Shown piece by piece: positions 1 to 64,000 of a stretch of 64,000 nt of DNA. Source of the DNA: Lotus japonicus (lineage: Eukaryota; Streptophyta; Magnoliopsida; Fabales; Fabaceae). A model generated the notes under the pieces. The model ran no database searches and was not told the DNA's origin. It saw only the letters and a program-made list of their open reading frames with translations. Position 1 is the stretch's first letter. Each line of letters begins with the position of its first letter. The DNA lies in the NCBI RefSeq assembly GCF_012489685.1, contig NC_080043.1:61869920-61933919 (forward strand). Direction: 5' to 3'. The translations under genes were made by a program, and so were the position numbers.

Positions 1-1186
1 ATTTAATAATACGAGAAATAGAGTGAATTCAGAGTGTGTGATAAAAAAAGGAGTTAATTATTAAGAGAATATTAATATTAGGTTGTTATTAATTTGTTAG
101 CACTTAGCATGAACTTAAAAATAATAACACTTGGTTACCAATCTGTTCGTTTGTTATAGTCATTTATAATGATGATAGATTTGTTTTATTTCAAACTTTT
201 TGTTATCTAAATTTTATTTTAAAAAATTAATAAGCTCTTCATGTAATCGATAACACCCACGAGCAGATAAACTTTTTGTTTCGTTTGCTTCCTCTTTATA
301 CACAATAAGCTCTATATAACACTGTGATCAAATCAATGAAAAGCAAATACAATTTCTTCTTCCAATTATAAGAAAAGTCCTATTTTTTTTATTTTTTTCA
401 ATTTCCGTCTTCCATTAGTTAACTTCAGATAACAAAACACAAGAGATATCAAAATTACAGATGCACAAAAGAGGGAGATGAGTCTTTTGGGAAGGAAGAG
501 AGAGAATGTATGTACCTGCACTTTGGAAGAACTGAAACAAGAGGAAGATGAGTTCTTTGAGAATGAAGAGAAACTGAAACAAGAGGAAGATGAGGGTTAT
601 CATTGAAGCATGTAAATACTGCAACAACAAGAAGAAGAGTTCCAGTTTTTTACCTTCAAAACCAGAAGAATTGGAGGATTTCACATAGGGAGAAGAAGGA
701 GAAAACCTCTGAAGAAGAGAAGTGGAATACGTGTTGTGCGTTGGAGTCATCCTGCACTGCACCACTGTAACCAAAACCACCATGCTATGAAGTCATCCTC
801 AAAAACCCCCAACTTTCCCTATCACCACAGTCAGAAAGGGAGAAGGGGAAACAAGGCACTCCAGCCAGCGCCGCCGTTATCGAGACTCCTCCTCCGCCGG
901 AACCGCCGTCGTCTTTCTTCTTCCTCATCACTGTTTCTCTCTGCTCCGTTCTTTCTCTCTGTTTCACCCACACTCTAGAGACTAGAATGATCCATTAAGT
1001 TATGTTTTAATCCCTATCTCTTAATTAGTATTATTTTACTTTCTTTCCTTTTCTGGGCTTAATATAGTTTATTTTGTTTGACACCAAGTGTTCAAAAGGT
1101 TAATAATAAAAACACAAGGTCCAGCCCATTCGCCCAGTATGCTTTCATCTGGTTTTGATTTTTTCTTCTTATAATCATGATAGTAA
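1..1186. other. AT-rich left flank, no convincing gene
   Basis: The flank outside Gypsy1 is AT-rich and has no reading frame with recognisable protein features. The one notable stretch is about 631-739, repeated almost identically at about 32477-32582 on the far side of Gypsy1. In both copies the same + strand frame reads KSSSFLPSKPEELEDFT and then a stop (686-688 here, 32532-32534 there). That may be the last exon of a duplicated host gene, but I do not recognise the protein. The longer open frames at 415-783 (minus) and 736-978 (plus) are low-complexity and look incidental. Confidence 0.5.
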
Positions 1187-1191
1187 CTAGT

Positions 1192-2004
1192 TGTTGAGCT
1201 GAAATTTCTAACTCTGAACATATCGACACTGGTGTTAGGAGGATGATTCCTCGATAGGAAGGACCATGATGAAGCTCGAGGCGCATTAGGCAACGCTCCC
1301 CCAAAGTCAAGGAAGTCGAGGAAAATTCGACAAACCGACAAACTCGACGAAGGAGGCAGTTACCAAGTAGTGGGCAATTATCAGCACGTGTGCATACCCA
1401 CGATGCCACCAATGGCGGTGGTTACCCACGACTCAAGGCTACCCACGTCGCAAACAAACCAATTAAAGTCACGTGCGCAAAGCCACCGGCTAAACGTGGG
1501 GTAAGGCGCCAAAATTCAAACCCACGAAGCCATCACGCATTGAAGAAAAACCGCCAAGAACGTGGAGGAAGAAACAACACTATAAATAGAAGAAGCAGCA
1601 GCAGGGAAAAAAGGTTCCCAACTCAAACTCTGAAAATTCACCAAAAAGCTCTAAATGTCCGCATCAATGAGACTTAAGGAGCAAGACGTGATGATGGAGG
1701 AGTATGTTGCAGAACCAACACTTTAGTTTTTTGTATTAAGCTTGTTAACTTCCAGTTCCTTTATGCACTTTCCTGTCGAAATCCACATTTCTTCTAGCTT
1801 TTGTGTTATTTTGATGTATGTGACTTCTTTGTAATTGACCCGTGCTTAATGAAATCCAGTTCCATTTGAACCGATTCGTTGTTGTCGAAAAACACTCACG
1901 CACACACAACACTTTGGCAAGACGTTTTCTCAAAAGGGCCCTGAATCTAAACTTCCTTTAGTCGAACTAAGAGGATATTTGTTTACCAAAAATCAGCGTA
2001 AACA
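1192..2004 (+). repeat. Gypsy1 5' LTR
   Basis: This 813-bp direct repeat matches 30238-31050 with 7 substitutions and no length change. It begins TGTTGAGC and ends GTAAACA, the usual TG...CA ends. A TATA box (TATAAATA) lies at 1581-1588, which puts the transcript start near 1610. The segment upstream of it contains CACGTG at 1385-1390 and 1470-1475 (G-box cores) and several related ACGTG motifs. These could make the LTR promoter responsive to light or abscisic acid, but that is inference only. Confidence 0.95.
1581..1588 (+). promoter_or_regulatory. TATA box of Gypsy1 5' LTR
   Basis: TATAAATA in an ACTATAAATAGAAG context inside the LTR, and present identically in the 3' LTR at 30627-30634. 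It is the probable core promoter of the genomic transcript. Confidence 0.75.
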
Positions 2005-2006
2005 AT

Positions 2007-2024
2007 TGGCACGCCCAGTGGGAC
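2007..2024 (+). other. Gypsy1 primer-binding site
   Basis: TGGCACGCCCAGTGGGAC begins two bases after the 5' LTR. It starts with TGG, as expected for pairing with the 3' CCA end of a tRNA. I cannot name the tRNA without a tRNA set to compare. Confidence 0.7.
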
Positions 2025-3313
2025 CGTTTTTGTGAAAACTAAGTTTTACAGAAGCGTTTTGTGTGTTTGGTTTATTGCATGCTATTTGGTATTTGTTACT
2101 TGCCTTGATTGTGATTTATATGCACCTGAGAAGTGGTAAGACTATAAGTATGGCAAGCAATCGAGGAAGAACTTCCCCCCAAGGGTCTAACGTGGGCAAT
2201 CAGGGTAGCCCCGGGGGAAGTAGCGGTAATAATAATGAAGAAGTGTCTACTGGGATAGGACCTGGCACCACTATGCCAACCCAGAACGTGGCAATCTCTG
2301 CAGTTGCAGAAATGCCTGTATCTACATCAGTGCAGGCACAAATTGTTTCAACTATTACGAGAGGAGACATGCCTTATGGTATGCCTATGTCTGTAATGCA
2401 AGGCATACAGGGCACATATTCGACATTCCCCGAGAATGTTCCTCCATTTAGCATACCCCCCTTTGGGGCAAATGGAACAATGTTGAACTTAGGGAGTCAA
2501 GTCAGCCCTCCTGGCCCTATCCCTGGGTCCAGTTCACAGATTTATTTGTCTACAGGTATGAACACTGGTTCACTTCAAGCCATTAGGCAGCAAGTAGATG
2601 ATAGTAACCATGAAATGGTTAACATGCTATCTCGACAGATAGGTGAACTAATTAACCCTGTGCTCCAAAATAGTAATGCCAATAATCAGCATTTGGCACG
2701 TCAGATGGATCGATTGGCTACAGCCCTAGGGGCACCAGTCGAAATTCAGCCAGCACCGGGGGTTAACCAAATCCCATTGCCTAACCATATCCCCGCCCCT
2801 GTGCGCTATCAGGCGCCACAACACCAGGATATGGGGGCAAACCCTTTGTTTAGGGGAAACGAGGCAGTACAGCCACCATTGCAAAATGTGTATATGGTAA
2901 ACAGGGAAGAGCACGCTGATGGCGTACTAGAAAGAATTCGACACCAGAATGCTGGGGGGCAACAAAATGTTGCTGCTGTAGTGGAACAATTGTTGAACCA
3001 GCATGGCTTCAACGTAGGTTTCGCGAATAGGCCCCATTTTGTGTCGGCCTTTACAGAAGAAGTTCTCGAATCAGAACTTCCTCGAGGCTGGAAGGTCCCT
3101 AAATTCACTAAGTTTTCTGGGGATTCAGGAGAGTCCACTGTAGAACATATAGCCAGGTACCAAATCGAGGCAGGGGATTTAGCCATCAATGAAAATTTAA
3201 AAATGAAGTACTTTCCGAGTTCTTTAACCAAGAACGCGTTCACCTGGTTCACCACCCTCGCCCCGAGGTCAGTCCATACGTGGGCCCAATTGGAAAGAAT
3301 TTTTCATGAACAG

Positions 3314-6300
3314 TGTAACACCCCGATTTCGGTGGCGTCACTTTAGTAACCAAAAGAAAAACTTAATGCGGAAAAACGTAAATATTTTTTTTCGATAATA
3401 ACTAAGACAAGACTGAAATAGATAAAACCCAAATGCGAAAAATAACATAACTAATATACATTATATATAAGAGTCCCCGCTGTAAGTAGCAACCTCGTCA
3501 CGAGTAACCTCCAGTGACGGAAAGAAGAAGCATGTAACGCCCGTAGGCAAAAAGTACAGACCAAAGTAGAGGTGAAGTGTCCGCAACACAAACCTCAAAA
3601 ACGAGAATAAGTTAGCCCAATCGGCCTGAAACAAGACCTCCTAAGTCCAACCAACTCTCTGTGATTCCCGTAAGAAACCACACAAAAAGCTATAGGTGGG
3701 AAACTACCCTGTCCCCAAAGAAATAAATGATGTTCAGAGCTAAGACTCTACTCCTACACTAATCCCATCTCGAGGAGCTCACACTAACACTCAATCCTAC
3801 ATGCTAGCATGATCGTCGTCCGAATTCAAAATCCAGAACGACCTAGTCTATGTACACCATCCGTCCTCCTCTCGCTACCGCGATGCGCTCCGGTTCGAGC
3901 ATCTCAACCCTAGTTTCCCCCGAAGGGTGAACCGTCGTGAACCAGCCCGCCAAAGACATCTGACAAAAGGGCGTTTGTCCGCCAAAGCACACACAGAAGA
4001 CGCGAGGGTCAACTCCAAAGAATTATGTAAATAATAGCATCGATAGATACAAATAATAGAATAGCCACTTAGGCTTATAGCTAGGGATAACATCCTAGGG
4101 TTGCATATTCCATAATGAATGTAACGACAGTAATAACAAATAGCATGCATCAAATAGAATTATCAATTATCAATCACACTCAGCAACTAAGTCAGTATGC
4201 ATGTTGCATGAAATGATATGACGGTTAACCCAGTTAACCAAATGCATTCCGGAAACGGATGGACATCAAACGGATCAGCCCTAACACCAGCCACGGTGGG
4301 ACCATTTCGGCCCGCGTGCCTCTTACTCCAACAACAGCGGTAGTCAGATCAGCAGTAAACCCGTAGGTCTGCCATTTCGGTCTGCTACAAGAGTCGTCTA
4401 CAAACGCTCTTACACGACATTCCGGGTCTTATGACCATTTTGGAAACCGACGAGGTCCAGAGTACGTCCTGTGTTAATACCTCATTAATGTTGCATGAAT
4501 GCAGGATGATTAGTCAAACAACGTCTCCGAATCTCACTCGACACGTCGCCACGTGTTCTAGCTAAATTAATGTCTTTAAAAGCTTACCCTAAGGTAACAG
4601 TCGATTCTGCGACAAAAGACACTTCTTCACAACAACACATAACTCATGATGATCTCCAAATCATCCGACTCATCTCAATCCGATGGTCAAAACTGCTCAA
4701 CGAGCAAGAGTATCAACATACTCGGAAACTATCAATTTCCCGGACTTATCCCCAGGATAGCCCAACAACACAGCTGCTCCAACAGCACAAGAGTATCCCG
4801 CATTCACAAGGTCTCACGCCTCAGTGAAGCTTCATGCTGTTCACGAGGTCTCACGCCTCAGTGAAGATCCATGCTTTCCACAAGGTCTCACGCCTCAGTG
4901 GAGTATTACGCATTCACAAGGTCTCACGCCTCAGTGAAGCTTCTCGGCTCATCCCTTGGATGGCTAAACAAACTGCTCCCAGAGCACAAGAGTATCAACA
5001 TACTCACAACTTCTTAACATTCTCAACACTTGGGATCCGACGACACTTCTCGCTTTCCACAACTAAGATTTGCATCCAAAGCTTCCTTTCGAGTTTATAA
5101 ACATTGTTGAAGATTTAGAGGTTGTTTAATGTCTTATGAATTTTCTTTACAAAATAATATCCTTTTAGTCTTATCGCAATTCTTATAAGTTCCCGGGATC
5201 TACTAATCCCCAAATGACTCCAGAGAATGTCTCGATCCATCAAAACCATAACAAGGCCCGAACTCCGTTCGTCCCGTCAAACTTTCTCAAAACTCTCAAA
5301 ATAAAATCGGCATGACCTGCCCGCTATTCTCACCACTCAGAATCTCAGATTTCATTGCAAAAGCATAATTAACTCAGCACAATCAACCAACATGTCATAT
5401 ATCAACGTATTATGCAATAACCACGTAGCACTTAGCATATAAGGCATGCATCACACATCCTAAATTACCCACTTAGCACTTAGCATGAAGTTCAATCTCA
5501 AAAGCATTCAGTAGATGAATCATCTACATTGTCAGCCGAAGCCTCAGAAAACGTTTTTCCAATCAAACACAAACAAGTGCATAAACAGTAAACAATGTCG
5601 AAAGCATCGACCCTAAGCATTAACTATAGATTCAGTGAGTAGCCCTCACCTGAAGATTCTCCAGGATGGTCTTCTAGCTCTTCCTCACAAGCAAAGCCTT
5701 GCTCCTCTAGGAATTCCTCAAAATCACCTTTAGAGCAAAACCACAGAAATACTATCAGAATCTATCGGAAACTAAGCTATCAATGCTCACTAAGGTTACC
5801 CAAAGTAATACATACTCCGAGGTACGATAATCTAGCGCGAAAGGACAAGTTTTCGAAAAAGGAATTTTCCTCCTCCTCCCCTATAGGGCTCGACCACTTT
5901 TGGTAATTGTAGGGTTCGATTTTTCTTCGATCAAACTTGGTTCCTATGCTTTCATTAGCCGTAACTAAGGGTATTCTAAACTCGGAAAAATTATCGGATC
6001 AAAAACTGTCGCAGGGGTATTTTGGTCATGATTTTTAACTTAGAATTTCAAAACTGAAATCCCAAAAAGAAAATTTGACAGGAACGTCACCAACGACGTT
6101 TATGACAACTAATCCTACTAGCACTAAGCTAAGGCGATAGTTTTCAGCCCAAAGGTTGAAGCTTTACTCCAAAAATGGGTATTTAAGGCATAAATTGATT
6201 CCGGCGGAATTTCGGCGACATAACGGAAAAACTAATCCGGCAGAAGTGATCTTGGGCATGTAAGGAAGATGTTTAGAATCAAAAATGAAATATTCAAGAT

Positions 6301-6923
6301 AGTTTTGCAAAAACCTCAAAACTATCAGCTCAGAAAAGTCTACAGAAAAGCTATGGAAAAAGCGATCAGAGGTAAGGATTAGCGACTATACCTCGAAACC
6401 TTGAAGTAGCAACTGATTAATCGACGATCAAGCAAGGATTGAACAAAAGCTCTTCTTCCTTCCTCTTCAATGGAGCTCGCGGATTTGGGAGAGAAATGGA
6501 GGAGTTTTTGTAATTTTTCTCACCTTTCTTGCTATATATAGAGGTTGGCAAAACGCGGTAAAATGAAAGTTTCGCGAATCTGATTTTTCCGGCTTCATTC
6601 TCCATGAATTCTAAGATATGTTTTGGCGAAAGAATTCCAAAACTAAAATGAGGTCTCCTTGTATTTTTGGCAACTAATGCATAGTCGGTGTAAAACTATT
6701 TTACCCGATAAGTTGCTTTTTGCATCGGATGTCGGAATAGAAAACTTCCTTCTGAAGAAAGATTGAAATCATCAAGAGAAATGGGTGTACGCGTGTAGAA
6801 TCTTTATTTGAAGCTCTGAATAGAAAAAGAAGTTTATTCATTAAAAAGAAGTTTATTTGAACCCTAATCGTGAATAAGAAGTTTATTCACTTAGCATAAG
6901 CTCAAAAAAACTTGGGTCTTACA
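3314..6923 (+). mobile_element. Solo LTR A (3,610 bp) in Gypsy1 gag
   Basis: It begins TGTAACACCCCG and ends GGGTCTTACA, with the target duplication AACAG at 3309-3313 and 6924-6928. It has no gag or pol, so it is probably a solo LTR left by recombination between two LTRs of a longer element. TGTAACACCCC...TTACA ends with 3-4 kb LTRs are typical of chromoviruses (Tekay/Del type), which is inference here. A TATA-like TATATATAG lies at 6533-6541, close to the right end, implying a very long U3. Four copies of a 37-bp repeat lie at 4805-4945. Open frames inside (for example 4570-4827) come from repeats and are not genes. Confidence 0.9.
4805..4945 (+). repeat. Four tandem 36-37 bp repeats inside solo LTR A
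   Basis: The core GGTCTCACGCCTCAGTG recurs at 4810, 4847, 4884 and 4920, each preceded by a CACAAG or CACGAG variant and usually followed by AAG. The spacing of 37, 37 and 36 bp marks a small tandem array within the LTR. Confidence 0.9.
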
Positions 6924-9382
6924 AACAGTTCTTTAGGGGAGAGTGCAAGGTGAGTCTGAAAGATCTGGCTAGTGTCAAAAGAAAGCCAGCAGAGTCCATT
7001 GATGATTATCTAAATAGGTTTAGAATGCTTAAATCTCGATGTTTCACTCATGTCCCTGAACACGAGTTAGTGGTTTTAGCCGCTGGTGGTCTAGAGTATT
7101 CCATTAGAAAGAAAATCGATACTCAGTATATTCGAGATATGTCCCTACTCGCAGACAGAGTGAGACACATCGAATTACTAAAAGCTGAAAAGTCCGAAGA
7201 AAGGGCCAAGACTACTAAGTGGCCAAAGAAGGAAAAAGTAGCGTACATAGACACTGACCCGGTGTGTCAAAGTCCACGTGTTTATCGAGAAGTCCCTACA
7301 GACGTCGACATAAATGATGTCAATCTGGCTGAACTCCAGCCAGGCGATCCTTATGTTTGTAAGGCATTAAAACCATATGAAAACAAACTTGGGGAAGAAA
7401 GCCCGAAGAACACAATTCCTGCACTAAAAACTTATACTTTTGATGTAACCAAATGTGATGCAATTTATGATATACTTGTGTCTGATGGTTTGCTTGTGGT
7501 CCCTAAAGACCAAAAGCTTCCTTCTCCTGAACAAAGGAAAGGGAAGAAATACTGCAAGTATCACAACTTTTTTGGTCATTGGACCTCACAGTGTGTTCGT
7601 TTCAGGGACCTTGTGCAGGGGGCATTGGATTCAGGAAGACTCAAGTATGATGAAAAAGCCAAAGGCCAAATGAAGATCGACTCTAACCCATTGCAGATAG
7701 CTGAGGCCAACTATGTAGAGCCTTTCTACATTGGAATGGTCGACATTTCCGAAAAGCTAGGTCTGGGCTTGACACTTGGAGAGGCAAAGGAAGAAAACAT
7801 TGCTGTCAAAGAGCCAGAGGTCGAGAAAGAGGTGAGCTTAGAGGAGGTTTACCCCAAGGCTGGAGAAACTCTTGTCGAGTTTCTATCCCGGAGCAAAGAT
7901 GGCGAGAAAGAAGTCATGCTGTGCCCTCGATGCAGCGCCGTGTTCGACAAATCTGCAGCCAAGGCCTACCAAGATTCGGAAATGAAAAGACATTATCAAG
8001 ACAAAGTGCCTGTGTCTAGGAGGTTGAAATATCCCCATGAGGAGTGGGTTGAAAGAGGCCAGGAACTCGATGGCCACAGAGGCCAGAAGTCGAGGAATAA
8101 AGACAAGACTTACGTCCCTGATGCTGGGTTGCCAAAAAACCAATGGTTCAGGCCAGCACCTCCAAGGCCAAAACAACACCAGAAGTGGCAGAAAATCGAC
8201 CTGGGCCAGGGATCCTCTTACATCAACAATTCCCGTGTGTCGCGAAGCTACTCCTATGGTTCTGGGAACTACTATGCTCCTGAACAAATGACCAGAACTC
8301 AGTTCAGACGTTTCCTGAGGAAAAGGAAAGCTGAAATAGAAAGAGGTGGCAAGTTCCGTTCACTATGGGACATAAAGCCAGAAGACAACCCTCGTAATGA
8401 ACCTAGTGTGGCGTCGATTATCAACCAGCTAGACCACGCCATTAAACAAGGAACAATTGTGCCACCAAACCCGGCCAAAGAAAAAGGGAAAGAGACTGTT
8501 GAAGATGAGGATGAAGACATGCTCGAAGATTTCGACGACAGTGATGGAGAAGACCTCAACATCATTTGCATAGTTTCTATCTTACCTGCTGAATTCGACA
8601 GAATCTCAGAGGTTACAGAAAGCGAAGAAGATTACTATGTCGAGGAAGAACCAGATGACAATCCTTTATGTTATTATGTGATGCAGAGAGGGTCTGTCGA
8701 GGATGAGAGAGCTATTTTCCAGAGGCCAACTGAGCAAATGAAGAGCCATTTGAAACCTTTATTTGTTTGGGCTAAAGTCGAAGAGAAAGGAGTTAACAAA
8801 GTCCTTGTCGACGGAGGAGCCGCAATCAACCTGATGCCTGGGTTTATGCTCAAAAAGTTGGGTAAAACTGAAGCAGACCTAATCCCACATGAAATGGTAC
8901 TTTCTGATTATGAAGGAAAGACAGGTTCTTCCCTGGGGGCAATCATGTTGAATATAACTGTAGGAACGGTGGCCCGCTCCACATTGTTCATTGTGGTTCC
9001 TTCAAAGGCCAATTACAATTTGCTGCTGGGAAGAGAATGGATTCATGGCGTGGGAGCAGTGCCCTCGACTTTGCACCAACGTATATCCATTTGGAAATCT
9101 GATGGGGTCGTCGAAAACGTACAAGCAGATCAAAGCTACTACTTAGCAGAGACAGGCTACGTTGGTAAAAAGAATTTCGAAAAGAGCCTAGCCACCATAG
9201 CTCCTTTGGACACAGTGGCTAATCAATATTTCAATCCCTACTCAGAGTACTCAATGACATTGGATCTCATCCGGGGTCTAAACCTCAATGAAGCTGGCAA
9301 ACCTGATGCCATGAGTGGATGGCACAGGGATGAAGAAAAAGATGCCACTACTGAGTGGCAAACCAGTGGTAAAGATGATTAA

Positions 9383-9772
9383 TTCGAGCATGGCTCGAAT
9401 TTCGGCTTACGCAGCCGAAAACAAAATAAGAACGGCCTTGGAGGCCGAAAGAATGGCCAAAGAAATGGCTATTGACGAAGCTAATGTCTCAATCCTGCCT
9501 GTCGAGTTGACACCTCAGGATGAGATAACAACGAATAAGGATAACACGCGTTTGGAAGAAGACGAGCAGAGTGTCGAGGAATTCGAAGATCTCCGTAATT
9601 TGAGGCTGGATTGCATCTATGATGATAGCCCATTGGGTTTCGAGAAGCAAGCGATCGACATTTCCAAGAAAATGGAAGCTCAGGACCCTTTGGAAGAAGT
9701 GGACTTGGGTGATGGCTCAGAAAAAGGCCAACATATATCAGTGCTCTTATTGACCCAGAGTTAAAGCATAGG
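9383..9772 (+). pseudogene. Gypsy1 protease-RT linker in a shifted frame
   Basis: The frame change lies somewhere in 9315-9382. The polyprotein then continues in the next frame (ARISAYAAENK, then an acidic linker) to a stop at 9764. It must return to the RT frame near the A-run at 9721-9725. One more A there would read through in the 9773 frame, into the sequence directly upstream of the RT Met. I read these as two small frame lesions. Programmed recoding, or an Ogre-like intron between protease and RT, is possible, but I see no convincing splice pair. Confidence 0.55.
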
Positions 9773-12700
9773 ATGGTGAAATTACTCAAAGAATTCAAAG
9801 ACTGTTTCGCTTGGGATTATGATGAGATGCCAGGACTTAGTCGAGAACTGGTGGAATTGCAGTTACCCATCAAAGAAGACAAGAAACCAGTCAAGCAATT
9901 ACCTAGGAGGTTCCATCCAGACGTGTTAGTAAAAATCAAGGAAGAAATCGAAAGACTCCTCAAGTGCAAATTTATCAGAACAGCTCGATATGTGGATTGG
10001 TTAGCCAACGTGGTCCCAGTGATCAAGAAGAATGGAAAGATAAGGGTTTGTATCGACTTTCGTGATCTCAATGCCGCCACTCCAAAGGATGAGTATCACA
10101 TGCCTATTGCTGAGATGATGGTGGATTCCGCTGCTGGTCACGAATACTTAAGCTTGTCGGATGGTTATTCAGGCTACAACCAAATCTTCATAGCAGAAGA
10201 TGTGTCGAAGACAGCTTTTCGATGTCCTGGTGCCTTGGGGACATATGAGTGGGTGGTCATGCCATTTGGGTTGAAAAACGTTGGCGCGACCTACCAAAGG
10301 GTAATGAACACCATTTTTCATGATTTTATCGAAACTTTCATGCAGGTTTACATTGATGATATTGTGGTGAAATCCCCATCAAGGGATGACCATTTATCCC
10401 ATCTAAGGAAGTCCTTTGAGAGGATGAGGAAATATGGCTTAAAGATGAACCCCCTTAAATGTGCCTTTGGTGTTATTGCAGGTGATTTTTTGGGTTTTGT
10501 GGTGCATAAAAAGGGCATCGAGATCAACAAAAACAAGGCTAAAGCCATTCTCGACACAAGTCCACCAACCAGCAAGAAACAACTGCAATCGTTACTGGGA
10601 AAGATCAACTTCCTGAGGAGATTCATTGCCAACCTCAGCGAGAAGACTAAATCATTTTCCTCACTTCTTCGACTTAAAAAAGAAGATGTGTTCCGCTGGG
10701 AAGCAGAACATCAAAAAGCATTTGAGGAGCTCAAAGAGTACTTGTCCAACCCACCTGTGATGGCACCACCCATAGGAGGGAGGCCAATGAAGTTGTATAT
10801 CTCTGCCACAGATGAAACCATTGGAAGTATGTTAGCCCAAGAAGACGAGGATGGCAAAGAAAGAGCCATATTTTATTTAAGTAGGGTGTTAAATGACGCA
10901 GAAACTCGATACACTATGATCGAGAAATTGTGTTTATGCTTGTACTTCTCTTGTATAAAGCTGAAATATTATATAAAGCCAATCGATGTAATGGTTTTCT
11001 CGCATTATGATATAATAAAGCACATGTTATCCAAACCCATCTTGCACAGTCGAGTTGGTAAATGGGCTTTGGCCCTAACCGAATATTCACTAACTTATGC
11101 CCCATTAAAGGCAGTTAAGGGGCAGGCAATTGCTGACTTCTTGGCAGACCATACTTTGCCTAAAGAAATTGTAACTTATGTGGGCATCCAACCTTGGAAG
11201 CTATTTTTCGACGGTTCCAGCCATAAACATGGCACCAGAATCGGGATGTTCATAGTATCCCCAGGGGGCACCCCCACGAAATTCAAGTTTAGGATTAAGA
11301 GTAACTGCTCGAACAACGAGGCTGAGTATGAGGCATTAATATCAGGCCTCGAAATCCTGATAGCCCTTGGGGCAAAGAATGTTGTCGTAAAAGGAGATTC
11401 TGAGTTGGTAATAAAGAAACTTACCAAGGAATACAAATGCGTTAGTGAAAATCTAGCCAGATACTACACAAAAGCGAATAATTTGTTGGCCAAATTCGAC
11501 GAAGCCGGAATAGGCCATATCCCCATGATAAATAATCAAGAGGCCAATGAATTGGCACAAATCGCGTCAGGATACATGGTCGATAAATTTAGGCTAAAAG
11601 AGCTTATCGAGGTCAAAGAAAGACTAAACCCCTCCGACCTCGACATCCTGGTCATTAACAATATGACACCTAATGATTGGAGAAAGCCAATTGTCGATTA
11701 CTTGCAAAATCCTGTGGGCACTACAGACAGGAAGACAAAGTACAGGGCAATGAGCTATGTCGTCATGGGAAACGAGCTATTCAAGAAGAATGTCGACGGA
11801 ACACTACTGAAGTGTTTAAGCAAAGACGACGCGTTCATAGCGATCTCGGCTGTTCACGATGGTTTATGTGGTGCCCACCAGGCAGGAATCAAGATGAAGT
11901 GGATCCTATTTCGACAAGGGATGTATTGGCCTACCATCATGAAAGACTGCATGGAGTATGCCAAGGGGTGCCAAGATTTCCAGAAACATGCAAGGATACA
12001 ACATGTGCTAGCAAGTGAATTGCACTCAATCATTAAACTGTGGCCATTCAGGGGATGGGCTTTAGACCTAATTGGCGAGATTAACCCATGTTCTTCTAGG
12101 CAACATAAGTACATAATAGTGGCCATAGATTACTTTACCAAGTGGGTAGAAGCAATTCCTCTACAAAATGTTACCCAGGACACGGTGATCGATTTCATTC
12201 AGAATCACATAGTGTATCGTTTCGGGTTACCTGAGTCACTCACTACAGACCAAGGCACAGTCTTTGTAGGTCAAAAAGTGGCATCATTCGCAGAGTCTTG
12301 GGGTATAAAACTCCTAACCTCGACTCCTTATTATGCTCAAGCGAATGGCCAAGTAGAAGCGGCCAACAAAACATTAATCTCCTTGATTAAAAAACATGTT
12401 GGTCGAAAACCTAAAAGCTGGCATCAAACGTTGAGCCAAGTGCTTTGGGCTTACAGGAATTCACCTAAGGAAGCTACCGGAGCAACACCATTTCGACTAG
12501 CATACGGCCAAGAAGCAGTGTTACCAGCAGAAGTATATTTACAGTCATGTAGAATCCAAAGGCAAGAAGAAATTCCAAGTGAAGACTATTGGAATATGAT
12601 GCTTGATGAGTTAGTCGATCTCGACGAAGAGAGACTATTGGCATTGGATACCTTAACCAGGCAAAAAGATCGCATTGCTAGAGCTTATAATAAAAAGGTT

Positions 12701-12940
12701 AGAGTTAAATCTTTTATGCCCGGTGATTACGTATGGAAGGTTGTCTTACCAGTCGATAAAAGAGATAAACGTTACGGAAAGTGGGCTCCAAACTAGGAAG
12801 GCCCTTTCACAGTCGTGAAAGTACTTTTAAACAACGCTTATTCGATTAAGGAATTGGGAGGTCGAAATCGACAGATGACAATAAATGGCAAATACTTAAA
12901 AGCGTATAAGCCAACGTTGCATGAAATAAACATCGGATAA
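9773..12940 (+). pseudogene. pol: Gypsy1 pol: RT, two RNase H domains, integrase; one late stop
   Basis: Reverse transcriptase occupies about residues 1-300 (FRDLNAATPKDEY; catalytic YIDD near residue 193). The gypsy RNase H follows near 335-440, then a second, archaeal-type RNase H starting at FFDGSS near residue 477, which is diagnostic of Tat elements. Integrase follows: a Zn-binding N-terminus near 695-740 and the DDE core with Asp in WALDLIG (about 763), Asp in TTDQG (about 825) and Glu in GQVEAANK (about 861). A TAG at 12794-12796 ends the frame after GKWAPN, where Trp would fit. The same frame then stays open to TAA at 12938-12940, so the integrase tail is cut by a single nonsense change. 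The catalytic residues are present. Confidence 0.9.
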
Positions 12941-12978
12941 AGAGGTAAAAGAAAAATAAATTGCCAAAAATCGAATGT

Positions 12979-12984
12979 TTTATT
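12979..12984 (-). terminator. Polyadenylation signal for the small antisense gene of Gypsy1
   Basis: On the minus strand this reads AATAAA, 38 bases after the stop of the 161-residue antisense ORF. It lies just beyond the end of the convergent pol frame (12940). Confidence 0.5.
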
Positions 12985-13022
12985 AATTAAAATGAAGCAT
13001 TACAAATATGGAAAAAAAAGCT

Positions 13023-13508
13023 CTAAAAGGGAAGATTGGCCCTATAACTATTGTATCTGGCCCTAAGAGGCTCCATGTGCCTTAAGACATCTTCTTGTTG
13101 GGTTTCCAGTAGCGATTTCTCCTGTCGAAGATCCAGCTCCTCACGAGCGGTGGTGGAAAGCCTGTCCACTAAGGCGTTCAGAGCTCCCACACTCCCCTCA
13201 GGGTTCACTTGATTCAGAGCAGCCCTCAACGCTTCGAATTCCTCCATCTTCTCATCTATTTGGTGTTCAGCAAAGAACACTCGAGCCGTGAGTTTCCGGT
13301 GTTCTTCATACAGGGGCACCGCTTCATGCAGAAGGCCCAGAAACTCCAGGAGAGGGGTTTTTACAGAGGCAATAATATTCCTCTGCAGAAGCTGGTTGAT
13401 GAGCCCAGTAAGCTCTTCAGCCAAAGAAAGGAAGGAATGTAACTCCCAAAATAGGTCTTGGTCAAAGGCCAAGCTCCGGATCTGATTAAGAATACGACGG
13501 CTAGCCAT
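13023..13508 (-). CDS. Gypsy1 small antisense gene: 161-residue helical protein
   Basis: A single uninterrupted frame on the strand opposite gag-pol. The start has a strong plant context (AGCCATGGCT). The protein is almost entirely predicted helix with heptad-like hydrophobic spacing, no membrane segment and no cysteine, so it is probably an intracellular coiled-coil or adaptor. It begins MASRRIL, has LAFDQDLF near residue 13, VKTPLLEFL in the middle, and ends RANLPF. It resembles in layout the 130-residue antisense proteins of Copia1 (20105-20497) and Copia2 (50979-50587). It lies downstream of and co-directional with the large antisense gene, 454 bp away, and is followed by AATAAA. No TATA box is obvious. 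Its biochemical function is unknown. Tat elements such as maize Grande are known to carry antisense ORFs. Confidence 0.75.
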   Translation of the reverse strand: MASRRILNQIRSLAFDQDLFWELHSFLSLAEELTGLINQLLQRNIIASVKTPLLEFLGLLHEAVPLYEEHRKLTARVFFAEHQIDEKMEEFEALRAALNQVNPEGSVGALNALVDRLSTTAREELDLRQEKSLLETQQEDVLRHMEPLRARYNSYRANLPF

Positions 13509-13961
13509 GGCTAAGGGAGGTTGTCAAAAACAGGAAGGGAATTCTGGAAAAGAAGTAAGGAAGAGTTTGAAGAAGTTACTGAAAAGAAGTAACCAAAAAC
13601 GCTCTATTCATCTTATGGTTACACGCCACGTAAATCACCACTACCATCGTAAATGGCTTTGGCTTTTAATGGACAAAGACTTTCATTGAATCAAGAAAAC
13701 GTGGTGTAGGATGGCAATAAATTGGCTTATTTCCCAGAAACCAAGCAACGACTACATAAAGGGCGCGATGGAGTTTGAACGGCGCAACAATAGTGAATAA
13801 CCGTCAGAATAAATGCATAGTGGAAACTGAAAAGATTTGGCAAATTAAATGTCAAATTATACGGCCTACGTGCCAGAAACACTGTTGAAAATTACATGCA
13901 CATTGGCATCGAAAGCCATGGTTAGAATAGTGCCATCATTACACACTGATAAGAGAAAGTC

Positions 13962-16900
13962 TTAAAGTAGAAATTTAAAAGAATTCAAGCGATCAGCAAA
14001 GGTAGCAATCTTGGCATCGAGATCCTTCTTCATGGCCTGTTCAACCTCCAAATCCTTGATAACATCTTTTGTCGAGATGATCAGAGCTTTGGATTCCTTA
14101 GTAAGCGCATCCAATTGAGCTTTCACAGCAGGGCCTTCCTCGACCAAATCAGCTCGCTTCTTCTCCAACTTAGTAATCTCTCGATGCAGCTCCTCAAGTT
14201 TAGTGTCGACATCAGAGATTTCATCTGCAACTAAAACCTTCCTAGCAGTAAATTTCTTGAAGTCTTCTTTCATCGCTGCAACTTGAGCTTTACCAGAAGA
14301 GACTTTTGCTTCCTTAAGACTAACAGCTTGGCCAACGTCCTTGACTTGATGAAAAGTGGCTAAAGCATCCACTAAGAAAGATTGAAGGTTGGCCATAGCA
14401 GCAGCCTGATGAGAGTCGAGCTTTTGACCAAGCAGGAAGACAAGCAATTCCTTAGCAGCATGACTCACTTGGGGGTCAACTCGAATCCGGTCGAGGAATC
14501 CGCTGTCGAAAACGATAGCCTTCAGCCGACCCATGCTCTCCTCAATTTGCTGAAGGTCGGCCACCCCACTAGATTGAGCAGTCTCAGCAGTGACATCAGC
14601 TTGATGGGGTGGAGAATCCCATTCCAAGGTGCCATCGAGAAAGCCATCCAAAGCTGCCAATGGGTCTTCCTCAAATAAAGTATCAAGCTTTTCACTGGAC
14701 ACATGAGATGAAGAGCCACCCTTGGCTTGAGGCGAAAGTTGCACAGTGGCAGTCGACTTTGGAGGAGGCATGGGGTTATCATCCTTGCTAGGAAGAGCTT
14801 CTGCTTCACGAATGGGAGATGTTGCACCTTGAGTCTCCTACAAGAAAAAATCAGGAAAGCTTCTTTAATACCTTCTTGGATAAAATAAGATGCACAGTTA
14901 AGGGACCGACAGAACGTCGAAAAGTATAAAGGTACCTGGCAAGTAGACCCCTTGGAAGGGCTTGAGTTGGTCGAGCTCTTGGAACGGTGAGGAGATTTAT
15001 GACCAGATTTGCTCCTAACCTTCCTTCTCCCCTCAGATGTCGAGGTCTTTCTAGCCGAGGATGCGGCCTTGGGAGGCTTCTCGACACCCTCAGCTTTGGA
15101 TTTTGCAGGGTTGGGAACTGGAGAATTTTCATGGGATGGAGGATTAGAAATGGAATGCTCATGGACGTCAGCCTGAGGAAAAGAACAAGACATAATCAGA
15201 CTAGGAAATCACAGATCAAAATGTCACAAGGCATTCTCGAAAATGGAAAACATACCTGAATAACGGCATCACCGCCACCTTCTTTGCCATCGCCTTCAGG
15301 CTGAGCATCAGACACCAGTGTAGAAGCCTTGCTAGCTGTGGAAGTACCAGCCCCTTTGGCTTTCTTTTGGCCAACCGAAGCAGCAGGTTTAACCTTCCTT
15401 TTTCGGCCCTGTCGAAGAAAACTTTAGTCGAAACCCCAAAGAGGCCAAAAAGAAAAGGAAAAGCTAAAAGGAAAATACCTTAAGTTTGTCAGCAAGGCTG
15501 ACATTATCGTCCTCATCATCATCATCATCCTCAATCACAACTGGCTTGTCCTTAGAAGAATGAGCCACCAGAGAAATAACTTGAGGAGCCGGTTGGGTAA
15601 TGACTTCAGCTGCAAACAGAAAGTGAAATTAAGAGGTAAAATAGGAAAACCTAGGCCAAGTCGAAATATTACCTTGACCAATACGCATGTTCAGCGATAT
15701 TTGGTTGAAGATTTCGACGGGCACATGATACGGAAAGTTCCATAAGTGGTACTTGGTCGAAGTCACTCGCTTTCGAGGAGGAAGAGCTTGATTGGCCAAC
15801 ACATTTATATTTACATGGTCAACCCATTTGGGCAAGACCGGTGGAAAGGCCAATGCAAACCTACTCGTAGGCAAAGACGGGAACTTAAAGCCAGTTTTTC
15901 GAATAACAAAAGATAGACCTTCCTCACCAGGAGGAATAACTAACTTGGATTTTTTGGCTTTAAATTCCCATTTTTGCCTTAATACTTGAGCTGCTTTCGC
16001 AACCGTATCTCGAAGGCGAAGAGTTGGATAATATACCACACCAAAGAACTCTTGAAAGGATCGAATTTCTGCCAGGTGCATACCTTTGGTCTTCTTGAGA
16101 TCCTGCTTCTGCAAAAGAAAAGCATCTGTCATGCATTGAAGACAATCTACGAGGGGCTTCGAAATCTGGGCCCAATACTCAGACCACCAGGCTTTGAAAG
16201 CGTTAGTAGCATAGTACAAAGGAGCGTAGGTGAAGGGGCTCAGGTTGAGAAGTTTCTTGTTATAGAAATGAACAGTCGTGTCAAAAGCAGAAGCCCTCTT
16301 AATAGCCCCGGGGTACAAGACAAGACTCTTGTCGAACAAAGTGTTGGGCAGAGCTTGGCTAAGCCCAAACTGTCGAGAAACCAATTGAGGGTTGTAGCCA
16401 CATAAAGTGTAATCACTGCTAGCAAAGCCTACAGTTAAGACCCTAGGAGAAAGGATGGTCCTCCAGAGTGTAATGTGATGTTCTTTGGGCAATGCAGAAT
16501 CAGAAGCATTAGGGTAAGAATTCCTCAGCCAGAAAGGGCCACGAATAGCCTTGCTATAAGGAGAGAAACTGGAGCGATAATGCTTCAGCTCAAGAAACAT
16601 GGTAAAGTACTTTCTGAAATCAGCTTCAAAACTCGACGCATCATAAGCAGGGGTCAGGGTCTCGAGCCTATGGGCATCAATCCTGGTGTTAGAAACAGCT
16701 GGGGGATTATCTTGTACCGGCAGGAGAGATTCGAAGACCGCATTCAACCAAAGTTGAAATAGCCAAAGAGGTCCAGCCGCATTCAGAGAAATAGTCTTGG
16801 TATTCCGGATATCCTCGACAGCTTCATTCAGCATTTGATAAAGGTTGCCAAGAACAAGCCTAGCCATAGCGAGTTGTCGACCCTCGTGGAGTAAATTGGC

Positions 16901-17692
16901 TAAAGGTAAAAGCTTGGCAGGTATACGCAAAGACTTGGTGCAAAAAACATAAGCAGACAGCCAATACAACAAGAACGCGACATGTTCAGCATCCGACACC
17001 TCACCACTCTCGACATAATGGTCCTTAATAAATCGACTAAATGAAATATTGTCAGTGGGAACCGAAATGGGGTTAGCAGTTGCAGGCGCAGAGTGATAAT
17101 CGTCACCAATGGGCCATAATCCAGTGATGGCAGCAACATCCAAGAGGGTGGGAGTAATCATGCCAAAGGGAACATGAAGGCAATTAGTAGACCTCTCCCA
17201 AAAATAAAGCGCACTCAATAGCATAGCAGGGTTATACGAAATTTGCGATCTCGACAGCTGAATCAAGTCGAGAATCCCGACATCCTTCCAGTGTTGCCTC
17301 TTGTCTTCCTCAACCCTATCTAACCATTTCAGGTAGGCTTTGTCGTTAGCAGAAGGGTTAGGAGGAGCTGAACAAAAAGCTCGTTTTGGGTCGGTAAGAA
17401 ATGGCATACGGTAAGAAGGTTGGAATGCCAAAATAAGCTCCTCTCCCCTAACACTAGGGTGAAATGACTCATGTTCTTCAGGAAGACTATTGGGCCTATC
17501 ATGCTTCACTACTTTCAAAGGACCCAAAATGGCGCGTAAAGTACAATTAACAGAGAAAGGAATGAGTACCTGGGATTTCCAGATAGCCCTCTTCTCCGCT
17601 TCATTGGGAGGTTCCGGGATTGCCACGCGCTTGGATTCATCCAACTTAAGCTCAGTGGCCAACGGAATGGTTTGCTCAGGATCGGAAGCCAT
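13962..17692 (-). CDS. Gypsy1 large antisense gene: PMD-like + coiled-coil protein, five exons
   Basis: Exons 17692-15673, 15609-15479, 15408-15256, 15172-14936 and 14837-13962 are joined by introns of 63, 70, 83 and 98 bp. All introns have GT-AG ends and the phases agree (one base carried over the first junction, then zero). The product is about 1,138 residues. Exon 1 holds a plant mobile domain-like region (about residues 120-500; LDLIQLSRSQISYNPAML, then FGMITPTLLDVAAITGL), a fold known from MAIN/MAIL1 proteins and from transposable elements. Exon 2 is acidic. Exons 3-4 are basic and Ser-rich (GRKRKVK, RRKVRSKSGHK), so nuclear entry is likely. Exon 5 ends in a long coiled coil. An upstream in-frame Met at 17803 lies too close to the TATA box (17809-17817), so 17692 is preferred. 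No lesion was seen. Confidence 0.8.
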
Positions 17693-17808
17693 TGAAGGAA
17701 ACGATAGGTATTCCGGAGAAAACGGAAGAAGATGAAGTGAGAACTTTGGGGGAAGAAGCTGAAGGTTTGGGGAAAAAAGTAAAGTTTGAACAAGAACTGT
17801 CAAGAGGG

Positions 17809-17817
17809 TATTTATAA
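17809..17817 (-). promoter_or_regulatory. TATA box of the large antisense gene
   Basis: On the minus strand this reads TATAAATAC, about 117 bp before the chosen Met at 17692. That allows a transcript start near 17780 and a short leader. It supports an independent antisense promoter in the element's 3' region. Confidence 0.6.
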
Positions 17818-18096
17818 GCAGAGAGGCAAACGGAACTCAGGCCGCATTGTGCAGTAATTTATAAAATTTGGGGTCCAAGTGATTATTTTATTAGCTAACT
17901 CATGTCATTTCTCAGCTTTTTGACATAGATGAAATCATGGCCCTAAAAAGGCTATAACTGTCAGCTAGTGGAAAGACATCAGACGTTATGGCTACTGATT
18001 GGACCTGAGGATCGAACGGTCAAGAGCACAAAGTATTTGAATCGTTGAGATTGAACGGGTGCGATCAAAAATGCTTGGTGTCTTCAAGCTAAAGCA
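17818..18096. other. Presumed upstream promoter region of the antisense gene
   Basis: This non-coding Gypsy1 sequence separates the antisense gene from the Copia1 insertion at 18097. The rest of the original spacer, including the polypurine tract (30222-30237), now lies 12 kb away on the other side of Copia1. Only about 280 bp of native upstream sequence remains next to the antisense TATA box. Confidence 0.5.
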
Positions 18097-19304
18097 TGAA
18101 GGTATGAAAAACGGTAGAAAGGGGGGTTTGAATAACGTTTTCAGTATAAAACTTCCACCTTAAAGATTTTGACAAATCTTTCGAGAACTTAAGTGCTAAA
18201 GATAAGAGATAGAAAAGCACACAAGGATTTTATCCTGGTTCACTTGATAAATCACTCAAGCTACTCCAGTCCACCTGTTAAGGTGATTTCTTCCTTCTTA
18301 GAATGAAGGCAATCCACTAATCAGGTAAGAGTTACAACTGCACTTGAAACCTACAAGTGACTAACAATTACACTGACTTAGCTCACACTAAGATTCACTC
18401 TCTTAGTCTTCTCTAGGATCCGATCAACCTTGATCTCCTAAAGGAACTAAACAAACTGTTTATCAAAGAATTGTTTACAAGAGATTTGCTTCTAAAAAGC
18501 TAATAGTAAACTCAATGAATTTCAGATGAAAGAAAAACTTAGAAGAATTTAAGATTGTCTTGCGCGTATGTGAATGCTTCTAGCCGTTTCTTTCAGTCTT
18601 CAGCCTCTTTATATACTCCAAGGATTAGGGTTGAGCGTTGCATGGGAAATGCTACCGTTGGAGGGCAGTTCTGGAAAATCCAGCTTCTGCTGTGTCTGAG
18701 ACTGTTAGGTAGGTCGTCAGGATAGTACATATGCTTTTGTACTTGGATAGCGACGCGACCTTTAAACCTAGGAGACTTCTGATCAGGGGAATGCTTCATA
18801 TTGGAACTTGTGAAGCCGGTTGATCAGAGTCAGAGGGAAAGCCCAGATCCTCTGACCATTGTTTCTTCTGATTCTGAACTCAGAGGGAAGAACATGGTCT
18901 TCAGAGTATCTTGCTTCTGGACATCAGAACTTCACTAATCAGCTTCTGGATCTTCAGAGTCTTCTACACCATCAGAACATCTGAGCCTTCAGTGTTTCTT
19001 GGTTATCAGACTTTCTGGATCTTCAGAACTTCTAGTGACTGAGTCCACATCAGAGTTAGTATAACTTCAGAACTTCTGAAGCTTTTCCACTGTTCATACT
19101 GAACATGGTGAATGCGAAAGCGTTGCTTGGGTTGCTCTTTATACACAGTGCTTCTGATTTGTGTGAGATTGAGTTGAGGTCAGAGCCTGCAAATAGCACA
19201 CTCAGAAAAACACGTTAGAGTACCACAATTGTTCATATCAAAAGGTTAACTTGTAATCATCAAAACATAGAGTTGTACTACTAGATCAAAACTTTGATCT
19301 TACA
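18097..19304 (-). repeat. Copia1 3' LTR
   Basis: A 1,208-bp repeat, nearly identical to 28995-30203. In the element's direction it runs TGTAAGATC...CATACCTTCA. It is dense in short words such as CAGAAG, CTTCTG and CTCTGA. Confidence 0.95.
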
Positions 19305-20045
19305 ATCTCCCCCTTTTTGATGATGACAAAACTAAGATTTTTGATGAACAATTCTTAAACATTAAACTGAATTCACTCAGAGTTTAGAGATATAGAATAA
19401 TACTTATCCTGATGTGAATAGTTTATCTTGCATCTCTGAATTCAAGTCACTGCTTGATTCTGAGCTTAGCTCCCCCTGAATCTAATACTTGATGAAAACG
19501 TTAGTAAAGTCTAGATTCTGAGCTAAATGATATAAGAGTTCAGAGAGAAAAACTTATGACATAGATGAAAATCGAGTAATCAGAGCGCATAAGTAATCAG
19601 AGTCACGGACAGGGTATCAGAGTCTTGGGTATCAGAGTCAACTTAGAATCACTTCAGAAGAAGTGAAATGTATTCCTTGTATTTGCCCAGTGACACATCT
19701 ATGGTCATGAAGGTGGAACTCTTAAATTCTCCAAAAGAAAAAATAAATCACACTAACACATCTTACACATCAAAAACTGGGTTTACTCCCCCTTTTTGTC
19801 ATAAGCAAAAAGCTTGGGGTGTGAAAAACTTAGCTTGAAGTACAAGGTACTCCCCCTTAGAGAAGGTCTAAGTTTAAAGGAAAAGAAAATGATGCAAGAA
19901 TCAGAGTTAGGCGAAATAAATAGAAGAGTTAATGCAAGAGAAGAACGTTTACCACCGGTCAAGTGAGTAAAGAGAAGGGTCAGTTACCAAGAACTTAACC
20001 TCGAGAAACCGTAGGAGCATTAACTTTCAGAGAGAAAGTGAAGCC
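19305..20045 (-). other. Copia1 3' non-coding region with multiple polypurine tracts
   Basis: This 740-bp stretch has no ORF. On the minus strand it carries four purine tracts of the AAAAAGGGGGAG type: at the LTR edge (about 19306-19318), near 19470-19477, near 19787-19797 and near 19851-19856. The same four occur at matching places in Copia2. Repeated polypurine tracts next to the 3' LTR are a described signature of Sireviruses. Confidence 0.75.
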
Positions 20046-20054
20046 TATATAAAG
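20046..20054 (+). promoter_or_regulatory. TATA box of the Copia1 small antisense gene
   Basis: TATATAAAG lies 51 bp before the ATG at 20105. Copia2 has the same nonamer 53 bp before its ATG (minus strand, 51040-51032). Confidence 0.7.
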
Positions 20055-20104
20055 TGTTGGAGAGAAAGGTAAGCTTCACACCTCGAACAAGTTTCAGTAA
20101 GAAA

Positions 20105-20497
20105 ATGGCATCATACATCGTAGCACTAGAAGAGCTGAGGAAGAAGGCCTTTGAGGAGGACTTGTTCCTTAACATCAGGCATCCAGAGGGTACAACGACC
20201 ATCGCGGAGCTGACACGGACACTGCTGGAAGAGGACCTGCGTCCAGAGGTGAAGAGAGACCTGAGGGAATTTCTTGCCTTCGTGGAGGAGGTGCAAGAAC
20301 TCAGCCGGCTTGAACTCAAGCTGCTGGAAGAAAAAGAGAGTTTGGAAGAGAAGCTCAAGACCGCAGAAGAGATTCTGGAGAGGAATGAGCTAAAGGACAG
20401 GCTCAACAACATCCAGCATGCACTGGAGCGTCTGGAGAAGGATAGGTCAGAGCAGCGCCAGGAGTGCAGAAGAATGAGGAGGGATCCTCCATTCTAG
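20105..20497 (+). CDS. Copia1 small antisense gene: 130-residue coiled-coil protein
   Basis: This intact ORF lies opposite to gag-pol. The Met at 20105 is chosen over the in-frame Met at 20054 because the latter overlaps the TATA box, and because the Copia2 homologue also has exactly 130 residues from this Met. The two copies align without gaps; I count 27 differing residues, many conservative (K/R, E/D, I/V, S/T). The sequence begins MASYIVALEELRKKAFEEDL, is rich in Glu, Lys, Arg and Leu, is strongly coiled-coil, and ends RRMRRDPPF. There is no signal peptide or membrane segment. An AATAAA follows at 20564-20569. The gene converges tail to tail with the envelope-like gene, about 220 bp away. 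Function is unknown. Confidence 0.8.
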   Translation: MASYIVALEELRKKAFEEDLFLNIRHPEGTTTIAELTRTLLEEDLRPEVKRDLREFLAFVEEVQELSRLELKLLEEKESLEEKLKTAEEILERNELKDRLNNIQHALERLEKDRSEQRQECRRMRRDPPF

Positions 20498-20563
20498 ACT
20501 TTTAGGGAAAGAATGTATGATGTAAACATAAAGAATGTATGATGTAAGCATAAAGATATGATG

Positions 20564-20569
20564 AATAAA
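20564..20569 (+). terminator. Polyadenylation signal of the Copia1 small antisense gene
   Basis: AATAAA lies 67 bp after the stop codon. The Copia2 copy also has one, 45 bp after its stop (minus strand, 50542-50537). Confidence 0.6.
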
Positions 20570-20719
20570 AGGATGTTTGCAAACATATGTGACACAAATA
20601 TATATAGATATGCATAGATAATCACAAACGAACAAAGTAGAATAAGTAAATAAAAAGAAACAGAGTTTAACAAAAATAAAACAATGTTAAAGAAAAAGAA
20701 AAATGAAGAGATCCTAAAA

Positions 20720-23576
20720 CTAAGGTTTATCAGTTCGTCGCAGAAGTTCCATCATCATGTGCTTCATCTCAATCAGCATGGATTCATGAATGTCAAGACG
20801 CTGTTCCATGATGTCGAGTCTGGATGAGCTTGACTGAGCAGAACCGGAAGGAACATTCTGAGCAGCTTGAGAATCTGGAATGGAAGCAGAAGCAGCAGAG
20901 TAAACACTACTGGTGCAAGTGCTTGGCATCTAAGAGCTTCAGCCTCAGCCTCAAGTCGTTCTGCCTCTAATCGGGCTTGTTCAGCTTGAGCTGCTGCTTG
21001 ACGTGCAGCTTCTTCTGCTTGAGCTTTCTTTCTCTTGGCTTCTTCAATAGCTTCAAGAAGCTTATGTCTCTGTTCTTGTTCATGAAGAGCCACCCTTCGA
21101 GCAAACCTTTGCTTTGCAGGCTCAATGCTCTGACTTCCCTCTGCATGCAGGAGCTGCATCATAATTGGAACTTGAGCCACTAGCCAAGTGCCCAGATTGT
21201 TCCACTCATCAGCCACACGTTCAGCATTCTCACTGAGGTCAGTCTGACCGTGCACATTGCGTAGCATCAAAGAAGCTTGATGATAGAAAGTATTGATGCA
21301 TTCAGAGAGAGATGTGGGTCGGAGGTGAGTGTAAGGGATTATGGAGAGGTTGGTTTCAGGAGAGGCTGGGTGATTGCTGCTGTGAGCTTCAGAGGCACCT
21401 TGTGGAGAGCCAATGTTAAACGTTTGAGCATTGGGTTCAGAGGTTCCAAGGTGAGGTTCTGAAGTTTCAACCAGAGGATGGGGTGATCTAACCGAGGATT
21501 GGTTAGACACTGATTGTTCGGGTTCAGGTTCTGGTTGAATAGGCTCTTGTTGGTCTGGGGCAGGGTGAGCTTGTTGAGCCAAAGGGTCTGCCTCTTGTAA
21601 AGGATTGGCCAAGATAGGTTCATCTGGGTCAACTAGACGTTCAGGTCTAGGGCCAGGATATCTCCTAGGGCTTGGACAAGTGAGGTAATACTCTTCTAAG
21701 GTAGACACCTTTTCTTTGCTGACCTCCATGAATTTTCTGATGGATTCAGAGTTATTGGAGGGAGAAGAATCAGCAACATTGGTTGGGAAGGATACAGGTG
21801 TAAAGGCTGTGGAAGAGTCTGTATCCGTGGGTTTGAGAGCCAGACGTTCTGATGCTCTTGGGACAGAGTGATCAGAGGTTCTGGGCTCAGGTTCTGTGTG
21901 GGTAGGCTCTGGTTGTGCATGAATGATGGGTTCAGAAGATAATGGGTTGTACTGAATGGTAATGGGAGAGGTAGGTTCTTCTGACCTAGAGGGTTAGTTC
22001 TGAAGCAAATTCCAGAGAGGTGCTTCAGTAGGGGAAGGTTGAAAGAATGAAGATCTTGGAGACTGTGGTGGAGAGGTGGTTTGAGCAGCTGGTTGGGATT
22101 CAGGAATAGGAGTGAGGGGATTTGAGGAGTGTTTGAGCATGGCAGATATAGGGAGTGCATCAAATAAATTCAAATCATCATCAGAAGCAAGTGCAGACTT
22201 ACTTGAATGTGCTGATGATCTAGTAACTCTGGCAGGAGGTTCAGTCCTTCTGACCACTTCAGCAGCTGGTTCCACCCGAGTAGGCTTCACCACGATTCTG
22301 ACCTGCTTCTTCTTCTTCTTAGGAGGACCATCCTCATTATCACTATCATCACCATCATCAGGCTTTCTCTTCTTCTTTTTGACCAGAGGGACATCTGATT
22401 CCTCAGAAGATTCTTCTAGGATCATCTTCCTCTGAGCTTTCTTCTTGGGAGGAGAAGGAAACTCTGGAGCTGGCGGCAGTCTGCTGAAGAATTCATCAAG
22501 ATCAATTTCGAATCCTTGAGCCCTTAGGTCTTCAACATAGCACCTAATGGCGTCAGGATTGTCTGCCTGAGTCCACAGAGGGTAGTCATTCAGAGGATCC
22601 TTCTACTTCTGATTTCAGAAGATGTGTCTTCACGAGCAGGGGCGATTTTCTTCTGGACCAAGCCCATCTTCTTCAGAGAATTTGCAGTGAAGACATCACT
22701 GACAATGGTGGTCAGATCCTCTACACACCCAGCATGGACCAGATCTTGCACCAGGTTGCTTTCAATGAAAAAGTCTGAGAGCAGTCTCCCAAAGGGGATG
22801 TACTTGATGGCTGACTTGATGGAGGCAGTGGTGCGAGACTTCCGGATACATTCCTTCAAGTAGGAGAACAGGAAGTAGGGAAGGCAGATCTTCTTCTGGT
22901 CTTGGATGAAGAACAACATCACCTTCTGGTTGAAGTTGATGTAGTCTGGAGAACTGCCCTTTGGTCTCTGGTTTATGCAGTGGAGCAGGATCTTGTGCCA
23001 GATTCTGAGCTTAGGATGAAGGTCCATCACCTTGTAATTCGTCTTGCCCGGTTTGTAATTGGTGTACAGGGCCTCGTTGATTGTATTCTTGGTGCTGGGT
23101 TTCAGCTTCGATTCCGTGAGTTGGAAACGATACCCAAAAGCAGTGTCTGCACCCAGCAAATTCACGAAAGACTTCTCCGTGATGATGATCTTTCTTCCAA
23201 GCACGTGAGATACCACCTGAGTATCATCACAGTCGGCGTGCTTCCAGAATTCCTTTACCAGTCTATCATACACCGGTCCTCGAAGTCTGTTGAAGTAATT
23301 TCCCCAACCTTGAACTTGGACTTCAGGACGAAGATCATACCCATTTGTAGCCAGGTTGTCGAGGTCGAATCTCCATTCTGCCAGGACTTGGAGTTCCTCA
23401 GGAGCAAATACGCAGTGAACGACACAGCCCCGTTCTGCAATTGGAACAATCTGCTCTTGAGCTTGACCTTGATCTTGTGTCGGATTCTCAGGGCCCCTTT
23501 GACCCGTTGCTAGACCGACTACCATGTGAGGGAACTGAGGTGCATCTGCAGTAGATCTTCTGGTTTGACTCACCAT
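20720..23576 (-). pseudogene. Copia1 envelope-like gene, broken by two frameshifts and one stop
   Basis: It is homologous to the intact Copia2 gene (47492-50371). The Met at 23576 matches the Copia2 start. The first 330 or so residues form the conserved globular domain found in legume 'envelope-like' or 'putative plant transposon' proteins. A one-base loss near 22595 shifts the frame. A stop at 21994-21996 interrupts the Pro/Ser/Glu-rich middle. Another one-base loss near 20900 shifts the tail after the coiled coil. The lysine-rich stretch (KKKKKQVRIVVK) near 22325-22290 would direct a product to the nucleus. I see no signal peptide and no clear transmembrane helix, so the name 'envelope-like' rests on position and family usage. 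Confidence 0.85.
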
Positions 23577-24019
23577 TTTTGAAGCGGTTGAAGGTTTGAG
23601 GTAGAAGATGAAGGTTGAAAGATGAAGAGAGATCGAGAGAGAAATCGAGGATAAGCGGTTTTTGAAAAGCAGAGAGAGCGAGAGTGAAAACCGGAGTGAA
23701 AGAGATCGTGTGTGTATAGTGGGTTTTGACAAATAACCGTTGTTGATTCAAAAAGCAATTTAAGATCAACGGTTGAAAATTAAAGATAGGTAGTAACAGT
23801 AAATACACAAATCACACTCAGGAGAGAAGCACATCTACACGCAATCATAACAGACTGTCACACGGGCACAAGGAACTATGCATCAGAAATACTGACACAC
23901 GTGTTGTTGTCTCAGCTTCAGAGTCAGTACCAGTGGGTACACACACTCTGATTGAGTTACCTTCTGGACTAGACATCTTCTGATCAAGAAGTATCATAGT
24001 CAGAGGTTCTGATCCATCA

Positions 24020-27000
24020 TCACTCTGGACAAAAGTCTATGTTTAGATTTTTCAGAATAAAATTAAATCTATCCTCTGCTAAGGGCTTTGTAAAGATATC
24101 TGCCCATTGATGGTCAGTATCAACAAACTTCAGAAGAAGTACGCCCTTCTGTACATAATCTCTAATAAAGTGATACTTTACCTCAATGTGCTTTGCCCTT
24201 GAATGCAGGATAGGATTCTTACTCAATGAGATTGCAGCAGTGTTATCACAATAGATTGGGATATTGCTCTCAAGGATCTGATAATCCTCCAGCTGATGTT
24301 TCATCCAGAGCATCTGAGTGCTGCATATTGCTGCTGAGATATATTCTGCCTCTGCAGTTGATAGTGCAATGGTTGATTGCCTCTTGCTTGCCCATGAGAC
24401 TAGATTGCTTCCCAGAAATTGACAATTTCCGGAAGTACTTTTCCTCTCTGTTCTGTCTCCAGCATAATCAGCATCACAGTAACCTGAAAGCTTATACTCT
24501 GATGTTTTCTTATACATCAAGCCAAGGTTAATGGTGCCTTTCAGATACCTTAGGATCCTCTTAACAGCAGTTAAGTGGGTTTCCCTTGGATCTGATTGGA
24601 AACGAGCACATAAATGAACACTAAATAGTATGTCTGGCCTAGATGCAGTTAAGTATAGAAGTGAACCTATCATGCCACGATAGAGCTTCTGACATACTTT
24701 ACCACTTTTATCTTCTTTCTCCAGAATGCATGTAGGATGCATTGGAGTCTTGGCCACTGTAGATTCCAGCATATTGAACTTCTTCAGAAGTTCTTTAGTG
24801 TACTTGCTCTGATGGATATATGTTCCTTCTGGTGTTTGATCAACTTGTATTCCCAGAAAGTACTTTAATTCTCCCATCATACTCATCTCAAATTCAGCCT
24901 GCATCATCTCAGAAAATTCTTTGCATAGAGATTGATTAGCAGAACCAAATATAATATCATCAACATAAATTTGCACAATTAAGATATCATCTTTATAAGT
25001 CTTGCAAAAAAGAGTTGTATCTACTTTACCCCTTACAAACTCATTCTCCAGAAGGAATGAGCTAAGTCTCTCATACCATGCTCTGGGAGCTTGCTTCAGA
25101 CCGTAGAGTGATTTCTTCAATTTGAACACATGGTCTGGTTTCTTCTCATCTTCAAAACCTGGGGGTTGATGAACATAGACTTCCTCTGAGATATAACCAT
25201 TTAGGAAGGCACTCTTTACGTCCATCTGATGTAGAACTATGTTGTGATTTACTGAGAAAGAGATCAACAGTCTGATTGCCTCCAGTCTTGCTACTGGAGC
25301 AAATGTTTCAGTGTAGTCTATTCCTTCCTGCTGGCTGTAGCCTTGAGCAACTAGCCTTGCCTTGTTTCTGACTACATCTCCTTTCTCATTCAGCTTGTTT
25401 CTGAATACCCATTTCGTTCCAATAACATGGACACTCTCAGGCTTCTTCACTGAGCTCCAAACATCGTTCTTGGAAAATTGATTCAATTCTTCTTCCATGG
25501 CCAGAATCCAATCCTTGTCCTGAAGAGCTTCATCTATGGACTTGGGTTCAATTAAGGACACCACTCCTTTCAGACTGAGCAAGGTCTCTTCAGAGGGTCT
25601 GAAGGCAGATCTGGTTCTGACTGGTTCGTCTTTGTTGCCCAGAATCAATTCCTTAGGGTGAGCTGCAGTGATTCTACTCTTCTTCAGAGTTTGTGAGTTA
25701 GAGGGACCAGCTTCTTCCTCTGGTTCATCTTCCTCTGGCTCAACTTCCTCTGGAGCTTTGCCTTTGTCAGAAACATTAATGCTTAAATCTGCAAACTTTT
25801 CAACTAGCTTTGACTGGTCAGAGTCAAGCTTATCGTCAAATCTAACATGAATAGATTCTTCAATAGTCTTAGCATCAGTATTATAAAATCTAAAACCTTT
25901 AGATCTCTCAGAGTAACCGAGCAATAGACACTTAGAAGACTTAGCATCAAATTTATGCAATCTATCCTTAGTATTGAGAACATAACAAACACAGCCAAAA
26001 GGATGAAAATAAGAAATGTTGGGTTTTATGTTCTTCCACAATTCATAAGGAGTCTTATTCAGAATTGGTCTCACAGAGATTCTGTTCTGAATGTAACATG
26101 TTGTATTTACTGCCTCTGCCCAAAAGTGCTTAGCCATGCCAGTTTCTTGGAGCATGGTTCTAGCCATCTCCTGAAGAGTTCTGTTCTTCCTCTCAACAAC
26201 ACCGTTTTGTTGAGGAGTTCTGGGACAAGAGAAATCATGTGCAATTCCATAGGAATCAAACAGACTCTCAAACTTGTCATTCTCAAACTCTCCACCATGG
26301 TCGCTTCTGACACGCACAATCCTACAAGCCTTCTCGTTTTGCACTTGAGCAATGAAGGTAGAGAACACAGCATGAGACTCATCCTTGCGGGTTAGAAACT
26401 TTACCCATGTCCAGCGGCTATAGTCATCAACGATAACCATCCCATATCTCTTGCCACCTATAGACTCAGTTTTCACTGGTCCAAAAAGGTCGATATGCAG
26501 AAGTTCTAACGGCCTTGAGGTTGAGACAACATTCTTTGCCTTGAAAGGGACTTTTGTGAATTTGCCTTTCTGACATGCTTCACAAAGAGCGTCTGAAGCG
26601 AACTTCAGATTGGGTAAGCCCCTGACAAGGTTTAGCTTGCTCAGCTGAGAAATCTTTCTCATATTGGCATGCCCTAACCGTCTATGCCATACCCACTGCT
26701 CTTCATTAACAGACAGAAGGCACTTCACATTCTGAGCCTCCAACTCAGATAATCTGATCTTATAAATGTTGTTCTTCCTCTTGCTGTTAAACAGAACAGA
26801 GCCATCGATTTGACTTACAGCCCGGCAGGACTTTTGATTGAATATAACATCATAACCCTTGTCAGCTAATTGACTTATAGACAATAAGTTATGTGTTAAG
26901 CCGTCTACCAATAACACATTATCAATGCATGGACTACTATCTACACAAATAGTACCAGTACCAACAATTTTACCCTTTTCATTTCCTCCAAAGCCAACTT

Positions 27001-27124
27001 CGCCTCCAGGCTTAAGTTTCAGCTCTCGGAACATACGCCTTTCTCCCGTCATGTGACGCGAGCATCCACTGTCCAGATACCATGATTGGTGTTTCAGTGG
27101 AGCTATCAAGGATATCTGCAACAT
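24020..27124 (-). CDS. pol: Copia1 pol: protease, integrase, RT, RNase H
   Basis: An intact 1,034-residue frame. The protease core DSGCSRH is near residue 18. The pre-integrase zinc motif region (WHRRLGHAN) is near 145, the integrase core (HIDLFGP; DDYSRW) near 210-320, RT from about 570 with catalytic YVDD near 720, and RNase H from about 885 ([16 protein letters not shown]). This is the Ty1/copia order. The first Met at 27124 lies inside the end of gag in the +1 frame, so the true pol N-terminus is probably made by ribosomal frameshifting from gag. No stop interrupts the frame, which makes this copy potentially able to supply enzyme. Confidence 0.93.
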
Positions 27125-28922
27125 AGATAATCTTGTCCTTAGGTACCCACTTTCTGGGTCCTCTCTTGTTAGTTACCCCAGAGGTTCTGATCACCTTGGG
27201 TGTCTCAACATGATATTTTAAAGGAATATTTGCATGATATTTAGTCATAGAGAAAGATCCCTTTTTAAGAGGGTTTTTAGCAACTTTAGCAGGTACAGGA
27301 TCAGGCAATATGGTACCAGAGGGAACAAAGCATTCATACAAGGATTTAGCTTTAGACACAGAGGACTCATTTCTAATTGGTTTAGAATAGCCAATGCCAT
27401 GCATTCCATTTCTGCTTACGCCATAGATCATTGAAGCCATTAAGCTTCTATCCACGCTTTTAGCTAGGAATCTTTGAAAAGACTTTTCATACTTAGATTC
27501 ATTTCTACAATCAGAGGCATCACAGGCAACAATTTCTTCTAACTTAGCAATTTGTTTCTTAAGCACAGAGTTAGAGTTCACTAAAGCATGGTTATCATTT
27601 TTCAAATCAGAAATGATTTTCTCATGTTCAGAAGGAGTTTTAGAGACAGCAGGTAAGTTCTTTTTCAGCTTCTTATGCTTAGACAATAAGGAGTTATACT
27701 TATCCATAATATCAGACAATGCATGTTTCAGTTCAGAGGTAGAGAAAGAAGCGAATACCTCATTTTCATCGTCTGAGTTAGGATCTCCTTCTGATTCTGA
27801 GTCAGAGTCAACAACTCTCTTTGACTCTGCTTCCTTGTCTTTGACAATCGCCATGAGTCCTTGGACTTCACCATCAGAGTCAACATCCTCTGACTCTGAT
27901 TCATCAAATGTCACCATCAGACTCTTCTTCGTCTTGAAGTGCTTCTTTGGCTTCTTGTCCTTCTTCAACTTTGGACAATCACTTTTGTAGTGCCCAGATT
28001 CTTTGCACTCAAAACATGTGACTTCCTTGATTGAAGACTTCTTCTGGCATGAGGACTCATACTTTCCTTTTGCCTTTCCAGAGCCTTTGAACTTGCTCTG
28101 CCTGTGCTTCCAGATGCGGTTGAGTCTCTTGGAGATCAGAGTCAGCTCATCTTCATCAGAATCTTCTGATGCTTCTTCAGATTCCTCTTCTTCAGCTTGA
28201 AGAGCTTTTGACTTCTCAACCTTAGCCTTTTCAGATTTAGATTTCAAGGCTATGGACTTTTTCCTCAGATCTTGCATCTCTGAGCGTTTCAGCTCATGGC
28301 ATTTCAAAATGCTGATGAGTTCTTCTAAACTCATATTCTCAACGTCTCTCGTGAGCTCTATTGAAGTCACTAAAGGCATCCAACTTTCAGGAAGACACCT
28401 GATGACCCTTACGACATGATCTTTTGTTGTGTAGCTCTTGTTGAGAGGTCGTATGCCAGCTACAAGCAGCTGAAATCTGGAGAACATTTCTTCAATGGAC
28501 TCATTTGGCTCCATGATGAAGGATTCATATTTTTGGATCAAAGACAATGCCTTTGATTCTTTGACTTTCTTGTTTCCTTCATGAGACATCTTCAGAGATT
28601 CGAAAATGCCTTTCGCAAACTCACGATCTGTAATCTTCTGGTACTCTTCATAGGAAATAGCACTTAGAAGAATTGCTCTTGCTTTGTGATGTTGTGAGTA
28701 CAGCTTCTTTTGATCTGCAGTCATCTCTGACCTTGGGATCTTCTTGCCATCTGCATCAACTGGACGCTCGTAGCCATCCACAATAATATCCCAGAGATCT
28801 GCATCGAAACCCAGAAAGAAACTTTCCAGTCTATCTTTCCAATATTCGAACCTTTGACCGTCGAACATAGGAGGCTTTGCATTGTAACCATCTCTTTGAG
28901 TTTCACTGGTGGTGGCAGCCAT
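27012..28922 (-). CDS. gag: Copia1 gag
   Basis: A 636-residue intact frame starting [14 protein letters not shown], about 60 bp after the primer-binding site. The N-terminal half is the UBN2-type retrotransposon gag domain (about residues 20-230). A CCHC zinc knuckle ([14 protein letters not shown]) sits near residue 304. An acidic Ser/Asp/Glu-rich stretch follows, then a short coiled coil near 435-475. It forms the cytoplasmic particle that packages element RNA. The last 113 nt overlap pol, and both Sirevirus copies in the window keep the same overlap and relative frame. Confidence 0.93.
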
Positions 28923-28980
28923 TGTTTTTCACACCGGCCCGGATCACTGAACACTGTTAGGTGTGGTAATCAGAACTTGC

Positions 28981-28992
28981 GCTCTGATACCA
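28981..28992 (-). other. Copia1 primer-binding site
   Basis: On the minus strand it reads TGGTATCAGAGC, matching the 3' end of plant initiator Met-tRNA, the usual primer for Ty1/copia elements. It begins two bases after the 5' LTR. Confidence 0.9.
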
Positions 28993-28994
28993 AT

Positions 28995-30203
28995 TGAAGG
29001 TATGAAAAACGGTAGAAAGGGGGGGTTTGAATAACGTTTTCAGTATAAAACTTCCACCTTAAAGATTTTGACAAATCTTTCGAGAACTTAAGTGCTAAAG
29101 ATAAGAGATAGAAAAGCACACAAGGATTTTATCCTGGTTCACTTGATAAATCACTCAAGCTACTCCAGTCCACCTGTTAAGGTGATTTCTTCCTTCTTAG
29201 AATGAAGGCAATCCACTAATCAGGTAAGAGTTACAACTGCACTTGAAACCTACAAGTGACTAACAATTACACTGACTTAGCTCACACTAAGATTCACTCT
29301 CTTAGTCTTCTCTAGGATCCGATCAACCTTGATCTCCTAAAGGAACTAAACAAACTGTTTATCAAAGAATTGTTTACAAGAGATTTGCTTCTAAAAAGCT
29401 AATAGTAAACTCAATGAATTTCAGATGAAAGAAAAACTTAGAAGAATTTAAGATTGTCTTGCGCGTATGTGAATGCTTCTAGCCGTTTCTTTCAGTCTTC
29501 AGCCTCTTTATATACTCCAAGGATTAGGGTTGAGCGTTGCATGGGAAATGCTACCGTTGGAGGGCAGTTCTGGAAAATCCAGCTTCTGCTGTGTCTGAGA
29601 CTGTTAGGTAGGTCGTCAGGATAGTACATATGCTTTTGTACTTGGATAGCGACGCGACCTTTAAACCTAGGAGACTTCTGATCAGGGGAATGCTTCATAT
29701 TGGAACTTGTGAAGCCGGTTGATCAGAGTCAGAGGGAAAGCCCAGATCCTCTGACCATTGTTTCTTCTGATTCTGAACTCAGAGGGAAGAACATGGTCTT
29801 CAGAGTATCTTGCTTCTGGACATCAGAACTTCACTAATCAGCTTCTGGATCTTCAGAGTCTTCTACACCATCAGAACATCTGAGCCTTCAGTGTTTCTTG
29901 GTTATCAGACTTTCTGGATCTTCAGAACTTCTAGTGACTGAGTCCACATCAGAGTTAGTATAACTTCAAAACTTCTGAAGCTTTTCCACTGTTCATACTG
30001 AACATGGTGAATGCGAAAGCGTTGCTTGGGTTGCTCTTTATACATAGTGCTTCTGATTTGTGTGAGATTGAGTTGAGGTCAGAGCCTGCAAATAGCACAC
30101 TCAGAAAAACACGTTAGAGTACCACAATTGTTCATATCAAAAGGTTAACTTGTAATCATCAAAACATAGAGTTGTACTACTAGATCAAAACTTTGATCTT
30201 ACA
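28995..30203 (-). repeat. Copia1 5' LTR
   Basis: A 1,209-bp LTR. On the minus strand, TATATAAAG at 29514-29506 is the likely TATA box of the genomic transcript. It differs from the 3' LTR at two bases and one homopolymer length. Confidence 0.95.
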
Positions 30204-30221
30204 AAGCAGTCGACAACCAAC

Positions 30222-30237
30222 ATTTTTGGGGGGCAAC
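30222..30237 (+). other. Gypsy1 polypurine tract
   Basis: ATTTTTGGGGGGCAAC directly precedes the 3' LTR. A G-run next to the LTR is the expected plus-strand primer site. Confidence 0.6.
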
Positions 30238-31050
30238 TGTTGAGCCGAAATTTCTAACGCTGAACATATCGACACCGGTGTTAGGAGGATGATTCCTCGA
30301 CAGGAAGGACCATGATGAAGCTCGAGGCGCATTAGGCAACGCTCCCCCAAAGTCAAGGAAGTCGAGGAAAATTCGACAAACCGACAAACTCGACGAAGGA
30401 GGCAGTTACCAAGTAGTGGGCAATTATCAGCACGTGTGCCTACCCACGATGCCACCAATGGCGGTGGTTACCCACGACTCAAGGCTACCCACGTCGCAAA
30501 CAAACCAATTAAAGTCACGTGCGCAAAGCCACCGGCTAAACGTGGGGTAAGGCGCCAAAATTCAAACCCACGAAGCCATCACGCATTGAAGAAAAACCGC
30601 CAAGAACGTGGAGGAAGAAACAACACTATAAATAGAAGAAGCAGCAGCAGGGAAAAAAGGTTCCCAACTCAAACTCTGAAAATTCACCAAAAAGCTCTAA
30701 ATGTCCGCATCAATGAGACTCAAGGAGCAAGACGTGATGATGGAGGAGTATGTTGCAGAACCAACACTTTAGTTTTTTGTATTAAGCTTGTTAACTTCCA
30801 GTTCCTTTATGCACTTTCCTGTCGAAATCCACATTTCTTCTAGCTTTTGTGTTATTTTGATGTATGTGACTTCTTTGTAATTGACCCGTGCTTAATGAAA
30901 TCCAGTTCCATTTGAACCGATTCGTTGTTGTCGAAAAACACTCACGCACACACAACACTTTGGCAAGACGTTTTCTCAAAAGGGCCCTGAATCTAAACTT
31001 CCTTTAGTCGAACTAAGAGGATATTGGTTTACCAAAAATCAGCGTAAACA
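30238..31050 (+). repeat. Gypsy1 3' LTR
   Basis: An 813-bp partner of 1192-2004, followed by the target duplication CTAGT at 31051-31055. TATAAATA lies at 30627-30634. Confidence 0.95.
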
Positions 31051-31055
31051 CTAGT

Positions 31056-32476
31056 TCATTCCTAGTTACTTAATTTAGACATGGTAAAATGCAAAGATGA
31101 TATGTGTGTGGTGTAAATGCTTTAACTAATACAAGGTATGAACATTAAGAGTTTAAGTAATTGTAATGGAGTGGCATTTCTATCATTTACCTCACATAAA
31201 TCATTGACTACCCATGACAGTTGCTAGCATGAATTCTAATACTAAAAATAAAAAATATTTCAAAAATGCATTGGTTGTAATGGAATAGCATTTTTATCCT
31301 TTACCTTAGCTACCCATCTGGTAGCATAAATTCTAAAATAATAACTCTTCAAATAAATTAAGATGGTAATGAAATAATATTTCTATCCTTTACTCACTAC
31401 CCATTTGGTAGCATGGACAACTTTTAGATACAGAATTAAAAGTCCTGTCAAAATCTCCAAATTGCTAAGAACTAAAAATTAAGAATCTAAGAATGGAGAT
31501 GCTCTTAGAAAGTTAACAATAATTTTATTCTCTTCATGTCAAAGTATAAGTTATTTTAACATTTGTATTATATTCTAAAATATATGTTGTATATGTTGTT
31601 TTGCTAACCCAAAACATCTTTTCTTGCTTTTTTCATTCTATATCCTCATTTAATATCATATTTTTATATACTATGTTCAATTTTCACTTGTCACAATTTA
31701 ACCAGACACTGATACAGTTTGAAGAAAGTTGGGGCACCTGCCCCCACAAGATTGTCAAATTTAATACCAACAATATACCAAGGCACTAGATATTAAATTG
31801 TATCCTGCCTCCACGGTGCGAGAAATGTCCCACCAACCATATTGGTCTATAACTTGCTGAATGCTGAATCTATATATTCTCTAGCTTCTGATCCAATCTT
31901 TTTGTTTTATGTCTTAGCGCACAATATCCGTTAAATTACTATTAAGAATGGTATTTGCACTCTTTTTCCTAACTAGGTTTTTATCCCAATAAATTTTTTC
32001 TTGCAAGGTTTTTATAAGGCACACTTTTAAGACTTTATCAAGTCAATTTGTGAGGGAGTTTTTGAGTGTTGTTTGTTCTGTTGTCTGGTAGCACTGTCTT
32101 GTACTTTGTCATGAGAACCTTTATCTCATGTTTTGAATCTTTTCAATAATACTTTCTTTTTCAAAAAAAAAGGGTGGCGGAGGGATGATTTTTATTTAAG
32201 AGTGACCAAAATTAAAGTGTTGTGACTTTTAAAAAAAATTAATTTTTCACATGCATAATTTGTGTAACAAATTTGATAACATTTTTACAAGAAGAATAAA
32301 TATTTAGGCAGATTAAATACAAAAGATATGAATCAACATATGAAGGGATATTCCATTGTTGGCGATTGTTTCCCGTTGGGGTTGAGTATCCCTGACGAAG
32401 TCCTTTTCCCGGAGGCATTTGGATCAGTTCTGCAAGGTGGCTCGAGCTTTGTTGTTGGAGGGAGTGACACTCATCT
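31056..32476. other. AT-rich sequence with degenerate repeats and retroelement-like remnants
   Basis: No gene was recognised. Three degenerate copies of a unit (GTAATGGA-TGGCATTTCTATC, then CTACCCAT--GGTAGCAT) start near 31162, 31275 and 31362. Around 31970-32035 a stretch reads like a copia LTR end (GGTTTTTATCCCAATAAAT). Around 32090-32170 a T-rich segment ending TTTCTTTTTCAAAAAAAAAG resembles the 3' end of a LINE. Both identifications are tentative. Confidence 0.4.
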
Positions 32477-32534
32477 GAAGAAGAGTTCCAGTTTTTTACC
32501 TTCAAAACCAGAAGAATTGGAGGATTTCACATAG
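32328..32534 (+). pseudogene. Short ORF, possible last exon of an unknown host gene (copy 2)
   Basis: A 68-codon frame whose last 17 residues (KSSSFLPSKPEELEDFT) and stop match the copy at about 634-688. The upstream half (SIVGDCFPLGLSIPDEVLF) is not shared with copy 1. I do not recognise it. Conservation of the stop position in both copies hints at coding origin, but a non-coding repeat is equally possible. Confidence 0.3.
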
Positions 32535-32754
32535 GGAGAAGAAGGAGAAAACCAAGAAGAGAAGTGGAATACGTGTTGTGCAGTGGCGGATCCAGGACCC
32601 CGGGGTCATGGGATTCAAAATTTTCAAATGAGCACATCGATAAAAATTAAAAATAATAACAAACCATAATTAGAATTCTTAATATATCTCATGAATTAGG
32701 GAAATCAAGCTTCACACAACAACCAGAATTAGGGGAAAAAATAGACATATCCAG

Positions 32755-32907
32755 TTTTTTTTTTTGGTAAGCCAATGATATAATAAAAAGGCACAAGGGG
32801 TGTCATCCTAAAGATTACAAGTAAGCAACAAAGAAAAAAGAAGACAGGAGAGGTACAAAGCAGCAAGGCTCCAAACATACAACAAAGGAAAATAGCTAAA
32901 ACTGCAA
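32755..32907 (-). mobile_element. LINE 3' end fragment, antisense
   Basis: It starts with a poly-T run (the poly-A tail seen on the other strand), followed by GGTAAGCCAATGATATAATA and GGCACAAGGGGTG. The same arrangement recurs at 32927. That pattern is the 3' untranslated end of plant L1-type LINEs. No duplication was identified for this copy. Confidence 0.5.
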
Positions 32908-32926
32908 TTACAGAGTTGATATACAT

Positions 32927-33646
32927 TTTTTTGGTAAACCAAAAGATTGTATTAATAGGAGGCACAAGGGGTGCCCTAACCCTTAATACAAAAAAAGAAT
33001 AAGTAATGGAAAAAACAGAAAATAAAAGGATGGAACAAAGCACTAAGAAGGTACAGCAAGGGTCCTGATTCTCTTATACACTACATGCATCTGATAGGTA
33101 AACCAAGCTGAATTCCTTTCCCTTCAAGATAATTCTCGAAATTTTCCCATGTCTATCGTGAAGCTAATACAGAAGCAGATAAATTAGCTAAACGTGGTGC
33201 TGCTTTTGTCTCGGACTTGGTCTATTTTCATTCCTCTTTAGCAGTGTAATTTGCCCAGTTGAGGGGGTTTTGTCCTCTTCGTTCTCTTTTATATATAATA
33301 AATCAGTTTGTTCTCAAAAAAAAATTCTCCAAAACTAGAATTAAACATTCCTAGGGTCCAATGACAGCAATCCAGCAGGCAACACCAATACTATCATGTA
33401 GTAGCAAAGTCCAGGAATTCACAAGCTACGTATTTCAATTGCCACACCCAACTTTGATGCTCCTGCCAGCTCTGATATACCCAAACAAACCAGTCCTGCT
33501 TCCTGATAAACCAATTTACATGATTCCAAGCAAACAATGGGGTTAGTAATCCATTCAAACTGCGAGTAATTAAAGCCTCACAATTTTCCTTTTAACCACA
33601 ACCAAGACCTGTACTGTATGGCGTCCAGCGCTGTGGATAAATCAGG
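32927..33646 (-). mobile_element. 5'-truncated LINE insertion with 19-bp target duplication
   Basis: A 19-bp direct repeat, TTACAGAGTTGATATACAT, flanks it at 32908-32926 and 33647-33665 with no mismatch. The left edge is poly-T, then a LINE-like 3' end, so the element lies on the minus strand. A long perfect duplication plus a poly-A tail is the signature of target-primed reverse transcription. A second, smaller LINE piece is nested inside (33142-33322). Confidence 0.75.
33142..33322 (+). mobile_element. 181-bp LINE tail encoding the end of an RNase H, nested in the other LINE
   Basis: The + strand frame from 33142 to the stop at 33247-33249 reads ...REANTEADKLAKRGAAF..., the C-terminal RNase H motif of plant L1 LINEs (REAN..AD.LAK.G). 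An untranslated tail with TATATATAATAAA and a poly-A run ending near 33322 follows. Flanking 11-mers, AATTCTC(G/C)AAA at 33131-33141 and 33323-33333, match with one mismatch and look like the target duplication. It is strongly 5'-truncated. Confidence 0.65.
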
Positions 33647-34137
33647 TTACAGAGTTGATATACATGAGTCTTAAGCCTTTTCCTTTGAAGTCAATCAAAC
33701 TATCAAAGCCAAATCACCACTCAAGTAGAAACCCAATCCAACGTCCCCTACTGTCTTAATAAAACCAACCAGCCAAGGACCCCAAACAATCATCAAACAT
33801 ACAAATAATAGCCAAAGACACCTCCCAGTTAGCCATCTCCTGCACTTAAAATTGCAGCAGAACCTAGCAAGTTGCTTGAATGCACATGTGTCTTCCACAG
33901 ATCCATTTCTCTACAAGACCCCAAAACCAAATCAATTGAACTCCACATTCAATCAAATACAATCAAACACTATCATTCTATGATTTCTATCCAACATCAC
34001 ATATTCACATTCATACCAAAAATAAATCAGAAAGAAAGAAACCTTGAGAGTTGAATGCAGATTCCCAACGCAGAGCAGTGACCCTCTCGTGAGATACGGA
34101 GATAGAGAGGCGCGCGGCTGGACTGGTGGACGGTGGT

Positions 34138-34162
34138 GGCGTGGCGTGGCGTGGCGTGGCGT
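34138..34162. repeat. GGCGT short tandem repeat
   Basis: Five consecutive GTGGC/GGCGT units in a GC-rich island within the hAT-like element. The surrounding 34050-34330 is rich in GAGAG and GTGAGT words and has no credible protein frame. Confidence 0.8.
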
Positions 34163-35396
34163 GGTGATGAGCTGGTGGCCGGTGGTGCGCCGTGCTCGTG
34201 CTGTGTGCTTGATGAGTGATGACGGCCAAATCTAGTGAGAGACTGAGAGTGAGAGAAAGAGGGTGAGGGCATGACCTAGTGAGAGACTCGTGAGATGAGA
34301 ATGAGTGAGTCTGTGAGTGTGTGAGAGAGGTGTCAATGGGTCTATGGGTGCAAATGAAAAATCTCAGGGGGTTCAAAAAAAAAACTATATAGGGGGTAAG
34401 TAGAGTTTTTTTCTTTTTTAGGGGGTTCATCTGAACCCCTCACTTAGCTGTAGATCCGCCCCTGATGACATTCGACGACGAATTCCCAAACTTCTTACAT
34501 TGCTCTATGGACTAAGCATTCATCTTTCCAATGACAACCTGAACAATAAATTAAACATGATTATCATCATGTTAAAGAACAATTATAGAAAAAAAGCTCA
34601 AACATTAGATAGAAAATGACTTAGTCATGGAAAGGTACCAAAGTGAAAATCCATAACATTCTAATGAAATTTTCAAACTTAAGAGATATATACTAATAGA
34701 TTCAAACTTACATTTGCAGACATATCCTTCATTCATTACTTTTTAAAGCCTGCTTGTGAATAACTCATCACCAAAATCGACAAAGACCTCTCACAAATGT
34801 TTTCATAAACTAAATGTAAATATTTACACGCTTTCAAGTTGTTGGAGAAGATCACTGCAACACTTCTTATTAGAATTGAAACTTATTCATTAATATTTGC
34901 AAACTTTAACTAAATTGGCTCACCATCTGTTCACCAAAATGCCAAGAAAAAAAGAGGATTGAAGAGAAAGAGGAAAAGTTTAGGAGAATAAATAAAAAAA
35001 GGTACACTTAGTTGTTCCTCCCTCGAGTTCCAAGAGTGAATTGAAATGATGAAGAAAAAAAATCCACTCATTTAACCGACTCGCTATATTACAAAGAATT
35101 GAAGAAGATAATGAAAATAAGAATGCGGAACAAATGGATTTTGGGGTTGGGATGACTTTACGTACGGTCTTCTGCAACCAACCAACATGCATCGGTACAC
35201 TTTAAAACTTAATACCACTGTAGTTAAAATTAGAATTACAATATAGTTATATTAAGAACCAACTTGAAGATCAATGATAAAAGAGAAAATTCTCTTTTCT
35301 AACGCAACCAATATAGGCACTCATAGATTAAATCAGGATAGAGAAGCAAGCATTAAAGGAAAATGAAACCTGTGGAAGGAAGGCAGAAGCATTCTA

Positions 35397-35453
35397 ATTT
35401 TCTCCATCAAACTCATCATTATCTGCACCAGAAAGTTGACTTAGCAAGTCCTA
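35397..35453 (-). pseudogene. Possible terminal exon, unknown gene
   Basis: After an acceptor-like ATTTGTAG, the minus strand reads DLLSQLSGADNDEFDGEN and then a stop. The acidic end and the acceptor suggest a last exon. I do not recognise the protein. Confidence 0.25.
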
Positions 35454-35961
35454 CAAATAAAAAAGATAGATATAAGTCCCAAAACTAATCAGCAATAAGG
35501 CCAGGGAAAATGCAGATATTTGAGTTTGAATTACAGCAGCAGTGTGAATGATATGAGTACTTATAAAATTTCATAAAGGCTCTAGAAAATCTAGCTCTAT
35601 TTGACTCTAAACAACATATAACTGAGTTAGCAAAGATCCTTCATAAAATAAAATTGTAAGCGATTCCAATTTCTAAGACTTCTAACTAATCCATTAATTT
35701 TTAACCAATCCCATTTATTTTAGAGATATGCTTGCTCAATAAACTTATGTTCAATAAACTACTGATCCCAACAAAACTAAGGTATACATGTACATATTCC
35801 ATTTCCTTTCCTCTGCTCACGGGCCTGCATCCTGTTCAGAATCATTGATTTTAATTAGATGCAGCACTTCTGAATAGCAGACTGGAGATTAGAGAAAAAT
35901 AATGAGGTTAGCTTACTTAACATTGATAAAATTAAATGTTATTGAATTGAAATCTTTGGAC

Positions 35962-36104
35962 CTTGACAGCAGAAACAATATTGAATGTCATCTCCAATAT
36001 ATTCTTTCCAGTTCCTTTGAATGGGATTTTGGAGCTCACAATGCTCACAATGCTCACAAAGACATCAATTCTCTCTCCCACTATCTGGTTGAGTTTGTAA
36101 CTAC
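35962..36104 (-). pseudogene. Fragment resembling DNA topoisomerase VI subunit B
   Basis: The minus strand reads YKLNQIVGERIDVFVSIVS, then SKIPFKGTGK. The VFVSIVS.KIPFKGTGKEYIGDDI stretch is, from memory, characteristic of plant TOP6B. Here IVS is duplicated by a small tandem repeat (GAGCATTGT twice). One frame then gives a garbled NILEM where the next frame gives EYIGDDI, so at least two indels have struck. About 45 residues remain and the rest of the gene is absent. It is a decayed or captured exon. The assignment rests on recall of the family, not on an alignment. Confidence 0.4.
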
Positions 36105-36279
36105 ACCAACTGAACCCTCATAAAATTAATATAAAACTGAAAAAGTACTTGTAACATGAGACATTGCAGCAAAAGAATGAACATTTACATATCAATAAAC
36201 ATAACAAAAAAAATTGCATACTAAATCTGCAATTAATTTATCAATAAACGTCACAATACCATCTTCATATGGATATTCT

Positions 36280-36365
36280 TCCATCACATTCTATCATGTT
36301 CAAGTTCTCCCATGGAATACCTTGAATGTCCTTCCTATTCGGACACCTTAGTAAGCTGCTTCAAT
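36280..36365 (-). pseudogene. Fragment resembling a WD40-protein exon
   Basis: The minus strand reads RKDIQGIPWENLNM. The motif KDIQGIPWE-LN occurs, from memory, near the N-terminus of a plant WD40-repeat family. A TTTGCAG acceptor-like site lies just upstream near 36380. Only about 25 residues are readable before a stop. A chance match cannot be excluded. Confidence 0.3.
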
Positions 36366-37217
36366 CATCAAAAACTGCAAAGAAAATCTGAAATTACTTC
36401 AGTGAAATAGATCCAATCATCCAAGGTTAGAACAAATTCATTACATTGATTCATGCAAGGTAAGGATTATATGTGAGGGGGGAAGTAAATGAATAAACAA
36501 CTTTTTCCATTGCTAATGATACTTCCATGTCCCATTAAGGAGAATCTCACACAATCAACATGAGACAACCATCATAAAATCACTTCTTTTATTCTTCCGG
36601 CTCTTTTTCATCATCATTGTGTTCATCTTCATCATCCTTCATCTTCTTTATCTTCCTCCTCCTCTTCTTCATCATCTTCACCACACCAATCCCAGAACTC
36701 CGTCACCTGTTTACACCGTAACCACTCCATCAACCCAATTTTAGATGAGAGACACGTCCCAGGTATCTTGAAAAAAATTAGAAGCAATAACAAATATGGG
36801 CAGCTAAACACCCTCAGATAACACCAGTTAAAACACCCACAAAGCTCACATATACCAGCACCCACCTGACATAAAGAAACAACAAGTATCACCAAAATTT
36901 TCCAACTATGCCCTCACCCTTTATGGGGGGTTCTAGTCTCCCTCAACTCCCTTTTACTTTTTCAATTTCAAAGTTGAGTTTTTTTCTTCTCAAATTCCCA
37001 TTTGGGTTTTTCTTCACTGGTTGTCATTTTCTTCTAAATTCTTGTCCTTTATACACGAAAAAAACACGCCTTTAAACCCTTAACAAAATTGGCGAGAACT
37101 CCTTTCCATCTCTGCACAAAGAAAAAAAAAATGAAAAAAAAAAATCATATTAACAGAGGGACCTTCAGAAAATGGTATTATTTCCAAGGTTATTCTGCAA
37201 AAATCGTACAATGCTGC

Positions 37218-38548
37218 TGTTGGTCAATTCGCAAGTGTACGAATACCTTCGGGTTTTAAAATATCGAACCACAGGGATTGTGAGTGAGAATTGCTGATTT
37301 AAGTCTAAAGTTTGCAAGTTCTTAAAGCAGTAAAATTCAGAAATTGGTTTTGGTTGATTGTGACAAAAGTTTTGCAAAAGAGCAATGATGAATAAGTTGT
37401 GAAAAGCAAATGATGGAAAATTGCCTTGGGTTTTTGATCATCTAATCCATTTTTGTCCACCTATCCTATGCATGTGATATCTTGATTTATCTCTTGTTGT
37501 TATAGCCTATGTACTTACTAGTTGATTCCTCACAAAAGTAATTCTCTCAAATTGAAAGATAAGCCCAATTCCTTGTGTACTTAAACATTCATAAGAGGTA
37601 TGATAGCATGGTTATTCAGGCCAACAAAACCCTACCCTCACTCTATGCCTAGAAGCAAGTATAGAAGGATCTATTCCAATTCATGTCCCTAAATCATAAC
37701 AAATTTCCATTTAATTATAATCTAGCCTATAGCAAAGGTGCACCAAAGCTAAACATGCAATAAGGAATTGAAATACAAGATTAAATCAAGAACTCATGCA
37801 TAGAGATAGGATTTAACAAACTAAAATTTCATAGAATCTCTTAACCCAAAGCAAAAAGTAAACTAGCCACTCATGGCTAGTGAATTCATGAAGAAAATGT
37901 AAATGAAACCTGAGAAAAAGTACAAGTTGGAAGCCTCCCTTGGCCCCAAAGTTCTCCTCAACTCTCAAACTTGATCAAAAATGAGTAAAATGTCCAAATG
38001 TATCAAAGAAATTGGCCTAAGCCTTATTTATAGGCAAAATGAACGAAACTGGGCGCTCAGGCGCCAATTCAGAGCGCCTGAGCGCCAATTGCATGTTGAA
38101 AAAACATGCCTCTGACCCTATTGGCGCCTAGGCGCCCATTCCCAGCGCCTAGGCGCTTAAGCTCGCCTGAAAATGACTTTTTGGCTTCTGAAACTCCTCT
38201 TTTCAATCCTCTTTAAGTTCTTCATCAATTCCATGCTTCTTGGCCTTCTTCTCCTTCAGTTTCTGCTCTCCAAACCTAACCAACAAGTCAAGGAAGATTC
38301 TAGAAGCTCCAAGAGCTCATTAGCACAAGAGGTCCTTCATAAAACACAACAAAACCATGTAAGTCCTAAACTTTACTTAAAATGCAAGAAAACTACCTAT
38401 AAAACTACTAAATTACCAAAACAAAATAAAGACTAAAGAAAAGAATAAAAATGCATGAGAATGCATGAAACACTACATGAGATTCAACAAAAAGACTCAA
38501 AACAACCAAAGAAATGACCATAAAAACACTACTAAAACAGGGTCATCA
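37218..38548. mobile_element. Solo LTR D (1,331 bp)
   Basis: It begins TGTTGGTCAATTCGCAAG and ends GGGTCATCA, with the target duplication GCTGC at 37213-37217 and 38549-38553. It contains no coding region. Removing it rejoins an older local tandem repeat (AAAATCGTACAATGCTGCAG appears on both sides). Near 38046-38170 it contains a GC-rich block of GGCGCC and GCGCC palindromes in an otherwise AT-rich LTR. The lineage is uncertain. Confidence 0.85.
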
Positions 38549-38679
38549 GCTGCAGTATATAAGATACACAAAAAATCGTACAATGCTGCAGTACAATCGA
38601 TTTTGCTAGCGGTAGTTATCATATCAATCAAATATATATATGTAAGAGTGAAATCGATTTACCTGCACTAAATCGAGAT

Positions 38680-39206
38680 AAAGGAACGTCTTCAAATTTT
38701 CTTTCTCAATCTCAAATTGCTTAAAAACATCACGTGCTGCAGTTGTGCGTGAGGGAGTACCAAATATTGGTTGCAAAAAATTTACAAACTTCTTGAAAGC
38801 TGGATGCTCCACGTGCCGAAAAAGGGATCTCCATGGCCACAAAATACCTCAATAGCTCTTCTTGGCCTTTCTCTTGGTCAAACCTGACAAATGAAGGGGA
38901 AACATTCACTGTTGAGGTTGAAGAAGCTGATTTTTGCCTTTTATAAACTTCTCTATCTGGATGCATCTTGCATCTCCCCGTATGAGAGTGCATTGAACTC
39001 GTCCCATTATCACGCTTGATCAAGGTGTCGCAATAGTTGCACTTAGCTTTCTTTACCAGACCAAGATGACGTGTGAAGTGGTCCCAAACATCTGAACAAT
39101 TTTTACGAGGACGTGAGTCAGAGAGTAACATACTTTCGTTGTTAGAAACAGTGACGGGAGGAGTAGACGTGGTTGTCTCAAATTCTGCAGCATCTTGGTC
39201 ATTCAT
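38680..39206 (-). pseudogene. hAT transposase N-terminal fragment with BED zinc finger
   Basis: The frame from 39206 starts MNDQDAAEFETT. It contains a BED-type zinc finger: WDHFTRHLG, then C-x2-C (CNYC) and H-x-H-TGRC near residues 40-80. This domain binds transposon ends in hAT/RICESLEEPER proteins. Near 38820 the frame changes: the reading HVEHPAFKKFVNFLQPIF continues in the next frame to about 38680. A donor-like GCAG|GTAAAT follows. The catalytic and dimerisation regions are missing, so this is a truncated, frameshifted remnant. Confidence 0.7.
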
Positions 39207-39327
39207 TGTGTTTTGAATTGGAAATTGAGATTAAAGCCAGTATTTGAAGAAAAATAAAATTGCAAAAAAACATGCAATCCTTGAGAGATTAAAAGAAGGA
39301 AAAAGATAAATGCACCTCGGCCTGGAT

Positions 39328-40575
39328 GCATGAAAGTGCAGTGTGTCTTTAAAAATGCCTTCAATTTCCAATTCCTTTTAAATCTCAATCAGTTCCCCAT
39401 GGGTGAACGTCGCTCGCCCAGTCCACAAGACACCGAGCTGGAAGCGCTTTAAAGCGTAGTGTCTTTGTCGCCTCATCACCACCCAAAAAACTCCTCCGAC
39501 AGATCGCCTTTTGCCGCTCGTCACTTGGTACTGCGTCCCTCAATTGGCATTTTCGACCAACGCGCAAGGACTATTCCCAAGTATAATGCCACAATAGCTT
39601 CTCCGCCCAGGGAATTTCTCATTTGCTCGCCAAATTTCTCTTACTAGCCTCGCCTTTGCACACACACGTTCTCAGCTTCCAACAACTATGAAACTGCCAT
39701 ACAGCTATCCCAACCCTTACTGACCAAAACGCCAGGCACCTTACCCAAAACGTCACATCTAAAATCGAAACGTCAAATCCCCATCAATCATTTCCTTTAA
39801 TGCGTCGCGTCTTCCCGAGGTAATCATGATTAAGCGTCGCCTCAATTTCCCTCACTTTTCGAACAATGAGCGCGTCCAAGCGACGTGCCCCATACCAAAG
39901 GTTTTTTACTCGGTCTATAAAAACCCCTCCAAGATTTCATTTACCACTTTCGATTGCCAAATTCCTTGCTCCTCCTCTCTGTTCTCTCAAGTCTCTGATC
40001 ATCCACTGTACCGGCGCACCCTATCCTACAAGCTTTCCTTCTTTTCAACCTCCAAACACCGTCCCTTCTGGTGAGTTCCTCTTTTCCCACTCTAATAGCT
40101 TTGTTCTTTAATTTATATTCCAGTCCTTCTCTTTCCCTTCTTTCTATTTCTCTGTCTTGTTACCCGCTTACCATGGTTGCAAATGATGAACGAAAAACTT
40201 CTGACACGACGTCCAAAACGCCAGAACAAAACCCTATTGTTTCCTTCAGTAGCGCGGTCAACCAACCCTTGTCGCAATCCCAAATAAAAGCCTTCCGGCT
40301 TAAAACCCTTGACACCCTTGCCTACTCCGGTCCAGCCCGTCCTTCTAGCGAAGGCGATCGACCAACCCTCCGTTTATGCCACCACATCCCACGTAAGGGA
40401 TCCCTTCGAAAAGGTCAGAGGATTATGTTACGAGGATTGTTACAACCTGAAGCTGTGCGCCGTAGGCTACAATGCAGACGACCGCCCTTGGAACTGCCGA
40501 ATGTGCAACAACCCAACCACCCATTACTTCTTCATTTATGACTTCATGATGACTCATTTTAAAAGTATAATTTAA
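39328..40575 (+). pseudogene. Fragment of another Gypsy2-family element with the start of an antisense-type gene
   Basis: 39328-39460 contains two stretches similar to the Gypsy2 internal/3'LTR junction (53262-53325), including GTGTCTTTAAAAATGCC and CTCGCCCAGTCCACAAGACA. A TATA box (TATAAAAA, 39916-39923), a pyrimidine-rich leader and a Met at 40173 follow. The frame MVANDERKTSDTT... shifts near 40305 into the frame ending 40575 (DRPWNCRMCNNPTTHYFFIYDF). That end resembles plant transposon-associated proteins of unknown function. Relative to the parent element (minus strand) this gene is antisense, as in Gypsy1. Everything downstream is lost. Confidence 0.45.
39916..39923 (+). promoter_or_regulatory. 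TATA box of the truncated antisense-type gene
   Basis: TATAAAAA in a GGTCTATAAAAACCCC context, about 250 bp before the Met at 40173, followed by a C- and T-rich leader typical of plant 5' untranslated regions. Confidence 0.5.
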
Positions 40576-40818
40576 TTAGTGAATTTATATAGCTCACTGA
40601 AAAGGTTAGGCTACTCCTCTTTATTCCATCAAGGTGTCATATCCATTTAGTTTTCTTTTTATAAATTGACGTTTTCTACAAATATTTAGTTTTTTACATT
40701 CAGGATGACAGAGTGAGGAGCAGAGGTTTGGTGGATTTACAAAATATGGTAATATATCATATAGATTAGCTTCAAAATTCAATATAAATGTTAAAATCTT
40801 ATATTCACGGTATGGTTT

Positions 40819-40866
40819 TCGTTCCGGTAATGAACACTCAAAGAAGGAGTATACCCCAAACCCTAG
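40819..40866 (-). repeat. Gypsy2 3' LTR, outer part
   Basis: The stretch CGGTAATGAAC...AAAGAAGGAGTATACCCC, ending CCTAG, matches the right LTR at 59802-59845. Copia2 is inserted directly after it. Confidence 0.7.
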
Positions 40867-42077
40867 TGTTAGATCAAGTTTTGATCGAGTAGTACAACTC
40901 TATGTTTTGATGATTACAAGTTAACATTTGAGTATGAACAATTATGGTACTCTAACGTGTTTTTCTGAGTGTGCTATTTACAGGCTCTGACCTCAATTCA
41001 ATCTCACACAAATCAGAAGCACTGTGCATAAAGAGTGACCCAAGCAACGCTTTCGCAACATCTATGTTCACTCTGAACAGTAGAAATGCTTCAGAAGATC
41101 TGAAGTTATACAAGCTCTGATATGGACTCAGTCACTTGAAGTTATGAAGATCCAGAAGTTCTGACAACCAAGAAACTCTGAAGGTTCAGATGTTCTGATG
41201 GTGTAGAAGACTCTGAAGATCCAGAAGCTGAATAGTGAAAACTCTGATGTCCAGAAGCAAGAAACTCTGAAGACCATGTACTTCCCTCTGATTTCAGAAT
41301 CAGAAGATACAACAGTCAGAGGATCTGTGCTTTCCCCCTCTGACTCTGATCAACCGGCTTCACAAGTTCCAACATGAAGCATTCCCCTGATCAGAAGTCT
41401 CCTAGGTTTAAAGGTCAAGTCACTATCCAAGTACAAAAGCAAATGTACTATCCTGACGACCTACCTAACATTCTCAGCCACAGCAGAAGCTGGAATTTCC
41501 AGAACTGTCCTCCAACGGTAGCATTTCCATGCAACGATTCAAACCCTAAACCTTGGAGTATAAATAGAGGCTGAAGTTTGAAAGATGCGGTTGGAAGAAT
41601 TACACACGCGCAAGCTATATTCAAAAACCTTCTAAGCATTCTTTCATCTGAATTCATTGTGTTTACCATTAGCTTTTCAGAAGCAAATCCTTTGTAAACA
41701 TTCTTTCTTAAACAATTTGTTTAGTTACCTTTAGGAGATCAAGGTCGATCGGATCCTAGAGAAGACTAAGAGAGTGAATCTTAGTGTGAGCTAAGTCAGT
41801 GTAATTGTTAGCCACTTGTAGGTTTCAAGTGCAGTTGTAACACTTTACCTGATTAGTGGATTGCCTTCATTCTAAGAAGGAAGAAATCACCTTAACGGGT
41901 GGACTGGATTAGCTTGAGGGATTTATCAAGTGAACCAGGATAAAAATCCTTTTGTGCTTTTCTATCTCTTATCTTTAGCACTTAGTTCTCGAAAGATTTG
42001 TTAAAATCTCTAAGGTGGAAGTTTTATCTTGAAAACGTTATTCAAACCCCCCCTTTCTACCGTTTATCATACCTTCA
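40867..42077 (+). repeat. Copia2 5' LTR
   Basis: A 1,211-bp LTR, TGTTAGATC...CATACCTTCA. The TATA box TATAAATA lies at 41559-41566. It is very rich in CAGAAG, CTCTGA and TCAGAG words. Confidence 0.95.
41559..41566 (+). promoter_or_regulatory. TATA box of Copia2 5' LTR
   Basis: TATAAATA in a GGAGTATAAATAGAGGC context; the same motif lies at 52444-52451 in the 3' LTR. Copia1 has TATATAAAG at the equivalent place. Confidence 0.7.
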
Positions 42078-42079
42078 AT

Positions 42080-42091
42080 TGGTATCAGAGC
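42080..42091 (+). other. Copia2 primer-binding site
   Basis: TGGTATCAGAGC, complementary to the 3' end of initiator Met-tRNA, two bases after the LTR. Confidence 0.9.
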
Positions 42092-42149
42092 GCAAGTTCT
42101 GATTACCACACCTAACAGTGTTCAGTGATCCGGGCCGGTGTGAAAAACA

Positions 42150-44057
42150 ATGGCTACCACCAGTGAAACTCAAAGAGATGGTTACAATGCAAAGCCTCCC
42201 ATGTTCGACGGTCAAAGGTTCGAATATTGGAAAGATAGACTTGAAAGTTTCTTTCTGGGTTTTGATGCAGATCTCTGGGATATTATTGTGGATGGCTATG
42301 AGCGTCCAACTGATGAAGAAGGAAAGAAGATCCCAAGGTCAGAGATGACTGCAGATCAAAAGAAGCTTTACTCACAACATCACAAAGCTAGAGCAATTCT
42401 TCTAAGTGCTATCTCTTATGAAGAGTACCAGAAGATTACAGATCGTGAGTATGCAAAGAGCATTTTTGAATCCCTGAAGATGTCTCATGAAGGAAACAAG
42501 AAAGTCAAAGAATCAAAGGCATTGTCCTTGATCCAAAAGTATGAATCCTTCGTCATGGAGCCAAACGAGTCCATTGAAGAAATGTTTTCCAGATTTCAGT
42601 TGCTTGTAGCTGGAATACGACCTCTCAACAAGAGCTACACAATGAAAGATCATGTCATAAGGGTCATCAGAAGTCTTCCTGAAAGCTGGATGCCCTTGGT
42701 GACTTCAACAGAGCTCACAAGAGATGTTGAGCGTATGAGTTTAGAAGAACTCATCAGCATACTGAAGTGCCATGAGCTGAAGCGCTCAGAGATGCAAGAT
42801 CTGAGGAAGAAGTCAATAGCCTTAAAATCAAAATCTGAGAAGGCTAAAGCAGAGAAGCCAAAAGCTCTTCAAGCTGAAGCAGAAGAATCTGAAGAAGCAT
42901 CAGAAGAGTCTGATGAAGATGAGCTGACTCTGATCTCTAAAAGACTCAACCGTATCTGGAAGCATAGGCAGAGCAAGTACAAAGGCTCTGGAAAGGCCAA
43001 AGGAAAGTCTAAATCCTCAGGTCAGAAGAAGTCCTCAATTAAGGAAGTCGCATGCTTTGAGTGCAAGGAATCAGGGCACTACAAAAGTGACTGTCCAAAA
43101 TTAAAGAAGGACAAGAGGCCAAAGAAGCACTTCAAGACTAAGAAAAGTCTGATGGTGACTTTTGATGAATCAGAGTCAGAGGATGTTGACTCTGATGGTG
43201 AAGTCCAAGGACTCATGGCCATTGTCAAAGACAGAGGAGCAGAGTCAAAGGAAGCTGTTGACTCTGACTCGGAATCAGAAGGAGACCCTAATTCAGACGA
43301 TGAAAATGAGGTATTCGCTTCTTTCTCAACCTCTGAACTGAAACATGCTTTGTCTGATATTATGGATAAGTATAATTCTTTATTTTCTAAGCATAAGAAG
43401 CTGAAAAAGAACTTACCTGCTGTCTCTAAAACTCCTTCTGAACATGAGAAAATCATTTCTGATTTGAAAAATGATAACCATGCTTTAGTGAACTCTAACT
43501 CTGTGCTTAAGAAACAAATTGCTAAGTTAGAAGAAGTTATTGCCTGTGATGCCTCTGATAGTAAGCATGAATCTAAGTATGAAAAATCTTTTCAAAGATT
43601 CCTGGCAAAAAGCGTAGATAGAAGCTTGATGGCTTCATTGATCTATGGCGTGAGCAGAAATGAAATTCATGGCATTGGCTATTCTAAATCTATTAGAAAT
43701 GAGCCTTCTATGCCTAAAGCTAAATCCTTATATGAATGCTTAGTTCCCTCTAGTACCATATTGCCTGATCCTTTACCTGCTGAAGTTGCTAAACCTCCTC
43801 TTAAAAAGGGATCTTTCTCCATGTCTAAATATCATGCAAAAATTCCTTTACATTATCATGTTGAGAAACCCAAGGTGATCAGAACCTCTGGGGTAACTAA
43901 CAAGAGAGGACCCAGAAAGTGCGTACCTAAGGATAAGATTATCTATGTTGCAGATATCCTTGATAGCTCCACTGAAACACCATTCATGGTATCTGGACAG
44001 TGGATGCTCGCGTCACGTGACGGGAGAAAGGCGTATGTTCCAAGAGCTAAAACTTAA
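42150..44057 (+). CDS. gag: Copia2 gag
   Basis: A 635-residue intact frame closely matching Copia1 gag. It has the UBN2-type gag domain (about residues 20-230), a CCHC knuckle ([14 protein letters not shown]) near residue 302, a Ser/Asp/Glu-rich stretch and a coiled coil near 435-475. The end overlaps pol by 113 nt in a different frame. In the pol frame a TAA lies upstream near 43898, so any frame change must fall between there and the protease motif near 43990. Confidence 0.93.
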   Translation: MATTSETQRDGYNAKPPMFDGQRFEYWKDRLESFFLGFDADLWDIIVDGYERPTDEEGKKIPRSEMTADQKKLYSQHHKARAILLSAISYEEYQKITDREYAKSIFESLKMSHEGNKKVKESKALSLIQKYESFVMEPNESIEEMFSRFQLLVAGIRPLNKSYTMKDHVIRVIRSLPESWMPLVTSTELTRDVERMSLEELISILKCHELKRSEMQDLRKKSIALKSKSEKAKAEKPKALQAEAEESEEASEESDEDELTLISKRLNRIWKHRQSKYKGSGKAKGKSKSSGQKKSSIKEVACFECKESGHYKSDCPKLKKDKRPKKHFKTKKSLMVTFDESESEDVDSDGEVQGLMAIVKDRGAESKEAVDSDSESEGDPNSDDENEVFASFSTSELKHALSDIMDKYNSLFSKHKKLKKNLPAVSKTPSEHEKIISDLKNDNHALVNSNSVLKKQIAKLEEVIACDASDSKHESKYEKSFQRFLAKSVDRSLMASLIYGVSRNEIHGIGYSKSIRNEPSMPKAKSLYECLVPSSTILPDPLPAEVAKPPLKKGSFSMSKYHAKIPLHYHVEKPKVIRTSGVTNKRGPRKCVPKDKIIYVADILDSSTETPFMVSGQWMLASRDGRKAYVPRAKT

Positions 44058-47049
44058 GCCTGGAGGTGAAGTTGGCTTTGGTGGCAACGAAAAAGGTAAA
44101 ATTGTTGGTACTGGTACTATTTGTGTAGATAGTAGTCCATGCATTGATAATGTTTTATTGGTAGACGGCTTAACTCATAACTTATTGTCTATAAGTCAAT
44201 TAGCTGACAAGGGTTATGATGTTATCTTTAATCAAAAGTCATGTCGGGTTGTAAGTCAGATCGATGGCTCTGTTCTGTTTAACAGCAAGAGGAAGAACAA
44301 CATTTATAAGATCAGATTATCTGAGTTGGAGGCTCAGAATGTGAAGTGCCTTCTGTCTGTTAATGAAGAGCAATGGGTATGGCATAGACGGTTAGGGCAT
44401 GCCAGTATGAGAAAGATTTCTCAGCTGAGCAAGCTAAACCTTGTCAGGGGCTTGCCCACTCTGAAGTTCTCTTCAGACGCTCTTTGTGAAGCATGTCAGA
44501 AAGGTAAATTCACAAAAGTCCCTTTCAAGGCAAAGAATGTTGTCTCAACCTCAAGGCCGTTGGAACTTCTGCATATCGACCTTTTTGGACCAGTGAAAAC
44601 TGAGTCTATAGGTGGCAAGAGATATGGGATGGTCATTGTTGACGACTATAGCCGCTGGACATGGGTAAAGTTTCTAACCCGCAAGGATGAGTCTCATGTT
44701 GTGTTCTCTACCTTCATAGCCCAAGTGCAAAACGAGAAGGCTTGTAGGATTGTGCGTGTCAGAAGTGACCATGGTGGAGAGTTTGAGAATGACAAGTTTG
44801 AGAGTCTGTTTGATTCCTATGGAATTGCACATGATTTCTCTTGTCCCAGAACTCCTCAACAAAATGGTGTTGTTGAGAGGAAGAACAGAACTCTTCAGGA
44901 GATGGCTAGAAACATGCTCCAAGAAACTGGCATGGCTAAGCACTTTTGGGCAGAGACAGTAAACACAACGTGTTACATTCAGAACAGAATCTCGGTGAGA
45001 CCAATTCTGAATAAGACTCCCTATGAATTGTGGAAGAACATAAAACCCAACATTTCTTACTTTATTCCTTTTGGTTGTGTTTGTTATGTTCTTAATACTA
45101 AGGATAGATTGCATAAATTTGATGCTAAGTCTTCTAAATGTCTATTACTTGGTTACTCTGAGAGATCTAAAGGGTTTAGATTTTATAATACTGATGCTAA
45201 AACTATTGAAGAATCTATTCATGTTAGATTTGACGATAAACTTGACTCTGACCAGTCAAAGCTAGTTGAGAAATTTGCAGATTTAAGTATAAATGTTTCT
45301 GACAAAGGCAAAGCTCCAGAGGAAGCTGAGCCAGAGGAAGATGAACCAGAAGAAGAAGCTGGTCCCTCTGATTCACAAACTCTGAAGAAGAGCAGAATCA
45401 CTGCAGCTCATCCTAAGAAATTGATTCTGGGCAACAAAGACGAACCAGTCAGAACCAGATCAGCCTTCAGACCCTCTGAAGAGACCCTACTTAGTATGAA
45501 AGGATTGGTGTCCTTAATTGAAACCAAGTCAATTGATGAAGCTCTTCAGGACAAGGACTGGATTCTGGCCATGGAAGAAGAATTGAATCAATTCTCCAAG
45601 AATGATGTCTGTAGCCTAGTGAAGAAGCCTGAAAGTGTCCATGTAATTGGAACAAAATGGGTGTTCAGAAACAAGTTGAATGAGAAAGGAGATGTAGTCA
45701 GAAACAAGGCAAGGCTTGTCGCCCAAGGCTACAGCCAGCAGGAAGGAATAGACTACACAGAAACATTTGCTCCAGTAGCAAGACTAGAAGCAATCAGACT
45801 GTTGATCTCTTTCTCTGTGAATCACAACATAATTCTACATCAGATGGATGTCAAGAGTGCCTTCCTAAATGGATACATATCAGAGGAAGTCTACGTTCAT
45901 CAACCCCCAGGTTTTGAGGATGAGAAGAACCCAGACCATGTGTTCAAGTTGAAGAAATCACTCTATGGTCTGAAGCAAGCTCCTAGAGCATGGTATGAGA
46001 GACTCAGCTCATTCCTTATGGAGAATAAGTTTGTGAGGGGTAAAGTAGATACAACTCTCTTTTGCAAAACTTACAAAGATGATATCTTAATTGTGCAAAT
46101 TTATGTTGATGATATTATATTTGGTTCTGCTAATCAATCTCAATGCAAAGAATTTTCTGAGATGATGCAGGCTGAATTTGAGATGAGTATGATGGGAGAA
46201 CTTAAGTACTTTCTGGAAATACAAGTTGATCAAACACCAGAAGGAACATATATCCATCAGAGCAAGTACACTAAAGAACTTCTGAAGAAGTTCAATATGC
46301 TGGATTCTACAGTGGCTAAGACTCCATTGCATCCTACATGCATTCTGGAGAAAGAAGATGCAAGTGGTAAAGTCTGTCAGAAGTTCTGTCGTGGTATGAT
46401 AGGATCACTTCTATACTTAACTGCATCTAGGCCAGATATATTGTTTAGTGTTCATTTATGTGCTCGTTTCCAATCAGATCCAAGGGAAACCCACTTAACA
46501 GCTGTTAAGAGGATCCTAAGGTATCTGTAAGGTACCACTAACCTTGGCTTGATGTATAAGAAAACATTAGAGTATAAGCTTTCAGGTTATTGTGATGCTG
46601 ATTATGCTGGAGATAGAACAGAGAGAAAAAGCACTTCTGAAAATTGTCAATTTCTGGGAAGCAACTTAGTCTCATGGGCAAGTAAGAGGCAATCAACCAT
46701 TACACTATCAACTGCAGAGGCAGAATATATCTCAGCATCAATATGCAGCACTCAGATGCTCTGGATGAAACATCAGCTGGAGGATTATCAAATCCTAGAG
46801 AGCAATATCTCAATCTATTGTGATAACACTGCTGCAATTTCATTGAGTAAGAATCCTATCTTACATTCAAGGGCAAAGCACATTGAGGTAAAGTATCACT
46901 TTATTAGAGATTATGTACAGAAGGGCGTACTTCTTCTGAAGTTTGTTGATACGGACCATCAATGGGCAGATATCTTTACAAAGCCCTTAGCAGAGGATAG
47001 ATTTAATTTCATTCTGAAAAATCTGAATATGGACTTTTGTCCAGCATGA
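43945..47049 (+). pseudogene. pol: Copia2 pol with one nonsense codon in the RT-RNase H region
   Basis: The frame has the same 1,034-residue length and domain order as Copia1 pol: protease DSGCSRH, pre-integrase WHRRLGHAS, integrase, RT with YVDD, RNase H with [13 protein letters not shown] at 46528-46530 follows RYL, where Copia1 has AAA (Lys). The frame is otherwise open to 47049. RT is complete but RNase H would be lost, so this copy could not reverse-transcribe on its own. A further substitution, LEIQVD for LGIQVD in RT, is also visible. Confidence 0.92.
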
Positions 47050-47491
47050 AGATGGATCAGAACCTCTGACTATGATGCTTCTTCATCAGAAGATGTCTAG
47101 TCCAGAAGGTAACTCTATCAGAGCTTATGTACCCATTGGTGCTGACTCTGAAGCTGAGACAGTAAACGTGTGTCAGTATCTATGACACATAGTTCCTTGT
47201 GCCCGTTTTGACAATCTGTTGTAATGAGTGTTGATGTGCTTCTCTCCTGCGTGTGATAGGTGTATTTACTGTTACTATCTATCTTTAATTTTTAACCGTT
47301 GATTTTAAGTAGCTTTTTGAATCAACAACGGTTGCTTGTCAAAACCCACTATACACACACAATCTCCTACACTTACGGTTTTACTCTCTCTCTCTTCAGT
47401 TTTTCAAAACTTCTTACCCACGATCTCTCTCTCGCTCTCTATTCATCCTTCACCTTCATCTTCAACCCAAAACCTTCAACCGACTCCAAAA

Positions 47492-50371
47492 ATGGTGAGA
47501 CAAACCAAAACTGAAGCTGCGGATGCAACCAGGTTCCCTCACATGGTAGTAGGTCAAGCTACAGGCCAATTGGGTCCTGAGAACCCAAATCAAAGTCAAG
47601 CGTCAGAAAAGATGATTTCAATCGCAGAGCGGGGCTGTGCCGTTCACTGCGTTTATGCTCCGAAAGAACTCCAAGTACTTGTAGAGTGGAGATTCGACCT
47701 GGACAACATTGCTGCAAATGGGTATGACCCGCGTCCTGAAGTTCAAGCTCAGGGATGGGAAGAGTACTTCAACAGGCTCAGAGGACCAATTTATGACAAA
47801 TTGGTCAAGGAATTCTGGAAGCATGCCGACTGCGATGACACTCAAGTGGTCTCCTACATTGCTGGAAGGAGAATCATCATCACTGAGAAGTCGATTGTGA
47901 ATCTGCTGGGTGCAGACACTGGAAATGGGTATCGATTTCAACTGACAGAATCGAAGCTGAAACCCAGAACCAAGGATGAAACCAACAAGACTCTATACAC
48001 CACCTACAAACCGGGCAAGAGTGACTACAAGATGGTGGATCTTCATCCCAAACTCAGAATCTGGCCCAAGATTCTTCTTCACTGCATCAATCAAAGGCCG
48101 AAGGGTAGCTCTCCTGACTACATCAACTTCTTCCAGAAGGCGATGTTATTCTTCATTCAAGATAAGAAGAAGATCTGCCTCCCCTTCTTATTGTTCTCTT
48201 ACCTGAAGGAATGTATCAGGAAGTCAAGAACTACTGCCTCCATCAAGTCTGCCATCAAGTACATCCCCTTTGGGAGATTGCTTTCAGATCTCTTCATTGA
48301 AAGTAAATTCGTAGAAGATCTGATCAATGCAGGCTGCACAGAAGATCTGTCCACAATAGTCAGTGATGTCTTCACTGCCACATCCTTGAAGAAGATGGGC
48401 TTGATCAAGAAGAAAATTGCCCCTGGTCATGAAGATACGTCTGCTGAAATCAGGCAAAGAAGGGTGCCTCTGGATGACTTCCCTCTGTGGACCCAAGCAG
48501 ACAATCCAGAAGCGATATTGTGCTACATTGATGGTCTGAAGCAACAAGGATATGAAATTGATGTAGATGAGTTCTTCAGAAGTTTGCCACCAGCTCAAGA
48601 GTTTGACTCTCCTCCCAAGAGGAAAGTTCAGAGGAAGATGGTCTTAGAAGAATTCTCTGAGGAGTCTGATGTTCCTCTGAAGAGGAAGAAGAAGGCTGAT
48701 CAGCCTAAGAGGAAACATGCTGAAACCACCAAGCCAGATGATGGTGACGATGGCGATAATGAAGATGGTCCTTCTCCTCCCAAGAAGAAGAAGAAACAAG
48801 TCAGAATCGTGGTGAAGGCTACACGTGTGGAACCTGCTGCTACAGTCATCAGGATGGAGACTTCTACTAGAGTGACTCGGTTTGCCGTGCGTACAAGTAA
48901 GTCTGCTATCATTGAATCTGATGATGATTTAAATTCTATTGATGCACTTCCCATTTCTACCCTTCTCAAACGCACATCCACCCAACTCACTACTATCCTA
49001 GAGTCTCAACCTGCTGTCCAAACCACATCTCCACCAAATTCCCCAATGTCTTCCTTTTTCCAACCTTCTCAACAAGAAGCCCCTCTGTGGAATATGCTTC
49101 AAACCCCACGTCCAGATGAACCAACCTCACCCATCACAATTCAACAAGAACCCATAATTCTTGAACCCTCTGAACATGAACCAATCATTCCTCCACAACC
49201 AGAACATGAACCCAGAACGTCTGATCACTTTGTCCCCAGAGCATCAGAACGTCCGGTTGCCAGAACCACTGATACTGATCCTTCCACTTCCTATACTCCT
49301 GTATCATTCACAATCAACGTTGCTGACTCCTCACCTTCCAACAACTCTGAGTCACATCGTAAATTCATGGAGGTCAGAAAAGAAAAAGTGTCTGCCATCC
49401 CAGAGTATTACCTTACGGTCCCAAGCCCTAGGAGATACCCTGGACCTAGACCAGAACGTCTAGTTGACCCAGATGATCCTATCCCGGCTGACCCTTTGCA
49501 TGAGGCAGACCCTTTAGCCCAACAAGCTCAACCTGACCCTGTCCATCAAGAGCCAGTTCAACCAGAACTAGAACACTCTGTGTCTAACCACTCTTCGGAT
49601 AGATCACCCCATCCTCTGGTTGAAACTTCTGAACCTCACCTTGGAGCCTCTGAACCAAATGTCCAAACCTTTGACATTGGCTCTCCTCAAGGTGCTTCTG
49701 AGGCAAACAGTAGCAATCACCCAACCTCTCCTGAAACCAACCTCTCTATTGTTCCCTACACATACCTCAGACCAACCTCTCTCTCTGAGTGCATTAATGT
49801 TTTAAATCATGAAGCTTCATTGATGCTACGCAATGTGCAAGGTCACACTGACCTGAGTGAGAATGCTGAATCTGTTGCTGAAGAGTGGAATAGTCTGAGT
49901 ACTTGGTTAGTAGCTCAGGTTCCTATTATGATGAGGCATCTGACTGCAGAAAGGGATCAGAGGATTGAGGCTGCTAGGCAGCGGTTTACAAGGAGAGTGG
50001 CTCTTCATGAACAACAGCAAAGAAATAAGCTCCTTGAAGTTGTTGAAGAGGCCAGAAGAAAGGAAGAGCAAGCAGAGGAAGCTGCACGTCAAGCAGCAGC
50101 TCAAGCTGAACAAGCACGATTAGAAGCTGAGAGACTTGAAGCTGAAGCTGAAGCCATTAGATGCCAAGCACTTGCACCAGTGGTCTTTACTCCTGCTGCT
50201 TCTGCTTCCATTCCAGCTCATCAATCTGCTCAGAATGTTCCTTCTAGCTCCACACAGTCAAGCTCTTCCAGACTCGATCTCATGGAACAACGTCTTGATA
50301 CTCATGAGTCTCTGCTGATGGACATGAAGCAAATTCTTAAGGAACTTCTGCGTCGCTCTGACAAGCCCTAG
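47492..50371 (+). CDS. Copia2 envelope-like gene (intact, 959 residues)
   Basis: The open frame extends up to a Met at 47336, but the Met at 47492 (MVRQTKTEAADA) is preferred. The 52 upstream residues are translated from a CT-rich leader, and the Copia1 alignment starts well at this Met. Residues about 45-320 form a globular domain shared with legume 'envelope-like' or 'putative plant transposon' proteins. A lysine-rich nuclear-type signal (PPKKKKKQVRIVV) lies near 430. A long Pro/Ser/Glu-rich disordered middle runs to about 760. A coiled coil rich in Ala and Glu lies near 850-890, and a short helical end finishes the protein. There is no signal peptide or evident membrane helix, so a surface role is doubtful. 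The gene starts 440 bp after pol and needs its own or a spliced mRNA. Confidence 0.85.
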   Translation: MVRQTKTEAADATRFPHMVVGQATGQLGPENPNQSQASEKMISIAERGCAVHCVYAPKELQVLVEWRFDLDNIAANGYDPRPEVQAQGWEEYFNRLRGPIYDKLVKEFWKHADCDDTQVVSYIAGRRIIITEKSIVNLLGADTGNGYRFQLTESKLKPRTKDETNKTLYTTYKPGKSDYKMVDLHPKLRIWPKILLHCINQRPKGSSPDYINFFQKAMLFFIQDKKKICLPFLLFSYLKECIRKSRTTASIKSAIKYIPFGRLLSDLFIESKFVEDLINAGCTEDLSTIVSDVFTATSLKKMGLIKKKIAPGHEDTSAEIRQRRVPLDDFPLWTQADNPEAILCYIDGLKQQGYEIDVDEFFRSLPPAQEFDSPPKRKVQRKMVLEEFSEESDVPLKRKKKADQPKRKHAETTKPDDGDDGDNEDGPSPPKKKKKQVRIVVKATRVEPAATVIRMETSTRVTRFAVRTSKSAIIESDDDLNSIDALPISTLLKRTSTQLTTILESQPAVQTTSPPNSPMSSFFQPSQQEAPLWNMLQTPRPDEPTSPITIQQEPIILEPSEHEPIIPPQPEHEPRTSDHFVPRASERPVARTTDTDPSTSYTPVSFTINVADSSPSNNSESHRKFMEVRKEKVSAIPEYYLTVPSPRRYPGPRPERLVDPDDPIPADPLHEADPLAQQAQPDPVHQEPVQPELEHSVSNHSSDRSPHPLVETSEPHLGASEPNVQTFDIGSPQGASEANSSNHPTSPETNLSIVPYTYLRPTSLSECINVLNHEASLMLRNVQGHTDLSENAESVAEEWNSLSTWLVAQVPIMMRHLTAERDQRIEAARQRFTRRVALHEQQQRNKLLEVVEEARRKEEQAEEAARQAAAQAEQARLEAERLEAEAEAIRCQALAPVVFTPAASASIPAHQSAQNVPSSSTQSSSSRLDLMEQRLDTHESLLMDMKQILKELLRRSDKP

Positions 50372-50479
50372 TCTTAGGATCTCTTCGTTTTCTCTCTTAA
50401 CTTAGTTTTATTTTAACTTTTTTATTTTCTTTAAGTTACTTTAGTTGTTATGCTTTGTTCGTTGTTGTTTATCATTGCA

Positions 50480-50503
50480 CATATATATATATATATATAT
50501 ATA
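50480..50503. repeat. (AT)n microsatellite
   Basis: About a dozen AT dinucleotides in the spacer between the two convergent genes of Copia2. Copia1 has only a short ATATATAGATA at the equivalent place. Confidence 0.85.
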
Positions 50504-50536
50504 TTTATCACATTGTGTTTTCAAAATTTTCTTTCC

Positions 50537-50542
50537 TTTATT
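50537..50542 (-). terminator. Polyadenylation signal of the Copia2 small antisense gene
   Basis: AATAAA on the minus strand, 45 bp after the stop codon. Confidence 0.55.
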
Positions 50543-50586
50543 CATATCAATTCTGTTTTTACATCATACATTTTCTTTCCTAAACT

Positions 50587-50979
50587 CTAGAATGGAGGAT
50601 CCCTCCTCATTCTTCTGCACTCTTGGCGCTGCTCTGCCCTATTTTTCTCCAGACGATCCAAAGTATACTGGATGTTGTTGAGACTGACGTTTAGCTCATC
50701 CCTCTCCAGAACCTCTTCTGTCGTCTTGAGCTTCTTTTCTATGGTTTCTTTCTCTTCCAGCAGCCTCAGCTCAAGCTGGCTGAGTTCTTGAATTTCTTCC
50801 ACGAAGGCAAGGAATTCCTTCAAGTCATTCTTCAGCTCTGGACAAAGGTCCTTTTCAAGCAGTGTCCTCGTCAGCTCTGGTATGGTCTTTGTACCATCTG
50901 GATGTCTTATGTTAAGGAACAAGTCCTCCTCGAAGGCCTTTCTTCTGAGCTCTTCCAGTGCTACCATGTATGATGCCAT
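50587..50979 (-). CDS. Copia2 small antisense gene: 130-residue coiled-coil protein
   Basis: An intact ORF on the strand opposite gag-pol, the same length as the Copia1 homologue and gap-free against it (27 differences by eye, about 79% identical). Gag and pol are visibly closer between the two elements, so this gene evolves faster yet stays open. It begins MASYMVALEELRRKAFEEDL, has an EFLAFVEEIQELS core, and ends RRMRRDPPF. A TATA box on the minus strand (51040-51032) and AATAAA (50542-50537) bracket it. It converges with the envelope-like gene 215 bp away. Function is unknown; a dimerising helical protein is the most that the sequence supports. Confidence 0.8.
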   Translation of the reverse strand: MASYMVALEELRRKAFEEDLFLNIRHPDGTKTIPELTRTLLEKDLCPELKNDLKEFLAFVEEIQELSQLELRLLEEKETIEKKLKTTEEVLERDELNVSLNNIQYTLDRLEKNRAEQRQECRRMRRDPPF

Positions 50980-51031
50980 TTTTCTTTTTATGGAATCGAT
51001 CGAGTTGTGAAGCTTACCCTCCTCTAACTCG

Positions 51032-51040
51032 CTTTATATA
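51032..51040 (-). promoter_or_regulatory. TATA box of the Copia2 small antisense gene
   Basis: TATATAAAG on the minus strand, 53 bp before the ATG. Upstream, the CTCGAGAAAC-GTAGGAGCA stretch is shared with Copia1, so promoter sequence as well as TATA box is kept. Confidence 0.7.
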
Positions 51041-51751
51041 AGCTTCATTCGCTCTTGGAAGTTATTGCTCCTACAGTTTCTCGAGGTTAAGTCCTTGGTA
51101 AATGAAGTTCTCTTTACTCCCGTGGCCGGTGGTAAACGATTCTTATTTTGCATTAACTCCCTTCTTTACTTCGCGTAACTCTCATTCTTCCCGCGTTTAT
51201 TTCTCCATCTTTTCACTCAGACCTTCTCTGAGGGGGAGTACCTTGTACTTCAAGCTGAGTTTTTCACACCCCATACTTTTTGCTTATGACAAAAAGGGGG
51301 AGTACACCTAGTTTTTGATGTGTAGTGTGATGTACTTTGGAGAATTTTAGAGTTCCACTGTTATGACCATAGATGTGTCACTGGGCAAATACAAGGAATA
51401 CATTTCACTTCTTCTGAAGTGATTCTATTTGACTCTGATACCACTTAACGTTGACTCTGAATACGTATGCGCTCCGATTATTATATTTCATCTATGTCAT
51501 GCGCTTTCACTCTGAACTCTTACATTATTTAGCTCAGAATCTAGACATCTCTAACGTTTTCATTAAGTCTTAGATTCAGGGGGAGCTATGCTCAGAATCA
51601 AGCTGTGACTTGGATTCAGAATGAGAAAAATACACTAGTCACATCAGGATAAGTCTTATTCTATATCTCTAAACTCTGAGTGAATTCAGTTTACTGTTTA
51701 AGAATTGTTCATCAAAATACTTAGTTTTGTCATCATCAAAAAGGGGGAGAT
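51041..51751 (+). other. Copia2 3' non-coding region with four polypurine tracts
   Basis: GAGGGGGAGT near 51231-51239, AAAAAGGGGGAGT at 51291-51303, CAGGGGGAGC near 51578-51587 and AAAAAGGGGGAGA at 51738-51750, the last directly before the 3' LTR. The first part doubles as upstream region of the antisense gene. Confidence 0.8.
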
Positions 51752-52963
51752 TGTTAGATCAAGTTTTGATCGAGTAGTACAACTCTATGTTTTGATGATT
51801 ATAAGTTAACATTTGAGTACGAACAATTATGGTACTCTAACGTGTTTTTCTGAGTGTGCTATTTATAAGCTCTGACCTCAATTTAATCTCACACAAATCA
51901 GAAGCACTGTGCATAAAGAGTGACCCAAGCAACGCTTTCGCAACATCTATGTTCACTCTGAACAGTAGAAATGCTTCAGAAGATCTGAAGTTATACAAGC
52001 TCTGATATGGACTCAGTCACTTGAAGTTATGAAGATCCAGAAGTTCTGACAACCAAGAAACTCTGAAGGTTCAGATGTTCTGATGGTGTAGAAGACTCTG
52101 AAGATCCAGAAGCTGAATAGTGAAAACTCTGATGTCCAGAAGCAAGAAACTCTGAAGACCATGTACTTCCCTCTGAGTTCAGAATCAGAAGATACAACGG
52201 TCAGAGGATCTGTGCTTTCCCCCTCTGACTCTGATCAACCGGCTTCACAAGTTCCAACATGAAGCATTCCCCTGATCAGAAGTCTCCTAGGTTTAAAGGT
52301 CAAGTCACTATCCAAGTACAAAAGCAAATGTAGTATCCTGACGACCTACCTAACATTCTCAGCCACAGCAGAAGCTGGAATTTCTAGAACTGCCCTCCAA
52401 CGGTAGCATTTCCATGCAACGATTCAAACCCTAATCCTTGGAGTATAAATAGAGGCTGAAGTTTGAAAGATGCGGTTGGAAGAATTACACACGCGCAAGC
52501 TATATTCAAAAACCTTCTAAGCATTCTTTCATCTGAATTCATTGTGTTTACCATTAGCTTTTCAGAAGCAAATCCTTTGTAAACATTCTTTCTTAAACAG
52601 TTTGTTTAGTTACCTTTAGGAGATCAAGGTCGATCGGATCCTAGAGAAGACTAAGAGAGTGAATCTTAGTGTGAGCTAAGTCAGTGTAATTGTTAGTCAC
52701 TTGTAGGTTTCAAGTGCAGTTGTAACACTTTACCTGATTAGTGGATTGCCTTCATTCTAAGAAGGAAGAAATCACCTTAACGGGTGGACTGGATTAGCTT
52801 AAGGGATTTATCAAGTGAACCGGGATAAAAATCCTTTTGTGCTTTTCTATCTCTTATCTTTAACACTTAGTTCTCGAAAGATTTGTTAAAATCTTTAAGG
52901 TGGAAGTTTTATCTTGAAAACGTTATTCAAACCCCCTTTTCTACCGTTTTTCATACCTCTTCA
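51752..52963 (+). repeat. Copia2 3' LTR
   Basis: A 1,212-bp partner of 40867-42077 with about 18 substitutions and a few short indels (CCTTCA against CCTCTTCA at the end). Confidence 0.95.
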
Positions 52964-52968
52964 CCTAG

Positions 52969-53271
52969 CAGAGCTTAGTAAATGGTAATAGTCTAATTCA
53001 GTTGATTAATGAGTCCCAAAGTCCCTTACATTGAATGTCAAGTCCCCTTAAATAGAGGTTACTTAGGCCCCAAATTTCAACTCTAATGGGCTTGTTGGGC
53101 CGTACTACTTTAGGCTCAACTCTCTTACATGTGCTCATCGCCCTAGGCGGTTGCCCAAAGGAGAGGTCTACTAATTTCCTAGGTCAACCAGTTTTCCCTT
53201 GGTGCGCGAAACTCTGAGGCCCTACTGCCTCTGGGCGAGTCCCTCTAAGGCCTGGGGGCTCGCCCAATCCA
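52969..53271 (-). repeat. Gypsy2 3' LTR, inner part
   Basis: It matches the right LTR on both sides of solo LTR C (for example CCCTTACATTGAATGTCAAG at 53021 and 63378, and GGGCTCGCCCA near 53255 and 63610). Together with 40819-40866 it makes a 351-bp LTR. Confidence 0.8.
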
Positions 53272-53324
53272 CAAGACACCAAGCTTGAAGCATGAAAGCG
53301 CAATGTGTCTTTAAAAATGCCTTC

Positions 53325-54158
53325 AATTCTACTAGATGTGATCATGAACCCCAAAAACTTTCCACCTTGAATCCTAAAAGAACATTTATCAGGATTTAGG
53401 CGCAAGTTTTGCTTCCTAATTTCGCCAAAAGCCTCTGCCAAGTCCTCATAATGGCTCACTCCCACAACTGATTTCACTATCATATCATCGACATACACTT
53501 CCATATTCTTTCCAATTTGCGCTGCGAAGACTCTACCCATAAGCCGCTGGTAAGTTGCCCCTGCATTTTTCAACCCGAAAGGCATCGTTCGATAACAATA
53601 ATTGACCCTGGCGGTCATGAACGTCGTCTTATCTTCATCCGCCTGATGCATGCGAATTTGGTTGTATCCTAAATAAGCTTCCATTAAACTAAGCAACTCG
53701 TTTCCTGACGCCCCATCATCTAGCTTATCAATACTTGGTAAAGGGTAGGAATCCTTGGGGCAAGCCTTGTCGAGATCAGTAAAAATCGTACACATCCTCC
53801 ATATGTCGTTCGCCTTTTTCACCATCACCACATTTTCCAGCCATGTAGGTTCCTTAATTAATTGAGCCGCCAAGAGGTTGTCTGCCTCTTGTTGTACAAC
53901 TTTGTCCTTCTCATCGCCTATGCATCTACGGGTCTGTGCCACTAGTTTGATTCTTGGGTTTAAAGCCAACTTATGACAGATAAAGTTTGGATATATTCCA
54001 TGCACATCCTTGATAGTCCACGCGAATAAATCTAGATTCTCACTTAGCAAGTTCGCCAGCCGATCCTCCTGCTCCTTAGAAAGTCTAGTCCCCACCTTTA
54101 GAACTCTCACGCCAAATCTCAAAGTCTTAGTCTCCTCAATGGACTCTGGCCTGTTCAA
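53325..54158 (-). pseudogene. pol: Gypsy2 RT, truncated by internal deletion
   Basis: The frame 54158-53184 is open, but only residues 1-278 or so are RT: FTDLDKACPKDSYPLPSIDK, LSLMEAYLGYNQIRM, MPFGLKNAGATYQR and the catalytic YVDD. After GFMITSSRIE the sequence jumps to the 3' end of the element and its LTR, so the remaining codons are not protein-derived. The junction near 53321-53328 lies in AATTGAAGG, a candidate microhomology. The thumb, RNase H and integrase are gone. Upstream, 54510-54160 carries the decayed protease-RT linker with stops. Confidence 0.85.
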
Positions 54159-54516
54159 TCGCCCCTCGCCCCTGGGATCTCAGCTTTCAAGCGGTGTGTC
54201 TATTTTGTAGCACCTATGACCAGTTGTCGTGTTCAAACAATTGTTGTAACATTCCCACGCTCGTTTCTTATCCACCTTGATCCGCCCAATCTAGCAATTA
54301 TCCAGCGGGTATTTGACCGCCAAATGAGCCATTGAAATCACTACACACAGGCAATTTAAAGTGTTTCTTCCGATAATAATATTGTAGCAAGCCACCACTT
54401 TCAACACCTAATACCGTACCCTCAATACCTTTACATTTTCTCCTTCACCAAAGATTGTATCAAGATCTAGATACCCTCGCACCCAAACCTGCTCACCCAC
54501 AAACCCAACAAGTATT

Positions 54517-57500
54517 TGTAACGCCCCGAATTTCGGGTGTCACTTTAGTAACCTATCAAAGTAAATATGCAATATTTTCCAAAAGAATGTATAAACACTA
54601 GTATATCTTTTTTTTCTTTTCAAATGTATTTCCAAAACATGTCATGCATACTCCCAACTACAAAACCTAACCAATAGAAACAACTCAACAAAAAACCTAT
54701 TATGCAATGACACCATAAATCCGACATACTCCCTACGATCTCCACATCGGGGAACCGCCGGAAAGCAAAACATCGGAACCTACCCGGAAACTCAAATATA
54801 AATTCCTAAAAATTATTAGGCAAGCTTAAACCAATAACGGTAAGCTCTCTAACCCAAGGCTCTAACCTTAAACCCGACTCTACTCTTCATGTCTTCCACT
54901 AATCTTCAAGTCTTCAGCTCCGACTCGTACAAAAGTCAAGCTTCATCGAGGGTTCTCCATCGCCTAATAGCGTTAAGCGCCCAAACAACAAGTAGCAAAT
55001 AGAAAGGGTTAACTCCATGCAATTACCACGTATAAAAGAGAAAATCATGCTATTCAAATTTAATTACCTAGCATGGTAAATAAACTAGCAACTTAAGTTA
55101 ATCCAGATATCAACAAAACCAGCAATATAACTAAACTCATATATCAACAACTTAACATAGATTAACTCAGATAATAATAACCTCAACAATATAACATCAA
55201 ATCAGATATCAATAACCAATAACTAAAATCCAACAACATAGGGTCAGGTGTTAGTTCCCTATAATGCAACTATATGCTTCTACCAAAATGGATCGATCAA
55301 CAACGTCTCTCAAGACGAGACAATCACGCGGGACCACACCCACCTCATTGCCACTTAACGCCACTCCGGACGGGACAATAGCGTGGGACCACACCCACCT
55401 CATCGCCACTTTAGAACATCTCGAAAGATGAGACAATCCCGCGGGACCACACCCACCTCATTGCCACTTTATAACGCCTTGAAAGACGGGACAATCACGT
55501 GGGACCACACCCACCTCATCGCCACTTAAGAACCAAAGCCTATATGCCAAGTCAGTCAACAACAATCCCCAAACCAATGATTAATTCGGAGTAACCACAT
55601 GTTATTCCTATTATCAACGAACATAACTCAATTCAATTGCATACCAACTCAGTTCAATGACAGAAACCAGTAAACAGCCGAAGCCTCTCAGAAAACGGAG
55701 ACACACGTCTCAATAAGTTTACTCGGCCGAAGCCTCCAGAAAACATTTGGCACAAGCCTCAGAAACAATCAACATAAGCAAGCATAATAAACATAATCAT
55801 CTGCCAATCAATATAAACATCTTCATCTCAAACACAGGCAGTGCGATAAAAGCATGCAAGACTCAAAGACGCTCTAAAACCGAGTTACCCTTACCTTAGC
55901 CAATTTTCTTCCTAAACTGCAACTCCAATCCTATCACATCTTTGTTTTCCGCGTCGGCTCGCTTCCTTCTATTCTTTAGCTTCGTCGCAAGGCACTTTCG
56001 TCCTTCGTACCCTTCACAAGTTCACATACTAAACCTTAGCCTCTAAAGTCACATCTAAAGTTTCAGAACAAACTTAGCCAATCTTTCTAGCTCACTTAGG
56101 CTAAATGCACAAACTTTATGTTTCAAGGACTAAAGTCCAAAGAAAATATTTGTGAGTTTTAAAGAAAGGTCCTTAAAAAAACACATTTCGCAAACAACTC
56201 CTCAACTTTTAAATAATTCAACCCTAGTCCCTTGATAAGCACATAATCACGAAAAGGTCCTCACATAAAAGTAAGTTATTTTTCAACCCTCAATCTTTTA
56301 TAAATTTACCAAACAAACCCCAAGACTTTTAAAACTCCGGTTTAACCCAAAACTTCTCAGCCTCTTGTGCTTTAATCCTAAAGTTTTCCCATAATAAACT
56401 TTTAGTCCATAAACTTAACTTATGATTTTCACTAAACAAAAACAAGTTTCAGAATTGATTTTCCAAACCCAAAACACATGCCATAGGCTCGGCCACATCT
56501 ACATAACCATGTATAAATTTTCCTTTTTCCTAAAATCACTTCCAAAGCCATTTCTTTTACATTTAAAAATAAATAATCAAGGCTTAAATTAAAATCATTA
56601 AAATCTCAAAATCACTTAACTCAAAAAAACAACTTTTTAGAAAACTAATCGGTGAAATCCATAGATCCGGAGATGGGGAATAACATTTGTAAAAGCATTT
56701 TGGATGAAAGTCATTTTTTAAAAAGCATAACAAATCAAAACTCAAACTTTACCCATAAGAACATGATAAAAAAAGAGAAGAGGCTTTACCATAAAATTGG
56801 AAGATGAAGATGATGGTGGTTTGCTTCAAGAGAAAGAAATGGTGGTGTGGTGACTTGCTGCAAGAGAGGAAAGCAAGGTGGAAGCCATAGTTGTTTCATG
56901 GGGGTGGCTCACGAAAATAAAGAAGAAGATGATGTTGTTGGTGGCTGGTGATTGCACGTAATGGAGAAGAAGAAATCAGCATATATGGTGATGAAGTTGG
57001 CATGGAAGAAATGAAGAAAAAGGAATGGGTGCTGGTGGTGCACGTTGGAAAAGAAAATAATTAGAGAGAATAATGAAAAGAAATGGTACCCTGGCAACAA
57101 GAGAAAAGAAAGGAAGTAACATGAATAAGGAAATGAAATGGGTCTGCTGCAGCAAAAGAAAGAAAATGGAAAGAAAGGAGAATGGATGGGTGTGTCGAGT
57201 ATGACAGTGGATGGGGGATAAGGATGGTGAGATATATATATATAGAAATAGAGAAGAAGAAGAAGAAAGATAATTATGAAGAGAAAGAAGGAAAAGTCAG
57301 AATTGAGCAAGACAGTCGATGAGAATGAGAGGGAGGAAATTTGATTGGTGGCAGCTTGACATGTGGGACGTGGAGGAGGGATATCCAACGAAAAATGAGA
57401 AGATATTTACTAATCGGTACAAATTGATTTGGACACTGAATGATTTAGCTCATAGAGTTAAGAGAAAAATATAAGAGTGATATATTATTCTATCAAAAAT

Positions 57501-58064
57501 TATGAGGAACTCTATGAAATGATAAAATATAAATTTGAATCACTTTGAGCAAAATAAAATGATTCATGCACCAAGAAATGAGTAGAAACAGAGCTAAAGA
57601 ATAATTGCGAGACAATTAGAACAAATATGACGTCATCATATTATGCGTTTAAGCTAAGTATGAATTATAGGAAAATTACAATAGTGATTATTATCATTTG
57701 AGGATAAAATATTTTGGAAACGACCTGCTCCAAAATCTGACACAAAACTGATTAAGGAAATATTCTCCGGATGAGAAAACTCCATTCACGGAAAAGATTT
57801 ATAGAGATGAAAGGATTAAAACAACGCGGACAAAAACTCCGAAAGGAGCTTCGAACACGGTTCAGGGTCTCGCAAGTCCCTGCGGAGATAAAGTCTAACT
57901 TTATCGGATTTCCGGAAAGCGAAACATATCGATCTTACAGTCAAAAGTTTTGTAATGGAACACTTGCCATAAACAAACATAAAAACAACAGAATATAAAC
58001 ACTCAATTAAATTAATAAATCGAAAATAAATCAATAATCTAGTTATTTAATTCAGGGTCTTACA
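54517..58064 (+). mobile_element. Solo LTR B (3,548 bp) in Gypsy2 protease
   Basis: It begins TGTAACGCCCCG and ends GGGTCTTACA. The flanking pentamers GTATT (54512-54516) and GTATC (58065-58069) differ at one base and are probably the target duplication. There is no gag or pol. It belongs to the same family as solo LTR C (inverted, 59898-63371) and is related to solo LTR A at the ends. It holds four 55-59 bp tandem repeats (55320-55530) and an AT-rich TATA-like run near 57231-57246. Confidence 0.88.
55320..55530 (+). repeat. Four tandem 55-59 bp repeats in solo LTR B
   Basis: The core GGACCACACCCACCTCAT recurs at 55331, 55386, 55443 and 55502, each followed by YGCCACTT and preceded by GACAAT. 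The equivalent array in solo LTR C also has four units. Confidence 0.9.
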
Positions 58065-58265
58065 GTATCCATGTATATGAAAGCAAATCACTATCTGTCA
58101 GCCCGAGCTTGTCGAACGCATCGCCATAAATGAGATTAGCCGAGCTACCTTGATCCAAAAGCACTCGCCTAATATTAAAACTATTCACCCGCACTTGGAC
58201 CACTATCGGATCATCTTTATGCGGCTTAATACCATCAAAATCGGCCTTTGAGATTGTGATGTTGG
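58065..58265 (-). pseudogene. Gypsy2 protease fragment
   Basis: The minus strand reads VLLDQGSSANLIY, the retropepsin active-site region (D-Q-G-S-S variant usual in Tat elements), preceded by DDPIVVQVRV. Solo LTR B is inserted shortly after it. The remainder continues at 54511 downward with stops. Confidence 0.7.
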
Positions 58266-58270
58266 GATGA

Positions 58271-59702
58271 TCAAAGGCTTGCCACCTCTGCCCCGCGCAC
58301 CCTTGTTACTAGAGTTTCCTTCTTCTCCTCCCTCGCTGGTGCTTGCTGGCGTTCATTCCTTTGCACAAAACGCTTCAAGTGTCCGGCTCTTATCAGCTTC
58401 TCAATTTCTCGCTTCAAGGTATATAAATCATCAGTGTTATGTTCCACCGCGCAATGATACTCGCACCACTTGTTTGTGTCAACGTCCCTTGGCTGGGCGC
58501 TTTGCCAACTCGAGATCGCCCACCATATTTTCATCCTTGATCTCACAAAAAATATCCGTCAAATTTGTGTTAAGCTCCAAATTATCTTCATCTCGCCGCG
58601 AGGCAGGTTGTCGTTGCTGCCAAGGACGTAGATATTCAAAAGATCCCCGAGTATAGTAAGGATCCTGTCTTGCCGGTTTTGCCATTTGTAGGGCCTTTCC
58701 CTCTCGATGCTTTCTCTTCTCGCCACGCTCGCCACCATTCCATTCCTTAAGAACATTCTTGGACGATGCTCCATCCTACTCTATCTTTTCCCTCTGGCGC
58801 TTAAATGCCTCGTCTCTTCCTCCAAAATGTTCATGTGCGCCCTCGCCCTATCTTCCGCCATTGAAGACGCCGACTTCCCACTCAACTTGTTATTCAGAGA
58901 ACTAGAGCACAAACCATATTTAAACGCCTGAGCACAAGCGTCAGGCATCAAATCTTGTCCATCTTTTTGGCGAATGTTAAATAAGTCATTAAGTGTCACC
59001 TTATGGATTTTATTCGCCGAGAATTGAACCAAAACATTTGAAGAAAATTCTCTGAAATTCGATATAGATCCTGGCGGTAGAGTAGTAAACCAATCCATCA
59101 TCGTTGACTTGAAAGTAGATGAAAACATTCTACATTTCACAGCATTAGTAACAACACTAACCACCATTTTTGTGTTGAAGTACAAGAGATGATCCTTAGA
59201 ATCAATATCAACACTGTAAGAGTCCAACACCAAGGTTTTCATATTCTCCGGGATAGCCACATTCTCCACCGTTGCAGAAAAAGGACGAAAATCAGCCACA
59301 ATCTCCGCTTCCCGTACTCCATCATCTTGTTATTTGTACTGGAGATAATCAAGCTGAGCTTGCAGATGCTCGTTACAATGCTAAATATCCCCAATATTAT
59401 GCATCATCATCTCCTAATCCTCTTGCATTACCATGAGCTGCGGAGGTGGCGACGAAGAGTGCGATGGTGATCGCGGTGGCGTAGGTGGCGGTGGAGGAGG
59501 TGGTGGAGGCGGTGGAGATGGCGGTTGATCATGATTTCCCGGATCTAGAACGCGGTTGAGCGAATCTGGCTCGTGATTGTTCAGATCTGGTACATAAAAG
59601 ACTCAATCGTTCCTCTCCAAACCTGGCTGCCGATATCGCCGCAGTGGCAAGTTGCGCCGTCGTTCCAGTGAGTTCCGCCACCGTCCTTTGCAAGTATCCA
59701 TG
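58271..59702 (-). pseudogene. gag: Gypsy2 gag, several frameshifts
   Basis: The likely start is near 59702 (MDTCKGRW). A proline-rich stretch (59540-59450) follows, then the gag domain in frame 59299-58781: DSYSVDIDSKDHLLYFNTKM and WFTTLPPGSI. Three frame changes follow. The last frame contains WCEYHCAVEHNTDDLYTLK, equivalent to the C-x-x-H...H-DT-DC zinc-like motif of these gags but lacking the final Cys (Leu instead). It is clearly non-functional. Confidence 0.75.
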
Positions 59703-59773
59703 GAAATCAAAGAAAAAACCAGCTCGTAATCAGCACAAAGCTTATACATGGAATCTGGAAATCGAAATTTTAC

Positions 59774-59795
59774 GGATCCCACAGACGGCGTTAAA
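59774..59795 (-). other. Gypsy2 primer-binding site (decayed)
   Basis: On the minus strand TTTTAACGCCGTCTGTGGGA follows the 5' LTR. The usual plant gypsy site TGGCGCCGTCTGTGGG is recognisable with the first bases changed. Confidence 0.6.
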
Positions 59796-59796
59796 A

Positions 59797-59897
59797 TGTT
59801 ACGGTAATGAACAGGCAAAGAAGGAGTATACCCCAAACCCTAACATAGTTTAGTAAATGGTAATAGTCTAATTCAGTTGATTAATGAGTCCCATTGT
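59797..59897 (-). repeat. Gypsy2 5' LTR, inner part
   Basis: The segment TGTTACGGTAATGAAC... up to the insertion site ATTGT of solo LTR C matches the left LTR on either side of Copia2. Confidence 0.8.
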
Positions 59898-62800
59898 TGT
59901 AAGACCCTGAATTAAATAACTAGATTATTGATTTATTTTCGATTTATTAATTTAATTGAGTATTTATATTCTATTGTTTTTATGTTTGTTTATGGCAAGT
60001 GTTCCATTACAAAACTTTTGACTGTAAGATCGATATGTTTCGCTTTCCGGAAATCCGATAAAGTTAGACCTTATCTCCGCAGGGACTTGCGAGACCCTGA
60101 ACCGTGTTCGAAGCTCCTTGCGGAGTTTTTGTCCGCGTTGTTTTAATCCTTTCATCTCTATAAATCTTTTCCGTGAATGAAGTTTTCTCATCCGGAGAAT
60201 ATTTCCTTAATCAGTTTTGTGTCAGATTTTGGAGCAGGTCGTTTCCAAAATATTTTCTCCTCAAATGATAATAATCACTATTGTCATTTTCCTATAATTC
60301 ATACTTAGCTTAAACGCATAATATGACGACGTCATATTTGTTCTAATTATCTCGCAATTATTCTTTAGCTCTGTTTCTACTCATTTCTTGGTGCATGAAT
60401 CATTTTATTTTGCTCAAAGTGATTCAAATTTATATTTTATCATTTCATAGAGTTCCTCATAATTTTTGATATAATAATATATCACTCTTATATTTTTCTC
60501 TTAATTCTATGAGCTAAATCATTCAGTGTCCAAATTAATTTGTACCGATTAGTAAATATCTTCTCATTTATCCTTGGATATCCCTCTCCACGTCCCACAT
60601 GTCAAGGTACCACCAATCAGATTTCCAACCTCTCATTCTCGTCCACTCTCTTTGACTTTTCCTTCTTTCTCTTCATAATATCTTTCTTTCTTCTTCTGCA
60701 ACAAACTTCTCTTTTCTTCTTCTTCCTCTTTTCTTTTATTCCTTGCAGCACTTCTTCCTTCTTTCATTTCTTTTGCTGAAGCACCCACACCACCATGGTA
60801 CCTCTCACTCACGTCCCCTTCTCCCTCTCCACGAGATGCTACCGCTGGCTACCATCACCATGTCTTCTTCCTCTCAACACCATCGTCCCTCCTCCTCACC
60901 GTGGCTGTATGTCCAGCCAAGAGCCACCACCACCTTGACTTTTCTTCTCTTTGGACAACCAACCCATGAGCCACCACCATATACAAAAGCTCCGACCATG
61001 GCCACTCCAAACAGCCATGAACACGCGAGCACCACAGCCACCGCTGGTCACCACCGCCACGCCTCCTTTCATGAGCGAACCACCATGTCTTCTCCAATCT
61101 TCAAGGCTGAAGCCATTTTTCCTCAAAGCTTTCCTTTTTCGTGCTTTTCTCCTCTCACACAAAGAACAAACAAGGTAGCTTATGTCAAGGGCTTCAAACC
61201 TATGCTTTTAGTTTTCAATTTGGTTAAGTTTTGAAAATGTTGTGCTAAAAAGTTGTTTGGACCTCTTTCTACTCTTTGCTAAGCTTAATCTTTATGTGGA
61301 CAGTTTTGTGGTGATGCAAAGTTTTTGAGGAAAAGATGAGAAAAGTTTGTTATGTGACTGTTAAAAATTAAGTTTTGAGTTAGTGATTCTAGTATGTTAT
61401 TCCTAGTGGTAATAGCTTTCTATTAATGTAAATATTTTATGAAAAAGTTGAAATTTTACTCATAAGTGATTTTGGAAAAAAATAGCTTTTCATAGAAAGG
61501 GTTGGAAAAGATTGTTCTTGGAATTTTTCTAAGCTTAGGCATGTAATTTATTTTGTGAAACATCAATTCTTGAAAATTTCTTAAATTGTATGAAAAGAAT
61601 TTTGGGGCCTAAAACACAACATGCTTAGAAGTTTTGGGTTAAACTTGAGTTTTAAAAGTCTTGAGGTTTGTTTGATAAATTTATTAAAGATTGAGGGTTG
61701 AAAAAGAACTTACTTTTATGTGAGGACCTTTTCGTGATTATGTGCTTGTCAAGGGACTAGAGTTGAATTACTTAAAAGTTGAGGAGTTGTTTTCTAAATG
61801 GGCATTTAAAGGGGCTTTTCTTTAAAACACAAATATTTTATCTTTGGACTTTAGTCCTTGAAACATAAAGTTTGTGCATTTAGCCTAAGTGAGCGAGAAA
61901 GATTGGCTAAGTTTGTTATGGAACTTTAGATGTGACTTTAGAGGCTAAGGTTTAGTATGTGAACTTGTGAAGGGTACGAAGGACGAAAGCGCCTTGCGAC
62001 GAAGCTAAGGAATAGAAGGAAGCGAGCCGACGCGAAAAACAAAGATGAGATAGGATTGGAGTTGCAGTTTAGGAAGAAAATTGGCTAAGGTAAGGGTAAC
62101 TCGGTTTTAGAGCGTCTTTGAGTCTTGCATGCTTTTATCGCACTGCCTGTGTTTGAGATGAAGATGTTTATATTGATTGGCAGATGATTATGATTATTAT
62201 GCTGAATTTGGAAAATGTTTTCTGAGAGGCTTCGGCCGTTTACTGGTTTCTGTCGTTACTGCTTCCTAGTGGATGGAACATGTGGTTACTTTGGATTGGT
62301 CCTTGGGTGGGCTTTGTTATTGTCTGACTTGGCATATAGGGCTTGAGTCAAGTGGCGATGAGGAGGTGTGTCCTATCATTGTCCCATCTTGCGAGGTGCT
62401 AAGTGGCGATCAGGAGGTGTGTCCTATGATTGTCCCGTCTTGTGTGACGTTAAGTGGCGATTAGGAGGTGTGTCCTATGATTGTCCCGTCATGTATGACG
62501 TTATAAGTGGCGATGAGGAGGTGTGTCCTATCATTGTCCCGTCTTGAGAGACGATATTGATCGATCCATTTTGTTAGCAGCATATAGTTGCATTATAGGG
62601 AACTAACACCTGACCCTATGTTGTTGGATTTTCGTATTGGTTTATTGATATCTGATTTGATGTTACATTGTTGAGGTTATTATTATCTGAGTCCGATTTA
62701 TGTTTAAGTTGTTGATATATGAGTTGAGTTATGTTGCTAGTTATTTACCATGCCAGGTAATTAAATTCGAACAGCATGATTTTCTCTTTATACATGGTAA

Positions 62801-63371
62801 TTGCATGGAGTTAACCCTTTCTATTTGCTACTTGTTGTTTGGGCGCTTAACGCTATTAGGCGATGGAGAATCTTCGATGAAGGTTGACCTTCGTACGAGT
62901 TCGAGATGAGGACTTGAAGAATTATGGAAGACTCAAAGAATAGAGTCGGGTCTAGGGATAGAGCCTTGGGTTAGAGAGCTTACCGTTATTGGTGTAAGGT
63001 TGCATAATGATTTTATGAATTTATATTTGAGGTTTCGGGTAGGTTCCGATGCATTGCTTTCCTGCGGTTCCCCGATGTGGAGATCGTAGGGAGTATTTCG
63101 GATTTATGGTGTCATTGCATAATAGGTTCTTTGTTGAGTTGTTTCTATTGGTTAGGTTTTGTAGGTTGGGTGATTTCGGGTTTACTTTCGGGTACTTGCC
63201 TTGTTCAAGGCTTGATGTAAATCCCATTGTAGTTGGGAGTATGCATGACATGTTTTGGAAATACAATTGAAAAGAAAAAAATAATACTCGTGTTTATGTA
63301 TCATTTTGGAAAACATTGCATATTTACTTTAATAGGTTACTAAAGTGACACCCGAAATTCGGGGCGTTACA
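59898..63371 (-). mobile_element. Solo LTR C (3,474 bp), inverted relative to B
   Basis: On the minus strand it begins TGTAACGCCCCG and ends GGGTCTTACA, with a perfect duplication ATTGT at 59893-59897 and 63372-63376. It is the same family as B: about 190 bp compared by hand near their 3' ends (B 57720-57910, C 60240-60050) differ at about 3 positions. The middle (about 60600-61200) is more divergent. Frames inside, such as 60743-61234, are His/Pro-rich and not credible genes. It has four tandem repeats at 62350-62570. Confidence 0.9.
62350..62570 (-). repeat. Four tandem 51-53 bp repeats in solo LTR C
   Basis: AGGAGGTGTGTCCTAT recurs at 62361, 62412, 62463 and 62516, each preceded by AGTGGCGAT and followed by ATTGTCCC. 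It is the counterpart of the array in solo LTR B. Confidence 0.9.
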
Positions 63372-63376
63372 ATTGT

Positions 63377-63623
63377 CCCTTACATTGAATGTCAAGTCCC
63401 CTTTTATAGAGGTTACCTGGCCCTAATTTCAACTCTAATGGGCTTGTTGGGTCGTACTACTCTAGGCCCAACTCCCTTACATGTGCTCCTCGCCCTACAC
63501 GGTTGCCCGAGAGGAGAGGTCTACTAATTTCCTAAGTCAACCAATTGTCCCTTGGCGAGCGAAACTCTGAGCCCCACTGCCCCTGGGCGAGTCCCTCTAA
63601 GGCATGGGGGGCTCGCCCAGTCA
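63377..63623 (-). repeat. Gypsy2 5' LTR, outer part
   Basis: It continues the LTR after solo LTR C, ending GGGGGCTCGCCCAGTCA. It matches 53018-53271. Confidence 0.8.
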
Positions 63624-64000
63624 AGTTTACTACCGTTGCTTGAGATGTTTTATAACCAACATTACTTCTATGTAACCAAGGATAGCAAGTTTTGAAACTA
63701 TTTCTTTTTTGAAGGTCTGTTTTTCCGTTCTCATAATACGTAATAATGTAACCAAGGATAACAAGTTTTGATATATTGCTCTTAATATAAGTTTATACAA
63801 GAGATGAACAATTGCTTAATGCTTCTATTTTGAATTTTGGTTTTGTTTTGCTATGTTCATTTAGGTTTGCGGACCTGCGTCTTATTCCCACTTGCAAGGA
63901 AATTTTCTAAGCATTTTGTTTTAATATTTGGTTAGTTTAAAAGGAAATGACATCTACTTCAACAGTGCAATTGTCAGTTAAAAGTGATAAGATGTTACTT
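63624..64000. other. Right flank, no gene seen
   Basis: AT-rich sequence. TAATGTAACCAAGGATA-CAAGTTTTGA occurs twice (about 63668-63695 and 63744-63771), a short direct repeat. No protein-like frame or RNA gene was recognised. Confidence 0.5.

Follow-up and report, generated by a model that had tools for sequence, protein, structure and literature searches.

A small antisense gene apparently shared by a Tat-type Ty3/gypsy retrotransposon and two copia Sireviruses of Lotus japonicus

Do retrotransposons of different superfamilies share accessory genes? In plants, antisense open reading frames (aORFs) between pol and the 3′ LTR have been described in gypsy elements of the Tat/Retand/Ogre group, namely Grande GENE23, RIRE2, Retand TRP28, Ogre PMD and pvRetro13 ORF2 (PMC7264820, PMC11963269, PMC6317226, PMC4093653), and the origin and function of plant retrotransposon antisense genes have been called unknown (PMC7264820, PMC11963269). 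The surveys of aORFs used a minimum ORF size of 600 bp or 250 codons. On the sense strand, 74% of SIRE elements carry an ORF in the env position (eORF-3′F; PMC6317226). Two parallels come from outside plants. HTLV encodes HBZ from an antisense promoter within the 3′ LTR, and this small antisense product has been proposed as a regulator of the element (PMC7264820, PMC11963269). A study of bdelloid rotifers (PMC5408684) describes ORF3 types common to LTR and Penelope-like retroelements, for which its authors infer exchange.

The window analyzed here is a 64,000 nt stretch of Lotus japonicus DNA (GCF_012489685.1, NC_080043.1, 61,869,920-61,933,919 of the forward strand). It contains Gypsy1, a Ty3/gypsy element on the plus strand (1192..31050; LTRs 1192-2004 and 30238-31050, 99.1%; TSD CTAGT) that is split by a second element, Copia1. 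Elements of the Tat clade have a further RNase H domain, placed after RT-RNase H and before integrase. In Pfam, the Gypsy1 pol (9773..12796, plus strand) comprises RT, two RNase H-like domains and integrase (RT_RNaseH 337-438, RVT_3 479-596, rve 759-854), and Gypsy1 is Tat-type by the extra RNase H domain (RVT_3) before the integrase. Gypsy1 itself also bears the PMD type of aORF: gene A (15629..17803, minus strand) contains the plant mobile domain PF10536 (E 4e-37), an Ogre-type extra ORF that 57% of Ogre elements have (PMC6317226), PMD not being exclusive to Ogre.

Copia1 (18097..30203, gag-pol on the minus strand, TSD AAGCA), which is nested within Gypsy1, and Copia2 (40867..52963, gag-pol on the plus strand, TSD CCTAG) are Sireviruses by their PPT octamers. 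Several copies of the octamer AGGGGGAG in the linker, rare in other places, are a Sirevirus trait (PMC2829016); it occurs four times in the linker of Copia1 (at 19307, 19470, 19786 and 19850; 19307..19857, minus strand), four times in that of Copia2 (51231..51749, plus strand) and nowhere else in the window, for which 1.6 are expected by chance. The order in Copia1 is copia-type, with Retrotran_gag_2 and an integrase that precedes RVT_2 (Pfam). The two elements are 92% identical in gag and 96% in pol, and both have a sense ORF in the env position, that of Copia1 (20773..21729, minus strand) matching no Pfam family above cut-off. We saw no PMD gene in the Sireviruses.

Each element carries a small ORF that runs counter to gag-pol and lies past the last sense ORF, before the 3′ LTR: gene B in Gypsy1 (P0001, 161 aa, 13023..13508, minus strand) and gene C in Copia1 (P0002, 130 aa, 20105..20497, plus strand) and Copia2 (P0003, 130 aa, 50587..50979, minus strand). 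All three had been picked out in a preliminary description of the window, and they are indeed open, with the MAS start, PF end, AF..DLF and [VL]K..L.EFL that it reported; the shared MAS is weak evidence, because the likely start of the neighboring antisense PMD gene is also MAS. Strand and position liken B and C to the aORFs. Unlike the surveyed aORFs, they have 161 and 130 codons and no Pfam match (nothing near cut-off for P0001-P0003), and one of their two carriers is a copia element. Gene C shares its 3′ region with an extra sense ORF, as in SIRE elements with eORF-3′F, but is located past that ORF and read in the other direction. P0001-P0003 gave no match to Transposase_28 (PF04195), the domain of the TRP28 antisense proteins, at E ≤ 10, in a search whose HMMER filters lose most weak matches.

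The layout recurs beyond the window: of 30 B loci, 29 have pol downstream on the other strand, and an env-position ORF is present in 29 of 30 C loci. Copies of B and C usually come with a TATA-like box and an AATAAA signal on their flanks. In the window, AATAAA lies 3′ of gene B (12979..12984, minus strand) and of Copia1 gene C (20564..20569, plus strand), TATATAAAG lies 5′ of the latter at −59 (20046..20054, plus strand), and the 200 nt searched at the window copy of B held no TATA-like box. Because they usually have these putative signals of their own, B and C could probably be transcribed separately from the LTR. For the Grande aORF, an own promoter has been reported; for B and C, the promoter-like and poly(A) signals are read from sequence.

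Are B and C related to each other? Searched blind against 650 window ORFs, P0001 found itself, then both copia ORFs (E 1.1e-4 and 4.3e-4), then nothing better than E 2.3; conversely, a copia profile found the Gypsy1 ORF at E 1e-3, with the next at 0.52. When 43 Gypsy1 ORFs were compared with 94 copia ORFs, the truly homologous pol genes (4e-7, 2e-6) alone outscored the antisense pair (1e-5, 4e-5; next 2e-3). Shuffles of P0001 that kept its hydrophobic pattern reached its scores against P0002, P0003 and P0005 in 8, 4 and 91 cases per 5000, and no shuffle among the 5000 attained the average over these three scores. The claim of homology held up after each family was expanded, for which the window's own genome alone was used: the best of 1692 B-C pairs can be aligned over its full length (BLASTP E 4e-8), hydrophobic-pattern permutations never reached the family-level score (0/2000, 0/500) and hardly reached that of the N-terminal part (0/2000, 1/1000), and the proposed comparison of profile HMMs gave a significant E-value (2.5e-4 local, 6.5e-6 global, each for a single comparison) with a modest hhalign probability (41-43% local, 68-74% global). 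We are confident that B and C are homologous, real genes.

We propose that B and C are homologous accessory genes, antisense beyond the last sense ORF and ahead of the 3′ LTR, that recombination or capture of a 3′ module most likely carried the gene laterally from one superfamily to the other, and that its product would act in trans. As a whole this is our best explanation, and we incline to it by a little. We set aside vertical descent from a gypsy/copia ancestor, which explains the data less well than lateral transfer: B and C are more alike (30-32% identity over 60-64 aa) than the best gypsy-copia pol segment (25-26% over 161 aa), although C evolves faster than copia pol. Against transfer, pol-pol similarity is the stronger by E-value (4e-9 versus 4e-5 for B-C), and short, non-significant pol pieces attain 31-33% identity. 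In favor of mobile Sirevirus 3′ modules, Copia1 and Copia2 show a divergence step near 23.9 and 47.17 kb, respectively, and look mosaic at these modules. A Tat donor is suggested, no more; the tests are mixed, and we consider it doubtful.

The preliminary description had offered two options, a gene that moved from one superfamily to the other and a gene captured twice from the same host family; we lean toward the first. Independent capture by Tat and Sirevirus elements has a smaller yet appreciable chance. Host gene transduction by retrotransposons is documented (PMC7264820), and TE copies fill the best 150 scored matches for B and for C, which leaves host genes out of view. Two captures would, however, need a repeat of the same antisense slot and the same layout, and no relative outside these elements appeared in the protein database, mainly prokaryotic and metagenomic judging by its matches (no match for P0001, four for P0002, and these four again for A4, the combined alignment). 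Likewise, viral_contigs searched with P0001, A2 and a piece of the Gypsy1 integrase, and genome_contigs searched with A2, gave no relative, and PDB searched by sequence gave none for P0001 and a best E of 0.34 for A2. We rather favor lateral transfer between elements over the two captures.

What might the product do? It would be small and helical, would probably oligomerise and be made separately from Gag-Pol, and could act in trans to regulate the element or its silencing, a role that we put forward tentatively. HTLV HBZ is a parallel in workings only, with no sequence relation claimed and with its promoter in the 3′ LTR. Alternatively, the gene could have had the same history and encode a protein for particle assembly or transport. 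Such roles suit small oligomerising helical proteins, and B is modeled as a long bundle of helices whose matches to BAR-like and translocator coils are weak and non-significant, but it would be strange for a particle component to depend on a separate antisense promoter, and the Grande antisense protein is nuclear (PMC7264820); we regard this alternative as unlikely, if worth keeping in mind.

A more elaborate history involves gene A, whose likely last exon (13962..14837, minus strand, limits inferred from splice-like signals) is a coiled coil and possibly a distant relative of B. Under this history, the C-terminal part of the antisense PMD protein of a Tat element was duplicated to give B with its own promoter, B then crossed into the Sireviruses as C, and the small protein would pair with element or host PMD proteins via the shared coil. 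The tests of gene A as parent of B are mixed and make it a suggestion only: counts of 1/200, 1/1000, 0/200 and 0/500 and a BLASTP E of 1.8e-5 (best of 705 pairs) speak for it, and a rank of 767/5001 with the B+C module profile, an hhalign E of 0.1, 133/1000 for the N-terminal module alone and a HMMER E of 0.033 among 47 speak against it. Counts for C versus gene A were 16/200, 63/1000 and 10/200, and 12 stretches beyond PMD exons at other PMD loci, hand-picked from 129 matches, held no B/C relative. We consider this history improbable; if true, two superfamilies would manipulate one pathway through PMD proteins.

Less probable still is convergence, in which two unrelated helical coiled-coil proteins merely resemble each other. 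The helical composition of B and C and the modest hhalign probabilities would suit it; once its last three residues are removed, the B-C coil falls short of significance (172/2000 permutations), and B-C identities are not enriched in residues invariant in both families (p 0.28). Moreover, the control of C versus gypsy pol gave 1/200, uncomfortably low, so that low counts may arise by chance. Predicted folds add no positive support to homology. The AlphaFold models are consistent with the description of both proteins as almost wholly helical, and of the suggested structural comparison what stands is a predicted helix break just before [VL]K..L.EFL in both; the helix boundaries differ, and among the 50 PDB structure matches listed for each protein no entry is common and none is significant. 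Refuting homology would take different folds together with no significant profile match, and since the profile match is significant the models do not refute it. Against convergence stand the full-length alignment, the permutations of the whole families and of the N-terminal part, and controls with env-position ORFs, gag and reversed C, which yielded nothing.

A first look at the window's genome gave 948 candidate copies of B, and 4416 (P0002) and 4668 (P0003) of C; among the best 150 scored matches to each, 139, 147 and 133, respectively, are free of stops. The pN/pS values of 0.15 for B and 0.27 for C indicate purifying selection. That the antisense transcript matters rather than the protein, as dsRNA or by interference with the sense transcript, has been proposed as antisense RNA regulation for such regions (PMC7264820), but is hardly credible here given amino-acid selection on B and C and coding parts that are gap-free next to gapped flanks.

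Finally, we found no earlier report in the literature of a homologous antisense gene in both superfamilies, and survey size cut-offs can conceal genes like B and C. The rotifer ORF3 is similar in that one accessory ORF type spans distantly related retroelement classes, and differs in belonging to animals and being in some cases enzymatic; here the gene is antisense and its carriers are plant elements, one gypsy and the other copia. Finding one small gene at a single antisense site in two superfamilies would mean that accessory genes are exchanged between elements. Such sharing would also raise the likelihood of a selected function in trans, and B and C form an abundant, largely intact family suited to tests.

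Are the small antisense frames of these retrotransposons genes, and is it one gene that occurs in two superfamilies? The pol of Gypsy1 (1192-31050; LTRs of 813 bp, 99.1% identical; target site duplication CTAGT) contains two RNase H-like domains, a Tat feature, and thus the element is a Tat-type Ty3/gypsy element, as initially described. Copia1 (18097-30203; duplication AAGCA) is nested in Gypsy1, about 30 bp ahead of its 3′ LTR. In Copia1 and in Copia2 (40867-52963; duplication CCTAG) the Sirevirus PPT octamer, defined as in PMC2829016, occurs four times per linker, and it occurs nowhere else in the window, which bears out their assignment as Sireviruses. The Gypsy1 minus strand carries two antisense genes. 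Gene A encodes a plant mobile domain (PMD; PF10536, E 4e-37); splice-like signals, judged by eye, suggest that its coding sequence is divided among exons between about 17692 and 13962 (-). The 161-residue ORF proposed in the preliminary description is gene B (13023-13508 (-); protein P0001), and the proposed 130-residue gene C is indeed present in each Sirevirus, at 20105-20497 (+) in Copia1 (P0002) and 50587-50979 (-) in Copia2 (P0003). Gene B and pol are arranged tail to tail, as are gene C and a sense ORF at the env position. The layout recurs: gypsy pol lies downstream of B on the opposite strand at 29 of 30 loci, the last exon of gene A lies upstream of B at all 30, and the env-position ORF lies downstream of C on the opposite strand at 29 of 30. 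We also note that a stop at 12796 closes the Gypsy1 pol frame while pol-like sequence runs on to 12940 (12657-12940 (+)), and that a large inverted duplication occupies 54516-63622, its arms being 83-96% identical, as between 57255-58064 and 59898-60697.

Genes B and C behave as genes, coding and under selection. Copies were surveyed in one genome, the window's own assembly (553.7 Mb; 65 contigs, six of them large at 137, 98, 96, 84, 68, and 68 Mb), where the best matches scored are transposable element copies. Among the best 150 of 948 B candidates, identity is 83-100% throughout, 149 copies span residues 1-161, and 139 are stop-free. For gene C, 147 of the best 150 of 4416 candidates (P0002 query; 95-100% identical) and 133 of the best 150 of 4668 (P0003 query) are stop-free, although these shares, like those for B, are flattering because the copies scored are the best-scoring ones. 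The pN/pS ratio is 0.128 for B (27 open of 30 loci) and 0.196 for C (29 open of 30), and it is 0.152 in 47 B copies (the 27 plus 20 stop-free copies of the 150, hand-picked for divergence) and 0.265 in 50 C copies (the 29, 20 picked likewise, and P0003), the choice of copies on protein score biasing pN downward. Free of that choice is the comparison of gene C between Copia1 and Copia2: its 57 differences fall 17/8/32 by codon position, and dN/dS is 0.23, a value as low arising in 1 of 2000 randomisations (0.0005); over the whole open frame, including non-coding-start codons, the ratio is 0.39. The coding parts of B and C align without gaps, whereas their 200-nt flanks average 5 to 37 gapped positions. 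Two proteins, P0004 and P0007, filed as Bradyrhizobium sp. TM233 on short contigs (561 and 483), are 84-90% identical to gene C and therefore probably represent plant DNA within a bacterial assembly. As a side observation on the same genome survey, at least seven PMD matches, several among the genome's best-scoring, cluster at G000:C6:44.81-44.94 Mb, perhaps a tandem host gene cluster.

Genes B and C are homologous. Between superfamilies they share 30-32% identity over 60-64 residues (E 4e-5), and the best gypsy-copia pol segment 25-26% over 161 (E 4e-9), the pol E-value being the stronger because pol is longer. Yet gene C evolves faster than pol, since Copia1 and Copia2 are 79% identical in C and 96.4% in pol (pN/pS 0.10). 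Had the gene come down from the common ancestor of gypsy and copia elements, its two versions would be expected to be far less alike than pol, and for this reason we infer that the gene reached both superfamilies by lateral transfer or capture. Beyond pol and the antisense gene, Gypsy1 and the copias showed no convincing common feature. The predicted structures suggest a helical product, which may oligomerise: the P0001 model (single sequence; pLDDT 85.9, pTM 0.71) has helices at 2-42, 50-100, and 107-158, and the P0002 model (five sequences; pLDDT 81.5, pTM 0.46; first 30 residues poor) at 2-17, 33-41, and 47-126, with a helix break at the same alignment place ahead of the common [VL]K..L.EFL motif. 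Neither model matched a PDB structure at E ≤ 0.001, and no entry was common to the 50 matches listed for each.

Does gene C belong to an exchangeable segment? Copia1 and Copia2 show an identity step near 23850-23910 / 47160-47230 (about 23.9 kb / 47.17 kb): in 300-column windows the gag-pol side is 90-97% identical and the 3′ side 72-89%, and synonymous difference is 0.17-0.20 in pol and gag versus 0.44-0.49 in the env-position ORFs. This looks like recombination, an exchange of the Sirevirus 3′ module, although a regional difference in rate may also produce such a step.

Promoter-like and poly(A) signals suggest that B and C are transcribed separately, in antisense. TATAWAW occurs within 200 nt upstream at 28 of the 30 B loci and at 29 of the 30 C loci, mostly at −104 (B) and −59 (C) in the first 12 listed loci of each; in 330 background windows for each gene, its frequency is 1.8% and 0%, respectively. 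AATAAA follows within 250 nt downstream at 30 of 30 and 29 of 30, respectively. These counts are not independent because the copies are related, and a TATA-like box is absent from the 200 nt upstream of the B copy in the window (13509-13708 (-)).

That Tat-type elements carry antisense ORFs beyond pol is well established, as the preliminary description stated; common bean alone has 15 such gypsy families (PMC4093653). In bdelloid rotifers, accessory ORFs are reported to be common to different retroelement classes (PMC5408684). At the level of titles and abstract openings, in a literature mostly outside subscription, our searches showed neither a Sirevirus with a described antisense gene nor an antisense gene common to plant gypsy and copia elements, in agreement with the preliminary description, to which no Tat antisense ORF homologous to a Sirevirus gene was known. 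Surveys that set minima of 250 codons (PMC6317226) or of 600 bp, plus shorter ORFs with a TRP28 domain (PMC11963269), would miss genes of 130-161 codons. The Grande antisense protein is described as nuclear, and antisense proteins are described in retroviruses too (PMC7264820, PMC11963269); by analogy, we favour a putative regulator acting in trans as the product of B and C. We consider the explanation as a whole, putative function included, slightly better than an even bet.

Finally, where might the gene have come from? Gene B is similar to the coil at the C-terminal end of gene A, which lies next to it (13962-14837 (-)); tests of this similarity gave mixed results, and B may be a distant relative of that coil. 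If this kinship is true, gene B would have been born inside a Tat element and then passed to Sireviruses.
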